64,000 nt of DNA from Streptomonospora nanhaiensis (GTDB taxonomy: Bacteria > Actinomycetota > Actinomycetes > Streptosporangiales > Streptosporangiaceae). A model generated the notes under the pieces. That model saw nothing but the letters and a program-made list of their open reading frames with translations, did not search any database and was not told where the DNA came from. Numbering within the stretch: position 1 is the stretch's first letter; every line of letters begins with the position of its first letter. Below are positions 1 to 64,000 of the stretch, piece after piece. The DNA lies in NCBI RefSeq assembly GCF_013410565.1, contig NZ_JACCFO010000001.1:1922001-1986000 (forward strand), written 5' to 3'. The translations under genes were made by a program, and so were the position numbers.

Positions 1-1
1 G

Positions 2-490
2 CTGCTGGCCGTGCTGGTGCTGGGCGTCGTGGGCTACTTCGGCCGCGAACTGTTCGTGCTCTGCCAGGACGAGGAGGTCGCCCGCGCGCACGGCCTGCCG
101 GTGCGGCTCCTCAGCCTGGTCATCGCGGTCACGGCGGCGCTGACCGTGGTGCTGGCCATGCGCGTGGTGGGCGTACTGCTGGTCAGCGCGCTGATGGTGG
201 TGCCGGTGGCCGCCGCCCAGCAGCTCACCCGCAGCTTCCGGGTCACGGTGGCGCTGGCCGCGGTGGTGGGCACGGCCTCGGCCGTGGGCGGGCTGTCCAC
301 CGCCTACTACGTCGACGTCGCGCCCGGCGCGGCCATCGTGCTGCTGACCCTGGCGGTGTTCGTCGCGGCGGTGGCGGGCGGCTACCTGCTGCGCGGCGCG
401 CGGGGCGCCGCGCGCGCCGGCCGGGGAGGCGCGGAGGATCCCGGTCCGGGTACGATTCCCCAGACCGAGCAGGGGGGTGCAGTCACATGA
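2..490 (+). CDS. znuB: Metal (zinc-type) ABC transporter permease, C-terminal part
   Basis: Only the C-terminal ~162 residues are in the window; the reading frame is open to the left edge. What is visible is almost entirely hydrophobic, with several membrane helices separated by short loops, and includes the segment RVVGVLLVSALMVVPVAAAQ, typical of ABC-3 family permeases for Zn/Mn/Fe. After the last helix there is a short Gly/Ala/Arg-rich cytoplasmic tail. The stop codon overlaps the ATG of the Fur-family regulator (ATGA, 4 nt), so the two are translationally coupled. That pairing, known for znuB-zur in actinomycetes, is the main reason to favour zinc as substrate. The symbol is by context; manganese is possible. 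Confidence 0.8.
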   Translation: MLAVLVLGVVGYFGRELFVLCQDEEVARAHGLPVRLLSLVIAVTAALTVVLAMRVVGVLLVSALMVVPVAAAQQLTRSFRVTVALAAVVGTASAVGGLSTAYYVDVAPGAAIVLLTLAVFVAAVAGGYLLRGARGAARAGRGGAEDPGPGTIPQTEQGGAVT

Positions 491-870
491 GTACACGACG
501 CGAGACCGTCCGCCAGGCCCTCACCGAGAGCAGCGGGTTCCGCAGTGCCCAGGACCTCTACGCCGACCTTCGCTCCGAGGGCTCCAAGATCGGCCTGACC
601 ACCGTCTACCGCGCGCTGCAGGCGCTGAGCGACTCCGGCGAGGTCGACGTCCTGCGCACCGACGACGGCGAGGCCGTCTACCGCGCGTGCATCACCGACT
701 CCCACCACCACCACCTGGTCTGCCGCGGCTGCGGCAAGGCCGTCGAGATCGAGGGTCCCGCGGTGGAGCGCTGGGCCGACTCCGTGGGCGCCCAGCACGG
801 GTTCACCGACATCACGCACACGGTCGAGGTGTTCGGCACCTGCGGCGACTGCGCCGCCGCCAAGCGCTGA
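487..870 (+). CDS. zur: Fur-family transcriptional regulator, Zur type
   Basis: A 127-residue protein of normal Fur-family length. The N-terminal winged helix covers about residues 5-60. It is followed by the metal-sensing part: a four-histidine run at 73-76, Cys79 and Cys82 (CRGC), and a second pair Cys119 and Cys122 (CGDC) that would form the structural zinc site. Zur proteins repress zinc-uptake and alternative ribosomal-protein genes when zinc is plentiful. Translation is coupled to the upstream metal permease gene by an ATGA overlap, with the SD-like GGGGGG just inside that gene. No recognisable Zur box is visible, since the operon promoter lies left of the window. Peroxide or iron sensing is less likely given the permease partner. 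Confidence 0.88.
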   Translation: MSTRRETVRQALTESSGFRSAQDLYADLRSEGSKIGLTTVYRALQALSDSGEVDVLRTDDGEAVYRACITDSHHHHLVCRGCGKAVEIEGPAVERWADSVGAQHGFTDITHTVEVFGTCGDCAAAKR

Positions 871-919
871 CCCCGCCGCCACCCGCGCTCCCTCCCGCCG
901 GTCAACCGGTCCTTCGGCC

Positions 920-1783
920 TCACACCCCGCGCTCGGTGTCGGCCGCCACGCGCCGCGCCGCGTCCTGCATGCGCTCCAGCGCCTCCAGCCGCTCCAGGCG
1001 GGGGCGCTTGGGCGCGAGGCCGTCGCCCGACGACCGCCCGGTGAGCCGGCGGCCGATCCAGGGCACCAGGTACTCCCGCGCCCACGACAGGTCCTCCTGG
1101 CGGGCGGCCCGCCAGTCGCGGGGGCCGTCGGCCGGCCAGGGCTCGCGCCAGTCACCGGCGGCCGCAACGCCGAGGACCTCGCAGACCTTCAGCGCCACGC
1201 GGCGGTGTCCCTCGGGCGACAGGTGCAGCCGGTCCACGCTCCAGGCGCGGCGGTCCTGGAGCACCTTCATGCTCCACAGGTCCACGACGTCGCAGCCGTG
1301 GTCGTCGGCGATGCCCCGCAGGTGCATGTTGTAGGTGGCGACCTTGCCGCGCAGGTGGCGCATGACCGGCTGGAACCCGGTGTCCATGCCGGTGAAGATC
1401 ACGATGTGGGCACCGGTGGCGCGCAGCCGCCGGACGGCCGCCTCGAAGACCCGGGCCACCAGGTCGGGGTCGCCGCCGGGGCGGATGATGTCGTTGCCGC
1501 CGGCGCAGATGGTGACCAGGTCGGGCCGCCACTCCACCGCGAGCGGCACCTGCTCCTCCACGATCTGGCGGATGAGCTTGCCGCGCACGGCGAGGTTGGC
1601 GTAGCGCACCTCGGTGCCGTCGGCGCCGAGGTGCTCGGCGAGCCGGTCGGCCCAGCCGCGGTAGCGGCCGTGCGGCGTGCTCGCGGAGTCGGGATAGGGG
1701 TCGTCCATGCCCTCGGTGAAGCTGTCGCCGAGGGCGACGTAGGAGAGGATCTCGCGCCCGGTCTCAAAGCCGCTCATGGACAC
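920..1783 (-). CDS. SGNH/GDSL-family hydrolase (first of two paralogues)
   Basis: About 287 residues with the SGNH esterase blocks in order: block [10 protein letters not shown] (nucleophile Ser21), block II around YANLAVRGK, block III GGNDIIRP and block V DRLHLSPEGH with the catalytic Asp/His pair. No signal peptide or membrane helix is seen, so it is probably cytoplasmic. The substrate is unknown; the family includes lipid esterases and acetyl esterases. The C-terminal tail holds [15 protein letters not shown], nearly identical in the neighbouring paralogue at 1886-2719. The start is unsure: GTG at 1783 and ATG at 1777 are in frame six nt apart and neither has a good SD. A possible promoter lies upstream on the minus strand, with TTGACC at 1838-1833. 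Confidence 0.85.
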   Translation of the reverse strand: MSMSGFETGREILSYVALGDSFTEGMDDPYPDSASTPHGRYRGWADRLAEHLGADGTEVRYANLAVRGKLIRQIVEEQVPLAVEWRPDLVTICAGGNDIIRPGGDPDLVARVFEAAVRRLRATGAHIVIFTGMDTGFQPVMRHLRGKVATYNMHLRGIADDHGCDVVDLWSMKVLQDRRAWSVDRLHLSPEGHRRVALKVCEVLGVAAAGDWREPWPADGPRDWRAARQEDLSWAREYLVPWIGRRLTGRSSGDGLAPKRPRLERLEALERMQDAARRVAADTERGV

Positions 1784-1885
1784 CGATCATGCAACTCGGC
1801 CCCCTGGTTACGCGACAGTAGGTTGCGGGATCGGTCAAATGTGTAAGCGGACTCACCCCGCGCCCCGACCGGGCGCGGAGCGGGT

Positions 1886-2719
1886 TCAGCCCTCGGGGTC
1901 GGGCGCCCCGGCCGGGGCCTCCGGCCGCGGGGCGGCCAGGGGTTCCAGGCGCGGGCGCTTGGCCACGACGTTGTCGCCCGAGGAGCGGCCGGTGAGCCGC
2001 CGGCCGATCCAGGGCACCAGGAACTCGCGCGCCCAGCGGGCGTTCTCGCGGCGCCGGGCGCGGGGGTCGGCGGGCGGCAGCGGCGGCCAGTCGCCGGGGC
2101 GGTCTTCGACGGGCACGCCCAGCACCTCGCACACGCGCACGGCGAGCCGGCGGTGGCCCTCGGGCGACATGTGCAGGCGGTCGGAGTCCCAGGCGCGGGG
2201 GTCGAGGAGTTCGCGCATGGCCCACTGGTCGACCAGGTAGCAGCCGTTGCGGTCGGCGACGGCCCGGATGTTCAGGTAGAAGCGGGCGAACAGCCCGATG
2301 CGCACCCGCATGTAGCCGGTGCTCCAGTTGACGCCGGTGAACAGCACGACCTCGGATCCGGCGCCGCGCAGCCGGCGCACCGCCTGCTCCAGGGCGTCGG
2401 CGAGCCGGTCGGGGTCGGCGCCGGGGCGCAGGACGTCGTTGCCGCCCGCGGAGAAGGTGACGAGGTCGGGCGCCATGTCGAGGGCCGCGGGCAACTGCTC
2501 GGCCACCACCTGGCGCAGCAGCTTGCCGCGCACCGCCAGGTTGGCGTAGTCGAGGCGGGGCACCTGGGCGGCCAGGTGCTCGGCGAAGCGGTCGGCCCAG
2601 CCGCGGTAGTGCCCGTGGGCGCCGGCGGCGGAGTCGGGGTAGGGGTCGCCGACGCCCTCGGTGAAGCTGTCGCCGAGGGCGGCGTAGGACAGGCGGTCGC
2701 GGTGGAGGTCGAGTGTCAC
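1886..2719 (-). CDS. SGNH/GDSL-family hydrolase (second paralogue, in the recO-uppS operon)
   Basis: 277 residues from a GTG that overlaps the uppS stop codon (GTGA), so it is translated as the third gene of recO-uppS. It shows [17 protein letters not shown] (nucleophile Ser), [22 protein letters not shown] and [13 protein letters not shown], the four SGNH blocks. The C-terminal tail [15 protein letters not shown] matches the paralogue next to it, which marks a tandem duplication. Position right behind the undecaprenyl-type synthase suggests a link to lipid or envelope metabolism, but this is inference from context only. There is no signal peptide. The longer frame upstream to 2884 is an accident of high GC, because it would run inside uppS. 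Confidence 0.87.
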
Positions 2720-3555
2720 CGGGACTCCCCCGTGTGGGGTTCGGGCTCGACGGGGTTGGGCACGGCGCCGCCGTAGCGGCGGTCGCGGCTGGCGTAGATC
2801 TGGCAGGCGTGCCAGAGGTGGCGGCGGTCGAAGTCGGGCCAGAGCGTGTCGAGGAAGACCATCTCGGCGTAGGCCGACTGCCACAGCAGGAAGTTGGAGA
2901 ACCGCTGCTCGCCCGAGGACCGCAGGAAGAGGTCGACGTCGGGGATGTCGGGTTCGTCGAGGTACTTGGCGAGCGTGGCCTCGGTGATGCGGTCGGGGTT
3001 GAGGCGGCCCTCGGCGGCGGCGCGGGCGATCGCCGCGGCGGCGTCGGTGATCTCGGCGCGCCCGCCGTAGTTGACGCAGAACTGGAGGGTGAGCGCGGTG
3101 TTGTGCTTGGTCATCTCCTCGGCGTCCTCAAGCTCGGAGATGACGCTCTTCCACAGCCGCCCGCGCCGACCCGCCCAGCGCACCCGCACGCCCATGGCGT
3201 GCAGTTCGTCGCGGCGGCGGCGGATGACCTCGCGGTTGAAGCCCATGAGGAAGCGGACCTCCTCGGGCGAGCGCTTCCAGTTCTCGGTGGAGAACGCGTA
3301 GGCCGACAGGTAGCCCACGCCCAGCTCCAGCGCGCCCTCGACCACGTCGAACAGGGAGCTCTCGCCGGCCTTGTGGCCCTCGGTGCGCGCGAGGCCCCGC
3401 TGCTTGGCCCAGCGGCCGTTGCCGTCCATGACGACCGCCACGTGCCGCGGCACCAGTTCCTTGGGGAGTTCGGGCGGCCGGGCGCCGCTGGGGTGCGGGT
3501 TGGGCGGGCGGTAGCCCTGGATCGGGGCTTCGGGCGGGTTGTTGAACAGGCTCAA
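2716..3555 (-). CDS. uppS: Isoprenyl transferase (cis-prenyl diphosphate synthase)
   Basis: 279 residues starting at a TTG that overlaps the recO stop (TTGA), with the SD-like GGAGCG just before it. Diagnostic motifs: [14 protein letters not shown] with the catalytic Asp and the diphosphate-binding Gly/Arg, [20 protein letters not shown], and near the C terminus [20 protein letters not shown], where family members usually have RTGGE/RTSGE. It adds isopentenyl diphosphate units in cis to make the polyprenyl carrier lipid for cell-wall synthesis. The chain length cannot be told from sequence; actinomycetes carry several such enzymes. The N-terminal ~35 residues before the conserved core are Pro-rich. 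It is coupled at both ends, to recO and to the SGNH hydrolase gene. Confidence 0.93.
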
Positions 3556-4283
3556 GAGCGCTCCACAAGACGCAGGGATCGGATTCCGTTTTCGAGGTGC
3601 CACTGCAGGTAGGCGGCGACCAGCCCGCTGCACTCGGTGCGGTGGCGGTCGGCGCTGGAGTCGGCCTCGGGCCAGTCTCCGCCGAGCAGGGCGACCATCA
3701 GCCGCAGGGTTTCGGGAGCGGGGTGGGTACAGCCGTGGGGGCGGCACACCGAGCACACCGATCCGCCGGCGTGGACCGCGAAGGAGCGGTGCTCGCCGCG
3801 CGAGCCGCACTTGGCGCACTCCTGCAGCGCCGGCGCGTAGCCGGCCACGGCGAGCGAGCGCAGCAGGTAGGCGTCGAGGACCAGCCGGGGGTCGTGGGTG
3901 CCCTCACCCAGGGTACGCAGCGCGCCGATCAGCAGCAGGAACTGGCGCAGGGCGGGGTCCTTCTCGACCACGACGATCTTCTCGGCGGTTTCGAGCATGG
4001 CCGTGGCGGCGGTGTAGCGGGGGTAGTCGGTGACGATGGTCTCGCCGTAGGCGCGCAGGGTCTCGGCCTGGGTGATGACGTCGAGGGTGCGGCCGGTGTA
4101 GAGCTGCAGGTCGACGTGGGTGAAGGGCTCCAGGCGGGCGCCGAAGCGGGACTTGGTGCGCCGCACGCCCTTGCCCACCGCCCGCACCAGGCCGGTGCGC
4201 CGGGTCAGGAGCGTGACGATGCGGTCGGCCTCGCCCAGTTTCTGGGTGCGGAGGACGACTCCTTCGTCGCGGTACAGGCTCAC
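3552..4283 (-). CDS. recO: DNA repair protein RecO
   Basis: 243 residues from GTG 4283, which has GGGGGA immediately upstream. The longer in-frame extension to 4361 lacks similarity and would run into the promoter region. N-terminal OB fold begins [20 protein letters not shown], the hallmark of RecO, with the basic [19 protein letters not shown] following. The C-terminal half carries a CX2C...CX2C zinc motif (ECAKCGS and CSVCRPH). RecO loads RecA on SSB-coated gaps with RecR. It heads a three-gene operon recO-uppS-SGNH in which every junction overlaps by 4 nt. The divergent CAP-domain gene starts 168 bp away. Confidence 0.93.
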
Positions 4284-4450
4284 TCCCCCATTGTCGCGGA
4301 TCGGCCGGCCGGCCGGTGCCGCCGTCCACAGCCCGTCTGCCCTGGGCGATGTGTCCAGCACGCCCGCTGATAGATGACTTTCTCCCCATGCGCCCCGATT
4401 TGCTCTACGATCGCCTGCACCGAGACTCCCGACGGAACAGGGGTTTGGAG

Positions 4451-5299
4451 ATGGCTCGCGGACAACGCAGGCGCGGCCGGAGACGCGGCGGCACCCGCGC
4501 GCGGCGCCGCGCGGAGGCGCACCGCGGCGGGACCTGGCGGCGCACCCTGGTGGGCTCCCTGACGGCGGTTCCGGTCGGCCTGGGCCTGGCCGCCGCGCTG
4601 ATCGTGGCCGCGGGCGGCCCGGGGGCGGCGCCCTTCGCCGAGGAGAGCGGCACCGGTGCGGCCGGAGTGCCCGACGACGCCCTGCCGCCCGCCGCCGACG
4701 ACTTCTTCGACGACGTCGGCGGCTCCGGCGGTGCGCCCGAGGAGGCCGGCTCCGCCGCCGGAGCCGGAGCGGGCGCCGGAGGCACCGGGGGCGGCGCGGC
4801 GGCCAACGGCGGCGTGGCCAGCGGCGGCACGGTCATCGAGGTCTCCCCCCAGCCCTCGGAGCCCGCCCCGCCCGAGGCCGGCCCCGGGCCCGAGGACCCC
4901 GGGCAGGACGGCCCGGACGCCCCCGGAGCGCCCCCGTCCCTGGCCGCGGCGGTCGTGGAGATCGCCAACGACGAGCGCGCCGACGCCGGCTGCGCCCCGC
5001 TGCGGGTGGACCCCCGGCTCACCGCCGCCTCCCAGAACCACGCCGACGACATGGCCGAGCGCGACTACATGGCGCACGAGACGCCCGAGGGCGTGGGACC
5101 CCAGGAGCGCGCCGAGGAGGCCGGGTACTCGGCGTGGTCGGGCGAGAACGTCGCCGCCGGCTACTCCTCGGCCGAGGCGGTCATGGACGGGTGGATGAAC
5201 AGCCCCGGCCACCGCGCCAACATCCTCGACTGCGGCAACACCGAGATCGGCGTGGGCGTCACCGACGGAATGTGGGCGCAGAACTTCGGCGCCGAGTAG
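4451..5299 (+). CDS. Membrane-anchored or secreted CAP (SCP/PR-1) domain protein
   Basis: 282 residues. An Arg-rich start is followed by one hydrophobic helix at about 36-55 (signal peptide or anchor), then a ~95-residue low-complexity Gly/Ala/Pro/Glu linker. The C-terminal CAP domain (about 165-282) shows VVEIANDERADAGC, NHADDMAERDYMAHETPEG, the GENVAAGY motif and NSPGHRANILD, including the His and Glu residues that line the CAP cavity. Bacterial proteins of this type are secreted; their activity is mostly unknown. The ATG at 4451 sits behind GGGGTTTGGAG. The in-frame extension to 4316 crosses the recO promoter region and is not supported. A strong hairpin at 5360-5386 separates it from convergent leuA. 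Confidence 0.85.
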   Translation: MARGQRRRGRRRGGTRARRRAEAHRGGTWRRTLVGSLTAVPVGLGLAAALIVAAGGPGAAPFAEESGTGAAGVPDDALPPAADDFFDDVGGSGGAPEEAGSAAGAGAGAGGTGGGAAANGGVASGGTVIEVSPQPSEPAPPEAGPGPEDPGQDGPDAPGAPPSLAAAVVEIANDERADAGCAPLRVDPRLTAASQNHADDMAERDYMAHETPEGVGPQERAEEAGYSAWSGENVAAGYSSAEAVMDGWMNSPGHRANILDCGNTEIGVGVTDGMWAQNFGAE

Positions 5300-5359
5300 C
5301 GCCGGGAGAGGCCCGGACCGGGACGCGGGGGCCGCCCGGGGCCGCCGAGGGTCCGCAGG

Positions 5360-5386
5360 GGCCGCGGGGCGGTGCGCCCCGCGGCC
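5360..5386. terminator. Bidirectional hairpin between the CAP gene and leuA
   Basis: Perfect 12-bp GC stem (5360-5371 with 5375-5386) and a 3-nt loop, lying between two convergent genes. No T tract follows on either strand, as is usual in actinomycetes. Confidence 0.65.
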
Positions 5387-5395
5387 GGCGCTTAG

Positions 5396-7251
<1,856 letters not shown>

Positions 7252-7261
7252 AGTGGTTGCC

Positions 7262-7267
7262 ACGTTA
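7262..7267 (-). promoter_or_regulatory. Extended -10 promoter element of leuL-leuA
   Basis: TGCTAACGT on the minus strand fits an extended -10 (TGnTAnnnT). No good -35 is seen at 17 bp, which is acceptable for an extended -10 promoter. Confidence 0.5.
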
Positions 7268-7322
7268 GCAGGTCCGCTCACCCGCTCGTGACACGAGGCC
7301 CCGCCCGGCCCGCGTCCGGGCG

Positions 7323-7403
7323 CCGCTGTTCACCCCCTCGCAACCCGCCGCCCGCGCCGGTACGCCGGATGCGGCGGCGCGGGCGGCGGCGGGTGAACAG
7401 CGG
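7323..7403. repeat. Nested inverted repeat between leuA and gcl
   Basis: Outer arms of 13 bp match perfectly (7323-7335 with 7391-7403) and enclose inner arms of 14 bp (7345-7358 with 7376-7389). It lies 10 bp from the large palindrome at 7413-7454. Part of the gcl 3' region or the leuA upstream region; function unknown. Confidence 0.6.
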
Positions 7404-7412
7404 GCGAACCGG

Positions 7413-7454
7413 GGGGGAGGGGGCGCTGGGCGCGCGCCCAGCGCCCCCTCCCCC
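7413..7454. terminator. 42-bp perfect palindrome downstream of gcl
   Basis: Two 21-bp arms (7413-7433 and 7434-7454) are perfectly complementary with no spacer. It begins 20 bp after the gcl stop codon on the minus strand and would form a very stable hairpin, so it most likely ends the hyi-glxR-gcl transcript. No T tract follows. Confidence 0.65.
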
Positions 7455-7474
7455 GCGGGCGGGCGCCGCCCGGA

Positions 7475-9196
7475 CTAGGCTGCGGCGCCGGGCAGCGGCT
7501 CGAACTCCGCCACCGCGTCGATGGCGGGGCCGTGGGGGGTGTTGGCCTCACGCTCGATCATGATCTCCACCAGCACCGGGCGGCTGGTGCGCTGGGCCTC
7601 CTTGCGCGCCCAGTCGATCGCCGGGCGGATGTCGGCGGGCTCGGTCACCCGGCGGCCGGAGCAGCCGTAGGCCGCCATGATCTGGACGTTGTCGGTGCCG
7701 TGGTCGTCGTAGTGGATGTCGACCTGGTAGTTCATGCCGTAGGGGATCTCGGCCTGGCGGATGAGCCCCAGGTACTCGTTGTTGATCATGATGAGCACGA
7801 AGGGGACGTCGTACTGCGCGGCGACCGCCAGTTCCTCGACGGTGTACTGGAAGCTGTAGTCGCCCACGATCCCCACCACCTCGGCGTCGGGGTCGGTGCG
7901 CTCCAGCGCCTTGCGCACGCCGATGGCCGCCGGGATCTCCCAGCCCAGCGGCCCCGCCTGGCCGCACACCTGGTAGTGGCGCGGCAGGTGGGCCTTCTGG
8001 TGCTGGCCGCCCCAGATCTGGTAGAGCCCGATGGCGGTGACGAAGTAGGTCTCGGGGCCGAACGCGGCGTTGATCTCCTTGTAGACGCGCGGCGCCTTGA
8101 TGGGCACGGTGTCGAAGTCCTCGCGCCGGCCCAGCTCGGCCTTGAGCCGGTTGACGCGCGCCACCCACGGGCCGGGGGCGCGGGCGGGGCCGCGCCGGGC
8201 GGCGAGGCCGGCCAGTTCGCGCAGGAACAGGCGGGCGTCGGAGACCACGCCGAGGTCGGGCTCGAAGACCTTGCCGATCTGCGTGGGCTCGATGTCGACG
8301 TGGATGAACGCGCGGTCGCCCCGGTAGACGTCCAGCCGCCCGGTGTGGCGGTCGCCGAAGCGCGCGCCCACCGCCAGCACGAGGTCGGCCTCAAGGAAGG
8401 AGGCGTTGCCGTAGCGCTGGGAGGTCTGGATGCCGGTCATCCCGGCGAACAGCGGGCTGTCCTCGTCGAAGGCGCCCTTGCCCATGAGCGTGGTCTGCAC
8501 CGGCACCTGCAGGTACTCGGCGACCGCGCGCAGCTCGGCGGCGGCGTCGGCGGTGACGACCCCGCCCCCGGCCAGCAGCAGGGGCCGCTCGGCGGCCAGC
8601 AGCATGTCCAGGGCGCGCTCGACCCGCGGGGGGTGCGGGCGCACCGGGTGCACGGGCAGGGGGGCGTCGATGGCGGGGTCGTAGGTGACGGTGCGCTGGG
8701 CGATGTCGAGCGGGATGTCGACCAGCACCGGCCCGGGGCGGCCCTCGCGGGCGATCCGGAACGCCTCGCGGAAGATCCACGGGGCCTGGCCGGCCTCCTT
8801 GAGCTGCACCGCCCACTTGGTGACGGGCGTGGCCACGGCGACGATGTCGACCGCCTGGAACGCCTCCTGGTGCAGCTTGGTCGAGACGTTCTGGCCGGTG
8901 ATGCAGACCATGGGGACGGAGTCGGCGAGCGCGGTGTAGAGGCCGGTGATCATGTTGGTGCCGGCCGGCCCCGAGGTGCCGATGGCCACGCCGACCCGCC
9001 CGTTGGTGCGGGCCCAGGCGTCGGCCATGTGGGTGGCGCCCTCCTCGTGGCGGACGGTCAGGTGCTCGATGCCGCCCACCTCCTCCAGCGCCTTGTAGAG
9101 GGGGAGGATGGCGGCGCCGGGGCAGCCGAAGGCGACGTCGACGCCTTCGGACTTCAGCACCTCCACCACGGCGTTCATCGCGGGCATCTGTACCAT
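7475..9196 (-). CDS. gcl: Glyoxylate carboligase (tartronate-semialdehyde synthase)-like ThDP enzyme
   Basis: 573 residues; E. coli Gcl has 593. It should join two glyoxylate molecules into tartronate semialdehyde with loss of CO2, using thiamine diphosphate. It aligns with Gcl throughout: FGCPGAAILPLY, GTSGPAGTNMITGLY, CITGQ, FQAVDI, RPGPVLVDIPLDIAQ, HIDIEPTQIGKV, CGQAGPLGWEIPAAIG and the ThDP motif from GDYSFQ to INNEYLG. Position 51 is Glu (VRHEEGA) where the E. coli enzyme has Val51 (ARHVEGA); most ThDP enzymes have Glu there. Start: ATG 9196, or ATG 9187 or 9178 nearby; AAGGG lies about 11 nt before 9196. Third gene after hyi and glxR, 221 nt behind glxR. An acetolactate synthase is less likely given the neighbours. 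Confidence 0.88.
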   Translation of the reverse strand: MVQMPAMNAVVEVLKSEGVDVAFGCPGAAILPLYKALEEVGGIEHLTVRHEEGATHMADAWARTNGRVGVAIGTSGPAGTNMITGLYTALADSVPMVCITGQNVSTKLHQEAFQAVDIVAVATPVTKWAVQLKEAGQAPWIFREAFRIAREGRPGPVLVDIPLDIAQRTVTYDPAIDAPLPVHPVRPHPPRVERALDMLLAAERPLLLAGGGVVTADAAAELRAVAEYLQVPVQTTLMGKGAFDEDSPLFAGMTGIQTSQRYGNASFLEADLVLAVGARFGDRHTGRLDVYRGDRAFIHVDIEPTQIGKVFEPDLGVVSDARLFLRELAGLAARRGPARAPGPWVARVNRLKAELGRREDFDTVPIKAPRVYKEINAAFGPETYFVTAIGLYQIWGGQHQKAHLPRHYQVCGQAGPLGWEIPAAIGVRKALERTDPDAEVVGIVGDYSFQYTVEELAVAAQYDVPFVLIMINNEYLGLIRQAEIPYGMNYQVDIHYDDHGTDNVQIMAAYGCSGRRVTEPADIRPAIDWARKEAQRTSRPVLVEIMIEREANTPHGPAIDAVAEFEPLPGAAA

Positions 9197-9417
9197 GTGA
9201 GGGAACCCTTCAGTGCTAGGGGGTTTGCCGGGTCCGCCGGCGGGACGCCGGGTGCGGCCAACACCCAGGCCCCGGTCGTCGCGCGGACTCACCTTCGAAT
9301 CGCGACGGCCGCGGCCCGTCCCGCCGGCGGGCCTTCTCGCTGCGCGGCCGCCTGTCCCACCGCCCTGGGGCGCGGGCGCGCCCGGGCCCTTTGGTGCGGT
9401 CCCCTGCGGCCGCGCGC

Positions 9418-10305
9418 CTACCGCCGGTCGCCGGCGAGCCGCTCGACCAGCTTGAGCAGCGCGGAGTGGTCGAGCCCGCCGTGGCCCTGCGCGTTGAGCG
9501 CGGCCACGAACTGGGCCACCAGCGCGCCCACGGGGATGGGCACCCCGGCCTCGCGGGCGGCGGCGGTGACGATCCCCATGTCCTTGTGGTGCAGCTCGAT
9601 CCGGAAGCCCGGCTCGAAGCTGCGGGTGCGCATGGCCTCGCCCTTGCGGGTCAGCACGGCGCTGCCGGCCAGGCCGCCGTTGAGGACGCGCAGCGCGGCG
9701 CCGGTGTCCACGCCGTGCGCCTCCAGGAACACCAGCGCCTCGGCGACGAGCTGGATGTTGCCCGCGACGATGAGCTGGTTGGCGGCCTTGACGGTCTGCC
9801 CGGCGCCCGAGGGGCCGACGTGCACGGGGGTGCCCAGCGGGCCGAAGACGGGCGCCGCCGCGGCGGCGTCCTCGGCCGCGCCGCCGACCATGATGGACAG
9901 CGCGCCCTCCACGGCACCGGCCTCGCCGCCGCTGACGGGCGCGTCGAGCACGCGCAGGCCCCGCTCGGCGCCGGCGGCGGCGACCGCGCGGGCGGTGTCG
10001 GGGCGGATGGTGCTCATGTCGGCGACCAGCGTGCCGGGGGCGGCGGCGGCGAAGACGCCGTCGTCGCCGAGGAGCACCGCCTCCACGTCCGGGGAGTCGG
10101 GCAGCATGGTGATGACGGTGTCGGCGCCCTCGGCGGCCTCGGCGCACGAGTGGACGGCGGTGCCGCCGTTCTCGACGAAGCGGGCGGTCTTGTCGGGGCT
10201 GCGGTCGAGGCCGCGCACGGTGTACCCGGCCTTGACCAGGTTGGTGGCCATGGGCAGGCCCATAATGCCGAGGCCGATGAATCCGATGGTGTGCGGTTGG
10301 GGCAT
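9418..10305 (-). CDS. glxR: 2-hydroxy-3-oxopropionate (tartronate semialdehyde) reductase
   Basis: 295 residues, usual for the beta-hydroxyacid dehydrogenase family. It reduces tartronate semialdehyde to glycerate with NAD(P)H. The Rossmann motif GFIGLGIMGLPMA is at 8-20, the substrate-binding DAPVSGGEAGA at 121-131 and the catalytic Lys173 in GQTVKAANQ. The C-terminal helical domain follows and includes RIELHHKDMG. The ATG at 10305 has AAAGGGAGA about 10 nt upstream. It sits between hyi and gcl on the same strand, which makes this assignment firmer than a generic 3-hydroxyisobutyrate dehydrogenase. A 297-bp spacer to hyi is GC-rich and holds no gene. Confidence 0.92.
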   Translation of the reverse strand: MPQPHTIGFIGLGIMGLPMATNLVKAGYTVRGLDRSPDKTARFVENGGTAVHSCAEAAEGADTVITMLPDSPDVEAVLLGDDGVFAAAAPGTLVADMSTIRPDTARAVAAAGAERGLRVLDAPVSGGEAGAVEGALSIMVGGAAEDAAAAAPVFGPLGTPVHVGPSGAGQTVKAANQLIVAGNIQLVAEALVFLEAHGVDTGAALRVLNGGLAGSAVLTRKGEAMRTRSFEPGFRIELHHKDMGIVTAAAREAGVPIPVGALVAQFVAALNAQGHGGLDHSALLKLVERLAGDRR

Positions 10306-10602
10306 CGCGGTCGTGTCTCCCTTTCACATGCGGTGGCGCGCGCGGGGCGCGGGGGCGGGGCCGGCGGTGCCGGTCGGCGGCGGGCGCCGGCCGGGCCGGG
10401 GCCGCGGACGCGGGGACGGAGGGCCGGCGGGGCCGCCCGCCGGGCCGGCCGCCGCGGCGCCGGAGGGCGGTGCGAGGTGGCTGAAGGGCGGCGCGGGTGC
10501 GCCGCAGGGCGTCCGGCGGCCGCGCCGGGTGCCGGGCGGGTCCGCGTCCGCCGGGGGCGCGGAGCGGTTCGGGGATCGGTTCGGGAGGGCGGGGCGGGGG
10601 GC

Positions 10603-11412
10603 TCAGCGCCCGAGCCAGCCGAAGCTGTCGGCGCTGGCCCCGCTGGGCTGGTACTCCAGGCCGACGTGGCCGGTGTAGCCGCCGGCCTGGGCGGTGGCGA
10701 GCAGGTCCAGGAGCGGCAGGTCTCCGGTGCCGGGTTCGCCGCGCCCGGGGGCGTCGGCGATCTGGATGTGGCCGAGTTCGGCGGCGCGGTCGCGCACCAC
10801 GGCCGCGACGTCGTCGCCGTTGACGGCCAGGTGGTAGAGGTCGGCCAGCAGCGCCACGTTGGGCGCGCCCGCGGCGCGGGCGCGGTCGACGAACGCCGCG
10901 CCGTCGGCGGCGGTGAGCAGCGGGTAGTCCTCGGCGCCGCTGAGGGGTTCGATGAGCACGGTGCCGCCGACCCGGCCGAGCGCCTTGGCGGCGGTGACGG
11001 TGTTCAGCAGGGCGGTCTCGTCCTGCTCGGCGGGGTCCACGCCCGCCAGGCGCAGGCCGTAGAGGGCGTTGAACATGGTGGTGCCGGTGCGCTCGGCGAT
11101 CGCGGCGACCACCTCCAGGTTGTCGCGCACCTCCTGGACGCGGTCGGGATGGGACAGCACGCCCCGGTCGGGGCCGGGCAGCCGCCCGGCGAAGAGGTTG
11201 AGGCCGGTGAGGCGGACCCCGGCGTCGGTGACGGCGGCGACGAAGGCGTCGACCTCGGAGTCGGCGGGGACCGCCCGCTCGAAGGGCCACCAGAACTCCA
11301 CCGCCTCGAACCCGGCGGCCCGGGCGGCGGCCGGGCGCTGGAGCAGCGGAAGCTCGGTGAACACCAGGGAGCAGTTCACGGTGTAGGGCAGGGTCGGCAC
11401 GGTGCGGCTCAC
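10603..11412 (-). CDS. hyi: Hydroxypyruvate isomerase
   Basis: 269 residues, close to E. coli Hyi (258). A xylose-isomerase-like TIM barrel that interconverts hydroxypyruvate and tartronate semialdehyde. It begins LPYTVNCSLVFTELPLLQR, a family signature, and shows GFEAVEFWWPF, TMFNALYGLR, the metal-binding Glu in LIEPLSGAEDYPL, LLADLYHLAVNGDD, IQIADAPGRGEPGTG and the final Glu of VGLEYQPSG. GTG start at 11412 with GGAGGCGAGCC upstream. First gene of the hyi-glxR-gcl operon. Its promoter (TTGACA at 11590-11585, 17 bp, CAGACT at 11567-11562) is followed by the twin operators at 11519-11554. Confidence 0.92.
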   Translation of the reverse strand: MSRTVPTLPYTVNCSLVFTELPLLQRPAAARAAGFEAVEFWWPFERAVPADSEVDAFVAAVTDAGVRLTGLNLFAGRLPGPDRGVLSHPDRVQEVRDNLEVVAAIAERTGTTMFNALYGLRLAGVDPAEQDETALLNTVTAAKALGRVGGTVLIEPLSGAEDYPLLTAADGAAFVDRARAAGAPNVALLADLYHLAVNGDDVAAVVRDRAAELGHIQIADAPGRGEPGTGDLPLLDLLATAQAGGYTGHVGLEYQPSGASADSFGWLGR

Positions 11413-11518
11413 GGCTCGCCTCCTCGGGCGCGAAGCGTCGTCTGCGGCTGGGTGGCGGGAGAGGAGCGCGGCGCCGAAAGGGCGGCCGCGGGGGCGAACT
11501 CCGCTACGGAAGGCTCAT

Positions 11519-11554
11519 TTCCACTTCGCGGAATTTGCTTTTCACTTGAAGGAA
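11519..11554. promoter_or_regulatory. Tandem 15-bp operators of the hyi-glxR-gcl promoter
   Basis: TTCCACTTCGCGGAA (11519-11533) and TTTCACTTGAAGGAA (11540-11554), both TTyC-N7-GGAA inverted repeats, 21 bp apart (two helix turns). They lie just after the hyi -10 box, where a repressor would block RNA polymerase, and between hyi and the divergent iclR. The same type of pair occurs before malate synthase (55253-55287). Confidence 0.7.
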
Positions 11555-11561
11555 TGGCATG

Positions 11562-11590
11562 AGTCTGTGCCAGCCCTGGGGGCTTGTCAA
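11562..11590 (-). promoter_or_regulatory. Promoter of hyi-glxR-gcl
   Basis: Perfect -35 TTGACA (11590-11585), 17-bp spacer, weak -10 CAGACT (11567-11562). The operator pair starts 7 bp further on. Confidence 0.55.
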
Positions 11591-11730
11591 CCACCCCAAT
11601 GGGAGGACGGCCGCCTTTATCCGGCTTCTGTATGGCGGAGCTCGGCTTCTACAATCCGAAACAGCACCCGCAGGCGCTCCCGCCGGAACCCCCGGCGCCG
11701 AGCGGCGGCACTGGGAAGGGAGCACCGGAC

Positions 11731-12528
11731 GTGGCAACGCCATCGGCGGCGGCCGACGCCGCCGACACCCCGGCCAAGGCGCGCGGCGGGGGCGTGCAGT
11801 CGCTCGACCGCGCCTTCGCCCTGCTGGAGATCATGGCCGACGCGGGCGGCGAGATCTCCCTCAGCCAGCTCGCGGAGTCCTCCGGGCTGCCCCTGCCGAC
11901 CATCCACCGCATCATCCGCACCCTGGTGGGCAAGGGCTACGTGCGCCAGCTCCCCTCACGGCGCTACGCGCTCGGCCCCCGGCTCATCGGGCTGGGCGAC
12001 AGCGCCTCGCGGATGCTGGGCACCTGGGCGCGCCCGCACCTGACCCACCTGGTCGAGGAACTCGGCGAGACCGCCAACCTGGCCATGCTCGACGGCGACA
12101 AGGTGGTCTACGTCGCCCAGGTCCCCTCCCAGCACGCCATGCGGATGTTCACCGAGGTCGGCCGGCGGGTCCCCGCGCACTCGGCGGGGGTGGGCAAGGC
12201 ACTGCTCGCCCAGCTCCCCGACCGGGAGGCCATGGCGGTGCTGCACCGCGCGGGCATGCCCGCGGCGACGGACCGCACCATCACCACCCCCGACGCCTTC
12301 GCCGCCGAGATCACCCGCATCCGCGAGCGCGGCTACGCCATCGACGACGGCGAGCAGGAGGTCGGCGTCCGCTGCCTGGCGGTCCCGGTCCGGGGCGGAC
12401 CCGCCATGATGGCGGTCTCGATCTCGGGCCCGGAGGCCCGTGTCAGCTGGGAGTTCGTCACCAGGGCCGCCCCCATCGTCCAGCGCGCCGCAGCCGAACT
12501 GGCCGCCGACCTCGACCACCGCGAGTAG
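11731..12528 (+). CDS. IclR-family transcriptional regulator of glyoxylate genes
   Basis: 265 residues from GTG 11731, which has AAGGGAG 9 nt upstream; the in-frame 49 codons before it cross the divergent regulatory region. The N-terminal winged helix (about 22-85) shows GVQSLDRAFALLEIMAD, SLSQLAESSGLPLPTIHRII and YALGPRLIGLG. The effector domain includes HLVEELGETANLAMLDGDKVVYV, VPAHSAGVGKALLAQLP and GVRCLAVPV. It is divergent from hyi-glxR-gcl, as AllR/GclR-type repressors often are, so I infer control by glyoxylate or a related acid. The likely sites are the TTyC-N7-rGAA pairs here and before aceB. A perfect hairpin separates it from convergent era. Confidence 0.88.
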   Translation: MATPSAAADAADTPAKARGGGVQSLDRAFALLEIMADAGGEISLSQLAESSGLPLPTIHRIIRTLVGKGYVRQLPSRRYALGPRLIGLGDSASRMLGTWARPHLTHLVEELGETANLAMLDGDKVVYVAQVPSQHAMRMFTEVGRRVPAHSAGVGKALLAQLPDREAMAVLHRAGMPAATDRTITTPDAFAAEITRIRERGYAIDDGEQEVGVRCLAVPVRGGPAMMAVSISGPEARVSWEFVTRAAPIVQRAAAELAADLDHRE

Positions 12529-12538
12529 CGCCGGGCGC

Positions 12539-12566
12539 GGGCCGCGCCGCGTCCGCGGCGCGGCCC
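12539..12566. terminator. Bidirectional terminator between iclR and era
   Basis: A perfect 12-bp GC stem with a 4-nt loop (GTCC) between convergent genes. No T tract. Confidence 0.7.
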
Positions 12567-12568
12567 CC

Positions 12569-13537
12569 TCACGTCTGCTGGTCGAACCCCAGCCGGCGCA
12601 ACTGCTTGGGGTCGCGCTGCCAGTCCTTGGCCACCTTCACCCGCAGGTCGAGGTAGACGCGGGTGCCCAGCAGCGCCTCGATCTGCCGGCGGGCCGCCGA
12701 GCCGACCTCCCGCAGGCGGGCGCCCTTGGCGCCGATCACGATGGCCTTCTGGCTGGAGCGCTCCACATACAGCGAGGCGTAGATGTCGATCAGCTCGCGC
12801 CCGGGGCGGGAGTTCTCGCGCGGCGCCATCTCGTCGACCACCACGGCGATGGAGTGCGGCAGCTCGTCGCGCACGCCCTCCAGGGACGCCTCGCGGATCA
12901 GCTCGGCCACCAGCATCTCGTCGGGCTCGTCGGTGAGGTCGCCGTCGGGGTACAGCGGCGGCCCCTCCGGCAGGTGGCCGCACAGCACGTCGGCCACGGT
13001 GTCGACCTGGAAGCCGCTCTGCGCCGACACCGGCACGATGTCGGCCCACTCCCCCAGCTGCTCCACCGCCATGAGCTGCCTGGTGACACCCGCGCGGTCG
13101 GTGCGGTCGGTCTTGGTGACCAGCGCGACCACCGGGGTGTCGCGCTGGGCGGCCAGCTCGCGGGCGATGTAGGTGTCCCCCCGGCCGATGGGCTCGTCGG
13201 CGGGCAGGCAGAAGGCGATCACGTCGACCTCGACCAGCGTGGAGCGCACCAGGCTGTCCAGGCGCTCGCCCAGCAGCGTGCGCGGCTTGTGCAGCCCGGG
13301 GGTGTCCACGATGATGAGCTGGGCGTCCTCGCGGTGCACGATGCCGCGCACGGTGCGCCGCGTGGTCTGCGGGCGGTCGCTGGTGATGGCCACCTTCTGG
13401 CCCACCAGCGCGTTCATCAGGGTCGACTTGCCCACGTTGGGGCGGCCGACGAAGCAGGCGAACCCGCTGCGGAAGCCCTCCGGGTAGGAGGGCATGGGCA
13501 GCGGCGCGCGCAGCTTCTCAAGGTCGAGGTCGTCCAT
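12569..13537 (-). CDS. era: GTPase Era
   Basis: 322 residues. GTPase needed for 16S rRNA 3'-end maturation and 30S assembly. G1 GRPNVGKST at 31-39, the G2 region with QTTRRTVRG, G3 DTPGLH at 78-83, G4 TKTD, then the C-terminal KH domain with VIGAKGARLREVG. The N-terminal ~25 residues are a short actinobacterial extension. The ATG at 13537 follows TGGAGAG. Last gene of a minus-strand cluster phoH-ybeY-CNNM/CBS-deaminase-like-era, an order conserved in Streptomyces. It ends against the perfect hairpin shared with iclR. Confidence 0.96.
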   Translation of the reverse strand: MDDLDLEKLRAPLPMPSYPEGFRSGFACFVGRPNVGKSTLMNALVGQKVAITSDRPQTTRRTVRGIVHREDAQLIIVDTPGLHKPRTLLGERLDSLVRSTLVEVDVIAFCLPADEPIGRGDTYIARELAAQRDTPVVALVTKTDRTDRAGVTRQLMAVEQLGEWADIVPVSAQSGFQVDTVADVLCGHLPEGPPLYPDGDLTDEPDEMLVAELIREASLEGVRDELPHSIAVVVDEMAPRENSRPGRELIDIYASLYVERSSQKAIVIGAKGARLREVGSAARRQIEALLGTRVYLDLRVKVAKDWQRDPKQLRRLGFDQQT

Positions 13538-13608
13538 CTCTCCAGTCTCATCCGCTCCCTGCGCGGTGCTCCACCGCGCCGGGGATCGAGCGTTGCTCCG
13601 CGCCGGGG

Positions 13609-13959
13609 TCAGGACCGCACGGCGCGGACCGGGGTGCCGTCGACGTCGGCGAACACCACCAGCGGGGTCTTCATGTCGGCGGCCGCGGCGGTGTCGGCCT
13701 CCGCCGGGGTGGTGGAGGGGGTCACCACCGCCGCGGCCTCCAGGGATTCGGCGCCGCTGGAGACGGCCGCCGCGACGGCGGCCTGCAGCGCCGACAGCCG
13801 CAGCGACGGCAGGTCCACGGTGGCCGCCGTGTAGGTGCGGCCGGTCTCGTCGCGCACCGCGGCGCCCTCGGCGGCACCGGTGCGGGCGCGCGTGGCGCGG
13901 GCCAGTGTTATCAGCTTGTCGTCCTCGGGGCCGAGGTCGACCGCGGCCAACTCACTCAC
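13609..13959 (-). CDS. Cytidine deaminase-like protein without zinc ligands
   Basis: 116 residues from a GTG with GGAGAG about 10 nt upstream. It resembles the small cytidine deaminase-like proteins found between the CNNM/CBS gene and era in Streptomyces: LITLARATRARTGAAEGAAVRDETGRTYTAATVDLP followed by LSALQAAVAAAVSSGAESLEAAAVV. The H/C-A-E and P-C-x-x-C zinc-binding motifs of true cytidine deaminases are absent and the protein contains no cysteine at all. So a catalytic role is unlikely; it may be a structural or regulatory relic. The co-directional neighbours are 49 nt (upstream) and 71 nt (downstream) away, consistent with one operon. Confidence 0.8.
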   Translation of the reverse strand: MSELAAVDLGPEDDKLITLARATRARTGAAEGAAVRDETGRTYTAATVDLPSLRLSALQAAVAAAVSSGAESLEAAAVVTPSTTPAEADTAAAADMKTPLVVFADVDGTPVRAVRS

Positions 13960-14008
13960 TGCTGTGCACTCTCCTCGTCGGGCGGGTGGGACACGCGGCC
14001 GGGCGGGG

Positions 14009-15415
14009 TCACCGCCCCTCGTCCGGCTGGGGGGCGACGGCCTCCACGAGCACCGTGGCCGTCTGGTTGCGGCGGCCCACCGTGTCCTCGGCGGTCAGCC
14101 GCAACCCAGCGTAGACGGCCTGGGAACCGGTGATGGGCACCCGGCCCAGCGCGTAGGCGAGCAGGCCCCCGACCGTCTCGACCTCGGGCACGTCCAGCTC
14201 GGCGCCGAACAGCTCGGCCAGCTCACCCAGCGGCAGCCGCGCCGTGACACGCGCCCGGCCCTCGCCCAGCCGCTCGATCGGCGGGATCTCGTCGTCGTAC
14301 TCGTCGGTGATCTCGCCGACGATCTCCTCCACGATGTCCTCGATGGTGACCAGTCCGGCGGTGCCGCCGTACTCGTCGATGACCACGGCCACGTGGATGC
14401 GCCGCTGCTGCATGTCGCGCAGCAGCTCGTCGATCGGCTTGGAGTCGGGCACGAAGGTGGGCGCGCGCATGACCGTCTCGACGGTCGCCGCGGGGTCGCC
14501 GCCGGCCGCCGCGCCCCGCGCCGCGCCGCCGTCCTCCTCGCGCGCCCAGTCGCGGCGGATGCGGGCCACCAGGTCCTTGAGGTAGACCACGCCCACCACG
14601 TCGTCCTCGTCGGCGCCCAGCACCGGTATCCGGGAGAACCCGCTGCGCAGCGCCAGGGTCAGCCCGTCGTCCAGCGAGGCGTCGCGCTCCACGAACACGA
14701 TGTCGGTGCGCGGCACCATCACCTCGCGCACGGAGGTGTCGTCCAGCTTGAACACCGAGTGGATCATCTGCCGCTCGTCGGCGTCGATCACGTGCCCGCG
14801 CTCGGCGAGGTCCACCAGCCGGCGCAGCTCGCTCTCGCTGGTGAACGGCCCCTCGCGGTCGCCGATGGTGCGCGGGGTCAGCGCCCGGCCCAGCCGGACC
14901 AGCGTGTGGGTGAGGGGCCGCAGCAGCGGCGCCACGGGCGCCAGGACGGTGACGCTGGCGCCGGCCAGCGCGGGCGCGAACTGCCGGCCCAGGATGCGCG
15001 GGGTGACCCCCACGAGCACGAAGTCCACCACCGACATCACCAGCACCGCGCTCACCACCGCGGGCCAGCCCGCGCCCAGCCACCCGGCGAACCCGACGGT
15101 CAGCGCCACCGCCGCCACGACCTCGCAGAAGACGCGCAGCAGCAGCACCATGTTCAGGTGCCCGGCGGGCTCGGCCAGCACCGCGCGCAGCCGCCGGGTG
15201 CCGGGGCGGTCGTCGTCGGCGAGGTCGCCGGTCATGCCGGCGGCCCGGGCGACGGCGACCTCGGCGCTGACGAAGAACGCCGCCGCGAGCGCGAACACGG
15301 CGGCGGCCGGAAAGACGTAGAGCGGCGCCAGGGCGGCCTGGTCGAAGGCCGCCGCGAGCGGATGCGGCCCCGGCGACGCGGCGGGGACGAGCGGGACCGC
15401 CGTGCCCGGGGTCAT
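14009..15415 (-). CDS. CNNM/CorC-type membrane protein with CBS domains (hemolysin family)
   Basis: 468 residues. An N-terminal DUF21 membrane domain has about four helices, beginning around [21 protein letters not shown], up to residue ~165. Next come a CBS pair (from [20 protein letters not shown] to [19 protein letters not shown]) and a C-terminal CorC/HlyC domain ([34 protein letters not shown]). Relatives act in Mg2+/Co2+ transport or its control; the hemolysin label is historical. The ATG at 15415 overlaps the ybeY stop (ATGA), so the two are coupled. A Gly/Ala insert interrupts the first CBS domain near residue 300. Confidence 0.9.
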
Positions 15416-15903
15416 CTGGGGGTGTTCTCCCGCGTCTCAGCGCGGTCGTCGGTCTCGGCGGCCCGCCAGCCCGCCAGCAGTTCGCCCTGGAGCCCGAACA
15501 TCTCCTTGTGCTCGTCGGGTTCGGCGTGGTCGTAGCCGAGCAGGTGCAGGATGCCGTGCGTGCACAGCAGGTCGATCTCCTCCTGCGCGCTGTGCCCGGC
15601 CTTCTCGGCCTGGCGCGCGGCGACCTGGGGGCAGATGATCACGTCGCCCAGGACGCCGGGCTCGGAGGGGCGGTCCTGGCCGCCGGGCCGCAGCTCGTCC
15701 ATGGGGAAAGAGAGGACGTCGGTGGGGCCGGGTTCGTCCATCCAGCGGACGTGCAGTTCGGCCATCGGCTCCTCGTCCACCAGGACGACGGACAGCTCCG
15801 CCAGCGGGTGGACCCGCATGGCGTCGAGGACGAAGCGGGCCAGCCGCGACAGCCGCTCCTCGTCCACCGGGACGCCGGACTCGTTCGCGACGTCAATGCT
15901 CAT
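15412..15903 (-). CDS. ybeY: Endoribonuclease YbeY (rRNA maturation factor)
   Basis: 163 residues. The zinc-binding motif [11 protein letters not shown] is at 116-126 with ligands His116, His120 and His126. The upstream conserved stretch is [19 protein letters not shown], followed by [11 protein letters not shown]. YbeY is involved in 16S rRNA 3'-end processing and 70S quality control. The stop codon overlaps the start of the CNNM/CBS gene by 4 nt. It lies 121 nt behind phoH, the usual phoH-ybeY arrangement. The C-terminal ~20 residues after WRAAE are charged and not conserved. Confidence 0.95.
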
Positions 15904-16024
15904 GGGTCAGCGCGCCTTCATGTCGTATGGGTGTCGGAAGCCGCGGCGGCCGCCCCGGGTGGCGGGCGCCGCGACGGGCGGCGCGCCGGCCGGGGCGCGC
16001 CGCCCGCGGAACGCTAGCGGACGG

Positions 16025-17074
<1,050 letters not shown>

Positions 17075-17248
17075 GATGTGGCCTTGCGGCCGTCTCGCCC
17101 CTACCTCTCGAATGTCCGGGTCACGGGTGTGGATCGCTGGTGCGGCGGTCCGCGCCGGGGGATGGGAGCACCGTGGCGACAGTGGACTGCAGCGAACGGT
17201 GTCGTCTGCCCAAAGTCTACCAACGGCGCAGATGCCGACCCCAGGGGT

Positions 17249-17605
17249 TTATCCGGGGGGCCACTCCAGGCCGCGGCCGCCCAGCAGGTGGCCGTGCAGG
17301 TGGAACACGGTCTGGCCGGCGCCCGAACCGGTGTTGAAGACCAGGCGGTAGCCGGTCTCGGCGATGCCCTCGGATTCGGCGATGGCGTGCGCCTCGCGCG
17401 CGATCTCGTCGAGCAGGCCGGTGCCGGCCCGGGCGGCGCCCGCGGCGTCGGGGTAGTGGTCGCGCGGGACGAGCAGCACGTGCGTGGGCGCCTGCGGGTT
17501 GATGTCGCGGAAGGCCACGACGCGCTCGCCCTGGCGGACGATGTCGGCGGGGGCCTCGCCCGCGGCGATCTTGCAGAACAGGCAGTCGGGGTCGTAGGTG
17601 CTCAC
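17249..17605 (-). CDS. HIT-family (histidine triad) nucleotide-binding protein
   Basis: 118 residues from GTG 17605 with GGAGG upstream; the 71 in-frame codons before it are Arg/Ala-rich noise. It begins with the Hint-type CLFCKIAAGE (CX2C), then AFRDINPQAPTHVLLVPRDHYP, and ends with the triad HLHGHLLGG, here HxHxH where most members have HVHxH. Hint proteins hydrolyse nucleoside phosphoramidates. Typical length and gene order upstream of phoH for actinomycetes. Divergent from the sigma-factor gene at 18017; the 411 bp between them hold no gene. Confidence 0.92.
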   Translation of the reverse strand: MSTYDPDCLFCKIAAGEAPADIVRQGERVVAFRDINPQAPTHVLLVPRDHYPDAAGAARAGTGLLDEIAREAHAIAESEGIAETGYRLVFNTGSGAGQTVFHLHGHLLGGRGLEWPPG

Positions 17606-18016
17606 CTGTGGGTCGTCCTCCCTGGCCGGTGGCGCTGGTGCGGGGCGGCGGGCCGCCCGCCGCCGACTCCCCATGATGCCCGAGTGGCGGGTGGTGCGCC
17701 GCGCGCGCCGCCCGCCTGTGGAGGACCGGGCGGCCCGGCGGGCGGCCCCCTTCGGGCGCCCGGCCGCAAGCGGTCGGCGGGTGAGGTCTTGCCCTCCGCG
17801 GGGTCCGCCCGCCCTCACCCGCGGGGGGCGTCCCGGGCCCGGCCGCGCGGGCTATTCTGTTGCTTCGCGTAACTACCCCCGCGCCGTCCTGTACTGTCGG
17901 CAACCCCGCTGCCCGTGGCCGCGGGGCTTGTGCGGCCGTGCCTTCGCTCCGGCGGGGTCGGTTTCGCGCTCAGCGTCCGATCGCAGCACCAACGAGGCGG
18001 AACGAGAAGTACAGGT
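17606..18016. other. Intergenic region between divergent HIT and sigma-factor genes
   Basis: 411 bp with promoters for both genes by position. The right part is slightly AT-richer (around 17850-17900). No clear -35/-10 pair or inverted repeat stood out, and the open frames inside look like noise. Confidence 0.5.
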
Positions 18017-18604
18017 ATGCCCTTTCGTAAACCCGGCGACAAGGGCGCGCGTCCTACGGACGTGACTGAGACTATGGTCGCGGGGGCCACGGCGGCGTCG
18101 ATGACCGCCGAATGGGACGCCGACAAGGCCGTCACCCAGCTCTACAGCGAGCAGTACCGCCCGCTGGTCCGGCTGGCCACCCTCCTCGTTCGCGACTTCG
18201 CCACCGCCGAAGAGGTCGTGCAGGACGCCTTCGTCGCGATGCACGGCGCCTGGCGGCGCCTGCGCGACCCCAACAAGGCCCTGTCCTACCTGCGCCAATC
18301 CGTGGTCAACCGGGCCCGTTCGGTTCTGCGGCACCGCGCCGTGGTAGAAAAGCACGCGCCGAAGGCACTGCCCGACGCTCCCAGCGCCGAACACGGAGCA
18401 TTGGGCGAACTGGAGCGCGCGGCGGTCATCGAGGCACTGCGGGCGCTGCCCACCCGGCAGCGGGAGGCGATCGTCCTGCGGTACTACGGTGACCTGTCCG
18501 AGGCGCAGATCGCCGACGCCATGGGGATCAGCCGCGGTGCCGTCAAGAGCCACACGGCACGGGGCATCGCCGCGCTCCGCTCTGTTCTGGAGCAGACGAC
18601 ATGA
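18017..18604 (+). CDS. RNA polymerase sigma factor, SigE/ECF family
   Basis: 195 residues from ATG 18017 with GAGAAG 9 nt upstream. Region 2 covers about 38-105: LYSEQYRPLVRLATLLVRDFATAEEVVQDAFVAM, with AWRRLRDPNKALSYLRQSVVNRARS. Region 4 with its helix-turn-helix covers about 135-190: ALPTRQREAIVLRYYGDLSEAQIADAMGISRGAVKSHTARGIAALR. There is no SnoaL-type C-terminal extension. The stop codon overlaps the next ATG (ATGA), tying it to a membrane protein that is probably its anti-sigma factor. The promoter it recognises, and the signal, are unknown. The N-terminal ~35 residues are not conserved. Confidence 0.92.
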   Translation: MPFRKPGDKGARPTDVTETMVAGATAASMTAEWDADKAVTQLYSEQYRPLVRLATLLVRDFATAEEVVQDAFVAMHGAWRRLRDPNKALSYLRQSVVNRARSVLRHRAVVEKHAPKALPDAPSAEHGALGELERAAVIEALRALPTRQREAIVLRYYGDLSEAQIADAMGISRGAVKSHTARGIAALRSVLEQTT

Positions 18605-19335
18605 CCGAACGACCAGACGACGCCTTCGAGGACCGTCTCCGCGCGATCCTGCGCGCCGAGGCCGACTCCGTCGCCCCCTCCCCCGAGGCGCTGACCGCCA
18701 TCCGGGCCCGCACCCAGCGCAACTCCCGGTTCTGGGCGCTGTTCACGCCGTCGTGGCTGCGGCCGTCGCTGGCGGTGGGCGCCGCCGCGCTGATCGCCGG
18801 CTCGGTGCTGCTGGGCACGCCGCAGGTCCGCGACCAGATCCTGCCGCAGTCGCTGACCTCCCCGGCCGGGGAGGGCGGTGGCGGCGCCGAGCGCCCCGGC
18901 GGCGACCCCGGCGACGACGACCTGGTGGAGTCCGAGCCCACCGACCGCCCCTCCGCGGGCGATCCCCCCAGCGAGGGCTCCGAGCCGTCCACCGACGCCC
19001 TGGCGCCCGAGGCGTCCGCGGACCCCGCCACGCCCTACGGCCCCGCCCAGGCGTGCCCGCCCGACGGTTCCTCCACCGCACCGCCGGTCACCCCCAGCGG
19101 CTCGCCGGAGGAGCCGGACTCCGCGGCGCCGGCCCCCGCCGAGTGCGACGAGCCCGCCGACCCCGCGCCCGAGCCCGGCGGTCCCGGCGGCGACCCCGGC
19201 TCGCCCGACGACTCCACCACCCCGCCCGCGCCGCCCGGCGGCGGCGACGCCGGCGGGGACGGCGAGCAGCCCTCCACCACGCCGCCCAGCTCCTCGGGCG
19301 AGGCCGGCACCGACCCGGTCCTGGAGACCCACTGA
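18601..19335 (+). CDS. Putative anti-sigma factor, single-pass membrane protein
   Basis: 244 residues, coupled to the sigma-factor gene by ATGA. A short cytoplasmic part (1-48) begins with DDAFEDRLRAILRAEADSVAPSPEAL. One membrane helix is at about 57-75 (LAVGAAALIAGSVLLG). The remaining ~165 residues are an extracellular Pro/Gly/Glu/Asp-rich segment with two Cys that could form a disulphide. The zinc motif HX3CX2C of ZAS anti-sigma factors is missing, so the assignment rests on position and topology. Similar small membrane partners follow SigE-type sigma genes in Streptomyces. Confidence 0.65.
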   Translation: MTERPDDAFEDRLRAILRAEADSVAPSPEALTAIRARTQRNSRFWALFTPSWLRPSLAVGAAALIAGSVLLGTPQVRDQILPQSLTSPAGEGGGGAERPGGDPGDDDLVESEPTDRPSAGDPPSEGSEPSTDALAPEASADPATPYGPAQACPPDGSSTAPPVTPSGSPEEPDSAAPAPAECDEPADPAPEPGGPGGDPGSPDDSTTPPAPPGGGDAGGDGEQPSTTPPSSSGEAGTDPVLETH

Positions 19336-19427
19336 CCTCTGGGTCCCGCCCGGCCGGCGGCCCCTCCGCTCTGCCCGGCGCCTCGGGTCCTGCGGTGGCC
19401 GTCCCGCGTTGGCGTTCGGAGCGGGCC

Positions 19428-20180
19428 CTACCAGCGCCCGCAGCGCGCCTGCAGTACCGCCAGCGCCGCCACGCCCGCTGTCGAGGTCCGCAGCACGGTG
19501 GGGCCCAGCAGCGCCCGCACGGCGCCGGCGTCGGCCAGGGCGGCGAGTTCGGCGTCGCTGAACCCGCCCTCGGGGCCCACCACGACCACGATCCCGCCGG
19601 AGGGCTCGCTCGCCGCCACGGCGGCGGGCAGGGGCAGCACGGCCAGCCGCTCCTGTGCGGACTCGTGCAGCACGATCGCCAGGTCCGCCCCCCGCGCCAG
19701 CGCGGCCACGTCGGCGGTGCGCGCGAGGCCGGTGACCTCGGGGATCCGGCTGCGCCGCGCCTGCTTGGCGGCCTCGCGCGCCGCCGAGCGCCACTTGGCC
19801 AGCGCCTTGGCCGCCCGCTCGGGCTTCCAGCGGGTCACGCACCGCTCGGCGGCCCACGGCACCACGCGGTCCACCCCGGCCTCGGTCATGACCTCCACGG
19901 CCAGCTCGCCGCGGTCGCCCTTGGGCAGCGCCTGCACCACGGTCAGCTCCGGGCGCGGCAGGGGGTCGGTGCCGCGCTCCTCGACCGCGCACACGACCGT
20001 GTCCCGGCCGACCTCGGTCACCCGGCAGCGGGCGCGCGTGCCGGCGCCGTCGACCAGGTGGACGGTCTCGCCGGGCTCCAGCCGCCGCACCGCCGCCGCG
20101 TGCCGGCCCTCGGGCCCCGACAGCACGACGGTGTCGGCGGCGAGGTCGCCCGCCTCGGCGAGGAACACCGGTGGGGTCAC
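19428..20180 (-). CDS. rsmE: 16S rRNA (uracil1498-N3)-methyltransferase
   Basis: 250 residues, a SPOUT-class methyltransferase. N-terminal PUA-like part: VVLSGPEGRHAAAVRRLEPGE. The SAM-binding trefoil knot carries IVVVVGPEGGFSDAELAAL and LLGPTVLRTSTAGVAALAVLQ. The central AAERCVTRWKPERAAKALAKWRSAAREAAKQARRSRIPEV is diagnostic of RsmE. GTG start at 20180 with AAGGG about 8 nt upstream. It follows hrcA-dnaJ, as in other actinomycetes, but a terminator-like hairpin lies between dnaJ and rsmE. Confidence 0.94.
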   Translation of the reverse strand: MTPPVFLAEAGDLAADTVVLSGPEGRHAAAVRRLEPGETVHLVDGAGTRARCRVTEVGRDTVVCAVEERGTDPLPRPELTVVQALPKGDRGELAVEVMTEAGVDRVVPWAAERCVTRWKPERAAKALAKWRSAAREAAKQARRSRIPEVTGLARTADVAALARGADLAIVLHESAQERLAVLPLPAAVAASEPSGGIVVVVGPEGGFSDAELAALADAGAVRALLGPTVLRTSTAGVAALAVLQARCGRW

Positions 20181-20231
20181 GTGCGCGCCCTTCTCAACGG
20201 GCGCCGGCCCGGGGGGCTCGGCGCGGGAACC

Positions 20232-20264
20232 AATAAACGGCCCGCCCGCGGTGCGGGCGGGCCG
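20232..20264 (-). terminator. Rho-independent terminator after dnaJ
   Basis: 12-bp perfect stem (CGGCCCGCCCGC with its complement, 20238-20264) and a 3-nt loop, followed on the minus strand by TTTATT. One of the few hairpins in the window with a T-rich tail. Confidence 0.75.
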
Positions 20265-20278
20265 GTGGCCGGGGGCCG

Positions 20279-21421
20279 TCAGCGGGTGAAGGTGTCGCGC
20301 AGCCGCGAGAACAGGCCGCCGCGGCCGGGGCTGAACTTGCCCGGGGGCTGGTCCTCGCCGCGCAGCTCGGCGAACTTGCGCAGCAGGTTCTCCTGCTCCT
20401 CGTCGAGCTTGGCGGGGGTCTCGACGTCGACCTGGATCATGAGGTCGCCGCGCCCGTGGTGGTCGAGGTGGCGGGTGCCCCGGCCCGGCAGCGTGATGAC
20501 GTGCCCGGAGTTGGTGCCGGGGCGGAGGTCGATCTCCTCGGTGCCGTCAAGGGTCTCGAAGGTGAACGACGCCCCCAGCGCGGCGGCGGTCATCGGCACG
20601 GTGATGGTGCAGTGCAGGTCGTCGCCGCGCCGCTCGAAGATCGGGTGCGGGCGCTGCACGATCTCCAGGAAGATGTCGCCGCGCGGGCCGCCGTTGGGTC
20701 CGACCTCGCCCTCGCCGGCCAGCTGGATCTGGGTGCCGTCCTCGACCCCCGCCGGGATCTGCACCTTGCGGGTGACCTTCTCGCGCACGCGGCCCTCGCC
20801 GGCGCAGTCGGGGCAGGGGTCGGTGATGACGGTGCCCTGGCCCGAGCACTGCGGACAGGGCCGGGTGGTCATGACCTGGCCGAGGAACGACCGGGTGACC
20901 TGGGAGACCTCGCCGCGGCCCTGGCACATGTCGCAAATCTTGCGGTGGGTGCCCTTGGCCGTGCCCTCGCCCTGGCAGGTGGTGCACAGCACCGCCGTGG
21001 GGAAGGTGACGTCCTTGGTCACGCCGAACGCGGTCTCGGCGAGGTCGAGTTCGATGCGGACCTTGATGCTGCGCCCGCGCCGCACGCGGTCGCGCGCGCC
21101 CCGCCCGCCGCCGGCCTGGCCGCCGAAGAACGCGCTCATCAGGTCGTCGAAGGGGAAGCCCGCCGCGCCGAAGCCGCCCGGGCCGCCCGCACCGCCGCCG
21201 CCGGGGGCGAACGGGTCGGCGCCCATGTCGAACATGCGGCGCTTGTTCTCGTCGGAGAGGACCTCGTAGGCCTGGGTCACTTCCTTGAAGCGCTCCTGGG
21301 TGGCGGGGTCCGGGTTGACGTCGGGGTGCAGTTCGCGGGCGAGCCGCCGGTACGCCTTCTTGATCTCGTCCTTGGAGGCGTCGCGCCGCACGCCAAGGAT
21401 CGCGTAGTAGTCTCTCGCCAC
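20279..21421 (-). CDS. dnaJ: Chaperone protein DnaJ
   Basis: 380 residues. The J domain (1-70) has [37 protein letters not shown] with the HPD motif, followed by a Gly/Phe-rich stretch (about 75-115). The central zinc domain has four CXXCXGXG repeats: [24 protein letters not shown] and CPDCAGEG. Then comes the substrate-binding C-terminal domain. DnaJ feeds substrates to DnaK and stimulates its ATPase. GTG start one nt after the hrcA stop, with GGGGCGG acting as SD. It shares the CIRCE-controlled promoter of hrcA, so heat-shock regulation by HrcA is expected. Confidence 0.96.
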
Positions 21422-22435
21422 TTACCGCCCCGCAAGTATCTGTCCGAGGTACCGAGCCACAGCGCGTACCGCTCCCATCGTTCCTGGGTAATCCATCCGG
21501 GTCGGACCCACCACACCGAGCTTGGCGAGCGGCTGGTCGCCGATGCCGTAGCCCGCCGACACGATCGATGTGGACTTGAAGCCCTCGTGCGAGTTCTCAG
21601 CGCCGATGCGCACCGTCAGCATGGGGGCGTCGCCCATCTCCCCCAGCAAACGGAGCAGGACGACGTTTTCTTCCAGGGCCTCCAGCACGTCGCGCAGGCT
21701 GGCCGAGAAGTCCATCGCGGCGAGGTTGGCCGTGCCCCCGAGGACGATCTTCTCGTCGTGGCGTTCGACCAGGCTCTCCAGCAGCACCGACAGCACGGCC
21801 GCCGCCAGCGGGCGGTCGTCGGGCGGGAGCTGGGCGGGGAGGTCCTCGACGGCCACGGGGACGTCGGTGAGCCACTTGCCGACCAGCGCCCGGTTGAGCA
21901 TCTGGCGCAGGGTCTCGACCGCGTCGCCGCCGACGCGGTCGAGGCCGTCGATCACCCGCTGCTCCACCCGGCCGGTGTCGGTGATCAGCACCATCATCAC
22001 ACGCTGGGCCGCCAGCGGCACGAGTTCGACGTGCTGCACGGCGGAACGGGTGAGGGAGGGGTACTGGACCACGGCGACCTGCCGGGTGAGCTGCGCCAGC
22101 AGCCGCACCGTGCGGGCCACGATCTCGTCGAGGTCGACGGCGCCGCCGAGGAAGGTCTCGATGGCGCGGCGCTCGGCGCTCGACAGCGGCTTGACGGTGG
22201 ACAGCCGGTCGACGAAGAGGCGGTAGCCCTTGTCGGTGGGCACCCGCCCGGCGCTGGTGTGCGGCTGGGTGATGTAGCCCTCCTCCTCCAGCGCCACCAT
22301 GTCGTTGCGGATGGTCGCGGGAGAGACGCCAAGGGTATGGCGGTCGGCGAGGGCCTTGGAGCCCACGGGCTCCTTGGTCGCCACGTAGTCCTCGACGATG
22401 GCACGAAGCACCGCGAGCTTGCGGTCGTCAAGCAC
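21422..22435 (-). CDS. hrcA: Heat-inducible transcription repressor HrcA
   Basis: 337 residues from GTG 22435, which follows AGGAGGTGAGCGC; the ATG 18 nt further up would lie inside the CIRCE element. N-terminal winged helix: [54 protein letters not shown], then [18 protein letters not shown]. The GAF-like C-terminal domain ends with [25 protein letters not shown]. HrcA represses class I heat-shock genes by binding CIRCE. A recognisable CIRCE lies right before the gene, so it autoregulates hrcA-dnaJ. Confidence 0.96.
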
Positions 22436-22446
22436 GCGCTCACCTC

Positions 22447-22473
22447 CTGGCACTCCATGGTCCTAAGTGCTAA
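22447..22473 (-). promoter_or_regulatory. CIRCE operator of hrcA-dnaJ
   Basis: CTGGCACTC - 9 bp - AAGTGCTAA, compared with the consensus TTAGCACTC-N9-GAGTGCTAA. The half-sites match at 7 and 8 of 9 positions and the spacing is exact. It lies 12 bp before the hrcA start, overlapping the leader. Confidence 0.85.
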
Positions 22474-22697
22474 TTCTATGCCGTTGCGCAAGGTCGGCGC
22501 GGAACGGGCACCGCGAGGGCGGGCGCCCGGGCGCACCGCGCGACGCGCCCGGGCGCGGGAGCCGGGCCAGCGCAGCCCCTCTTTCCCCGCACACGGGGTC
22601 CTGACCAGGCCGGGGACCGGCGCGCGGCCCCGCCGCGTGCCGCGCGGCCGCGGCGCGGACCCGGGTGGGAACGCACCGCGCCGCTACAATCCCCGCC

Positions 22698-23537
22698 GTG
22701 CATACCGACTCGGGCAAGAGGTACGGCCGCGACGTCCTGGCCGGTGACTGGCGCCGGCCCCGCAAGGGCGCCGTGCGCGAGGTCCCCCTGGAGCACGGCC
22801 TGGTGCTGGAGTCCGCCGACGAGGGGTTCTGCGGCGCGGTGGTGGGCTGGGACAAGCGCACCGTCACGCTGGAGGACCGCAACGGCCGGCACCGGGTGTT
22901 CGACCTGGAGCCGGCGGCGTTCCTGGTCGACGGTACCCCCGTCACGGCGGTGCGGCCCGCGGCGGCGCCCGCGGGGCCGCTGCGCAGCGCCTCGGGTTCG
23001 GTGGCGGTGCGCGGCGCGCGCTCCAAGGTGGCCCGGGAGAGCCGGATCTACGTGGAGGGCGTGCACGACGCCGAACTGGTCGAGAGGATCTGGGGCCACG
23101 ACCTGCGGGTCGAGGGCGTGGTGGTGGAGTACCTGGAGGGCGTGGACCACCTGCCCGACATCGTCGCGGAGTTCGGCCCGGGGCCGGAGCGGCGGCTGGG
23201 CGTGCTGGTCGACCACCTGGTGCCGGGATCCAAGGAGAGCCGCATCGCCGAGCGGGTGCGCTCGCCGCACGTGCTGGTCACCGGGCACCCGTTCGTCGAC
23301 ATCTGGCAGGCCGTCAAGCCCTCGGTGCTGGGGTTCGCCGCCTGGCCGGAGGTCCCCAGGGGCGTGCCGTGGAAGGAGGGGGTGCTCCGGGCGCTGGGCA
23401 GCTCGGAGGAGCCCGGCGAGGCCTGGCGGCGCATCCTCGCCTCGGTGCGCTCCTACGCCGACCTGGAGCCGGAGCTGCTGGGACGCGTCGAGGAGATCAT
23501 CGACTTCGTCACCGCGCCGCAGGGGGTGCAAGACTAG
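22698..23537 (+). CDS. DUF3097 family protein
   Basis: 279 residues from GTG 22698. A TACAAT -10 box at 22685-22690 leaves only 7 nt before the GTG, so the message is probably leaderless; there is no SD. Recognised as the actinobacterial DUF3097 family by RYGRDVLAGDWRRPRKGAVREVP, ESRIYVEGVHDAELVERIWGHDLRVEGVVVEYLEGVDHL and LGVLVDHLVPGSKESRIAERV, followed by HVLVTGHPFVDIWQAVKP. The central block looks like a Toprim-type fold (EGVHDAE...LVDHL), but its function is not established. Divergent from hrcA. Confidence 0.85.
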   Translation: MHTDSGKRYGRDVLAGDWRRPRKGAVREVPLEHGLVLESADEGFCGAVVGWDKRTVTLEDRNGRHRVFDLEPAAFLVDGTPVTAVRPAAAPAGPLRSASGSVAVRGARSKVARESRIYVEGVHDAELVERIWGHDLRVEGVVVEYLEGVDHLPDIVAEFGPGPERRLGVLVDHLVPGSKESRIAERVRSPHVLVTGHPFVDIWQAVKPSVLGFAAWPEVPRGVPWKEGVLRALGSSEEPGEAWRRILASVRSYADLEPELLGRVEEIIDFVTAPQGVQD

Positions 23538-23636
23538 GCTCGTCCGGAAGGACAGGGTGCCCGCCGCGGCGACGCGCGGCGACCCGCCGGATGCCGGACG
23601 GCAATCGGCCCAACGCAATCGGCACAGCCAAGGGAC

Positions 23637-24767
23637 ATGATGAGCGAGACCCCGCCCAACCGACCCCAGCCCCAGGACCAGGAGGGGCCCTCCGCTGACC
23701 AGCCGGCCTCGGGCCGCGCGCCCTCTGACGGCCGGCCCGGCGGCGGTGAGCCGGGGTACGCCCAGCCCGGATACGGCCAGCCCTCGGGCGGGCAGCCGGC
23801 CTACGGCCAGCCGAGCGGCGGGCAGCCCGGATACGGCCGGCCGTCGGGCGGCCGGCCCGGATACGGCCAGGACCCCTACCAGCAGCAACCGCAGCAGCAG
23901 CCCTACCAGCAGCCCCAGCCCGGATACGGACAGCCCACCGGGGGCCGGCCCGCCTACGGCGGGCAGCCCTACCAGCAGCCCCAGCCGGGGTACGGCCAGC
24001 CCGGATACGGACAGCCCACCGGGGAGCAGCCGGGCTACGGCCGGCCGTCGGGCGGGCAGCCCGGATACGGCCAGGACCCCTACCAGCAGCCGCCGCAGCA
24101 GGGCTACGGGCAGCAGCCCCAGCCCGGATACGGACAGCCCACCGGGGAGCAGCCGGGCTACGGCCAGCCGAGCGGCGGCCAGCCCGCCTACGGCCAGCCG
24201 AGCGGCGGGCAGCCGGGCTACGGCCAGCCCACCGGGGGCCAGCCCGCCTACGGGCAGCAGCCGGGCGCGCAGCAGCCCCAGCAGGGCTACGCCGCCGCGC
24301 CGCAGGACGCCCAGCAGGCGCAGCAGCCGTTCCCCGGTCCGCCCGGCCACCCGGTGCAGCAGCCGGGGCAGCCCTACCCCCAGCAGGGCTACGGCCAGCC
24401 CGGCGGGCCCGCGGCCGCCGACGACCCCACCTGGGCGATGATCGCCCACCTGTCGGGCGTGATCCTGTCGTGCTTCGGCTGGGTGCCCGCCCTCGTGGTG
24501 TACGCGGTGAAGCGCACCCACTCCTCCTTCGTCCGCCACCACGCCGGCGAGGCGCTGAACTTCCAGCTCAGCCTGCTCATCCCCTACTTCGTGGCATGGG
24601 CGGTGTTCCTCGGGCTGGGGATCTTCAGCCCCGACCTCTCCTGGATCGGCTCGGTGCTGATCGCCCTGATCTGGGTCGCCTCCATCGTCCTGGGGGCCCT
24701 GGCGGCGCTGGCCGCCAACCGCGGCACCTGGTACCGCTACCCGGTGTCCATCCGCATGGTGAAGTGA
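23637..24767 (+). CDS. DUF4870 membrane protein with a long PGYGQP-repeat N terminus
   Basis: 376 residues; a second ATG lies directly after the first, and AAGGGAC precedes them. Residues ~35-260 are low-complexity Gln/Gly/Pro/Tyr repeats of the type [11 protein letters not shown]. The C-terminal ~115 residues are the DUF4870 domain: [48 protein letters not shown] and a final pair of helices ending in [12 protein letters not shown], giving three or four membrane helices. The repeats are probably a disordered cytoplasmic tail; similar QGY-rich tails occur in other actinomycete membrane proteins. Function unknown. Paralogous to the next gene. Confidence 0.85.
23746..24290 (+). repeat. In-frame tandem repeats coding for [11 protein letters not shown]-like units
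   Basis: Short imperfect units of about 21-36 bp with the shared core GGATACGGCCAGCC / GGCTACGGCCAGCC recur many times in one reading frame of the DUF4870 gene. The array is coding and could expand or contract by slippage. Confidence 0.8.
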
Positions 24768-24864
24768 CACAGTGAGTACGGGGGCGTGACCGGCCCCGGC
24801 GGGTCGGACCGCGATCCGCCCCGCCGCCGGCCGGAACCCCGGGGGCCGGGGCGCCGTCTCACCC

Positions 24865-24914
24865 GCAGGGGCCTGTCGGCGGCCGGCGCTCCCCCGCCGA
24901 CGCAGGGCCCCTGC
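24865..24914 (+). terminator. Hairpin between the two DUF4870 genes
   Basis: Outer arms GCAGGGGCC (24865-24873) and GGCCCCTGC (24906-24914) and inner arms TCGGCGG / CCGCCGA (24876-24882, 24894-24900). No T tract. A terminator or mRNA-stabilising structure 80 bp before the second gene. Confidence 0.5.
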
Positions 24915-24994
24915 CGCGCGGGCGCGGTCCCCGGCGCCCGCGGCAGGGCGCTCCCCCGGGCCCAGCCCCGGGGGCCGATCCGACAGAGGAGATC

Positions 24995-25561
24995 ATGAGC
25001 TACCCACCTCAGCCGAACCCCCCGTACGACGGGCAGGGCGGCGGACACCAGAACTACCCCGGCGGCTACGGGCCCCCTCCCGGCGTCGACCCCAACTACG
25101 GCTACCAGTCGGGGCCCCAGCAGGGCTACGGCGCCGGTCACCAGCAGGGCTACGGCCCGGGCGCGCAGGGCGGCTACGGGGCCGGCCAGCAGGGCGGCTA
25201 CGGCCGGCACCTCCCGGCGCCGATGGGCCAGTACGGGCCCGTCTCGTCGGAGGACCGCACGATGGCCCTGGTGGCCCACCTCGGCGGCGTCTTCACCGGA
25301 TTCCTGCTGCCGCTGGTGCTCTACTTCGTGAAGAAGGACGAGTCGGCGTTCGTGCGGCACCACTCCGCGCAGGCGTTCAACTTCCAGATGACCATGTTCA
25401 TCGGCGTCGTCGTCTCATGCGTGCTGATGTTCGTCATCATCGGGTTCGTGACCATCTTCATCATCCCGATCCTGGTCATCGTCTTCGGCATCATCGCCGC
25501 CATGAAGGCCAACCAGGGCGAGTGGTACAAGTACCCGATGACCATCCCGATGCTGAAGTAG
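24995..25561 (+). CDS. DUF4870 membrane protein (paralogue of the upstream gene)
   Basis: 188 residues from ATG 24995 with GAGGAG 5 nt upstream. The N-terminal ~80 residues are Gly/Gln/Tyr/Pro-rich (GYGAGHQQGYGPG type), shorter than in the neighbour. The DUF4870 domain follows: RTMALVAHLGGVFTGFLLPLVLYFVKK, FVRHHSAQAFNFQMTMFIG, two strongly hydrophobic helices and the ending GEWYKYPMTIPMLK. The match to the upstream protein over the whole domain indicates tandem duplication. Function unknown; a small integral membrane protein with a disordered tail. Confidence 0.87.
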   Translation: MSYPPQPNPPYDGQGGGHQNYPGGYGPPPGVDPNYGYQSGPQQGYGAGHQQGYGPGAQGGYGAGQQGGYGRHLPAPMGQYGPVSSEDRTMALVAHLGGVFTGFLLPLVLYFVKKDESAFVRHHSAQAFNFQMTMFIGVVVSCVLMFVIIGFVTIFIIPILVIVFGIIAAMKANQGEWYKYPMTIPMLK

Positions 25562-25609
25562 CCGGCCGCCTCGCCGAACGGGAGGGAGCCGGGGCCGGGG
25601 GCGCGCCGC

Positions 25610-26842
25610 TCAGGTGAGGTCGCGCACCACGGCATCGGCCAGCAGGCGGCCGCGCCGGGTGAGAACGGCGCGGCCGTCGGCGTGTGCGGCGGGTTCGAGC
25701 AGGCCGTCGGCGACCGCGCGGGCCGCGGCCGCGCGGCCGTCGGCGTCGAGCAGGTCCAGCGGGCACCCCTCGGCGATGCGCAGTTCCAGCAGTATCCGCT
25801 CGAACCGCCGGTCGGCGTCGTCCAGCACCTCGCGGGCCTGGCCGGGCGAGGCGCCCTCGGCCAGCCGGGCGGCGTAGGCGGCGGGGTGCTTGACGTTCCA
25901 CCACCGGGTGCCGCCGACGTGGCTGTGGGCGCCCGGCCCAACGCCCCACCAGTCGCCGCCGGTCCAGTAGAGCCGGTTGTGTCGGCTGCGCGCCGCCGCG
26001 CCGCGCGCCCAGTTGGACACCTCGTAGGCACTGAGCCCGGCGGCGGTGAGGATGTCGTCGGCCATGAGGTAGCGGTCGGCGAGCACGTCGTCGTCGGGCG
26101 CGGGAAGCTCGCCGCGGCGCACGCGCGCGGCCAGCCGGGTGCCCTCCTCCACGATCAGGGAGTAGGCCGAGACGTGGTCGACCCCGGCGTCGACGGCGGC
26201 GTGCAGGGACTCCTTCCAGTCGGCGTCGGACTCCCCCGGCGTGCCGTAGATGAGGTCCAGGTTGACGTGCTCGAACCCGGCCGCGCGCGCCCATGCGGCG
26301 CACTGCTGGGGGCGGCCGGGGGTGTGGGCGCGGTCCAGCACCGCCAGGACGTGCCGGCGGGCGCTCTGCATGCCGAAGGAGACGCGGGTGAGGCCCTGCT
26401 CGCGCAGCCGGGCCAGGACGCCGGGGTCGACGGTCTCGGGGTTGGCCTCGGTGGTGACCTCGGCGCCGGGGCGCAGCCCGAACTCGGCGTCGATGGCGGC
26501 CAGGACGCGGCCCAGGTCCTCGGGCGGCAGGAGGGTGGGGGTGCCGCCGCCGAAGAAGACGGTGTCGACGGGGATGTCGGCGGTGCCCAGGACGCGGCGG
26601 GCCAGGCGGACCTCGGCCACGGCGAGGTCGGCGTAGCCCTCGCGGGTGACGGCGGCCGCGCCGTCGCGGGAGCGCAGCTCGGCAGCGGTGTAGGTGTTGA
26701 AGTCGCAGTAGCCGCAGCGGGTGGCGCAGAAGGGCACGTGCACGTAGAAGCCGAACGGGCGGGTGCCGACGCCCTCGGTGGCGGTGCGCGGCAGGGCGCC
26801 GTCGGCGGGGACGGGCTCGCCGTCGAGAGGCACGGAAGGCAT
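25610..26842 (-). CDS. hemW: Radical SAM heme chaperone HemW
   Basis: 410 residues. Radical SAM cluster motif CX3CX2C at Cys39, Cys43 and Cys46 (PFCATRCGYCDF), then FFGGGTPTLLPPEDL, TTEANPETVDPGVLARLREQGLTRVSFGMQSARR and YGTPGESDADWKES. The C-terminal HemN-like domain has GDWWGVGPGAHSHVGGTRWWNVKHP. HemW binds heme and is thought to insert it into respiratory proteins; it is not a coproporphyrinogen oxidase despite the older name. The hrcA-dnaJ-hemW neighbourhood is common in bacteria, but here hemW is on the same strand only after several plus-strand genes. Confidence 0.93.
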   Translation of the reverse strand: MPSVPLDGEPVPADGALPRTATEGVGTRPFGFYVHVPFCATRCGYCDFNTYTAAELRSRDGAAAVTREGYADLAVAEVRLARRVLGTADIPVDTVFFGGGTPTLLPPEDLGRVLAAIDAEFGLRPGAEVTTEANPETVDPGVLARLREQGLTRVSFGMQSARRHVLAVLDRAHTPGRPQQCAAWARAAGFEHVNLDLIYGTPGESDADWKESLHAAVDAGVDHVSAYSLIVEEGTRLAARVRRGELPAPDDDVLADRYLMADDILTAAGLSAYEVSNWARGAAARSRHNRLYWTGGDWWGVGPGAHSHVGGTRWWNVKHPAAYAARLAEGASPGQAREVLDDADRRFERILLELRIAEGCPLDLLDADGRAAAARAVADGLLEPAAHADGRAVLTRRGRLLADAVVRDLT

Positions 26843-26902
26843 GTACCCAGTGTCGGTGATGGCGCCGGGTGGACGCGCCTATGGCCTCGGCGGGCCGGCG
26901 CC

Positions 26903-27550
26903 TCAGCGGGCCAGGGCGCGCTCCAGGTGGGCGGCGATGTTGCCCCATTCGGCGGCCCGGCCGGGCAGGGCGGCGATGCGGCGGACCGTGCCGAGGTCGC
27001 GGTCGCGCTTGGCGGCGAACCCGGCGGCGATGGTGATGCCGTGGTCGGGGCGGTGCAGCACCCGGACCTCGTCGCCGGCGGCCAGGGTGCCCTCGACGGT
27101 CACGCGCAGGTAGACGCCGGTGCGGCCCTCCTGGGTGAAGGTGCGCACCCAGCCGGACTCCGCCATCCAGGCCTGGAACACGCCGCAGGGGGTGCGGGGC
27201 AGGACGGCCTCGAACTCGGCGGTGCCCACGGCCCAGCGCTCGCCGATGAGGACGGAGTGCAGGTCGACGCCCTCGGTGGTGAGGTTCTCGCCGAAGACGC
27301 CGTCGCGCAGCGGGCGGCCCAGCCGCTCCTGCCAGCGGTCGAGGTCCTCGCGGGAGTAGGCGTAGACGGCCTGGTCGGCGCCGCCGTGGTGCTCGGTGTC
27401 GGCCTGCTGGTCGCCGGCCAGGCCCAGCCGGCCGGCCGCGACGGGGCCCTCGGCGGGGCGCTTGTCGATGGCGGTGCGCTTGAGGCGTCCGGCCCAGTCG
27501 GCGGAGACGGCGCGGCCGGTGTTGACGGATCGCACGACGCTGGTGGGCAT
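26903..27550 (-). CDS. MOSC domain-containing protein (YiiM-like)
   Basis: 215 residues from ATG 27550; longer in-frame sequence to 27679 overlaps the 3' end of the lacI gene and is Pro/Arg-rich noise. Features of MOSC proteins: VRSVNTGRAVSADWAGRLKRTAI, GRLGLAGDQQADTEHHGGADQAVYAYSREDLDRW, FGENLTTEGVDLHSVLIGERWAVG and the conserved Cys of LPRTPCGVF. MOSC domains carry sulphur in molybdenum-cofactor sulphurases, and YiiM-type members reduce 6-hydroxylaminopurine. The exact substrate here is unknown. No clear SD. Confidence 0.87.
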   Translation of the reverse strand: MPTSVVRSVNTGRAVSADWAGRLKRTAIDKRPAEGPVAAGRLGLAGDQQADTEHHGGADQAVYAYSREDLDRWQERLGRPLRDGVFGENLTTEGVDLHSVLIGERWAVGTAEFEAVLPRTPCGVFQAWMAESGWVRTFTQEGRTGVYLRVTVEGTLAAGDEVRVLHRPDHGITIAAGFAAKRDRDLGTVRRIAALPGRAAEWGNIAAHLERALAR

Positions 27551-27620
27551 GGGCGAAGGATAGCCCAGCGGAGCCGGCCCGCCCGGGGCCGCGCCCCGGG
27601 CGGGGCGCGGGGACGCGGGG

Positions 27621-28655
27621 TCAGGACGCGGTGGCGTGGCCGAGGGGTGCCTTGCGCGGGGCCGCGGCCGTGGAGCCACGCACCACCAGTTCGGGGTCGA
27701 ACAGGTACTCGGTGCGGGCCACCGGGTGGCCGGCGATCTCGTCGCACAGGCTGCGCACGGCGGCGACGGCCATGGCGTGCACGGGCTGGCGCACGGTGGT
27801 CAGCGGGGGGTCGGTGAAGGCGATGAGCTGGGAGTCGTCGTAGCCCACCACCGAGAAGTCGCCGGGCACCGACAGCCCCTGCTGGCGCGCGGCGCGCACC
27901 GCGCCCAGCGCCATGAGGTCGGAGCCGCAGACGATCGCGGTGACCCCGCGCCGCAGCAGGAGCTGGGCCGCGGCGTGCCCGCCCTCGACACCGAACTGCG
28001 ACAGCTCCACCAGTGCCTCGCCGTCGAGCCCGTGCGCGGCCATGGCCTCGCGGTAGCCGGCCAGCTTGCGCTGCACCGGGACGTAGCGCTCGGGGCCGCT
28101 GGCGAACCCGATGCGGGTGTGGCCGAGTTCGGCGAGGTGGTTGACCGCCAGGCGGCCGGCCTCGCGGTCGTCGCAGGAGACGAACGCGGCGGGGACCTCC
28201 TCGGCGTAGCCGTTGACCAGCACGATGGGCAGCTTCTGGGAGATCAGCCGGTGGTAGCGGCCGTGGTCGGCGGTGGTGTCGGCGTGCAGGCCCGAGACGA
28301 AGATGATGCCCGAGACGTTGCGCTCCAGCAGGAGTTCGACGTACTCGTCCTCGACGATGCCGCCGAGGGGCCGGGTGCACAGCACCGGGGTGTAGCCCTG
28401 CCGGGCCAGGGCGCCCTCGGCCGCCTGGGCGAACATGGGGAACACCGGGTTCTCCAACTCGGGCACGACCATGCCCACCAGGCCGGCGGAGCGCCGGCGC
28501 AGGCGTTCGGGGCGCTCGTAGCCCAGGACGTCGAGCGCCGTGAGCACGGCGGAGCGCGTCTCGGCGCCGACCCCGGGTTTGTTGTTGAGGACCCGGGAGA
28601 CGGTCGCCTCGCTCACCTCCGCATGGCGGGCTACATCGGACAAGCGTGGACCCAT
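27621..28655 (-). CDS. LacI-family repressor of the alpha-glucosidase/maltose genes
   Basis: 344 residues. N-terminal LacI helix-turn-helix and hinge: RLSDVARHAEVSEATVSRVLNNKPGVGAETRSAVLTALDVLGY. The periplasmic-binding-protein-like effector domain includes GMVVPELENPVFPMFAQAAEGAL, HLAELGHTRIGFASGPE, ICGSDLMALGAVRAARQQGLSVPGDFSVVGYDD and PPLTTVRQPVHAMAVAAV. A TAGAGT box (28667-28662) ends 6 nt before the ATG, suggesting a leaderless message. Divergent from aglA-malEFG, so it is the likely repressor of that locus, like MalR/AglR in Streptomyces. Candidate sites lie in the shared intergenic region and before malE. Confidence 0.9.
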   Translation of the reverse strand: MGPRLSDVARHAEVSEATVSRVLNNKPGVGAETRSAVLTALDVLGYERPERLRRRSAGLVGMVVPELENPVFPMFAQAAEGALARQGYTPVLCTRPLGGIVEDEYVELLLERNVSGIIFVSGLHADTTADHGRYHRLISQKLPIVLVNGYAEEVPAAFVSCDDREAGRLAVNHLAELGHTRIGFASGPERYVPVQRKLAGYREAMAAHGLDGEALVELSQFGVEGGHAAAQLLLRRGVTAIVCGSDLMALGAVRAARQQGLSVPGDFSVVGYDDSQLIAFTDPPLTTVRQPVHAMAVAAVRSLCDEIAGHPVARTEYLFDPELVVRGSTAAAPRKAPLGHATAS

Positions 28656-28687
28656 GCGTGCACTCTAATGGAGCCGCGCGCCGTCTT

Positions 28688-28726
28688 TTGCGCAATGCAC
28701 CGGTAACCTTGCGCAAGAACTTTCAG
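28688..28726 (+). promoter_or_regulatory. LacI-type operators in the lacI/aglA intergenic region
   Basis: TTGCGCAA (28688-28695), CTTGCGCAAG (28708-28717) and GCAAGAACTTTCAG (28713-28726). The last shares GCAAG-NN-CTTTCAG with the site before malE. LacI-family MalR sites in Streptomyces are also built from CTTGCA-type repeats. Confidence 0.6.
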
Positions 28727-28838
28727 CGAGTACCCGTGCGCGCGGCACGGCCGGAGGCGGCCGTGCGGCGGTCCGAGGCAGCGCCGGCACCGCACCGGCC
28801 TGCGCATCCCACAACGGCGGTTGGAGGACCGAGTACCC

Positions 28839-30485
<1,647 letters not shown>

Positions 30486-30505
30486 CGGCCGGTCCTCGCG
30501 GGTGA

Positions 30506-30535
30506 GGGCGGTCCGGCGGGTGCGCCGGGCCGCCC
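30506..30535 (+). terminator. Hairpin after aglA
   Basis: GGGCGG-T-CCGG (30506-30516) pairs with CCGG-G-CCGCCC (30525-30535) around an 8-nt loop. Probably a partial terminator; malE has its own promoter downstream. Confidence 0.5.
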
Positions 30536-30594
30536 TTGGCGTGTTGGGCGGGCCCCGGGTTTCCGCCGTGTTTCCACATCGTGACGGCGAATTT

Positions 30595-30633
30595 CTGCAA
30601 GGCCTTTCAGTTCCTGCAAACTCTTGCTAACGT
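30595..30633 (+). promoter_or_regulatory. malE promoter with LacI-type operators
   Basis: Near-palindrome CTGCAAGGCCTTTCAG (30595-30610) and GCAA-N4-TTGC (30616-30627) overlap a promoter with TTTCAG (30605-30610), a 17-bp spacer and an extended -10 TGC-TAACGT (30628-30633). GCAAG-NN-CTTTCAG also occurs before aglA. Confidence 0.65.
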
Positions 30634-30707
30634 CGCTGCACCTTCACCTTCCGACAGCCGGGACTACAACGGGGGCGTCCTGCGGCTCGGTCCAACAAGG
30701 GAGTGAC

Positions 30708-31943
30708 ATGAGAATCCGCAGAGCCGGCGCCCTCGCCGGCACGGCCGCCCTCGCCCTCGCCGCCACGGCCTGCGGCGGCGGCGCGGACGGCGCCGGCCAG
30801 GACGAGGCGACGATGGTCATCTGGGCCGACCCCGAGCGCACGGAGGTCCTGCAGCCCTTCGCCGAGGAGTTCGGGTCGGCCAACGGCATCCGGGTCGAGG
30901 TGCGCGAGGTCGCCGTCGACACCATCCAGGCCGACTTCGTCACCGCGCACGAGTCGGGCACCGGCCCCGACGTGCTCGTGGGGGCCCACGACTGGATCGG
31001 CAACCTCGTGCGGAACGGCGCCATCGACCCCGTTGAGCTGCCCGAGGACCGGATCGCGGCCTTCGACGAGGCGGCGGTGGAGGCCGTCACCTACGACGGC
31101 CGGCTCTACGGCGTGCCCTACGCCATGGAGAACCTGGCGCTGATCCGCAACACCGACCTCGCCCCCGAGGCGCCGGAGTCCATCGAGGACATGGTCGAGA
31201 CCGGCACCCGGCTCAAGGCCGACGGCGAGGTCGAGGAGGCGCTGGGCCTGCAGGTCGGGCAGGTCGGCGACCCCTACCACATGCAGCCCTTCTACACCTC
31301 CGGCGGCGGCTACCTGTTCGGCGCCGACGACGAGGGCGGCTACGACCCCTCCGACCTCGGCGTGGGCACGCCGGAGTCGGTGGAGGCGTTCGAGCGGCTG
31401 GCCGAACTGGGCGAGGAGGGCCAGGGCGTCCTCAAGCGCTCCATCGACTCCGAGAACGTCGCCGGGCTGTTCGAGCGCGGCGAGACCCCCTACTTCATCA
31501 CCGGGCCGTGGTCGCTGGGCGCCGTCCAGGAGGCGGGGGTGCCCTACGACATCTCGCCGGTGCCCGGGTTCGAGGACGGCGAGGAGGCCAGCCCCTTCAT
31601 CACCGTGCAGGCGTTCTTCGTGGCCTCGGGCAGCTCCAACAAGGTCCTGGCCGAGGAGTTCGTCGCCAACTACGTCGCCGACCCCGAACTGGCCACCGCG
31701 CTGTATGAGGCCGACCCCCGCCCGCCCGCGCTCACCGAGGTCCTGGAGCAGGTCAGCGAGGACGACCCCGATGTCGGCAAGTTCATCGACGCCGGCGAGA
31801 ACGGCCAACCCATGCCCGCCATCCCCGAGATGAACGCGATCTGGGACCCCTTCGGCAAGGCCCAGGCCGCGGTGATCGGCGGCGAGGACCCCGAGCAGGC
31901 CGTCGAGACCGCGGCCGAGGCCATCCGAGACGAGATCGGCTGA
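30708..31943 (+). CDS. malE: Maltose/oligosaccharide ABC transporter substrate-binding lipoprotein
   Basis: 411 residues from ATG 30708, preceded by AAGGGAG. Lipoprotein signal: RIRR, a hydrophobic stretch, and lipobox ATAC with Cys22 as the lipidated residue. The mature protein is a family 1 solute-binding protein: VIWADPERTEVLQPFAEEF, VGAHDWIGNLVRNGAIDPVELP, VPYAMENLALIRN, YFITGPWSLGAVQEAGVPYDISPVPGF and IPEMNAIWDPFGKAQAAVI. These are MalE-type signatures of maltodextrin binding. It captures sugar outside the membrane for MalFG. Preceded by its own promoter with LacI-type operators, followed 4 nt later by malF. Confidence 0.92.
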   Translation: MRIRRAGALAGTAALALAATACGGGADGAGQDEATMVIWADPERTEVLQPFAEEFGSANGIRVEVREVAVDTIQADFVTAHESGTGPDVLVGAHDWIGNLVRNGAIDPVELPEDRIAAFDEAAVEAVTYDGRLYGVPYAMENLALIRNTDLAPEAPESIEDMVETGTRLKADGEVEEALGLQVGQVGDPYHMQPFYTSGGGYLFGADDEGGYDPSDLGVGTPESVEAFERLAELGEEGQGVLKRSIDSENVAGLFERGETPYFITGPWSLGAVQEAGVPYDISPVPGFEDGEEASPFITVQAFFVASGSSNKVLAEEFVANYVADPELATALYEADPRPPALTEVLEQVSEDDPDVGKFIDAGENGQPMPAIPEMNAIWDPFGKAQAAVIGGEDPEQAVETAAEAIRDEIG

Positions 31944-31946
31944 TCC

Positions 31947-33560
31947 GTGGTACAGGCACCCTCCGGCGCGGGCGGCCCCTCGCGGGCGCCCGCGCGCCCT
32001 CCGCTGCCCGGCGGCGCCCTGGCCCCGTCGGGGTCCATGGCCGGGCCGGCCGCCAAGATCGGCCTGCTCGGACTGGCCGCCGCCCTGGCACTGTGGGCGG
32101 TGTTCCCCCTCTACGCCGCCGGACAGTGGCTGGGCGTGGGCGTGGTCGCGGCCGCGACGGCGCTGATCTTCTACGTCTACCTGTCCCGGCGCACCGTCCC
32201 CGCCAAGTACCTGCTGCCCGGCACCCTGCTGCTGATCGCGTTCCAGATCGTGCCGGTCGTCTACACGCTGAGCACCTCGGTGACCAACTACAGCGACGGC
32301 CACCGGGGCACCAAGGAGCAGGCGATCGACCAGATCGAGGCGTCCTCGGTGGTGCGCACCGAGGACGCCGAGGAGTACACCCTGACGGTGGCCGCACGCG
32401 GGTCCGCGGCAACGGGTGAGCTGGTGTTCCTGCTGACGGCCCCCGACGGCACCGCCTACGCCGGCGACGCCGAGGGGCTGACCCCCCTGGAGGGCGCCGA
32501 GGTGGGGCCCACGGGACGCGTCACCGCCGCGCCGGGCTACACGGTGATACCGGCGGGCGAGGCCAACGCCCGCAGCGCGGAGATCACCGAGTTCGCGGTG
32601 CCCACCGGCGCGGGCACCGGAATCCGCTCCAGCGGGTTCACCTCGGCCTACGAGGGGCGCTCCACCCGCGTCTACGACTCCGGCTGCGACTGCGTGACCG
32701 ACACCGAGACCGGCCGGGTCTACGCCGCCGACGACGAGCGCGGCGCGTTCGTGGCCGGCAACGGCGACCGGCTGGCGCAGGGCTGGCAGGTCAACGTGGG
32801 CGCCGCCAACTTCGCGCGCTTCCTCACCGACCCGGTCACCGGGGCCTCGTTCTTCGGGATCCTGGCGTGGAACATCGCCTTCGCGGCGGTGAGCACCGCC
32901 GGGGTGTTCGCGGTGGGGCTGGGCGTGGCGCTGACCCTGCACACCCCGCGCCGGCTCGCCGGGCGCACCGCCTACCGGCTGCTGGTGGTGCTGCCCTACG
33001 CCATGCCGGCGTTCGCGATGTTCCTGCTGTGGCGGTCCATGTTCAACACCGACTTCGGGCTGGTCAACCGGCTGCTGGGCACCGACGTCGACTGGTTCGG
33101 CGAGCCGTGGGCGGCCCGGGCGGCGGTGCTGCTGATCAACGTCTGGATCGGCTTCCCCTACATGTTCCTGGTGGCCACCGGCGCGCTGCAGTCGATCCCG
33201 CGCGAACTGGTGCAGGCCGCCCGGATCGACGGCGCGGGCGCCTGGCAGGCGTTCCGCGCGATCACGCTGCCGCTGCTCATGGTGGCCATGGCGCCGATCC
33301 TGGTGGCGACCTTCGCCTACAACTTCAACAACTTCAACGCGGTGTGGCTGACGACCGCGGGCGGGCCGTTCCCGCCGGACAACCCGATGGCGGGGGCCAC
33401 CGACCTGCTCATCACCTACACCTACCGGCTGGCGTTCGGGGTGGGCGGCGCGCAGTACGGGTACGCGGCGGCGCTGTCGGTGTTCATCTTCCTGATCGTC
33501 ACGCTCATCTCCCTGGTCAGCCTGCGCAGGAGCGCCGCCCTGGAAGAGGTGCACCGCTGA
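31947..33560 (+). CDS. malF: Maltose/oligosaccharide ABC transporter permease MalF
   Basis: 537 residues from GTG 31947, 3 nt after the malE stop. About eight membrane helices: two or three near the N terminus, a ~170-residue extracytoplasmic loop after YTLSTSVTNYSDGH (the P2 loop of MalF), then the core permease domain. The EAA coupling loop reads RELVQAARIDGAGAWQAFRAITLP. The P2 loop has two closely spaced Cys (SGCDCVTD), unusual for the family. Partner of MalG; the stop and the malG ATG overlap (TGATG). No ATPase gene is found here, so a shared MsiK-type ATPase elsewhere is expected. Confidence 0.92.
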   Translation: MVQAPSGAGGPSRAPARPPLPGGALAPSGSMAGPAAKIGLLGLAAALALWAVFPLYAAGQWLGVGVVAAATALIFYVYLSRRTVPAKYLLPGTLLLIAFQIVPVVYTLSTSVTNYSDGHRGTKEQAIDQIEASSVVRTEDAEEYTLTVAARGSAATGELVFLLTAPDGTAYAGDAEGLTPLEGAEVGPTGRVTAAPGYTVIPAGEANARSAEITEFAVPTGAGTGIRSSGFTSAYEGRSTRVYDSGCDCVTDTETGRVYAADDERGAFVAGNGDRLAQGWQVNVGAANFARFLTDPVTGASFFGILAWNIAFAAVSTAGVFAVGLGVALTLHTPRRLAGRTAYRLLVVLPYAMPAFAMFLLWRSMFNTDFGLVNRLLGTDVDWFGEPWAARAAVLLINVWIGFPYMFLVATGALQSIPRELVQAARIDGAGAWQAFRAITLPLLMVAMAPILVATFAYNFNNFNAVWLTTAGGPFPPDNPMAGATDLLITYTYRLAFGVGGAQYGYAAALSVFIFLIVTLISLVSLRRSAALEEVHR

Positions 33561-34444
33561 TGGCCCGCACAACCCCCCGCCCCTCCCCCGCCCGGCGCGC
33601 CGCGGCGTGGGTGGGCCGCGACGGCTGGCGCCACCTGGTCATGGCGGTGGTGCTGGTCTTCGCGCTGTTCCCGATCCTGTTCGTGGTCTCGGCGGCGCTC
33701 AACCCGTTGGGAACGCTGAGCAGCTCGCACCTGGTGCCGCGGTCGGTGAGCGCGGACAACCTGGTCGAACTGCTCACCCAAACACGGTTCGGCGCCTGGT
33801 ACGCCAACTCGCTGCTGATCGCGCTGGCCAACGCCGCGGCCACGGTGCTGCTGTCGGCGATGGCGGCCTACGTGTTCAGCCGGTTCCGCTTCGCCGGGCG
33901 GCGGCCAGGCCTGTACGGGCTGCTCCTGGTGCAGATGTTCCCGCAGTTCCTGGCGATCGTGGCGATCTACCTGATGTTCAGCTTCGTCGGCGACCACTGG
34001 CCGCAGGTCGGGTTCAACACCCGCACCGGGCTCCTGCTGGTCTACCTGGGCGGGGCGCTCAGCGTGAACACCTGGCTGATGAAGGGGTTCTTCGACACGG
34101 TGCCCCGGGAGCTGGACGAGTCGGCGCAGGTGGACGGCGCCTCGCACGCCCAGACGTTCTTCCGGGTCCTGCTGCCGCTGGTCACGCCGGTGCTGGCGGT
34201 GGTGGGCCTGCTGGTGTTCATCTCCACGGTCAACGAGTTCCTGATCGCCAGCGTGTTCCTGCGCGACCCGGGCGCCAAGACGGTGGCGGTGGGGCTGTAC
34301 GGGATGGTGGCCGACCAGCGCGACGCCAACTTCGGGATGTTCTCGGCGGGCACCCTGCTGCTCGCGGTGCCCGTGCTGGCGGTGTTCTGGTACCTCCAGC
34401 GCTACATCGTGTCGGGCCTGACCACGGGCGCGGTCAAGGGCTGA
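33560..34444 (+). CDS. malG: Maltose/oligosaccharide ABC transporter permease MalG
   Basis: 294 residues from ATG 33560, overlapping the malF stop by one nt (TGATG). Six membrane helices, with the EAA loop RELDESAQVDGASHAQTFFRVLLPLVTPVLAV and NTRTGLLLVYLGGALSVNTWLMKGFFDTVP before it, as in MalG proteins. Forms the membrane channel with MalF. The end VSGLTTGAVKG is the conserved MalG C terminus that contacts the ATPase. The long in-frame extension upstream (to 32867) lies inside malF and is not coding. Last gene of the locus; HxlR follows on the other strand. Confidence 0.93.
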   Translation: MARTTPRPSPARRAAAWVGRDGWRHLVMAVVLVFALFPILFVVSAALNPLGTLSSSHLVPRSVSADNLVELLTQTRFGAWYANSLLIALANAAATVLLSAMAAYVFSRFRFAGRRPGLYGLLLVQMFPQFLAIVAIYLMFSFVGDHWPQVGFNTRTGLLLVYLGGALSVNTWLMKGFFDTVPRELDESAQVDGASHAQTFFRVLLPLVTPVLAVVGLLVFISTVNEFLIASVFLRDPGAKTVAVGLYGMVADQRDANFGMFSAGTLLLAVPVLAVFWYLQRYIVSGLTTGAVKG

Positions 34445-34490
34445 GCCGGCGCCGGGCGCGGCCGGGGACGCTCCGGCGGCCCGGCCGCCC

Positions 34491-35006
34491 TCAATCGGCC
34501 AGGGGCGTGAGCAGGCGCCGCGGGACGGTGAGGCGGCGGCTGACCCGGTTGTCGCTGGCGGGTGCGGCGGGGCCGTTGTCCATCTCGACGTCGGGCGCCG
34601 CGACAGGCGTGCCGCACTGCGGGCACAGGCCGTGGGGGTCCAGGCCGGTGCCGCAGGCGGCGTGCCGGAAGACCCGGCGCGGCCCGCCCTCCGACAGGTG
34701 CGCCTCGCCCCACTGCGACATCGCGTACAGCATCGGCCACAGGGTCACGCCCAGGTCGGTGAGGACGTACTCGTCGCGGGGGGGCTGCTCGCTGTAGCGG
34801 CGGCGCCGGAGGATGCCGCGCTCCACCAGGGTGCGCAGCCGGTCGGTGAGGACGGCGCGCGGGACCCCCAGGTGCTCGGCGAAGTCGGCGAACCGGCGGA
34901 CGCCGAAGAAGGCGTCGCGCAGGATCAGCACCGTCCAGCGCTCGCCGATCAGCTCCAGCACGCGGGCGATGGAGCAGTTCTGGTCGGCGTAGTCCTTGGG
35001 CAGCAC
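34491..35006 (-). CDS. HxlR-family transcriptional regulator
   Basis: 171 residues from GTG 35006. The winged-helix HxlR domain covers about 5-105: DQNCSIARVLELIGERWTVLILRDAFFGVRRFADFAEHLGVPRAVLTDRLRTLVERGILRR, with the conserved Cys11 that senses stress in some members, and EYVLTDLGVTLWPML. A C-terminal zinc-ribbon-like part, ACGTGLDPHGLCPQCGTP, follows. It is divergent from an MFS exporter gene. The intergenic region holds two GTTCA-N5-TGAAC palindromes, likely its binding sites, so it probably controls itself and the exporter. Inducer unknown. Confidence 0.9.
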   Translation of the reverse strand: MLPKDYADQNCSIARVLELIGERWTVLILRDAFFGVRRFADFAEHLGVPRAVLTDRLRTLVERGILRRRRYSEQPPRDEYVLTDLGVTLWPMLYAMSQWGEAHLSEGGPRRVFRHAACGTGLDPHGLCPQCGTPVAAPDVEMDNGPAAPASDNRVSRRLTVPRRLLTPLAD

Positions 35007-35024
35007 GGCCCCACCCTACCCAGA

Positions 35025-35085
35025 GTTCAGTGAATGAACCAATCCTGCTAGGCTTCGCGGCGATCAATCGGTTCAATCAATGAAC
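35025..35085. promoter_or_regulatory. Two HxlR-type operators between hxlR and the MFS gene
   Basis: GTTCAGTGAATGAAC (35025-35039) and GTTCAATCAATGAAC (35071-35085), the same GTTCA-N5-TGAAC inverted repeat twice, 46 bp apart. A TAGGCT -10-like box for the MFS gene is between them (35048-35053). Confidence 0.75.
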
Positions 35086-35100
35086 CCAACGGGAGACGTG

Positions 35101-36516
35101 GTGTCCGAGACCGCTCCACCGACCGCCGCCGCGGCCGCCCCGCCGGCGCCCGCGCGGGCCGAGGCCGTGCGCGCCCTGGCCGTGGCCTGCCTGGGCACGC
35201 TGCTGATCATGATGTGCTACCCCATGCCGATGCTGAACCTGGCCGAACTGGCGGGCGACCTGGGGGCCGGTCCCAGCGCCACCACCTGGCTGATCAGCGC
35301 GATCAGCCTCGGCCTGGGCGTGGCGCTGCTCCCGGCCGGCTCGCTGGCCGACAACCGCGGGCGCAAGGCCGTGTTCACCGGCGGCATGGCCCTCGTCGCC
35401 GCGGGGACCCTGGCCGCCGGCCTGGCCGCGGGCGCGGGCGTCTTCATCGCCGGGCGGGTGGTGCAGGGCGTGGGCGGGGCCGCGGTGCTGGCCACGGCCC
35501 TGGCCATCGTCGCCCACGCCAGTCCCACCCCGCGCGAGCGCGTGCGCGGTGCCGCCGCGTGGGGCGCGGCCATGAGCTGCGGACTCGCGCTGGGCCCCCT
35601 GGTCGTGGGCGTCAACGACCTCCTGGGCCCCTGGCGGGCCGCCTACGTGGTCATCGCCCTCGCCGCGGCCGTCGTGGCCGTGCTCGGCGCCGTGTGGCTG
35701 ACCGAGTCGCGGGCCGCCCGCCCCCGCCCGCTGGACGTGCCCGGCGCGGTGCTGGCCATGGTCGCCACCGGCGCGCTGATGGCGCTGCTGTCGCTGCGCG
35801 GCGCCTCGTGGTCCTCGGCGCTGCCCGTGGTGCTGGGGGTGGCGTCGGTGGCGGGCGCGGTGCTGTTCGTGGTCGCCGAGCGGCGCTCCCCGGACCCGCT
35901 GCTGCCGCTGGAGGCCTTCCGCCGCCCGCCGTTCCTCGCCTCGGTGTCGGCCGCCGGGATCACCGGGTTCGCCTCCGTGGGCCTGCTCAGCTACACTCCC
36001 GCCGTCTTGCAGGGCGTGCTGGGCATGGGCGTGCTGGAGACCGCGCTGTACTTCCTGGCGTGGTCGGGGACCTCGGCCGTCGTCGCGGTGGCCACGCCGC
36101 GGCTGCTGGGCGGTGTGGCGCCCGCGCGCCAGGTCGCCGTGAGCCTGGTGATGAGCGCCGTGGGCCAGGGCCTGCTGGTGCTGCTGGCCCCGGGCGCCTC
36201 GCCCCTGTGGGTGCTGCCGGGCCTGGTGGTGGCGGGGATCGGCACCGGGCTGGGCGGGCCCAACCTGGGCCGGCTGGCCGTGGAGACCGCTCCGGAGGGC
36301 CGCAGCGCGCTGGGGTCGGGGGTCTCCAACACCGCCCGCTACCTGGGCAGCACCGCCGGCCTGCCGCTGACGATCGTGGTGGTGGGGCTGGGCGGCGCCG
36401 GACCGGTCGGCATGGCGGCCGGGCTGCACTACGCGGTCCTGGGCAGCGCGGTGCTGGCGGTGGCCGGCGCCGCGCTGGTGGCGGGGCTGGCCGGGCGGCG
36501 CGCGGCGGCGGTCTGA
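35101..36516 (+). CDS. MFS transporter (DHA2-type drug exporter)
   Basis: 471 residues from GTG 35101, which has GGGAG 5 nt upstream; the ATG at 35080 lies within the second operator palindrome and has no SD. Fourteen hydrophobic segments are suggested. Motif A between helices 2 and 3 reads GSLADNRGRKAVFTGG, motif C-like GAAMSCGLALGPLVVG marks the antiporter class, and GRVVQGVGGAAVLATALAIV is typical of EmrB/QacA relatives. It would export drugs or metabolites with proton exchange. Divergent HxlR regulator with paired operators between them. A strong hairpin separates it from convergent lepA. Confidence 0.9.
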   Translation: MSETAPPTAAAAAPPAPARAEAVRALAVACLGTLLIMMCYPMPMLNLAELAGDLGAGPSATTWLISAISLGLGVALLPAGSLADNRGRKAVFTGGMALVAAGTLAAGLAAGAGVFIAGRVVQGVGGAAVLATALAIVAHASPTPRERVRGAAAWGAAMSCGLALGPLVVGVNDLLGPWRAAYVVIALAAAVVAVLGAVWLTESRAARPRPLDVPGAVLAMVATGALMALLSLRGASWSSALPVVLGVASVAGAVLFVVAERRSPDPLLPLEAFRRPPFLASVSAAGITGFASVGLLSYTPAVLQGVLGMGVLETALYFLAWSGTSAVVAVATPRLLGGVAPARQVAVSLVMSAVGQGLLVLLAPGASPLWVLPGLVVAGIGTGLGGPNLGRLAVETAPEGRSALGSGVSNTARYLGSTAGLPLTIVVVGLGGAGPVGMAAGLHYAVLGSAVLAVAGAALVAGLAGRRAAAV

Positions 36517-36540
36517 CCAGCGGGGTTCTGACCGCCGCGG

Positions 36541-36573
36541 CCGCGCCGGGCGGGGGCCGCCCGCCCGGCGCGG
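36541..36573. terminator. Bidirectional hairpin between the MFS gene and lepA
   Basis: Perfect 14-bp GC stem (36541-36554 with 36560-36573) and a 5-nt loop between convergent genes. No T tract. Confidence 0.75.
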
Positions 36574-36577
36574 CGCC

Positions 36578-38416
36578 TCAGCGCTTCTTGGCGTCCTTGT
36601 CGGAGTCGTCGGTGGACAGCGCCGAGATGAACGCCTCCTGCGGGACCTCGACCCGGCCCACCATCTTCATCCGCTTCTTGCCCTCCTTCTGCTTCTCCAG
36701 CAGCTTGCGCTTGCGGCTGATGTCGCCGCCGTAGCACTTGGAGAGCACGTCCTTGCGGATGGCGCGGATGTTCTCGCGGGCGATCACCCGCGAGCCGATG
36801 GCGGCCTGCACCGGGACCTCGAACTGCTGGCGCGGGATCAGCTCGCGCAGCTTCTTGGTCATCTCGACACCGTAGGAGTAGGCCTTGTCGCGGTGCACGA
36901 TCGCCGAGAACGCGTCGACGGTCTCGCCCTGGAGCAGGATGTCGACCTTGACGAGGTCGGCGGCCTGCTCGCCGGAGGGCTCGTAGTCCAGGGAGGCGTA
37001 GCCCTTGGTGCGCGACTTGAGCTGGTCGAAGAAGTCGAAGACGATCTCGGCCAGCGGCAGGGTGTAGCGCATCTCGACGCGGTCCTCGGACAGGTAGTCC
37101 ATGCCCTGCAGCGAGCCGCGCCGCGCCTGGCACAGCTCCATGATCTGGCCGACGTAGTCGGCGGGGGCCAGCAGCGTGCCCTTGACGACCGGCTCGTGCA
37201 CCTCGGCGATCTTGCCCTCGGGGAACTCGCTGGGGTTGGTGACCCGGTGCTCGGTGCCGTCCTCCATGACCACGCGGTAGACCACGTTGGGCGCGGTGGA
37301 GATCAGATCGAGGTCGAACTCGCGCTCCAGGCGGGCGCGGGTGATCTCCAGGTGCAGCAGGCCCAGGAACCCGCAGCGGAAGCCGAACCCCAGGGCGGCG
37401 GAGGTCTCGGGCTCGAACACCAGGGCGGCGTCGTTGAGCTGCAGCTTCTCCAGGGCGTCGCGCAGCACCGGGTAGTCGGTGCCCTCGATCGGGTACAGCC
37501 CCGAGAACACCATCGGCTTGGGGTCCTGGTAGCCCGGCAGCATGTCGCTGGCCGTGCGCCCGGCCGAGGTGATGGTGTCGCCGACCTTGGACTGGCGGAC
37601 GTCCTTGACGCCGGTGATGATGTAGCCGACCTCGCCCACGCCCAGCCCCTCGACCTTGGTGGGCTCGGGCGAGATGACCCCGACCTCCAGCATCTCGTGG
37701 GTGGCGCGGGTGGACATCATCTGGATGCGCTCGCGGGTGTCGAGCCGGCCGTCGACCACCCGGACGTAGGTGACCACGCCCCGGTAGGTGTCGTAGACGG
37801 AGTCGAAGATCAGCGCGCGGGCGGGGGCGTCGGCGTCGCCCTGGGGCGGGGGCACCTGCCGCACGATCTCGTTGAGCAGCTCCTCGACCCCCACGCCGGT
37901 CTTGGCGCTGACCTTGAGCACGTCGGAGGGCTCGCAGCCGATGATCCCGGCCAGTTCGGCGGCGTACTTCTCGGGCTGGGCGGCCGGCAGGTCGATCTTG
38001 TTGAGCACCGGGATGATGGCGAGGTCGTGCTCCAGCGCCATGTACAGGTTGGCCAGGGTCTGGGCCTCGATGCCCTGGGCGGCGTCGACGAGCAGGATGG
38101 CGCCCTCGCAGGCGGCCAGGGAGCGCGACACCTCGTAGCTGAAGTCGACGTGGCCGGGGGTGTCGATGAGGTTGAGGACGTAGGTGACGTCGTCCAGGGC
38201 GGTGTAGGGCAGCCGCACCGCCTGGGACTTGATGGTGATGCCGCGTTCGCGCTCGATGTCCATGCGGTCGAGGTACTGGGCGCGCATCTGGCGGTCCTCG
38301 ACCACCCCGGTCAGCTGGAGCATCCGGTCGGCCAGCGTCGACTTGCCATGGTCGATGTGCGCGATGATGCAGAAGTTGCGGATCAGCGCGGGATCGGTCC
38401 GGTTCGGCTGTGGCAC
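36578..38416 (-). CDS. lepA: Elongation factor 4 (LepA), ribosome back-translocating GTPase
   Basis: 612 residues from GTG 38416, with AAGGAG 4-5 nt upstream; the open frame beyond it to 39952 is non-coding. G1 [15 protein letters not shown]2 [16 protein letters not shown]3 DTPGHVDF, G4 NKIDLPAA. Domains II-V and the LepA-specific C-terminal domain end in [14 protein letters not shown]. Motifs such as [14 protein letters not shown] and [21 protein letters not shown]-like residues are typical. LepA acts on ribosomes in initiation and assembly. It lies next to rpsT, the usual actinobacterial lepA-rpsT neighbourhood, but divergent here with one gene between. Confidence 0.96.
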
Positions 38417-38605
38417 CGTGCTCCTTGCTCGCGGAAAAAGGCCGGCGGGGCGTGGACGCCGGCCGCGGCGGCGCGGCCGAGCGTGGGGGTGCCGCCATGA
38501 TCCCACTTGTCGTGGGGAGCCGGATCGCGCCGGTGCGCGGGCGCGGTCGGCGGGCCACAATGGGTCCGGCGGCAGTATCAGGTTATGTGAGATCGGGAGA
38601 CGCTC

Positions 38606-39613
38606 GTGAAGTGGTTTCTGCAGCGGGTGCTCGCGGCGGTGGCGGCCGTGGCGGTGGTGGCGGCCGGCGGCGCGGTGGTGCTCCGCATGCAGTACTCCGG
38701 CGAACCCGAGGAGTGGGCGGTCTCCGACGGCACCAACGCGCTGTGGATGGGCCACGCCTGGGTCGACGGCCGCAAGGGCGCCGACGAGCTGGCCGAGCTG
38801 GCGCCGCGCATCACCCGGGGCGGGATCCGCGACGTCTACGTCCACGTCGGCCCGCTCGACTACGACGGCCGGCTCGACCCCGCCAAGCACCCCGAACTGG
38901 ACTCCTTCCTGGACCTGATGGCCGAGCGCCTGCCCGACGTCCGGGTGTCGGCGTGGGTGGGCCAGCGCGTCGAGGAGGGGCAGCTGGACCTGCTCGACGA
39001 CGCCACGCGGGCGCGGGTGGTCGAGGCGGCCGACGCGATGGTGGCGGCCGGGTTCGACGGCGTGCACTACAACTTCGAGCCGGTGCCCAACAACGACCCC
39101 GGGTTCGTCTCGCTGCTGGAGGAGACCCGCGCGGCGCTGCCCGAGGACGTGCTGCTGTCGAGCTCGGTGCCCAAGATCGAGCCGCTGGGCGGGCTGGCCT
39201 TCACGCTGGGGCTGTTCCTGAGCAAGGACCCGTTCTGGTCGAGCGGGTACCTGGAGCGGGTGGCCGAGCACCTGGACCAGGTGGCGGTGATGGCCTACGA
39301 CACGGGCATGCCCACCGAGGGCCTCTACGGCGGGATGGTCGCGCGCCAGACCCGCCTGGCGGTGGACGCGGTGCCCGAGGACGTCCACCTGCTGATGGGG
39401 GTGCCCGCCTACCCCGACGACCACTCCACGCGCAACCCCGAGGCCGAGACCACGCAGACCTCGGTGCGGGCGATCCGCGTGGGGCTGTCGGACGCGGCGC
39501 AGCGGCGCGAGCGGTTCGGCACGGCGCTCTACGTCGACTTCACGGCGACCGACGACCAGTGGCGGGCCTACCTGGAGGGCTGGGCGCGGCCGCAGGAGGC
39601 CGAGGCGGGGTAG
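38606..39613 (+). CDS. Membrane-anchored GH18/GH85-like TIM-barrel protein
   Basis: 335 residues from GTG 38606 with GGGAGACG upstream. One N-terminal helix (about 8-27) acts as anchor or signal. The rest looks like a beta/alpha barrel: [33 protein letters not shown], then [21 protein letters not shown], the place of the GH18 DxxDxDxE motif. Here it is D-x-x-H-x-N-x-E: the Glu is kept, the two inner Asp are replaced by His and Asn. An N-x-E pair is what GH85 endoglycosidases use. Later conserved parts are [14 protein letters not shown] and [12 protein letters not shown]. The substrate is unknown. Divergent from lepA. Confidence 0.65.
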
Positions 39614-39806
39614 CGGCCCGAGCACTCGGGGCGGCGGGGCATAATGGTAGTCCCGTGTCTCGGACGTTCCACGTTCGGTTTTGAGCCCTTCGGACTCACA
39701 CACCTGGCGTCGGCGGGCGAGGACCGGCCCCATTCGCGGAACGGCTGCCCGCAGACGGGGCCCCTGCCGCCGACGCGCCCAAGTAGTTACTGGAGCACGT
39801 TTTCGC

Positions 39807-40076
39807 ATGGCGAACATCAAGTCGCAGAAGAAGCGCATCAAGCAGAACGAGCGTCGGCGCCTGCGCAACCAGTCGGTGCGCTCGTCGCTGAAGACGGCCG
39901 TCCGCAAGTTCCGCGAGGCTGCCGAGGCCGGGGACGTCGAGCAGGCCACCACCCTGCAGCGCGCCGCCGCGCGTCAGCTGGACGTCGCCGCGAGCAAGGG
40001 CGTCATCCACAAGAACCAGGCCGCCAACCGCAAGAGCGCCATCGCCAAGCGGCTGGACAAGCTGCAGAAGGCCTGA
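39807..40076 (+). CDS. rpsT: 30S ribosomal protein S20
   Basis: 89 residues, the full length for S20. It starts [21 protein letters not shown] and is strongly basic and helical, with [15 protein letters not shown] and [24 protein letters not shown]20 binds 16S rRNA early in 30S assembly. The ATG at 39807 has GGAG 11 nt upstream. A promoter region of about 190 bp precedes it, including an AT-richer stretch near 39640-39690, which suggests an individually transcribed gene. Two hairpins follow the stop codon (40100-40152), the second forming the terminator. Confidence 0.97.
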
Positions 40077-40099
40077 CACCCAGGCCAGGCAACGGTTTT

Positions 40100-40152
40100 C
40101 CGGGACCAGGTCCCGGGCGGAGCCGCTCCCGCGCCGCGGGGGCGGCTCCGCC
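40100..40152 (+). terminator. Terminator region after rpsT (two hairpins)
   Basis: A first hairpin CCGGGACC-A-GGTCCCGG (40100-40116) and a second with perfect 11-bp arms GGCGGAGCCGC / GCGGCTCCGCC (40116-40126, 40142-40152) followed by GTTTC. Confidence 0.75.
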
Positions 40153-40343
40153 GTTTCCCGGCGCGGGCGCCCGCAGCGGCGGCCGCCACCGGCCGGTCCC
40201 GCACCGCGTCGGTCCGCGCGGACACACGACCGGGCAACCCGATCATGGGGCCGCCGCGGCGGCCGATCCGAACGGCGGCCCGCGCGGGCGCCCGGCCGAT
40301 ATCCGCTCCCCCTGTGCCGCGCGGGAACACTAGCGTGGGTCGG

Positions 40344-41339
40344 GTGGACTTCACCGATGTGCGCCTTCGGCTGTGGGAGGACCCCGCCCTCCGCGAGGAA
40401 CTGCTGTCCTGGGTGCGCGACCGCCTCGCCGAGCGCGGCGCGCGCCTGCTGGCCGACCCCCCGCGGGTGCGCATGCGCCCGTGGTCGGCCACCGCGCGGT
40501 TCACCTCGACCCTGGGCCCGGTGTGGTTCAAGGCCAACGCGCCCGGCGGCGAGTTCGAGGCCGCCCTCCACGGCGCGCTGCACGCCTGGGTGCCGGGGCG
40601 GGTCGTGCCGCCGCTGGCCGTGGACGTCACCCGCGGCTGGACCCTGATGCCCGAGGCCGGGACCATGCTGCGGGAGCAGACTGCGGTGGACGACTTCACC
40701 GTCTGGGAGGCCATGCTCGGCGCCTACGCCGAACTCCAGCGCGCCCTGGTGCCGCGGGTGCGCGACCTGCTGGCGCTGGACGTGCCCGACATGCGCCCCA
40801 CGGCGCTGGGCCGCCACCTGGACAACCTTTTGGCCGACGCCGACGTGGCGCAGGCGCTGGGCGAGGGCCTGGACCTGCTGCTGCGCAACCGGTCGGTCTT
40901 CGACGCCGACTGCAAGGCGCTGGACGACACCGGTATCCCCGCCTCGCTCGACCACGTCGACCTCCACCTGGGCAACGTGTTCGTGCTGGAGGGCCGCTAC
41001 CGCTTCGCCGACTGGGGTGACTCGGTCGTGGCGCACCCGATGGCCAGCCTCATGGTGCCGCTGGCCATCGCGCGCGACCAGTTGAACGCCGACGCGCGCA
41101 CGCGGCGGCGGCTGCGCGACGCGTTCCTGGAGCCGTGGACGGCCGTGTGGCCGGCGGCCGAACTCCGCGCGGCGGTCCCCCGGGCCACCCGGCTGGCCGC
41201 GCTCAGCCGCTGCCTGGCCTGGAGCCGGTCGTTCCCCGAGGTCCGCGCCCCGCTGGCGCAGGCGCGCGCCGCCCAGACCGCCCACCTGCTGCGCGGCCTG
41301 CTGGAGGACGAGCCGGGGCCCCGCGACGGGGGCGGCTAG
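40344..41339 (+). CDS. Aminoglycoside phosphotransferase (APH)-fold kinase-like protein
   Basis: 331 residues from GTG 40344. TAGCGT at 40331-40336 leaves 7 nt before the GTG, so a leaderless start is likely (GTG 40335 is inside the -10). Kinase-fold signs: catalytic loop SLDHVDLHLGNVFV (H-x-D-x-x-x-x-N pattern), then the metal-binding ADWGDSVVAHPM, which replaces the usual IDWE/D. The N-terminal lobe has FTSTLGPVWFKANAPGGEFEAAL with the ATP-contact Lys. The substrate is not predictable; such orphan APH-like genes are common in actinomycetes and are mostly not resistance genes. Convergent with the TetR gene. Confidence 0.75.
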   Translation: MDFTDVRLRLWEDPALREELLSWVRDRLAERGARLLADPPRVRMRPWSATARFTSTLGPVWFKANAPGGEFEAALHGALHAWVPGRVVPPLAVDVTRGWTLMPEAGTMLREQTAVDDFTVWEAMLGAYAELQRALVPRVRDLLALDVPDMRPTALGRHLDNLLADADVAQALGEGLDLLLRNRSVFDADCKALDDTGIPASLDHVDLHLGNVFVLEGRYRFADWGDSVVAHPMASLMVPLAIARDQLNADARTRRRLRDAFLEPWTAVWPAAELRAAVPRATRLAALSRCLAWSRSFPEVRAPLAQARAAQTAHLLRGLLEDEPGPRDGGG

Positions 41340-41402
41340 GGGCCGCGCCAGGCGGCCCGGCCGTGGCGGACGCGCGGGGCCGGGCCCGGCGCGGAAGGCC
41401 GC

Positions 41403-42020
41403 TCAGCCGCCGCCGGGGGTGTCGGCCTCGGCCCGCAGGTAGCGGCGCAGGATCAGGCGCAGCGTGGGCAGCTGCTCGGCCGGGGCGAACGCCGGGTCGG
41501 TGGCGGCGCTGGTGTAGAGGGCGCCGATGAGGGTCTGGATCCAGGTGGCGGTGTTGCGCGGGTCCAGCTCGGGATCGATCCGGCCGGCCTCGGCGGCCCG
41601 GGTCAGCAGCTCGGTGAGGACGGCGTGCTCCCGGTCGTTGTCGGCGCTGAGCCGCTCCTCCAGCTCCGCGTCGCGGTAGGCCTGGACCATCGCCTCCATG
41701 ACCAGCGGCGGGGTCAGCGGGTCCAGCGCGGCCTCGGCCAGCAGGTCGACGGTGCCGAACAGGGCCGCCACGGGGTCGGCGGCGGCGCGCAGCGCCTCCA
41801 GGCGCTCGGTCCTGTCGCCGTCGTCGCCGGTGAGGATGGCGGCGAAGATGGCGCGCTTGCTCGGGAAGTAGTGGAAGAGGTTGCCCGCGCTCATCCCGGC
41901 CGCCTTGCAGATCTCGGCGGTGGTGGTGCGCTCGAAGCCCTTGGCCGCGAACAGCCGGGCGGCCGCGCCCAGGATCTGGCGGCGGCGCGCCTCGTGCCTG
42001 GCCGGGTCGACGGTTCTCAC
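41403..42020 (-). CDS. TetR-family transcriptional regulator
   Basis: 205 residues from GTG 42020 with AAAGGAA upstream. N-terminal helix-turn-helix: ARRRQILGAAARLFAAKGFERTTTAEICKAAGMSAGNLFHYFPSKRAIFAAIL. The C-terminal ligand domain is helical with ALFGTVDLLAEAALDPLTPPLVMEAMVQAYRD, similar to the TetR_C_11/BetI type. Divergent from a membrane-protein gene; the 163-bp intergenic region has a perfect 14-bp palindrome (ACCGAGTACTCGGT, 42070-42083) that overlaps the region of both promoters. It therefore probably represses itself and its neighbour. Ligand unknown. Confidence 0.9.
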   Translation of the reverse strand: MRTVDPARHEARRRQILGAAARLFAAKGFERTTTAEICKAAGMSAGNLFHYFPSKRAIFAAILTGDDGDRTERLEALRAAADPVAALFGTVDLLAEAALDPLTPPLVMEAMVQAYRDAELEERLSADNDREHAVLTELLTRAAEAGRIDPELDPRNTATWIQTLIGALYTSAATDPAFAPAEQLPTLRLILRRYLRAEADTPGGG

Positions 42021-42069
42021 ACGGATTCCTTTCCGGCTCGGGGCCGCGTCCGCATCCGGTCATTAGTAG

Positions 42070-42090
42070 ACCGAGTACTCGGTTTATGAT
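42070..42090. promoter_or_regulatory. TetR operator and -10 box of the 42184 gene
   Basis: Perfect palindrome ACCGAGTACTCGGT (42070-42083) directly followed by TATGAT (42085-42090), a near-consensus -10 for the plus-strand gene. A bound TetR dimer would cover the -35/-10 spacer. Confidence 0.7.
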
Positions 42091-42183
42091 TATGCCACGG
42101 ACGGGCCGCCGCGACCACGCCGGACCGCCCGCCGACCGCGCCCGCGCACCGGGGGCGGTGCCGCCGACCCGCTGGGAGGTCCC

Positions 42184-43290
42184 ATGACGCCCGATCCCGC
42201 CCCGCCCCGGACCAGGCCGCGCGGCCTGGTCCGCCTGGTGCCCGTCATCGGGCTCCTGCTGCTGTCGCCGGTCTGCGCGGAGTACCTGATCGGCTACGAC
42301 TCCTCGATCGGCAGCCCGCCGGCCCTGCTGGCGGGGCTGCTCGTCCTCGCGCCGCTGTACGGGGCGGCGGCCGTCCTCATCCGCGAGGCGGTGCGGCGCA
42401 CGGGCCGGGGATGGCCGGCGATCCTGCTGCTGAGCACGGCGTTCGGGCTGGCCCAGGCGGGGCTGATCGACCAGAGCCTGTTCACGCTGGAGTTCGACCA
42501 GGACGATCCGGACTGGGCGAGCGAGCAGCCGCCCACGGTCGTCCCGGGCCTGGGGATCGACGCCCGCCACCTGCTGAACTGGGTGGGCGGGCACGTGATC
42601 TGGAGCTTCGCCGCACCCATCGCCGTGGTCGAGGCGTGCGCGCCGCGCATCGCCGACCGCCACTGGCTGGGACGGATCGGGACGGTGGTGATGGCGGTGC
42701 TGTACCTGGGGGCGGCCGCCCTGATCGCGGGGGACGCGGCCGCCGGAGGCCGCGCCGCCGCCCCGGTGGAGTTGGTGGCAACGGCGGCGGCCGTGCTGGC
42801 CCTGGCCGCCGCGGCCTTCCTGCTCCCCCGCAGGCGTCCGGCGGCCGCCGCGGGTCCGGCGCCGGGGCGCGGAGGCGCGGCGGGGCGGGCCGGCACGGTG
42901 GGCCGCGCCCCCTCCCCGTGGGTGTTCGGCGTCGCGGCGTGGCTGCTCCTGCTGGCCGAGCAGAGCCTGCCGACGTCCTGGAGTTGGCGGGCGGTCGCCG
43001 CCGACATCGCGCTGCTGGCCCTGCTCGGCGCCCTGGTCCTGTGGGGCGCGCGCCGCCAGGGCTGGTCCCGAGCCCACACCCTGGCCGTGGCCGGCGGCGC
43101 GCTCCTGGTCCGCGCGGGCCTGTCCTTCCTGGTCGAACCGCTGGGCGAACCCGACTACACCCTGAAGTACATCTCCAACGCGGCGATCACCCTGGGCGTG
43201 GTCCTCGTCCTCACCTGGGCCGCACACCGCCTCCGCCGCTCCGCCGCACCCACCCCCGCGCCCCCCGCCGGACCGCGCCCCAGCCCCTGA
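42184..43290 (+). CDS. Polytopic membrane protein of unknown function
   Basis: 368 residues from ATG 42184 with GGGAGG 4 nt upstream. About nine hydrophobic segments. After the first (LVRLVPVIGLLLLSPVCAEYLIGYD) come LLAGLLVLAPLYGAAAVLIREAVRRTGRGWPAILLLSTAFGLAQAGLIDQSLF and LLNWVGGHVIWSFAAPIAVVEA. A ~35-residue Ala/Gly/Arg loop lies near residues 215-245. It is not a recognised transporter family to me. Divergence from a TetR gene with an operator at its promoter says it is induced by a TetR ligand, possibly for export or envelope defence; this is inference only. Confidence 0.75.
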   Translation: MTPDPAPPRTRPRGLVRLVPVIGLLLLSPVCAEYLIGYDSSIGSPPALLAGLLVLAPLYGAAAVLIREAVRRTGRGWPAILLLSTAFGLAQAGLIDQSLFTLEFDQDDPDWASEQPPTVVPGLGIDARHLLNWVGGHVIWSFAAPIAVVEACAPRIADRHWLGRIGTVVMAVLYLGAAALIAGDAAAGGRAAAPVELVATAAAVLALAAAAFLLPRRRPAAAAGPAPGRGGAAGRAGTVGRAPSPWVFGVAAWLLLLAEQSLPTSWSWRAVAADIALLALLGALVLWGARRQGWSRAHTLAVAGGALLVRAGLSFLVEPLGEPDYTLKYISNAAITLGVVLVLTWAAHRLRRSAAPTPAPPAGPRPSP

Positions 43291-43496
43291 CGACCGATGA
43301 CGGCACGGACCGGCCCGCGTCCGAGGCGACCAGCCGACGGCGGTGGGCACCCTCGCGGCGCCCTCTGTCCCGCTGCGGCGGGCGTGCCCGGTCGGCGGTG
43401 CGGTCCGGGCCGCGCCGCGGGGCGGGTGGGGGTGGTTGTCCACAGGCGGCGAATTGGGGCGGCGGCGGTGGGGGTGCGGTTCCTAGCGTCTTTGGC

Positions 43497-45833
43497 ATGA
43501 CGCCTGCACCCCGCTCCCGCCGCCCGCCCGCCTCCTCCGACCCCGAATCCACGGCAGCGGCCCTCCGGCTCCTGCGCGCGCTCTCCACCGGTCCCGCACC
43601 GGCGCCGAACCGGTCCGTCTCCGCTGCCGCCCCCGCCCCAGCCGAACCGGCACCCCGTCGTTCCGCGCCGGCCGGCGACCTGTTCCATCCGGCGGCGGGG
43701 GCGGGCGGCGCCGCACGCGGAGCCGGATCCGTCCCTCCCCCGCCGTACGCGGGGCCGCCCGGCACCGCGCGGCGGGCCCGGCGGCTGCGGGCGGCCGCCG
43801 GGCTGCGGGGCGGGCGGCGGTCGCGGGCCGCCGGATCCGCCGCTCGGCCCCCGAGGACCGACCCGGTCGTTCCCGCCTCCCCCGGCACGCCCGACCGCGC
43901 CGCCCTCCGTGAGCCTCGGCGGGCGCCCGCCACCGTCACGGAACACCCGGAGCGCTCCGCCCTCGACCTGGTGCCCAGCCCGCCCTACGCCGCCACCGCG
44001 AGCGGGCGCGCCGATCCCCGGCCGCTCCTTGGCGGCATCGCGGCCGAGCGCCCCCGTTCCGCGCCGCCCTCCGCCGGGTCCCCGGCCGCTGCGGCACCCG
44101 CCGATCCGCGTCCTGCGCCCGACCCGGCCGTGAACGCCGGTGCCGGTGCGCGGGTCGCACGGCACCGGCGGGCGGCCGCCCCGCGGCCCGCCGCCTCCGA
44201 TCGGCACGGCACCGGCGCGGCGGCGCCCGGTTCGGATTCCCCGCCCGCCGGGCGCGGCCCGGTGGCCCCGCCCGATCCGGGACCCTCCGCACCCCCTCAC
44301 CCCGGTGCCACGGCCCCGGCCGCCGTTCCGCGACCCGGTGACACCCCCGTCCCCACCTCGGTCGAGATCCTCTCCCCCGCGCCCACCGCTCTTGACACCC
44401 CCGGCCCTCGCGCGGGCCGCGCCGCCGACCAAGAGCCCGGCCACGGCACCGCCCCCCGCCCTTCGGCCGCGCCCGCCCCGGCGGACGCGTTCACCCTCGC
44501 CGAGCGCCGCCGCCGCGCCGCCACGGCCACACCCCTCCCCACGGCCACCGCGGGCACCGCGCCCGGCACCGGCCTCCACCCGCCGCCCGGCGCGGCCGGG
44601 GCCCCCGGCGTCCCGCCGACCGCCTCCGCGCCCCGCTCCGGTGCGCCCACCCTCGCGCAGCGGCGGCGGGCCTTCCGCAGCCGGCGGGACGCCGCCACCG
44701 CGCGCTCGGCCGCCGCCGGGGAGCCGGCCGCGCGGTATGCCCCGGCGCGGCCCCACCGCGGGGAAAGCTCCGGTCCCCCCGTGCCGGATGCCGGCCTCGC
44801 CCCCGAGCGGCGCCACCGCTCCGGCGGCGCCCGATCGCCCGACATCCCGCCCGACACCGCCGATCCGACCACCGAGGCGCGCGGCACGCCGTGGCGCACC
44901 CCTCCCCCGGGCCGCGAAGCCGAGGACCGCCCACCCGCCGCGTGGGGTGCGCGGATCCCCGACCGCTACCACGCCACGCCGGGGCCGGGCGGCGGCGCGG
45001 ACCGGACCGACACGCGCTCCCGTGCCCCGGGGCCGCGTCCGCGCACCGCGCCGCCCCGGGGGTACGTCGAGGTCGGACCCGACCTGGTGCGCGGGTCCCG
45101 GTGGGCGGCGCTGGTCGAGCGGTTCGCCCCCGGGCTGGCCGACCAGCCCGCGCTGGGGGCCGCCGGGCTGCGGGTGCTGGTCTGCGTGTGCGTCGTCGCC
45201 GTGGGGGTCACGGGCTGGTTCCTGCTCCAGGCCCGGCCCACCCCCCAGCCCGATGCGGAGCCCCAACTCCAGGCGGGGGCCTCCCCGGCCGGGGCGTCCG
45301 CCGACGGCGGACCCGCACCGGCGCCCTCGCAGGCCGCCCCGTCGGCCCCCTCCGGAACGGTCACCGTCCACGTCGGCGGCGACGTGGCCGAGCCCGGCGT
45401 CTACCGCCTGCCCGCGGGGTCGCGGGTGGCCGACGCCATCGACAAGGCCGGCGGCACCGCCGACGGCGCCGACACCGGCACGCTGAACCTCGCGCGGGTC
45501 CTGGTCGACGGCGAGCAGCTGCTCGTCGGCGAGACCCCGGCACCCGTGCCCCCGGCGGCCGGAGCCTCGGGTGCGCCGCCGGGGGCGGGCGGCGCACCCG
45601 CACCGGGGGCCGGAGCGGCGGCGGGCCCGATCGACCTCAACACCGCCACAGCCGACCACCTCCAGCAGCTTCCCGGCGTCGGTCCGGTCCTGGCCGAGCG
45701 CATCATCGCCTTCCGCACCCGGAACGGCGGCTTCACCGCCGTCGAGCAGCTCCAGGACGTCAGCGGCATCGGCGAGAAGCGCTACGCCGAACTCCGCCCG
45801 CTGGTGCGGGTCGCAGGGGCGGGGGCGGGCTGA
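43497..45833 (+). CDS. comEA: ComEA-like DNA-binding protein with a very long N-terminal region
   Basis: 778 residues from ATG 43497. TAGCGT at 43484-43489 leaves 7 nt to the ATG, so leaderless. Residues 1-~550 are Pro/Ala/Arg/Gly-rich low complexity with no domain I recognise. Short repeats such as TLAERRRRA and TLAQRRRAF appear. Then a membrane helix at about 555-577 (LRVLVCVCVVAVGVTGWFLLQ), a linker, a SLBB domain (~621-685, TVHVGGDVAEPGVYRLPAGSRVADAIDKAGG) and the helix-hairpin-helix pair (~711-775, IDLNTATADHLQQLPGVGPVLAERIIAFR). The C-terminal part is a normal ComEA for binding incoming DNA. Usual length is 200-350. Followed by comEC and holA. Confidence 0.85.
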   Translation: MTPAPRSRRPPASSDPESTAAALRLLRALSTGPAPAPNRSVSAAAPAPAEPAPRRSAPAGDLFHPAAGAGGAARGAGSVPPPPYAGPPGTARRARRLRAAAGLRGGRRSRAAGSAARPPRTDPVVPASPGTPDRAALREPRRAPATVTEHPERSALDLVPSPPYAATASGRADPRPLLGGIAAERPRSAPPSAGSPAAAAPADPRPAPDPAVNAGAGARVARHRRAAAPRPAASDRHGTGAAAPGSDSPPAGRGPVAPPDPGPSAPPHPGATAPAAVPRPGDTPVPTSVEILSPAPTALDTPGPRAGRAADQEPGHGTAPRPSAAPAPADAFTLAERRRRAATATPLPTATAGTAPGTGLHPPPGAAGAPGVPPTASAPRSGAPTLAQRRRAFRSRRDAATARSAAAGEPAARYAPARPHRGESSGPPVPDAGLAPERRHRSGGARSPDIPPDTADPTTEARGTPWRTPPPGREAEDRPPAAWGARIPDRYHATPGPGGGADRTDTRSRAPGPRPRTAPPRGYVEVGPDLVRGSRWAALVERFAPGLADQPALGAAGLRVLVCVCVVAVGVTGWFLLQARPTPQPDAEPQLQAGASPAGASADGGPAPAPSQAAPSAPSGTVTVHVGGDVAEPGVYRLPAGSRVADAIDKAGGTADGADTGTLNLARVLVDGEQLLVGETPAPVPPAAGASGAPPGAGGAPAPGAGAAAGPIDLNTATADHLQQLPGVGPVLAERIIAFRTRNGGFTAVEQLQDVSGIGEKRYAELRPLVRVAGAGAG

Positions 45834-45928
45834 TGGCCGTGTCGGCGCCGTCCTCGCCGGCTCCGCCCGCCCGGCCGACGGCTTTGCCGGGCACGTGCCG
45901 CCGCCACGCGCCCGGCAGTGGGCCGTGA
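45833..45928 (+). CDS. Small 31-residue ORF bridging comEA and comEC
   Basis: Starts in the TGATG formed with the comEA stop and ends in another TGATG formed with the likely comEC start. It encodes a Pro/Ala-rich 31-residue peptide (MAVSAPSSPAPPARP...) without recognisable features. It may serve only to hand ribosomes on from comEA to comEC, or it may be the true comEC N terminus if the sequence has a frameshift near 45920. Confidence 0.4.
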   Translation: MAVSAPSSPAPPARPTALPGTCRRHAPGSGP

Positions 45929-48900
45929 TGTACCTGGGCACCGACTCCCCCGGCGGTGCCGAACTTCCCGACCTGCGGCTGGTGCTCCCGGCGCTGGCGA
46001 CCTGGGCGTGCACGGCCGTCCTGCTCGGCGGTACGGCACGCGCGGCCTGCGCGGCGGCCGCCGCACTGGCGGTGGTCGCCGTGGGCGTGTGGGCGCTGGG
46101 CCGCCGGGAGCGGTTTCCGCGACTTCCGCTCGCCGCCGTCGCGGTGTGCATGGCGGCGGGCGCTCTCGCCACCGCCGGGCGGTTGGCGGCGGTGGAGTCC
46201 AGTCCGATCACCCACCTGGCCAACGAGGAGGCGTCGGTGACCCTCGACCTCGCCATCACGGACGACCCCCGCCCCCGCGCCGACCCACCGGCCCCCGGAC
46301 GCCCCCGCCTCATCATCGAGGCCCGTGCCGAAGCCGTCCTCGCGGACGCCGCCATGCCCGCCGCCGACCCGGCGAACGTCCCCACCCCGGCCAGCGCGGA
46401 AGGCGCTGCGGGCACTGCGGGCACGGCGGTCTTCGGCACGTCCGATGTCTCACCGGCCGCCGAGGCGGGAGCGGTTCGTACTCGGGTTCCCGTTGTCGTA
46501 CTCGCGTCCGGCGAGGCATGGCGGGACCTGCTGCCCAGTCAGCGGGTCCGTGCCGAAGGCACCGTCCTGCCCGCCGAGGGCGACCCCCTCGTCGGCGGCG
46601 TGTTCGTGGTGCGCGGACCCCCCGAGCGCCTCGACCCGCCCTCTCCCGCCCAGGCGTGGGCCGGGCACACGCGGGCACGGCTGCGCGCGGCCGCGTCGGG
46701 GCTGCCCGAACCGGCGGACGGCCTGCTGCCCGCCCTGGTCGTCGGCGACACCAGCCGGGTACCGCCCGAGACCGCCGCCGCCTTCCGCGACAGCGGCATG
46801 ACCCACCTGCTGACCGTCAGCGGCTCCAACCTCGCCATCATGACCGGGGCGGCCCTGGGCGCCATGCGGTGGCTGGGCCGCACCGGGGTGCCCGCCGCCG
46901 TGGTCGGGGCCGCGACCGTCGCGGTGTTCGTGCTGGTCGCCCGGCCCGAGCCGAGCGTGCTGCGGGCGGCGTTCATGGCGTCGATCGCGCTGCTGGCGGT
47001 GGCGCTGGGCCGGCGGCGCACGGGCGTGGCCGCGCTCGCCGCCGCCACGCTGGGCCTGCTGCTGTTCGATCCGGGGCTGGCCCGCTCCTTCGGCTTCGCG
47101 CTGTCGGTGCTGGCCACCGCCGGGATCCTGGTGCTGGCGCCGCGCTGGCGCGACCGCTGGTCGGCGCGCCTGCCCACCTGGTTGGCCGAGGCGGTGGCGG
47201 TGGCCCTCGCCGCGCACGTGGCGTGCCTGCCGCTGCTGGCCGTGCTCTCGGCCGAGGTGAGCTGGGTGGCCGTGCCCGCCAACGTCCTGGCGGCCCCGGC
47301 GGTGCCGCTCGCCTCGGTCGGCGGGTTCGCGGTGGCGGGCCTGGCGCTGGTCTGGCCGTGGGCCGCGCAGACCGTGGTGTGGCTGCCGGGCGCGGCCGTG
47401 CTGTGGATCGACGCGGTGGCCTCGACCGCCGCCCGGCTGCCCGGGCGTGCGGTGCCCTGGCCCGCGACCGCCCTGGGCGCGGTGCTGCTGGCCCTGCTGG
47501 TCGCCGCCGCGCTGGCCCTGCGCGGCCGGACCGCCCGCGCCGTCGGGGCGGCCGGGCTCGCCGCGGCCCTCACCGCCCTCGCCCTGACCTGGGTCGCGCC
47601 GGGGTGGCCGCCGCCCGGCTGGGCGCTGGTGGCCTGCCGGATCGGCCAGGGCGACGCCCTGGTCCTCACCGCCGAGGGGGGCGGCCGCGCGGTCGTCGTG
47701 GACACCGGCCCCGACCCCGCCGCAATCGACTCCTGCCTCGCCGACCTCCGCGTCAGCGAGGTCGCGCTGCTGGTGCTGACCCACGGCGACCTCGACCACG
47801 TCGGCGGGACGCGCGGCGCGATCGGGGGCCGCAGCGTGCGCGCCGCCCTGGTGCCGCCCGCGTTCGACCACCCCCAGACCCTGCGCACCCTGCGGTCGGA
47901 GCGCATTCCGGTGCACGTGGGCACCGCCGGGCAGCGCTGGCGCGTCGCGCCGTGGACGCTGGACGTGCTGTGGCCGCGCGCGGGCGGCGCGGCCCCCGTC
48001 GGCAACGACGGCAGCGTGGTCCTGCTCGCCCGGTGGCCGCTGGCGTCGGGCGGGGCGATGACCGCGCTGCTCACCGGCGACATCGAGGAGCCCGCGCAGC
48101 GGGCGCTGCTGGGGTCGCACGCGGTGCGCGGCGTCGACGTGCTCAAGGTGCCCCACCACGGGGCGGGATCCCAGGAGCCCACCTTCATCGCGGCCACCCG
48201 CCCCGACATCACCCTCACCTCGGTGGGGGCCGGCAACCCCTACGGCCACCCCGATCCGGCCACGTGGGCGCAGCTGCGGCGGCTGCCCTCGGCCGACTAC
48301 CGCACCGACCGCCACGGCGACATCGCCGTGGTGCCCGAGCCGCGCGGCGCGGGCGGGCGCCCGGCCGAGCGGCCCGCCGCCGTGTGCCGCGACCCCGGCC
48401 CCCGGCGGGGGGCGGGGAGGACGGCCGCGCGCACGGCCCGGCGGAGGGCCCGGCGCACGGCGCGGCGCCTCTCGGGCGCTCGGCACCGAACGGTCGCCGG
48501 GGCGTGGCATGCTGCAGGTATGGCCTCCACATCCGCCCCGCCCCCGCTCTCCGTCGTGGTCGGCGACGAGGAGCTCCTGGTCGACCGCGCCGTGGCCGAA
48601 CTGGTCGCGGCGGCCCGCGCCGAGGAGCCGGGCGTGGACGTCCACGACCTCATGCCCGGGCAGGTCACGGCGGGCAAGCTGGTCGAGGTCACCTCGCCCT
48701 CGCTGTTCGGCGAGCGCCGGGTGGTGGTGCTGCGGGCCGTCCAGGACCTCGGCAAGGACCTCGCCGCCGAGGTCACCCGCTACCTCACCGCCCCGGCCGA
48801 GGACGTCATGCTGGTGCTGGTGCACGCGGGCGGCGCCAAGGGCAAGGCGCTGCTGGACGCCGCCGTCAAGGCGGGCGCCACCCGGATCACCTGCGCCAAG

Positions 48901-49491
48901 CCCACCAAGGCGAGCGAACGCCTCCAGTTCGTCAAGGGCGAGTTCGCGCGCGCGGGCCGCCAGATCACGGCCGACGCCGCCCAGGCCCTGCTCGACGCCG
49001 TCGGCACCGACCTGCGCGAACTCGCCGCCGCGTGCACCCAGCTCGCCGCCGACACCGAGGGCCGCGTCGACGCCGCCGCCGTGGCGCGCTACCACACCGG
49101 AAAGGCGGAGGTCAGCGGGTTCACCGTCGCCGACCGCGCGGTCGAGGGCCGGATCCCCGAGGCGCTGGAGCAGCTGCGCTGGTGCCTGGCCGTGGGCACG
49201 GCCCCGGTGCTGATCAACAGCGCCCTGGCGGGCGCGGTGCGCGGCTTGGCCGTGGTGGCGCAACCCCAGCGCGGCGTGCCCGACACCGAACTCGCCAAGG
49301 CGGCCAAGGTCCCGCCGTGGAAGCTGAAGACCCTCCGCCAGCAGGCGCGCGGCTGGTCGCCCACGGGCGTCGCCCGCGCCCTGGCCGTCGTCGCCGAGAC
49401 CGACGCCCTGATCAAGGGCGCCGGCCGCGACCCCGCCTACGCCCTCGAACGCGCCGTCATCGAGATCGCCGGAGCCCGCAACCAGCGCTGA
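45928..49491 (+). CDS. comEC: ComEC/Rec2 DNA-uptake channel; open frame runs on into holA
   Basis: From ATG 45928 the ComEC part covers about 860 residues. N-terminal membrane segments and an OB-like domain (about 90-240) are followed by the Competence domain with LPALVVGDTSRVPPETAAAFRDSGMTHLLTVSGSNLAIM and many helices. A metallo-beta-lactamase-like C-terminal domain has THGDLDHVGG, GNDGSVVLL, LTGDIE and VPHHGAGS. It carries single-stranded DNA across the membrane. No stop codon occurs in this frame before the end of holA (49491): the ~55 Arg/Ala-rich residues after GDIAVVPEPRG lead straight into the holA Met. In fact 48330-48520 has no stop in any plus frame. Either a ComEC-HolA fusion, 1187 residues, or a ComEC reading frame whose stop was lost. 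Confidence 0.82.
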   Translation: MYLGTDSPGGAELPDLRLVLPALATWACTAVLLGGTARAACAAAAALAVVAVGVWALGRRERFPRLPLAAVAVCMAAGALATAGRLAAVESSPITHLANEEASVTLDLAITDDPRPRADPPAPGRPRLIIEARAEAVLADAAMPAADPANVPTPASAEGAAGTAGTAVFGTSDVSPAAEAGAVRTRVPVVVLASGEAWRDLLPSQRVRAEGTVLPAEGDPLVGGVFVVRGPPERLDPPSPAQAWAGHTRARLRAAASGLPEPADGLLPALVVGDTSRVPPETAAAFRDSGMTHLLTVSGSNLAIMTGAALGAMRWLGRTGVPAAVVGAATVAVFVLVARPEPSVLRAAFMASIALLAVALGRRRTGVAALAAATLGLLLFDPGLARSFGFALSVLATAGILVLAPRWRDRWSARLPTWLAEAVAVALAAHVACLPLLAVLSAEVSWVAVPANVLAAPAVPLASVGGFAVAGLALVWPWAAQTVVWLPGAAVLWIDAVASTAARLPGRAVPWPATALGAVLLALLVAAALALRGRTARAVGAAGLAAALTALALTWVAPGWPPPGWALVACRIGQGDALVLTAEGGGRAVVVDTGPDPAAIDSCLADLRVSEVALLVLTHGDLDHVGGTRGAIGGRSVRAALVPPAFDHPQTLRTLRSERIPVHVGTAGQRWRVAPWTLDVLWPRAGGAAPVGNDGSVVLLARWPLASGGAMTALLTGDIEEPAQRALLGSHAVRGVDVLKVPHHGAGSQEPTFIAATRPDITLTSVGAGNPYGHPDPATWAQLRRLPSADYRTDRHGDIAVVPEPRGAGGRPAERPAAVCRDPGPRRGAGRTAARTARRRARRTARRLSGARHRTVAGAWHAAGMASTSAPPPLSVVVGDEELLVDRAVAELVAAARAEEPGVDVHDLMPGQVTAGKLVEVTSPSLFGERRVVVLRAVQDLGKDLAAEVTRYLTAPAEDVMLVLVHAGGAKGKALLDAAVKAGATRITCAKPTKASERLQFVKGEFARAGRQITADAAQALLDAVGTDLRELAAACTQLAADTEGRVDAAAVARYHTGKAEVSGFTVADRAVEGRIPEALEQLRWCLAVGTAPVLINSALAGAVRGLAVVAQPQRGVPDTELAKAAKVPPWKLKTLRQQARGWSPTGVARALAVVAETDALIKGAGRDPAYALERAVIEIAGARNQR
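48520..49491 (+). CDS. holA: DNA polymerase III subunit delta
   Basis: 323 residues from ATG 48520, in the same frame as comEC. Delta opens the sliding clamp during loading. It has the AAA+-like delta fold: PLSVVVGDEELLVDRAVAELV, PSLFGERRVVVLRAVQDLGKD, VHAGGAKGKALLDAAVKAGA, FVKGEFARAGRQITADAAQALLDAVGTDLRELAAACTQL, and the C-terminal AKAAKVPPWKLKTLRQQARGWS. The length equals that of stand-alone HolA proteins. There is no SD, but CATGCT at 48508-48513 lies 6 nt before the ATG, so a separate leaderless transcript is possible. Whether it is also made as a fusion to ComEC cannot be told from sequence. Confidence 0.9.
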   Translation: MASTSAPPPLSVVVGDEELLVDRAVAELVAAARAEEPGVDVHDLMPGQVTAGKLVEVTSPSLFGERRVVVLRAVQDLGKDLAAEVTRYLTAPAEDVMLVLVHAGGAKGKALLDAAVKAGATRITCAKPTKASERLQFVKGEFARAGRQITADAAQALLDAVGTDLRELAAACTQLAADTEGRVDAAAVARYHTGKAEVSGFTVADRAVEGRIPEALEQLRWCLAVGTAPVLINSALAGAVRGLAVVAQPQRGVPDTELAKAAKVPPWKLKTLRQQARGWSPTGVARALAVVAETDALIKGAGRDPAYALERAVIEIAGARNQR

Positions 49492-50017
49492 CACGGGTGC
49501 CCCGGTGGTCGAGGACGGCGCGGCCCTCCCGACCCGGTGGCCGAGCGCATCGGAAGGCACGCCGCCACCGCCGCCCGCGCGCGAGGGGCGCTTCGCCCCC
49601 CGGCCGCCCCGGTACTCCCCGCCCGAACCGGGACGAGTCGGGGGACCGGGACCCGCCCGGCCGGGGCGGCCCGGACCTCCACACCCGGGTCCCGGCCACG
49701 GTCGGCCCCCCGCTCACCGCTGCGGCACATCCGCTGATCGGCGCCCGGTCACGCGGCCGTTGGCCGCTGACGGCCGCTGACCGGGGCACCTGCTCTCCCC
49801 TCAACGATCTGGGAGAGCCCCACGGATCGGCGGGCGGCCGTGGGGTTCTTGCCGACGGGGCCACGCTGAGAGCGAGCGACCGTCAGGTGCCGGGCCGCTC
49901 GGCGGCCTCGCGCCGTACGGGGTGGAACCGCCGGTACACGTGGAGGGCCCGGGCGCCCGGACGGGGAGGAGCCCTGGTGCTGCTCCAGCCGGTTCCGCCG
50001 AAGCGGGCGCAGCCGGG
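49492..50017. other. Intergenic region between holA and a tetR gene
   Basis: About 530 bp without a convincing gene; open frames on both strands are Arg/Pro-rich noise. It holds the hairpin at 49815-49848 and, at the right end, the promoter of the tetR gene. No tRNA was recognised. Confidence 0.6.
49815..49848. terminator. Hairpin in the holA-tetR intergenic region
   Basis: GAGCCCCACGG (49815-49825) pairs with CCGTGGGGTTC (49838-49848), 11 bp with one G-T pair and a 12-nt loop, followed by TTGCC. Could end holA transcription although 320 bp away. Confidence 0.5.
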
Positions 50018-50051
50018 TTGACAAACCTAGGGTTGTGAGTGTGTACTCACA
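50018..50051 (+). promoter_or_regulatory. tetR promoter with overlapping operator
   Basis: Perfect -35 TTGACA (50018-50023) and, 18 bp on, TGTACT as -10 (50042-50047). The inverted repeat TGTGAGT-N4-ACTCACA (50034-50051) covers the -10, a typical place for TetR autorepression. The gene starts 4 nt later, so the message is leaderless or nearly so. Confidence 0.7.
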
Positions 50052-50054
50052 TAC

Positions 50055-50660
50055 ATGGAACGCATCGAACCCGCCCGCTCGACCGCCGAGGCCCGGCGGG
50101 CCGCCGTCATCGAGCGCGCCGTGGCCGTCTTCGCCCGGAACGGGTACCACGCCACGCCGGTCGCCGACGTCGCGGCCGCCGCCGGAATCTCCCAGGCATA
50201 CGTCTTCCGCCTGTTCGACGGCAAGCTCGGTTTGTTCACCGCGGCGCTGGAGCACTGCTACGCGCGGATCGCGGACGCGCTGCGCAAGGGCGCCGACAAG
50301 GCGGGCGGCGGTTCGCCGGCCGAGGTGCTGGAGGCCATGGGCGACGCCTACGCCGACCTCATCGCCGATCGCGACCTGCTGATGATGCAGGTCCACGCCC
50401 AGAGCGTGGCCGACATCCCCGAAGTCCTGGCGGCGATGCGGCGCGGCTACGCGGCGGTGGTGTCGCTGACCTACACCCTTTCGGGCGCCAACCGCGACCA
50501 GGTCCAGCACTTCATGGCCATGGGGCAGCTGTGCCACCTGATCGCGGCACTGGACCTCGACTCGGTGGACGCGACCTGGGCGCGCACCCTCACCAAGGGC
50601 ATGCGCCACGTTCCCGCCCCGCCGAGGAGTACGCGGGCCTCGGGCCAGGGCGACACCTGA
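50055..50660 (+). CDS. TetR-family transcriptional regulator
   Basis: 201 residues from ATG 50055. Helix-turn-helix: RRAAVIERAVAVFARNGYHATPVADVAAAAGISQAYVFRLFDGKLGLFTAALEHCY. The C-terminal helical domain has MGDAYADLIADRDLLMMQVHAQSVADIPEVLAAMRRGYAAVVS. An 18-bp palindrome overlaps its own -10 box, so it represses itself. A rho-independent terminator follows at 50725-50748, and the frameshifted oxidoreductase gene comes next on the same strand. That gene has a different palindrome in its promoter region, so joint control is not certain. Confidence 0.9.
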   Translation: MERIEPARSTAEARRAAVIERAVAVFARNGYHATPVADVAAAAGISQAYVFRLFDGKLGLFTAALEHCYARIADALRKGADKAGGGSPAEVLEAMGDAYADLIADRDLLMMQVHAQSVADIPEVLAAMRRGYAAVVSLTYTLSGANRDQVQHFMAMGQLCHLIAALDLDSVDATWARTLTKGMRHVPAPPRSTRASGQGDT

Positions 50661-50724
50661 GCCACCGCGCACCGCCGGCACCGGGCGCGGGCACGGCCGC
50701 CCGGGGCTGACGTCCGTCCGCCCC

Positions 50725-50748
50725 TCCGCCGCAACGGCGGACTTTTTT
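50725..50748 (+). terminator. Rho-independent terminator after tetR
   Basis: TCCGCCG-CAA-CGGCGGA stem (50725-50741) followed by CTTTTTT, the clearest classical terminator in the window. Confidence 0.85.
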
Positions 50749-50757
50749 CGCCCCAAC

Positions 50758-50777
50758 AAGTGACTGACCAATCACTT
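50758..50777. promoter_or_regulatory. Palindrome before the oxidoreductase gene
   Basis: AAGTGA-N8-TCACTT, a 20-bp interrupted inverted repeat 40 bp before the ATG at 50817. TetR-type spacing; which regulator binds is unknown. Confidence 0.5.
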
Positions 50778-50816
50778 ACTTTCGTACCGACACACCACAC
50801 CCCACGGGAGCACGCC

Positions 50817-51937
50817 ATGGAGCGCACCGACCGCACCCGCCCCACCGCCGGAGCCGACGCCGGCACCCGCGCCGCCCACGCCCACTCCGCCGACGACCGC
50901 ACCCCCGGCACCCGCGCCGTTGAGATCGTCCTGCCCGGCGCCGTCGGACCCGCCGGGCTCCAGGTCCGCCGCCGGGAACTCCCCCCGCCCGGCGCCGGCG
51001 AGGTGCTGGTGCGCGTGGAGGCCACCGGCGTCTCCTTCGCCGAGCAGCAGATGCGCCGCGGCAAGTACTTCGACCAGCCGCCGTTCCCCTTCGTGCCGGG
51101 CTACGACCTCATCGGCACGGTCACCGGGGTCGGTGCCGGTGTGGACCCCGCCATGGCCGGGCGCCGCTACGCCGCCCTCACCAAGACCGGCGGCTGGGCC
51201 AGCCACGCCGTCCTCGCCGCCGCCGACCTGGTGCCGGTGCCCGAGGGCCTCGACGCCGCCGAGGCCGAGACCCTGGTCGTCAGCGGCGTCACCGCCTGGC
51301 GCATGCTGCACCACGTCGCCCGGTCCGCCGCGGCCAGACCGTGCTGGTGCACGGCGCCAACGGCGGTGTGGGCACCGTCCTCGTCCAACTCGCCCGCCAC
51401 GCCGGGGCCCGGGTGATCGGCACCGCCTCGCCGCGCCACCATGACACCGTCCGGGCCCTGGGCGCCGAGCCGGTGGACTACACCGCCCCCGGCCTGCCCG
51501 CCCGCGTCCGCGCGCTCGCCCCCGAGGGGGTCGACGCCGTCTTCGACCACGTCGGCGGGCCGGGGATCGTGGACTCCTTCCGCCTGCTGAACCGGGGCGG
51601 GACACTCGTCGCCTACGGCACCGCCGCCACCCGGGACGTCGCCGGGTCCTCGTACCTGCCCGTGCTCAAACTGCTGGCGCGGCTGGCCGTCTGGAACGCG
51701 CTGCCCAACGGGCGCCGAACGCACTTCTTCAACGTCTGGGCGGGCCGCCGCGACCGCGCCCGGTTCCGCGCGCGGCTGCGCGAGGACCTCGGCGCCGTGT
51801 TCGCCCTGCTGGCCGACGGCACGCTCAGCGCGCGGGTCGCCGCCCGGTTCCCGCTGACCGAGGCCGCGGCGGCGATGGAACTGGCGGAGTCCAAGACGGT
51901 CGTGGGCAAGGTGGTGCTGCTGGGCGCCGACGCCTGA
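50817..51937 (+). pseudogene. Zinc-less alcohol dehydrogenase / quinone oxidoreductase, frameshifted
   Basis: Two overlapping open frames make one MDR-family NAD(P)H-dependent oxidoreductase of about 370 residues. The first frame (ATG 50817, GGGAG upstream) covers the substrate domain: EVLVRVEATGVSFAEQQMRRGKYFDQPPFPFVPGYDLIGTV and VSGVTAWRMLHHVARSAA. The second (to 51937) has the cofactor domain: QTVLVHGANGGVGTVLVQLARHAGARVIGTA, VDAVFDHVGGPGIVDSF and LTEAAAAMELAESKTVVGKVVLL. The junction is at 51330-51334: one G is missing in GCGGCC (GCGGGCC would restore A-A-G-Q-T-V-L-V). Otherwise the protein is intact, so the shift is recent or a sequencing error. No zinc ligands. Confidence 0.85.
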
Positions 51938-52031
51938 TACGCCCGCGCGCCTCCGCTTCCGCCCGGTCCGACCGCGCGCGGTCGGCCGGTCGGCCCCGTC
52001 CGGCCGGCCGCCGCAGGCCGACCGGACGGCC

Positions 52032-53240
52032 TCAGCGGATGGTCTCGCCGCCGCGCCACACGCGCAGCGTGTTGAGCCCGTAGGACCAGGCGAACGCGCC
52101 CTCGTGGTCGGCGTCCCACTGCACGATGTCGGCGTAGTGGCCGGGCGCCAGCAGGCCGCGGTCGGTCAGCCCCAGCGCGAACGCGCCGCCGACCGTGGCG
52201 GCCCGCAGCGCCTCAAGGACGCTCATGTTGAACATGGACACCGCCATGGAGATCGCCAGCGGCAGGGACATGGTGCCCGACTGCCCCGGGTTGTGGTCGG
52301 TGCCCAGGCCGACCGGCACGCCGTGGTCCAGCAGCGCGCGCACCGGCGGGGTGCGGCGCTCGTGCAGCGAGGTGGTGGGGCACACCACCACCGGCGTGGA
52401 GGTCTTGGCCAGCGCCAGGACGTCGTCCTCGTCGGTGTCGTGGAGCAGGTCCACCGAGGAGCACTGCATGTCGGCGGCCATGCGCACCGCGCCGTGCCGG
52501 GGCTTCGCGCAGGCGTGCATGTGGGTGCGCAGCCCGGCCGCCCGCGCCGCCGACAGCAGCCGGGCGGCGTCGTCGGTGGTGAACTGCTGGTTGTCGCAGT
52601 AGACGTCCACCCCGTGGGCGCCCGCCTGCGCGGCGTCGCTGAGCCAGGAGCACACCGCGTCGACGTAGTCGTGCGGGCGGCCGAAGTACTCCGGCGGCAC
52701 CGCGTGCGCGGCGAAGAAGGTGACCTGCAGCCGCGGCATGCCGGGCTCCTCCTCCAGGGCGCGCAGCAGCCGGACGTCGGCGAGTTCGCCGTCGCGGGTG
52801 AGGTGGTAGCCGGTCTTGGCCTCGACCGTGGTGCAGCCCGACAGCACCCAGTGCCGCAGGCGCTCGCGCACCGCGTTGCACAGGGTCCAGGGATCGGTGC
52901 CGCGGGTCACGGTGACGGTGGAGGCCACGCCGCCGCCCGCCCCGGTGATCTCGGACTTGGAGGCGCCGCCGGCGCGCATGGCGATCTCGGCGTAGCGGTT
53001 GCCCGCGTAGACCGGGTGGCAGTGGGCGTCGATCAGCCCGGGGGTGACCAGGCCGCCGCCGATGTTGTCGACCTCGTCCACGTCCACGATGTCGTTGATG
53101 ACACCGGGCAGGCTCTGGGGGAGGTCGGCCGCCGGCCCGACCCACGCGATGCGGTCGTGGTGCACCAGCATGGCGGCGTTACTGAGGAGATCGGTGCCGG
53201 TCCACAGCCGCCCGATGTTCGTCAGCAGTCGTACGGTCAT
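52032..53240 (-). CDS. hutI: Amidohydrolase related to imidazolonepropionase (HutI)
   Basis: 402 residues from ATG 53240 with GGTGAG upstream. Metal-dependent amidohydrolase with LVTPGLIDAHCHPVYAGNRYAEI (HxH metal ligands), GAGGGVASTVTVTRG, TFFAAHAVPPEYF (metal-ligand His), DLLHDTDEDD, and GLGTDHNPGQSGTMSLPLAISMAV (Asp ligand). These follow HutI, which opens the imidazolone ring in histidine breakdown. But some HutI-specific residues differ: KTGYHLT for KSGYGL, and CDNQQFT for CE-x-GAFT. No hutU, hutH or hutG is nearby. So it may act on another cyclic amide; HutI is the best family match. Confidence 0.78.
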   Translation of the reverse strand: MTVRLLTNIGRLWTGTDLLSNAAMLVHHDRIAWVGPAADLPQSLPGVINDIVDVDEVDNIGGGLVTPGLIDAHCHPVYAGNRYAEIAMRAGGASKSEITGAGGGVASTVTVTRGTDPWTLCNAVRERLRHWVLSGCTTVEAKTGYHLTRDGELADVRLLRALEEEPGMPRLQVTFFAAHAVPPEYFGRPHDYVDAVCSWLSDAAQAGAHGVDVYCDNQQFTTDDAARLLSAARAAGLRTHMHACAKPRHGAVRMAADMQCSSVDLLHDTDEDDVLALAKTSTPVVVCPTTSLHERRTPPVRALLDHGVPVGLGTDHNPGQSGTMSLPLAISMAVSMFNMSVLEALRAATVGGAFALGLTDRGLLAPGHYADIVQWDADHEGAFAWSYGLNTLRVWRGGETIR

Positions 53241-53482
53241 CGTCTCACCGGCCCGCTCCGGTAGTCATGGCCGCCGGATCGCGGATGCGGGGCGGAACAC
53301 GCGAGTAGACATAGGCGACCTCGATCTCGACTGGGTCTGGCTGGGGGGAGGGTGGTGCGGCCGGGGAGGCGAGCGACTCACGGGTCTCGAACCAGTGGTT
53401 CAAAACCGTAGTTCATCCTCCGACGCCGTGTACACCTCTCCCCTCCGCAATCCCTCTCCAATTCAGGCTCTGCACACGACAA
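53241..53482. other. Intergenic region between hutI and the hflX terminator
   Basis: About 240 bp, less GC-rich around 53380-53480. It holds the hutI upstream region. A stretch near 53385-53425 recalls a tRNA T-arm on the minus strand but no full tRNA folds. Nothing else is recognised. Confidence 0.45.
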
Positions 53483-53510
53483 CGGCGGAACCCCGTTCGG
53501 GGTTCCGCCG
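53483..53510 (-). terminator. Terminator after hflX
   Basis: Perfect 12-bp stem CGGCGGAACCCC with its complement and a 4-nt loop (53483-53510), 50 bp after the hflX stop; TTGTCGTG follows on the minus strand. Confidence 0.75.
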
Positions 53511-53559
53511 TAGCATATCCGGCGGGTGACCGGTTCGTTACCGCCCGGCCGCCGCAACG

Positions 53560-55041
53560 CTAGCCGACGACCGCGTACTCCTCCAGCTTTCCGGCCAGGA
53601 GTTCGGGCACCCAGGCGTGCAGCCGCGTGCCGTCGCCGGTGTGGTCCTGGTCGATGATCCGGCCCTCGGCGTGCACCCGGGACACCAGGTCGCCGCGATC
53701 GTAGGGCAGCACCACGCGGACCTCGCGGTCCAGGGTGGGCAGCGCCCCGGCCACCGCCGCGACGAGGTCGTCGATGCCCTCGCCGGTGCGGGCCGAGACC
53801 TCGACCGCCTGCGGCTCCTTGGCCTTGAGCTGCTTGAGCACCAGCGGGTCGGCGGCGTCGGTCTTGTTCAGCACGACGAGTTCGGGCACGTCCTGCGCGC
53901 CGATCTCGGCGAAGACCTCGCGCACCGCGCTGAGCTGCTGCTCGGGGTCGGGGTGCGAGGCGTCGACCACGTGCAGGATGAGGTCGGAGTCGGCGACCTC
54001 CTCAAGGGTGGACCGGAACGCCTCGACGAGCTGGTGCGGCAGGTGCCGCACGAACCCGACCGTGTCGCTGAGCGTGAACGACCGGCCGTCGGGCGTGCGC
54101 GCCTGGCGGATCGTGGGGTCCAGGGTGGCGAACAGCGCGTTCTCCACGAGCACCCCGGCGTTGGTCAGCCGGTTGAGCAGGCTGGACTTGCCGGCGTTGG
54201 TGTAGCCGGCGATCGACACCGCAGGCACCTGGCGGACCTGGCGCTGGTCGCGCTGGACCTCGCGCGTGGTGGCCATGTGCGCGAGCTGGCGGCGGAGCTT
54301 GGCCATGCGGGCGTTGATGCGTCGCCGGTCGGTCTCGATCTTGGTCTCACCGGGGCCGCGCAGACCCACACCGCCGTTGCCGCCGCCGGCGCGGCCGCCG
54401 GCCTGCCGGGACAGCGCCGAACCCCACCCGCGCAGGCGCGGCAGCAGGTAGCTGAGCTGGGCGAGCTCGACCTGGGCCTTGCCCTCGCGGCTGCGCGCGT
54501 GCTGGGCGAAGATGTCGAGGATCAGCGCGGTGCGGTCGATGACCTTGACCTTGACGACGTCCTCGAGCTGGCGGAGCTGGCTGGGCGCGAGCTCGCCGTC
54601 GCAGATGACGGTGTCGGCGCCGGTGCTCTCGACGATCTCGCGCAGCTCGTCGGCCTTGCCGCGGCCGATGTAGGTGGCGGGGTCGGGCTTGCGGCGCCGC
54701 TGGGTCACGCCCTCCAGGACCAGCGCTCCGGCGGTCTCGGCGAGCTGCTTCAGCTCGTACAGGGAGTTGTCGGCGTCGAGCTGGGTGCCGCTGGTCCACA
54801 CGCCCATGAGGACGACGCGCTCCAGCCGCAGCGAGCGGTACTCGACCTCGGTGACGTCGGTGAGTTCGGTGGACAGGCCCTCGACGCGGCGCAGCGCGTG
54901 GCGCTCGGCGAGGTCGAGTTCGCCCTGCTCGGGGACGTCGGCCAGAGTCTGGGCGCGGTCCTCGGCGGTGTGCTCACGGTCGTCGGCCCAGGCGCCGCGG
55001 GCGGCGGGGTCGATGGGACCGTGGTCAAAGAAAGTATTCAT
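53560..55041 (-). CDS. hflX: GTPase HflX
   Basis: 493 residues from ATG 55041, which has GGAGGG 3 nt upstream; the earlier in-frame codons to 55182 are not conserved. The N-terminal nucleotide-binding HflX domain has LERVVLMGVWTSG, YIGRGKADELREIVESTGADTVICDGELAPSQLRQLED, and LPRLRGWGSALSRQAGG with GLRGPGETKIETDRRRI. The GTPase domain has G1 GYTNAGKSSLLNRL, G3 DTVGFVRHLPHQLVEAF and G4 NKTD. HflX splits stalled 70S ribosomes under heat or antibiotic stress. In Streptomyces it follows miaA-dapF; here aceB-glcDEF lies between them. Confidence 0.95.
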   Translation of the reverse strand: MNTFFDHGPIDPAARGAWADDREHTAEDRAQTLADVPEQGELDLAERHALRRVEGLSTELTDVTEVEYRSLRLERVVLMGVWTSGTQLDADNSLYELKQLAETAGALVLEGVTQRRRKPDPATYIGRGKADELREIVESTGADTVICDGELAPSQLRQLEDVVKVKVIDRTALILDIFAQHARSREGKAQVELAQLSYLLPRLRGWGSALSRQAGGRAGGGNGGVGLRGPGETKIETDRRRINARMAKLRRQLAHMATTREVQRDQRQVRQVPAVSIAGYTNAGKSSLLNRLTNAGVLVENALFATLDPTIRQARTPDGRSFTLSDTVGFVRHLPHQLVEAFRSTLEEVADSDLILHVVDASHPDPEQQLSAVREVFAEIGAQDVPELVVLNKTDAADPLVLKQLKAKEPQAVEVSARTGEGIDDLVAAVAGALPTLDREVRVVLPYDRGDLVSRVHAEGRIIDQDHTGDGTRLHAWVPELLAGKLEEYAVVG

Positions 55042-55220
55042 ATCCCTCCGGTTGGGAGAACGCCGGGACCGCGGTGACTTGTTCCCGCCCCGTCCGTCCC
55101 CTTGATGGTCGCATGCGGGGGTTGACCGGGGCACGCGTTTTTCCCGGTGGCGTGCCGCGGAAAAAGCCGGCGACCTTTCCACCTGGGCAAAGAGTGCGGC
55201 GCTGCGGCGGGGGGCCGCCG

Positions 55221-55249
55221 TTGACCCTGCCGCGACCGGCGAGTAGCGT
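55221..55249 (+). promoter_or_regulatory. Promoter of malate synthase gene
   Basis: TTGACC (55221-55226), 17-bp spacer, TAGCGT (55244-55249). A good actinobacterial sigma70-type promoter, with the operator pair starting 4 bp after the -10. Confidence 0.75.
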
Positions 55250-55252
55250 CAA

Positions 55253-55287
55253 TTCCACATACCAGAAGTAAATTTCGCTTCGTGGAA
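55253..55287. promoter_or_regulatory. Tandem operators before malate synthase
   Basis: TTCCACATACCAGAA (55253-55267) and TTTCGCTTCGTGGAA (55273-55287), starts 20 bp apart. The second matches the reverse complement of the 11519-11533 site at 11 of 15 positions. The pair lies across the transcription start and overlaps the aceB SD, as expected for repression by the IclR protein of the gcl locus. Confidence 0.7.
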
Positions 55288-55296
55288 GGTACTCCT

Positions 55297-56901
55297 ATGG
55301 GCGCCACCCCTGGGGTCGAGATCACCGGCCCCATGCACGACCGGTTCGACCAGATCCTCACCGACGACGCGCTGGCCCTGATCGCCGACCTGCACCGCCG
55401 GTTCGAGGGCCGGCGCCAGGAGCTGCTGGCGGCCCGCGCCCGCCGGCAGCGGGAGATCGCGGCGGGCGCCGACCTCGACTTCCTGCCCGAGACCCGCCAC
55501 ATCCGCGAGGACCCCTCCTGGCGCGTCGCCCCGCCCGCGCCCGGCATCACCGACCGCCGCGTCGAGATCACCGGGCCCACCGACCGCAAGATGACGGTCA
55601 ACGCGCTCAACTCCGGCGCAAAGGTGTGGCTGGCCGACTTCGAGGACGCCAACACCCCGCTGTGGGAGAACATGATCGGCGGCCAGCTCAACCTGCGCGA
55701 CGCGCTGGACCGCACCATCGACTTCACCACGCCCGAGGGCAAGACCTACGCGCTCAAGGACGACTCCGAACTGGCCACCGTCGTCGTGCGCCCGCGCGGC
55801 TGGCACCTGGACGAGAAGCACATCCTGGTCGACGGGCAGCGGACCTCCGGCGCCGTCGTGGACTTCGCGCTCTACCTGTTCCACTGCGCCCAGCGCCAGC
55901 TCGACAAGGGCAAGGGCCCCTACTACTACCTGCCCAAGATGGAGAGCCACCTTGAGGCGCGGCTGTGGAACGACATCTTCGTCGCCGCCCAGGAGCGCCT
56001 GGGCATCCCGCGCGGCACCATCCGCGCCACCGTGCTGATCGAGACGATCCCGGCCGCCTTCGAGATGGAGGAGATCCTCTACGAGCTGCGCGAGCACTCC
56101 GCGGGCCTCAACGCCGGGCGCTGGGACTACCTCTTCAGCATCATCAAGGTGCACCGCACCCGCGGCCGGCGGTTCCTGCTGCCCGAGCGCAACGCCGTCA
56201 CCATGACCGCGCCGTTCATGCGCGCCTACACCGAACTGCTGGTGAGCACCTGCCACCGGCGCGGCGCCTTCGCCATCGGCGGCATGGCCGCGTTCATCCC
56301 CAGCCGCCGCGACCCCGAGGTCAACGAGCGCGCCCTGGCCAAGGTCCGCGACGACAAGGCGCGGGAGTCCGGCGACGGCTTCGACGGCTCCTGGGTGGCC
56401 CACCCCGACCTCGTCCCGGTGTGCCGCGAGGTCTTCGACGGCGTCCTGGGCGACCGCCCCAACCAGCTCGACCGGCAGCGCGACGACGTCGCCGTCAAGG
56501 CCGGCGACCTGCTGGCCGTGGACTCCGCCGAGGGCGGTGTCACCGAGGCCGGGCTGCGCGGCAACATCAACGTCGCCCTGCAGTACCTCGCCGCCTGGCT
56601 GGGCGGCAACGGCGCGGTGGCCATCCACAACCTGATGGAGGACGCCGCCACCGCCGAGATCTCCCGCTCCCAGATCTGGCAGTGGCTGCACAACGGCGTC
56701 ACCCTCGACGACGGCCCCCAGGTCACCCGCGACCTCGTGACCCGCCTCATCGACGAGGAGCTGGCCGCCATCCGCGAACAGAGCGGCGCCGCCTTCGACG
56801 CCGGGCTCTACGAGCGCGCCATGGAGCTGTTCACCGAGGTCGCGCTCGCCGACGACTACGTCGAGTTCCTCACCCTGCCGGCCTACGAGCGGATGCCCTG
56901 A
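55297..56901 (+). CDS. aceB: Malate synthase A
   Basis: 534 residues from ATG 55297, with GGAAGG 7 nt upstream; the in-frame GTG at 55282 lies inside the operator. It condenses glyoxylate and acetyl-CoA to malate. Conserved parts: [49 protein letters not shown] (catalytic Arg), [58 protein letters not shown] (Mg-binding Glu/Asp), [13 protein letters not shown] and [19 protein letters not shown] (catalytic Asp). Promoter and paired operators suggest control by the gcl-locus IclR. Followed by glcDEF, which would supply its glyoxylate. Confidence 0.95.
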
Positions 56902-57037
56902 CCCGCCTCCGCCCGGCCCGCGCCGCCGGGGCGCCCCCGCGCGCCCCGGCGGCGCGCGGGAGCCCCGGCGCTCCCCCTTGCCCGCGGCGGACGGGTGCGG
57001 GAAAGTACGGCTACGACGAGCTGGGGAGGCGATCTCC

Positions 57038-58501
57038 GTGCCCGAACCGCTCCACACGCTGCTGCCGCGCCTGCGCGCCATCTGCGGCGAGGACGGCGTC
57101 ATCACCGACACCGCCCGCCGCCGCACCTATGAGAGCGACGGCATCACCTACCACGCGGCCCTGCCCGGCGTGGTCGTCCTGCCCACCAGCACCGCCCAGG
57201 TCGCCGCCGTGCTGGGCCTGTGCGCCGAGCACGGCGTGCCGTTCGTGCCGCGCGGCGCGGGCACCGGGCTGTCGGCGGGCGCGCTGCCCCACACCGAGGG
57301 GGTCCTGGTCGTCACCTCCCGGATGCGCTCCATCCTGGAGATCGACATCGCCAACGAGCGGGCCGTGGTCCAGCCCGGCGTGGCCAACCTCGACATCACC
57401 CGCGCCGCGGCGCCGCACGGCTACTACTACGCGCCCGACCCCTCCAGCCAGCAGGTGTGCTCGGTGGGCGGCAACATCGCCGAGAACTCCGGCGGCGCGC
57501 ACTGCCTGAAGTACGGGTTCACCGTCAACCACGTGCTAGGCCTGGAGGTCGTCACCCCCGCCGGCGAGGTGGTGCGGCTGGGCGGCAAGGCCGCCGACGC
57601 GCCCGGCTACGACCTGCTCGGCGCCTTCATCGGCTCCGAGGGCACCCTGGGCGTCGCCACCGAGATCACCGTGCGGCTGATGCGGGCACCGCAGAAGGTC
57701 CGCACCCTGCTCGCCGCCTTCGAGACCATGGACGCGGGCGGGGCGGCGGTGTCGGCGATCATCGCGGCCGGGGTGCTGCCCGCCGCCGTGGAGATGATGG
57801 ACGCGCTGTCCATCGAGGCCGCCGAGGCGGCCGTGGCCTGCGGCTACCCCTCCGGCGCCGGGGCCGTGCTCATCGTGGAGCTGGACGGCCCGGCCGCCGA
57901 CGTCGACGCCCAGTTCGAGGAGGTCGCGGCGCTGTGCCGGGCCGAGGGCGCGTTCGAGATCCGCACCGCCTCCGACGCCGCCGAGCGCGCCCGCATCTGG
58001 AAGGGCCGCAAATCGGCGTTCGCCGCCGTGGGCCGCATCAGCCCCGCCTACATCGTGCAGGACGGCGTGGTGCCGCGCACCGCGCTGCCCGAGGTGCTGC
58101 GGCGCATCGCCGAACTCTCGGCGGAGTCGGGCATCCGGGTGGCCAACGTCTTCCACGCCGGCGACGGCAACCTGCACCCGCTGGTGCTGTTCGACGACGC
58201 CGAGCCCGGCGCCCCCGAGCGCGCCGCCGAGGTCTCCGGGGCGATCCTGGACCTGTGCATCGAGCACGGCGGCTCCATCACCGGCGAGCACGGCGTGGGG
58301 GTGGACAAGGCGTGCCACATGCCCGAGATGTTCACCCCCGCCGACCTGGAGACCATGGACCTCTTCCGCGGCGCGTTCGACCCCGCGGGCATCGCCAACC
58401 CCGAGAAGCTGCTGCCCACCCCGCGGCTGTGCGGCGAGCGCCCCGGCGTGCGCAAGGGCGTCCACCCGCTGGTGGAGCGGGGCGCGGCGGAGCAGTTCTG
58501 A
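57038..58501 (+). CDS. glcD: Glycolate oxidase subunit GlcD (FAD-linked)
   Basis: 487 residues from GTG 57038 with GGGAGG about 9 nt upstream. FAD-binding type 4 domain (PCMH): VVVLPTSTAQVAAVLGLCAEHGVPFVPRGAGTGLSAGALP, QPGVANLDITRAAAPHGYYYAPDPSSQQVCSVGGNIAENSGGAHCLKYG and DLLGAFIGSEGTLGVATEITVRLM. The C-terminal FAD-oxidase domain has VANVFHAGDGNLHPLVLFD and GGSITGEHGVGVDKACHMPEMF. With GlcE and GlcF it oxidises glycolate (or D-lactate) to glyoxylate at the membrane. The gene order aceB-glcD-glcE-glcF supports glycolate. Confidence 0.93.
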   Translation: MPEPLHTLLPRLRAICGEDGVITDTARRRTYESDGITYHAALPGVVVLPTSTAQVAAVLGLCAEHGVPFVPRGAGTGLSAGALPHTEGVLVVTSRMRSILEIDIANERAVVQPGVANLDITRAAAPHGYYYAPDPSSQQVCSVGGNIAENSGGAHCLKYGFTVNHVLGLEVVTPAGEVVRLGGKAADAPGYDLLGAFIGSEGTLGVATEITVRLMRAPQKVRTLLAAFETMDAGGAAVSAIIAAGVLPAAVEMMDALSIEAAEAAVACGYPSGAGAVLIVELDGPAADVDAQFEEVAALCRAEGAFEIRTASDAAERARIWKGRKSAFAAVGRISPAYIVQDGVVPRTALPEVLRRIAELSAESGIRVANVFHAGDGNLHPLVLFDDAEPGAPERAAEVSGAILDLCIEHGGSITGEHGVGVDKACHMPEMFTPADLETMDLFRGAFDPAGIANPEKLLPTPRLCGERPGVRKGVHPLVERGAAEQF

Positions 58502-58592
58502 GGCGGGCGCCCCAGCAGCGAGGCATCCGGGCGTGCACGGCCGCCGGCCCGGCGCCTTCGACCCCATCGGCGGCGGCCGAGGAGGCGGGCGC

Positions 58593-59849
58593 GTGATGCG
58601 TGAGGCGACCACGACCACCCTGTCCGAGCGGCTCGGCGCGGGCGGCGCGGCGGTGCGCGAGGGCACCGCCGCCGACTCCGTCCACGGCCGCGTGCCGCGC
58701 CTGGTCGCGGCCCCGCCCGACACCGCCGCCGCCGCGGCGCTGCTGGCCGCCGCCCACCACCACCGCCTGGCCTCGGTCGCGCGGGGCAACGGCACCGCCA
58801 TCGGGTGGGGCGCCCCGCCCCTGCGCTGCGACCTGGTGGTCGACACCACCGCCCTCACCGGGATCGAGCACGCGGCCGGCGACCTGGTGGTGCGGGCCGG
58901 CGCGGGCACCCCGCTGGCCGAGCTGCGCGAGCACCTGGCACGGGCCGGGCAGCGGCTCACCCTGGACCCCCTGGTGCCCGGCGGCACCGTGGGCGGCGCC
59001 GTGGCCACCGGGCTGTCGGGACCGCGCCGCATGGCGCACGGCCCGCTGCGCGACCTCGTCATCGGCATGACCGTGGTGCGCGCCGACGGGGTCGCCGCGT
59101 CCTCCGGCGGGCGGGTGGTGAAGAACGTCGCAGGGTATGACCTGGGCAAACTGCACACCGGCGCGCTGGGCACCCTGGGGCTGATCACCTCGGTCACCTT
59201 CCGGCTGCACCCGGTCCCCCCGGCGCTGCGGCTCGTCAGCGCCGAGGCGCCCGACGCGGCCGTCCTCCAGGAGTGGACGGCGCGGGTGCTGCGCTCGGCG
59301 GCGGTGCCCGCGGCCGTCGAACTGCGCTGGCCCGCCGGCGGCCCGCCCCGGCTGGAGGTGCTCCTGGAGGGCTCCGAGGGCGGGATCGACGCCCGCGCCG
59401 CCGAGGTCGCCGCGCTGCTGACCGCACCGGAGACCGCCGACACCCCGCCGCCGGGCTGGGGCGCCCTGCCCGGCGCCGACCGGGACACCCTGCTCAAGAT
59501 CACCGCACCGGTCGCCAACGCCGCCCAGGCGGCCCGCGACGTGCGCGCGGCCGCCCGCGCCGAGCACACCGAGGCCGCCGTCGGCGGCTCGGCCGGAGCG
59601 GGGGTCCTCTACGCCGCCGTGCCGGCGGCCGCCGACCCGGCGGCGGTCGCGGGCGTGGTCGCCCGCGCCCGCGACGCCCTCGCCGGGGCCGGGGGCTCGG
59701 TCACCGTCGCCCGCACCGCGCCCGGCCTGGCCGGGGCCGACCTCGACCGCTGGGGCCCGGTCGGCGGCCTGGGCCTGATGCGCGCGGTCAAGGACCGGTT
59801 CGACCCGCACCGCCTCCTGTCCCCCGGGCGCGGCCCCGGCGGGATCTAG
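58593..59849 (+). CDS. glcE: Glycolate oxidase FAD-binding subunit GlcE
   Basis: 418 residues from GTG 58593 (ATG 58596 next to it), with GAGGAGG upstream. Second FAD-binding type 4 protein: LVAAPPDTAAAAALLAAAHHHRLASVARGNGTAIGWGAPP, LVVRAGAGTPLAELREHLARAGQRLTLDPLVPGGTVGGAVATGLSGPRRMAHGPLRDLVIGM and NVAGYDLGKLHTGALGTLGLITSVTFRLHP. It lacks the C-terminal FAD-oxidase domain of GlcD, as GlcE proteins do. 91 nt behind glcD and 47 nt before glcF, so one operon. The central region (about 230-330) is Ala-rich and variable. Confidence 0.91.
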   Translation: MMREATTTTLSERLGAGGAAVREGTAADSVHGRVPRLVAAPPDTAAAAALLAAAHHHRLASVARGNGTAIGWGAPPLRCDLVVDTTALTGIEHAAGDLVVRAGAGTPLAELREHLARAGQRLTLDPLVPGGTVGGAVATGLSGPRRMAHGPLRDLVIGMTVVRADGVAASSGGRVVKNVAGYDLGKLHTGALGTLGLITSVTFRLHPVPPALRLVSAEAPDAAVLQEWTARVLRSAAVPAAVELRWPAGGPPRLEVLLEGSEGGIDARAAEVAALLTAPETADTPPPGWGALPGADRDTLLKITAPVANAAQAARDVRAAARAEHTEAAVGGSAGAGVLYAAVPAAADPAAVAGVVARARDALAGAGGSVTVARTAPGLAGADLDRWGPVGGLGLMRAVKDRFDPHRLLSPGRGPGGI

Positions 59850-59896
59850 GACGCCGCCCGCCACCACCGGCACATCCGCATCACAAGGAGGACGCC

Positions 59897-61225
59897 GTGA
59901 CCGACAGCGACACCGCGGCCGGGGCCGCCCGGCCCGACCGCTCCTTCGACGACCTGCTCGGCGACTGCGTGCACTGCGGGTTCTGCCTGCCCACCTGCCC
60001 CACCTACGTGCTGTGGGGCCAGGAGATGGACTCCCCCCGCGGCCGCATCCACCTCATGGGCCAGGCGCGCGAGGACGACGTCCTCACCTCCGCCGCCGTG
60101 GAGCACTTCGACAACTGCCTGGGCTGCCTGTCCTGCGTCAGCGCCTGCCCCTCCGGGGTTGCCTACGACGCGCTCATCGAGTCCACCCGCGCCCGGGTGG
60201 AGTCCGAGCACGAGCGCGCGCCCGGCGACCGGCTGCTGCGGGCGGCGGTCTTCGCGCTGTTCCCCCACCGGCGGCGGCTGGAACCGCTGCGCGCGCCCCT
60301 GCGGGCCTACCAGGCCAGCGGGCTGTCCCGGCTGGTGCGCCGCACGCGCATCCTGGAGCGCCTGGCGCCGCCCCTGGCGGCCATGGAGCGCATCGCCCCG
60401 CCCGTCAGGGGCGGGGTGCCGCGCCTGCCCGCGCTGGTGCCGGCGCGCGGACGCCGCCGCGCCGTGGTGGGCATGCTCACCGGGTGCGTGCAGGGCGCGT
60501 TCTTCCCCCAGGTCAACACCGCCACCGCGCGCGTGCTGGCCGCCGAGGGCTGCGACGTGGTGGTCCCGCCCGAGCAGGGCTGCTGCGGCGCGCTGTCGGC
60601 CCACACCGGCCGGGCCGAGGAGGCCGCCGCCTTCGCCCGCGCCACGGTGGCGGCGTTCACCCGGGCGGGGGTGGAGGCCGTGGTGGTCAACTCCGCCGGG
60701 TGCGGCGGCACCATGAAGCACTACGGGCGGGTGCTCGCGGAGGCCGGCGCCGGCGACGCCGAGGTGCGCGGCGCCCAGGCGCTGTCGGAGCGCGTGGTGG
60801 ACCTCACCGAGTTCCTGGCCGACCTGGGCCCCCGCGCCCGCCGCCACCCGCTGCCCGTGCGCGCCGCCTACCACGACGCCTGCCACCTCTCCCACGGCCA
60901 GGGCGTCACCGCCCAGCCGCGCGCGCTGCTGGCCCAGATCCCCGAACTGGAGGTGGCCGACCTGCCCAACCCGGAGATCTGCTGCGGGTCGGCGGGGGTC
61001 TACAACCTGCTGCGGCCCGAGGCGGCCACCGAACTGGGCGACCGCAAGGCCGCCGACGTGGCGTCCACCGGGGCCGAACTCCTGGTGGCGGGCAACCCGG
61101 GGTGCTCGCTGCAGATCGCCGCGGCCCTGGAGCGGGCCGGGACCCCGATGGCGCTCGCCCACACCGCGCAGGTGCTCGACGCGTCGCTGCGGGGGCTGTC
61201 GCCCTCGGCCCTGCTTAGCCGCTGA
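59897..61225 (+). CDS. glcF: Glycolate oxidase iron-sulfur subunit GlcF
   Basis: 442 residues from GTG 59897 with AAGGAGG 6 nt upstream. Two [4Fe-4S] motifs: CVHCGFCLPTCP (about 25-36) and CLGCLSCVSACP (about 75-86). Two CCG domains follow, each with the CCG pair: GCVQGAFFPQVNTATARVLAAEGCDVVVPPEQGCCGALSAHTG and YHDACHLSHGQGV with EICCGSAGVYNLLRPE. It passes electrons from GlcDE to the quinone pool. The nearest relatives in non-Glc systems are LutA-type proteins, but the order D-E-F and neighbouring aceB favour glycolate oxidase. It ends 38 nt from the convergent dapF. Confidence 0.93.
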   Translation: MTDSDTAAGAARPDRSFDDLLGDCVHCGFCLPTCPTYVLWGQEMDSPRGRIHLMGQAREDDVLTSAAVEHFDNCLGCLSCVSACPSGVAYDALIESTRARVESEHERAPGDRLLRAAVFALFPHRRRLEPLRAPLRAYQASGLSRLVRRTRILERLAPPLAAMERIAPPVRGGVPRLPALVPARGRRRAVVGMLTGCVQGAFFPQVNTATARVLAAEGCDVVVPPEQGCCGALSAHTGRAEEAAAFARATVAAFTRAGVEAVVVNSAGCGGTMKHYGRVLAEAGAGDAEVRGAQALSERVVDLTEFLADLGPRARRHPLPVRAAYHDACHLSHGQGVTAQPRALLAQIPELEVADLPNPEICCGSAGVYNLLRPEAATELGDRKAADVASTGAELLVAGNPGCSLQIAAALERAGTPMALAHTAQVLDASLRGLSPSALLSR

Positions 61226-61262
61226 GGCGCGGTCCGCGCGCGGGGCGCCGGGGCGGGAGGGC

Positions 61263-62099
61263 TCAGGCGGGTGCGGCGGCGGAGTCGAGCAGGGTGGTCT
61301 CGCCCTCGGCGACGATGACGGCCGGGCCGCGCAGGCGGGCGCCGTCGGCGTCGAGGAACACGACGCACTCGCCGCCGGGCACGCGCACCCGCCAGGTGGC
61401 GCCCTCGCCGGGCGGCGTGGCGGCGGCGGCCACCGCGACGATGCCGGTGCCGCAGGAGCGGGTCTCGCCCGCGCCGCGCTCGTAGACGCGCATGCGCAGG
61501 GTGCCCGGCGCGGCCACGGCGAAGACCTCGACGTTGGCGCCCTCGGGGAAGTCGGCCTCGTTGAGCCGGGGGGCGGCGGTGAGGTCGACGTCGTCGGGGT
61601 CGCGGTCGACCCGGCAGGCCAGGTGGGGGTTGCCCACGAACACCCGCCGCCCGCGCACGGTGCCGTCGGCGAGGTCGGCGGCGGACTCGCCGCGCAGTTC
61701 GGGGCGGCCCATGTCGACGGTGAGGTCGCCGTCGTCCTCAACGGTGACGCGCCGAGCGCCCGCCCGCGTGCCCACCGAAATCTCGGGGCCCTCGGCCAGG
61801 CCGCGGTCGAGCAGGTAGCGCGCGAAGACCCGCACGCCGTTGCCGCACATCTCGGCGACGCTGCCGTCGGCGTTGCGGTAGTCCATGAACCACTCGCAGG
61901 CCTGGGAGGACGCGGCCGGGCCGGTCAGCGCCTCGCCCAGGGCGGCGGTGCGCACCACGCGCAGCACGCCGTCGCCGCCGATGCCGGCGCGGCGGTCGCA
62001 CAGCGCGGCCACCTGGGCGGGCCGCAGGTCGAGGGCGCCCTCGGGATCGGGGATGATCACGAAGTCGTTCTCGGTGCCATGGCCCTTGGCGAATCGCAT
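61263..62099 (-). CDS. dapF: Diaminopimelate epimerase
   Basis: 278 residues. It converts LL- to meso-diaminopimelate for lysine and peptidoglycan. Start chosen at ATG 62099: a TAAGAT -10 box (62112-62107) lies exactly 7 nt before it, so the message is leaderless; ATG 62108 would be within the -10. Begins RFAKGHGTENDFVIIPD. The first catalytic Cys is in MCGNGVRVFARYL, the second in RSCGTGIVAVA. FVGNPHLACRVD and GANVEVFAVA are also typical. Divergent from miaA; the two are neighbours across actinomycetes. Confidence 0.95.
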   Translation of the reverse strand: MRFAKGHGTENDFVIIPDPEGALDLRPAQVAALCDRRAGIGGDGVLRVVRTAALGEALTGPAASSQACEWFMDYRNADGSVAEMCGNGVRVFARYLLDRGLAEGPEISVGTRAGARRVTVEDDGDLTVDMGRPELRGESAADLADGTVRGRRVFVGNPHLACRVDRDPDDVDLTAAPRLNEADFPEGANVEVFAVAAPGTLRMRVYERGAGETRSCGTGIVAVAAAATPPGEGATWRVRVPGGECVVFLDADGARLRGPAVIVAEGETTLLDSAAAPA

Positions 62100-62199
62100 G
62101 GAGATCATCTTAGGAGCAGCCGGGCCCGATCACGGCCACCGCCGGACCGCTGCCACACTGGAGGGGCGGGCGAGGACGACGCGTGAGGAGGTCCGCGAC

Positions 62200-63183
62200 A
62201 TGGCAGCGCGATCCGCGAGCGCGGCGGGCGGCCCCCCGGTGGTCGCCGTCGTGGGGCCCACCGCGGCCGGGAAGTCCGACCTCGCCGTCGAACTGGCACT
62301 GCGGCTGGGCGCCCGCGAGGGCGCCGCCGAGATCATCAACGCCGACTCCATGCAGCTCTACCGGGGCATGGACATCGGCACCGCCAAGCTCACCCTCCGG
62401 GAGCGGCGGGGCGTGCCCCACCACCTCCTCGACATCTGGGACGTCACCCGCGCCGCCAACGTCGCCGAGTACCAGGAGCTGGCGCGCGCCCTCATCGACG
62501 ACCTGCGCGGGCGCGGCGCCGTGCCCGTCCTGGTCGGCGGGTCGGGGCTGTACGTGCGCGCCGCGCTGGACGAGCTGGACTTCCCCGGCACCGACCCCGC
62601 CGTGCGGGCGCGGCTGGAGGAGGAGCTGGCGCGCGGCGGGCCCGCGCCCCTGCACGCCCGGCTGGCCGAGCGCGACCCCGAGGCCGCCCGCGCGATCCTG
62701 CCCGGCAACGGGCGGCGCATCGTGCGCGCGCTGGAGGTGATCGAGCTGACCGGGCGGCCGTTCACGGCCACCCTGCCCGAGCACACCTCGCACTACCCCT
62801 GCGTGCAGATCGGCCTGCGCGTGCCGCGCCCGCTGCTGGACGAGCGCATCGAGGAGCGCGTGGCGCGGATGTGGCGGGCCGGGCTGGTGGAGGAGGTCCG
62901 CGCGCTGCGCGGCGGCGGCCTCGCCGAGGGGCGCACCGCCTCGCGCGCGCTGGGCTACGCCCAGGTGCTGCGGTTCCTGGCCGGGGAGTGCACCGAGGAC
63001 GAGGCCCGCGAGGACACCGTCCGGGCCACCCGCCGCTTCGCCCGCCGCCAGGAGTCCTGGTTCCGCCGCGACCCCCGTGTCCACTGGCTCGACCACGACG
63101 GCCCCGGCCTCATCGAGCACTCGATGGACCTGGTGCGCGCGGCCTGGTCCGACCGCGCAGGGGCGGGCGGCGCACGCGGCTAG
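62200..63183 (+). CDS. miaA: tRNA dimethylallyltransferase
   Basis: 327 residues from ATG 62200, with AGGAGGT about 8 nt upstream; the long in-frame stretch before it lies in dapF and its promoter. The enzyme adds dimethylallyl to A37 of tRNAs reading UNN codons. P-loop VVGPTAAGKSDLAVELALRLG, then EIINADSMQLYRGMDIGTAK, HHLLDIWD, VLVGGSGLYVRAALD, GNGRRIVRALEVIELTGRPF and RRFARRQESWFRRDPRVHWLD. Usual length is about 310. It is divergent from dapF; downstream come 393 bp without a gene. Confidence 0.95.
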   Translation: MAARSASAAGGPPVVAVVGPTAAGKSDLAVELALRLGAREGAAEIINADSMQLYRGMDIGTAKLTLRERRGVPHHLLDIWDVTRAANVAEYQELARALIDDLRGRGAVPVLVGGSGLYVRAALDELDFPGTDPAVRARLEEELARGGPAPLHARLAERDPEAARAILPGNGRRIVRALEVIELTGRPFTATLPEHTSHYPCVQIGLRVPRPLLDERIEERVARMWRAGLVEEVRALRGGGLAEGRTASRALGYAQVLRFLAGECTEDEAREDTVRATRRFARRQESWFRRDPRVHWLDHDGPGLIEHSMDLVRAAWSDRAGAGGARG

Positions 63184-63576
63184 GCCGCCAGACCAGGGCG
63201 CAACCGCGCCCGCCCGCAGCAGGCGGCGCACGCGTGGGCACCCCGCTCGGGGCGCGGCCACCGCCGCGCTCGCGCCGCGCGCGTTCCAGCGGGAGTGGAA
63301 CCGCCCGGCTGGCCGGGCCGCGTTCGGCCGTGCGCGTCTCCGCTGAGCGCCCTGGGCGCCGGTCCGGTCCTCGGGCGGCGGCCGGCCGGCCGTGCCGGGC
63401 AGGCGCCGCCGTCGCGGCACGGCACGGCCGGTGCCAGGTGAGCGGCCGGGTGCAAAGGCCCGTCGGCGGCGCCGTCCGCGCTCGCCCCACCGACGGCTGC
63501 CACGTGTTTCGGCCTGTTTGCATCCACTTTGCCGACGTGCCGAATGCGCCGAGTAGAACACGGGTACGACGCCGCC
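63184..63576. other. Intergenic region after miaA
   Basis: 393 bp without a convincing gene on either strand. Around 63385-63435 GGCCGTGCC and GGCACGGCC can form a hairpin, possibly the miaA terminator. The last 60 bp are less GC-rich and should hold the promoter of the VOC gene. Confidence 0.5.
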
Positions 63577-64000
63577 ATGACGACTGCGGAGGAGTACCCG
63601 GCCGGCGCCCCGTGCTGGATGGACCTGTCCGTGCCCGACCTGGACCGCGCCCGGCGGTTCTACGGCGGGGTCCTCGGCTGGGAGTTCGACGACCTCCCCT
63701 ACTCCGTGGCCGCCCTGGACGGCCGCCGCGTCGCGGGGCTCTCCCAGCGCTGGGGCCCCGACCCCGAGACCGCGCGCTCCGCAGCGTGGACCGTCTACCT
63801 GGCCACCCACGGCCTGGAGGGCACGCTCCGCGCCATCACCGAGGCCGGCGGCAGGGCGCTGGGAGTGCCGCAGGACATCGGCGACCTCGGCGCCATGGCC
63901 CTCGCCCGCGACCCCACGGGCACCGCGTTCGGGTTATGGGAGCCCGGCACCCTGCGCGGGGCCGAGGCGTTCGGCGAGCCCGGGGCACCGGTGTGGTCGG
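63577..64000 (+). CDS. VOC-family (glyoxalase/dioxygenase fold) protein, N-terminal part
   Basis: The frame is open from ATG 63577 to the window edge; 141 residues are visible. It starts TTAEEYPAGAPCWMDLSVPDLDRARRFYGGVLGWEF, the first VOC beta-alpha-beta unit. Then follow a strand region (VAALDGRRVAGLSQRW), AWTVYLATHGLEGTLRAITEAGGRAL, DIGDLGAMALARDPTGTAFGLWEPGTLRGAEAF, and GEPGAPVWS, which leads into a second VOC repeat outside the window. Such two-domain VOC proteins (about 260 residues) in actinomycetes are mostly of unknown substrate. No SD is obvious; TAGAAC at 63554-63559 may be a -10. Confidence 0.85.
   Translation, partial: MTTAEEYPAGAPCWMDLSVPDLDRARRFYGGVLGWEFDDLPYSVAALDGRRVAGLSQRWGPDPETARSAAWTVYLATHGLEGTLRAITEAGGRALGVPQDIGDLGAMALARDPTGTAFGLWEPGTLRGAEAFGEPGAPVWS

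What the first reader, a model, noticed from the sequence alone, without database searches (positions are those of the whole stretch)
11519..55287. A two-locus glyoxylate regulon marked by twin 15-bp operators 44 kb apart
Seen: TTCCACTTCGCGGAA and TTTCACTTGAAGGAA (11519-11554) before hyi-glxR-gcl, and TTCCACATACCAGAA and TTTCGCTTCGTGGAA (55253-55287) before malate synthase. In both places the pair is 20-21 bp apart and lies 4-8 bp after the -10 of a promoter with 17-bp spacing. Known: IclR-family repressors sit beside gcl operons in other bacteria and often bind paired inverted repeats. Inference: the IclR protein at 11731 represses both loci, joining Gcl, Hyi, GlxR, malate synthase and probably GlcDEF in one response to glycolate/glyoxylate.
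Basis: partly seen in the sequence, partly recalled or inferred. Interest (0 to 1): 0.75.

Follow-up and report, generated by a model that had tools for sequence, protein, structure and literature searches.

The report
AllR-type glyoxylate regulon, allantoin genes lost
A single IclR-family repressor most likely controls two sets of glyoxylate-using genes and itself through paired DNA operators; it looks like a trimmed version of a known bacterial allantoin regulon that has lost its allantoin genes and now seems to serve glycolate instead.

Summary
The four 15-bp sites are at the stated coordinates and far above chance. In the 6.28-Mb genome the exact tandem pair occurs at three places: before hyi-glxR-gcl, before aceB, and once more (probably chance). 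In 149 genomes, 75 of 84 exact pairs lie within 250 bp upstream of aceB, hyi, gcl or iclR. A TTGAC -35 box precedes the pair in 44 of 54 aceB and 35 of 35 hyi rows. In relatives it lies across the promoter of a divergent DUF6986-allB (allantoinase) operon. That operon, allantoicase and the promoter hexamers are gone in the window's genome; the operator stayed. The system is thus an AllR-type regulon (known from Streptomyces, recalled) without its allantoin branch, leaving gcl-glxR-hyi, malate synthase A and glcDEF. Caveat: in the family, aceB operator and regulator co-occur (72 of 75 genomes against 0 of 13), but on the tree the operator changes once, and where the regulator alone differs the operator does not, so this is no independent evidence. 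Ordinary in kind; interesting as regulon shrinkage.

The parts
7475..9196 (-). gcl, glyoxylate carboligase
   Evidence: open frame with MVQMPAMN start; 78-96% identical partners in the same hyi-glxR-gcl order in L065, L066, L069, L070, L072, L078, L081; TPP-enzyme domains shown on the L126 (S. alba) counterpart
9418..10305 (-). glxR, tartronate semialdehyde reductase
   Evidence: TIGR01505, 350.3 bits, over its cut-off
10603..11412 (-). hyi, hydroxypyruvate isomerase
   Evidence: TIGR03234 best hit, E 2e-70, below the curated cut-off
11519..11554 (.). operator pair O1 (two 15-bp sites, 21 bp centre to centre), 7 bp after the -10 of the hyi promoter
   Evidence: conserved before hyi in relatives
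11562..11590 (-). likely hyi promoter: TTGACA, 17 bp, CAGACT
   Evidence: TTGAC in 35 of 35 hyi upstream rows
   Evidence: (1 mismatch)
   Evidence: PF09339 HTH_IclR and PF01614 IclR_C over cut-off; orthologues
55221..55249 (+). likely aceB promoter: TTGACC, 17 bp, TAGCGT
   Evidence: TTGAC in 44 of 54 aceB upstream rows
55253..55287 (.). operator pair O3 (20 bp centre to centre), 3 bp after the -10 and ending 9 nt before the aceB ATG; its right arm runs into the likely ribosome-binding site GGAAGG
55297..56901 (+). aceB, malate synthase A; only match in this genome at E 1e-80 (malate synthase G not searched)
   Evidence: TIGR01344, 800 bits, over cut-off; one match in G000
56978..58501 (+). 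glcD-like glycolate oxidase subunit, 76 bp after aceB
   Evidence: TIGR00387 517.9 bits, just below the curated cut-off 567.9
58533..59849 (+). glcE-like subunit
   Evidence: NF008439 GlcE E 7.9e-44, below cut-off; FAD_binding_4
59846..61225 (+). glcF-like iron-sulfur subunit, overlaps glcE by 4 bp
   Evidence: CCG and 4Fe-4S domains

Best explanation
The IclR-family protein at 11731 is an AllR-type repressor. A tetramer, one dimer per 15-bp site, sits on two same-face sites two helical turns apart, at the expected transcription start of hyi-glxR-gcl and of aceB-glcDEF, and blocks RNA polymerase. Glyoxylate, made by GlcDEF from glycolate or by isocitrate lyase, binds the C-terminal pocket and releases it, opening the routes glyoxylate to malate (AceB) and glyoxylate to tartronate semialdehyde to glycerate (Gcl, GlxR, Hyi). 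A third pair in front of iclR sets its own level. The ancestor also controlled allantoin genes through that third operator; the window's lineage lost those genes and their promoter but kept the operator. Shown: sites, promoter-like motifs, conservation, gene content, loss pattern. Inferred: binding, repression, ligand, operon co-transcription, autoregulation.
For: Exact pair at 3 places genome-wide, control 0. In 149 genomes 86 exact matches (84 distinct places, 64 genomes) against 12 for the reversed control; 75 of the 84 lie at most 250 bp upstream of aceB (49), hyi (21), gcl (3) or iclR (2). TTGAC ahead of the pair in 44 of 54 (shuffled mean 1.2) and 35 of 35 (0.8) rows. Within family f1, a pair at aceB in 72 of 75 genomes with the regulator and 0 of 13 without. 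O2 kept in 14 of 14 loci without allB, while its divergent promoter is kept in 2 of 14, both cut by contig ends; with allB the promoter is there in 39 of 42. Allantoicase: 0 matches in G000; allantoinase over cut-off only in G002, 1 of 6 genus genomes. The effector domain's best PDB match is the acetate operon repressor 2o99; by my reading of that alignment, of the oxygen-binding residues in Table 1 of PMC11323563 (passages) Gly160, Asp212, Ser239 and Ser241 are kept and Ala161 is Val. Tandem palindromes 18-22 nt apart are predicted for 94 of 181 IclR orthologous groups (PMC8222616, sections 13-15).
Against: No binding or expression data. On an AceB tree of 68 genomes (quick method) the aceB operator is a single change and the regulator four; in 2 of 2 independent pairs of genomes that differ in the regulator (4 counting weak branches) the operator does not differ. 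Three genomes with a regulator lack the aceB pair (G057, G059, G085). Nine of 84 exact pairs are not at these genes. A related IclR paralogue sits behind aceB in other genera, so the aceB operator may have evolved for that one.
Confidence: 0.82

Rival explanations
1. The protein at 11731 controls only the gcl side and itself; the aceB operator is bound by another IclR-family regulator of the same specificity class.
For: In other genera a separate IclR type lies behind aceB: of 36 family f1 hits of 226-260 bits (49-59% identical), 32 lie 3.8-5.3 kb behind aceB on the same strand (coordinates). G068 carries both types.
Against: The window genome has one close member; the next best is 44% identical with 158.7 bits against 562.7. 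GL-N3-TIHR of the recognition helix is invariant in the 20 aligned rows, two of them of the other type. Operators before aceB in both kinds of genome fit one pattern.
Confidence: 0.1
2. The regulator is an activator, or acts both ways, rather than a simple repressor.
For: BhcR, an IclR relative that handles glyoxylate, activates its cluster (PMC11323563, abstract and passages). The best NCBIfam hit of the window protein is BhcR, below cut-off.
Against: The pairs lie downstream of the -10, over the expected transcription start, at aceB and hyi, a place typical of repression. The proposed BhcR site lies upstream of the -35.
Confidence: 0.12
3. The matching pairs are chance or a composition effect of AT-rich upstream DNA.
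For: One exact pair elsewhere in the genome (1255883) lies in a T-rich stretch, and no target gene was recognised there. The reversed pattern matches 12 times in the 149 genomes.
Against: 86 against 12 matches and conserved position; reversed controls 0 in G000; 0 to 0.005 of 200 shuffles as good for 22 of 25 fetched regulator-positive aceB regions.
Confidence: 0.01

Closest known systems
AllR of Streptomyces coelicolor (Navone et al. 2015, AEM; paper not held, seen only as a reference and one sentence in PMC12772271)
   Same: IclR family; beside glyoxylate and allantoin genes (recalled). Three unnamed f20 genomes, whose layout resembles Streptomyces as I recall it, carry a 64-66% identical protein; exact tandem pairs stand before gcl and hyi in 3 of 3 and before iclR in 2 of 3.
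   Different: The window genome has no allantoicase match and no allantoinase over cut-off; aceB heads a glcDEF cluster instead.
E. coli AllR and IclR
   Same: Related C-terminal domain and most ligand residues; AllR acts on the gcl promoter, IclR on aceBAK; both are weakened by glyoxylate (PMC11323563 passages).
   Different: Two regulators in E. coli, apparently one here; different operator (E. coli IclR TGGAAATNATTTCCA, PMC8222616 Table 1 passage); no pair was found at isocitrate lyase by the scans made.
BhcR of Paracoccus denitrificans
   Same: IclR-family glyoxylate regulator linked to glycolate use; best NCBIfam match, below cut-off.
   Different: Activator of the beta-hydroxyaspartate cycle; proposed site upstream of the -35.
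IclR-family tandem operators (Suvorova and Gelfand 2021, PMC8222616)
   Same: 15-bp sites resembling the WTT-11-AAW type; 18-22 nt centre spacing.
   Different: The RGAA arm is not always the GRAA of that consensus. This orthologous group was not seen in the sections read; supplements were not opened.

Membership tests
IclR family | N-terminal HTH_IclR and C-terminal IclR_C domain | tested here: met
   PF09339 63.4 bits, PF01614 146.5 bits, both over cut-off
IclR family | tandem palindromic operators 18-22 nt apart (predicted for 94 of 181 groups) | tested here: met
   21, 20 and 21 bp; norm from PMC8222616
Actinobacterial AllR regulon | regulator orthologous to the one beside allantoin genes in relatives | tested here: met
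   75-85% identical proteins beside DUF6986-allB in Nocardiopsis, S. alba and others
Actinobacterial AllR regulon | operator before glyoxylate genes | tested here: met
   O1 and O3
Actinobacterial AllR regulon | controls allantoinase and allantoicase | tested here: not met
   no allantoicase match in G000; best allantoinase hit 285.5 bits, cut-off 357.85; so it is filed as a derived relative, not a full AllR allantoin regulon
E. coli AllR (NF007548) | equivalog score over 406 bits | tested here: not met
   108.6 bits
BhcR (NF045644) | equivalog score over 350 bits | tested here: not met
   209.6 bits
Glyoxylate-responsive IclR-type repressors | DNA release by glyoxylate | not testable with these tools
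   pocket residues mostly conserved by alignment; no assay

The most novel reading that the evidence does not exclude
A nitrogen-scavenging (allantoin) regulon was turned into a glycolate carbon regulon purely by pruning. The allantoin operon and its promoter hexamers disappeared in several lineages, while the operator they shared was kept because it also serves the regulator gene. The only malate synthase A found in the genome, and with it the glyoxylate shunt (unless a malate synthase G exists, which was not searched), now stands under a glyoxylate-sensing repressor that does not control isocitrate lyase.
Probability: 0.5. Interest if true: 0.5.

Novelty: new member of a known kind. Interest (0 to 1): 0.38.

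Why it matters
It gives a testable operator for a regulator found across Nocardiopsis- and Streptomonospora-type actinomycetes and their kin, assigns the aceB-glcDEF cluster to it, and offers a natural series (operon present, operon lost) for watching a promoter decay while an overlapping operator is kept. It also predicts that malate synthase A, hence growth through the glyoxylate shunt, depends on glyoxylate-driven derepression.

Tried and rejected
Phylogenetic co-occurrence as independent proof: rejected. On the AceB tree (68 rows) the aceB operator changes once, and in the 2 independent pairs that differ in the regulator the operator does not differ.

Single-site scan for further targets: TTYCRCNTNNNRGAA with up to 1 mismatch gives 145 places against 83 for the reversed control, so single sites say little. 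The perfect single site at C1:715882 lies near a TPP-enzyme gene; the following frame has no Pfam family; not pursued. The degenerate pair scan was done for the 6-bp gap only; 5-bp gaps were searched exactly only.

Ethylmalonyl-CoA pathway as glyoxylate source: crotonyl-CoA reductase is over cut-off in 0 of 6 genus genomes, isocitrate lyase in 6 of 6. No structure prediction was run, as the fold is not in doubt. The candidate -10 TACAAT inside O2 for iclR has no good -35, and TTGAC was found beside the iclR-side pair in 0 of 42 distinct rows in either direction, so no promoter is claimed for iclR.

Literature: in the rows listed (10 of 27 listed) and 71 I saw no paper on this regulon in these genera. 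The key Streptomyces paper is not held, so its details are recalled.
Full report
What was checked. TTYC-N7-RGAA gives 6 matches in the window (5 places) against 0.59 expected. The tandem form with a 4-7 bp gap occurs at 3 places in the 6.28-Mb genome: C1:1933519 (hyi side), C1:1977253 (aceB side) and C1:1255883; the reversed control finds 0. The third lies in a T-rich stretch after a tRNA-synthetase-like frame and before a frame with no Pfam family; I take it for chance.

Organism. The closest named IclR relative is from Streptomonospora mangrovi (96-97%), so the window is from a Streptomonospora or something very near.

Conservation. In 149 genomes (own included) there are 86 exact matches, 84 distinct places in 64 genomes, against 12 for the reversed control. 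Of the 84, 75 lie at most 250 bp upstream of aceB (49), hyi (21), gcl (3) or iclR (2); 9 do not. Eleven genomes have exact pairs at both aceB and hyi. The pair follows a promoter-like box: TTGAC is found in the 45 nt before it in 44 of 54 distinct aceB rows (shuffled mean 1.2) and 35 of 35 hyi rows (0.8) (rows with more than 2 mismatches, repeats of one operator sequence and rows with under 45 nt were dropped). In the window the aceB operator ends 9 nt before the ATG, and its right arm runs into GGAAGG, the likely ribosome-binding site; rows of the closer relatives look the same.

Regulator and operator together. In family f1, 75 of 90 genomes have a regulator over 200 bits and 15 do not (G016 and G036, at 147 and 145 bits, are counted as without). 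G018 and G078 of the latter have no aceB match. A pair with at most 2 mismatches stands before aceB in 72 of 75 with the regulator (48 exact; 22 of 25 fetched; 2 of 2) and in 0 of 13 without. The exceptions are G057, G059 and G085. This is not independent evidence: on an AceB tree of 68 of the 88 genomes (quick method) the operator needs one change and the regulator four, and in the 2 independent pairs that differ in the regulator (4 counting weak branches) the operator does not differ. The operator at aceB arose or was lost once in the family and is kept throughout the sampled clade that has it.

A third operator. A scan with up to 2 mismatches and a 6-bp gap returns, besides the hyi pair, 11626-11661 on the minus strand with 1 mismatch, controls 0 and 0. 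It is directly before iclR, and a like pair stands before iclR in most close relatives. I tested 56 loci with a regulator 75% or more identical. In 42 with an allantoinase gene (allB), 37 keep the operator at 2 mismatches or fewer, and 39 carry a TTG...TANNNT promoter laid over it, reading away from iclR towards a DUF6986-allB operon (gene identities for L126 and L164). In 14 without allB in the locus, 14 keep the operator and 2 keep both hexamers; those two (L132, L153) are cut by contig ends, and L132 still shows DUF6986. Of the other 12, three keep a TTG core only. Two of the 12 are repeats (L069 and L124, L072 and L125), which leaves ten genomes, among them the window, Thermobifida and Actinorugispora, where the promoter has decayed and the operator has not. 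G011, G015 and G044 (L139, L135, L143) also have no allantoicase. The simplest reading is that the operator also serves iclR.

Lost branch. Allantoicase (PF03561) has 0 matches in G000, G001, G003, G004 and G005, and 2 in G002, beside gcl. Allantoinase is over cut-off in 1 of 6 genus genomes, G002; G000's best hit is 285.5 bits against a cut-off of 357.85. In S. alba hyi and iclR starts are 5.5 kb apart with DUF6986-allB between; in the window 319 bp. G002 is nested among the others on the AceB tree, so either several losses or a regain happened.

What remains. hyi-glxR-gcl; aceB followed by glcD, glcE and glcF with gaps of 76 and 31 bp and a 4-bp overlap. In 7 of 8 family f1 loci with room downstream the order aceB-glcD-glcE holds; L080 shows no glcD or glcE hit, nor does the f20 locus L075. 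G000 has one malate synthase A match (type G not searched), an isocitrate lyase at C1:1000637-1001884 with no pair found by the scans made, and no crotonyl-CoA reductase over cut-off. Glyoxylate therefore most likely comes from glycolate or from isocitrate lyase.

How it probably works. Tandem palindromes 18-22 nt apart are predicted for 94 of 181 IclR orthologous groups, and IclR proteins can bind as tetramers (PMC8222616, sections 13-15 read). The pairs here cover the expected transcription start, so simple blocking is likely. The effector domain matches the acetate operon repressor IclR (2o99) best; the full-length protein matches 2ia2 best. Of the oxygen-binding residues in Table 1 of PMC11323563 (passages), Gly160, Asp212, Ser239 and Ser241 have the same residue by my reading of the alignment and Ala161 is Val; the hydrophobic patch reads Ala, Met, Val, Val. 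E. coli IclR and AllR are both weakened by glyoxylate (same passages). Ligand and repression remain inferred.

Known or new. Three unnamed f20 genomes have a 64-66% identical protein, exact pairs before gcl and hyi (3 of 3) and before iclR (2 of 3), aceB downstream and allantoicase nearby. That is the arrangement I recall for AllR of S. coelicolor; the paper (Navone et al. 2015) is not held and was seen only as a reference and one sentence in PMC12772271. So the system is a new member of a known kind. Less ordinary are the pruning and the kept operator. A related IclR type lies behind aceB in other genera (32 of 36 hits), which leaves a small chance that the aceB operator was first tuned to that paralogue.

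Noticed in passing
window 11626-11661: Third tandem operator before iclR; in relatives it is shared with a DUF6986-allB operon that the window genome has lost.
   Followed up: yes
L082 12544-13203; L083 9736-9999; coordinates: A second IclR type (49-59% identical) lies 3.8-5.3 kb behind aceB on the same strand in 32 of 36 hits of family f1.
   Followed up: partly
L126 8445-9983, L164 8434-9717: A DUF6986 (PF22484) protein of unknown function is next to allantoinase and shares the operator region; it may belong to allantoin or ureidoglycolate breakdown.
   Followed up: no
genome C1:715882-715896 (L004): A perfect single site TTCCGCATAACGGAA near a TPP-enzyme gene; not part of a pair.
   Followed up: partly
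L198, L145, L201: Records titled Vibrio cholerae 35D, Glycomyces fuscus and Sphaerisporangium cinnabarinum carry regulators or operators like those of other actinobacteria (Nocardiopsis-like or Cellulosimicrobium-like); labels may be wrong or assemblies contaminated.
   Followed up: no
L154: Streptomonospora nanhaiensis 12A09 has a regulator and operator like Nocardiopsis (75-80% identity) with allantoin genes kept, unlike most of its named genus mates.
   Followed up: no
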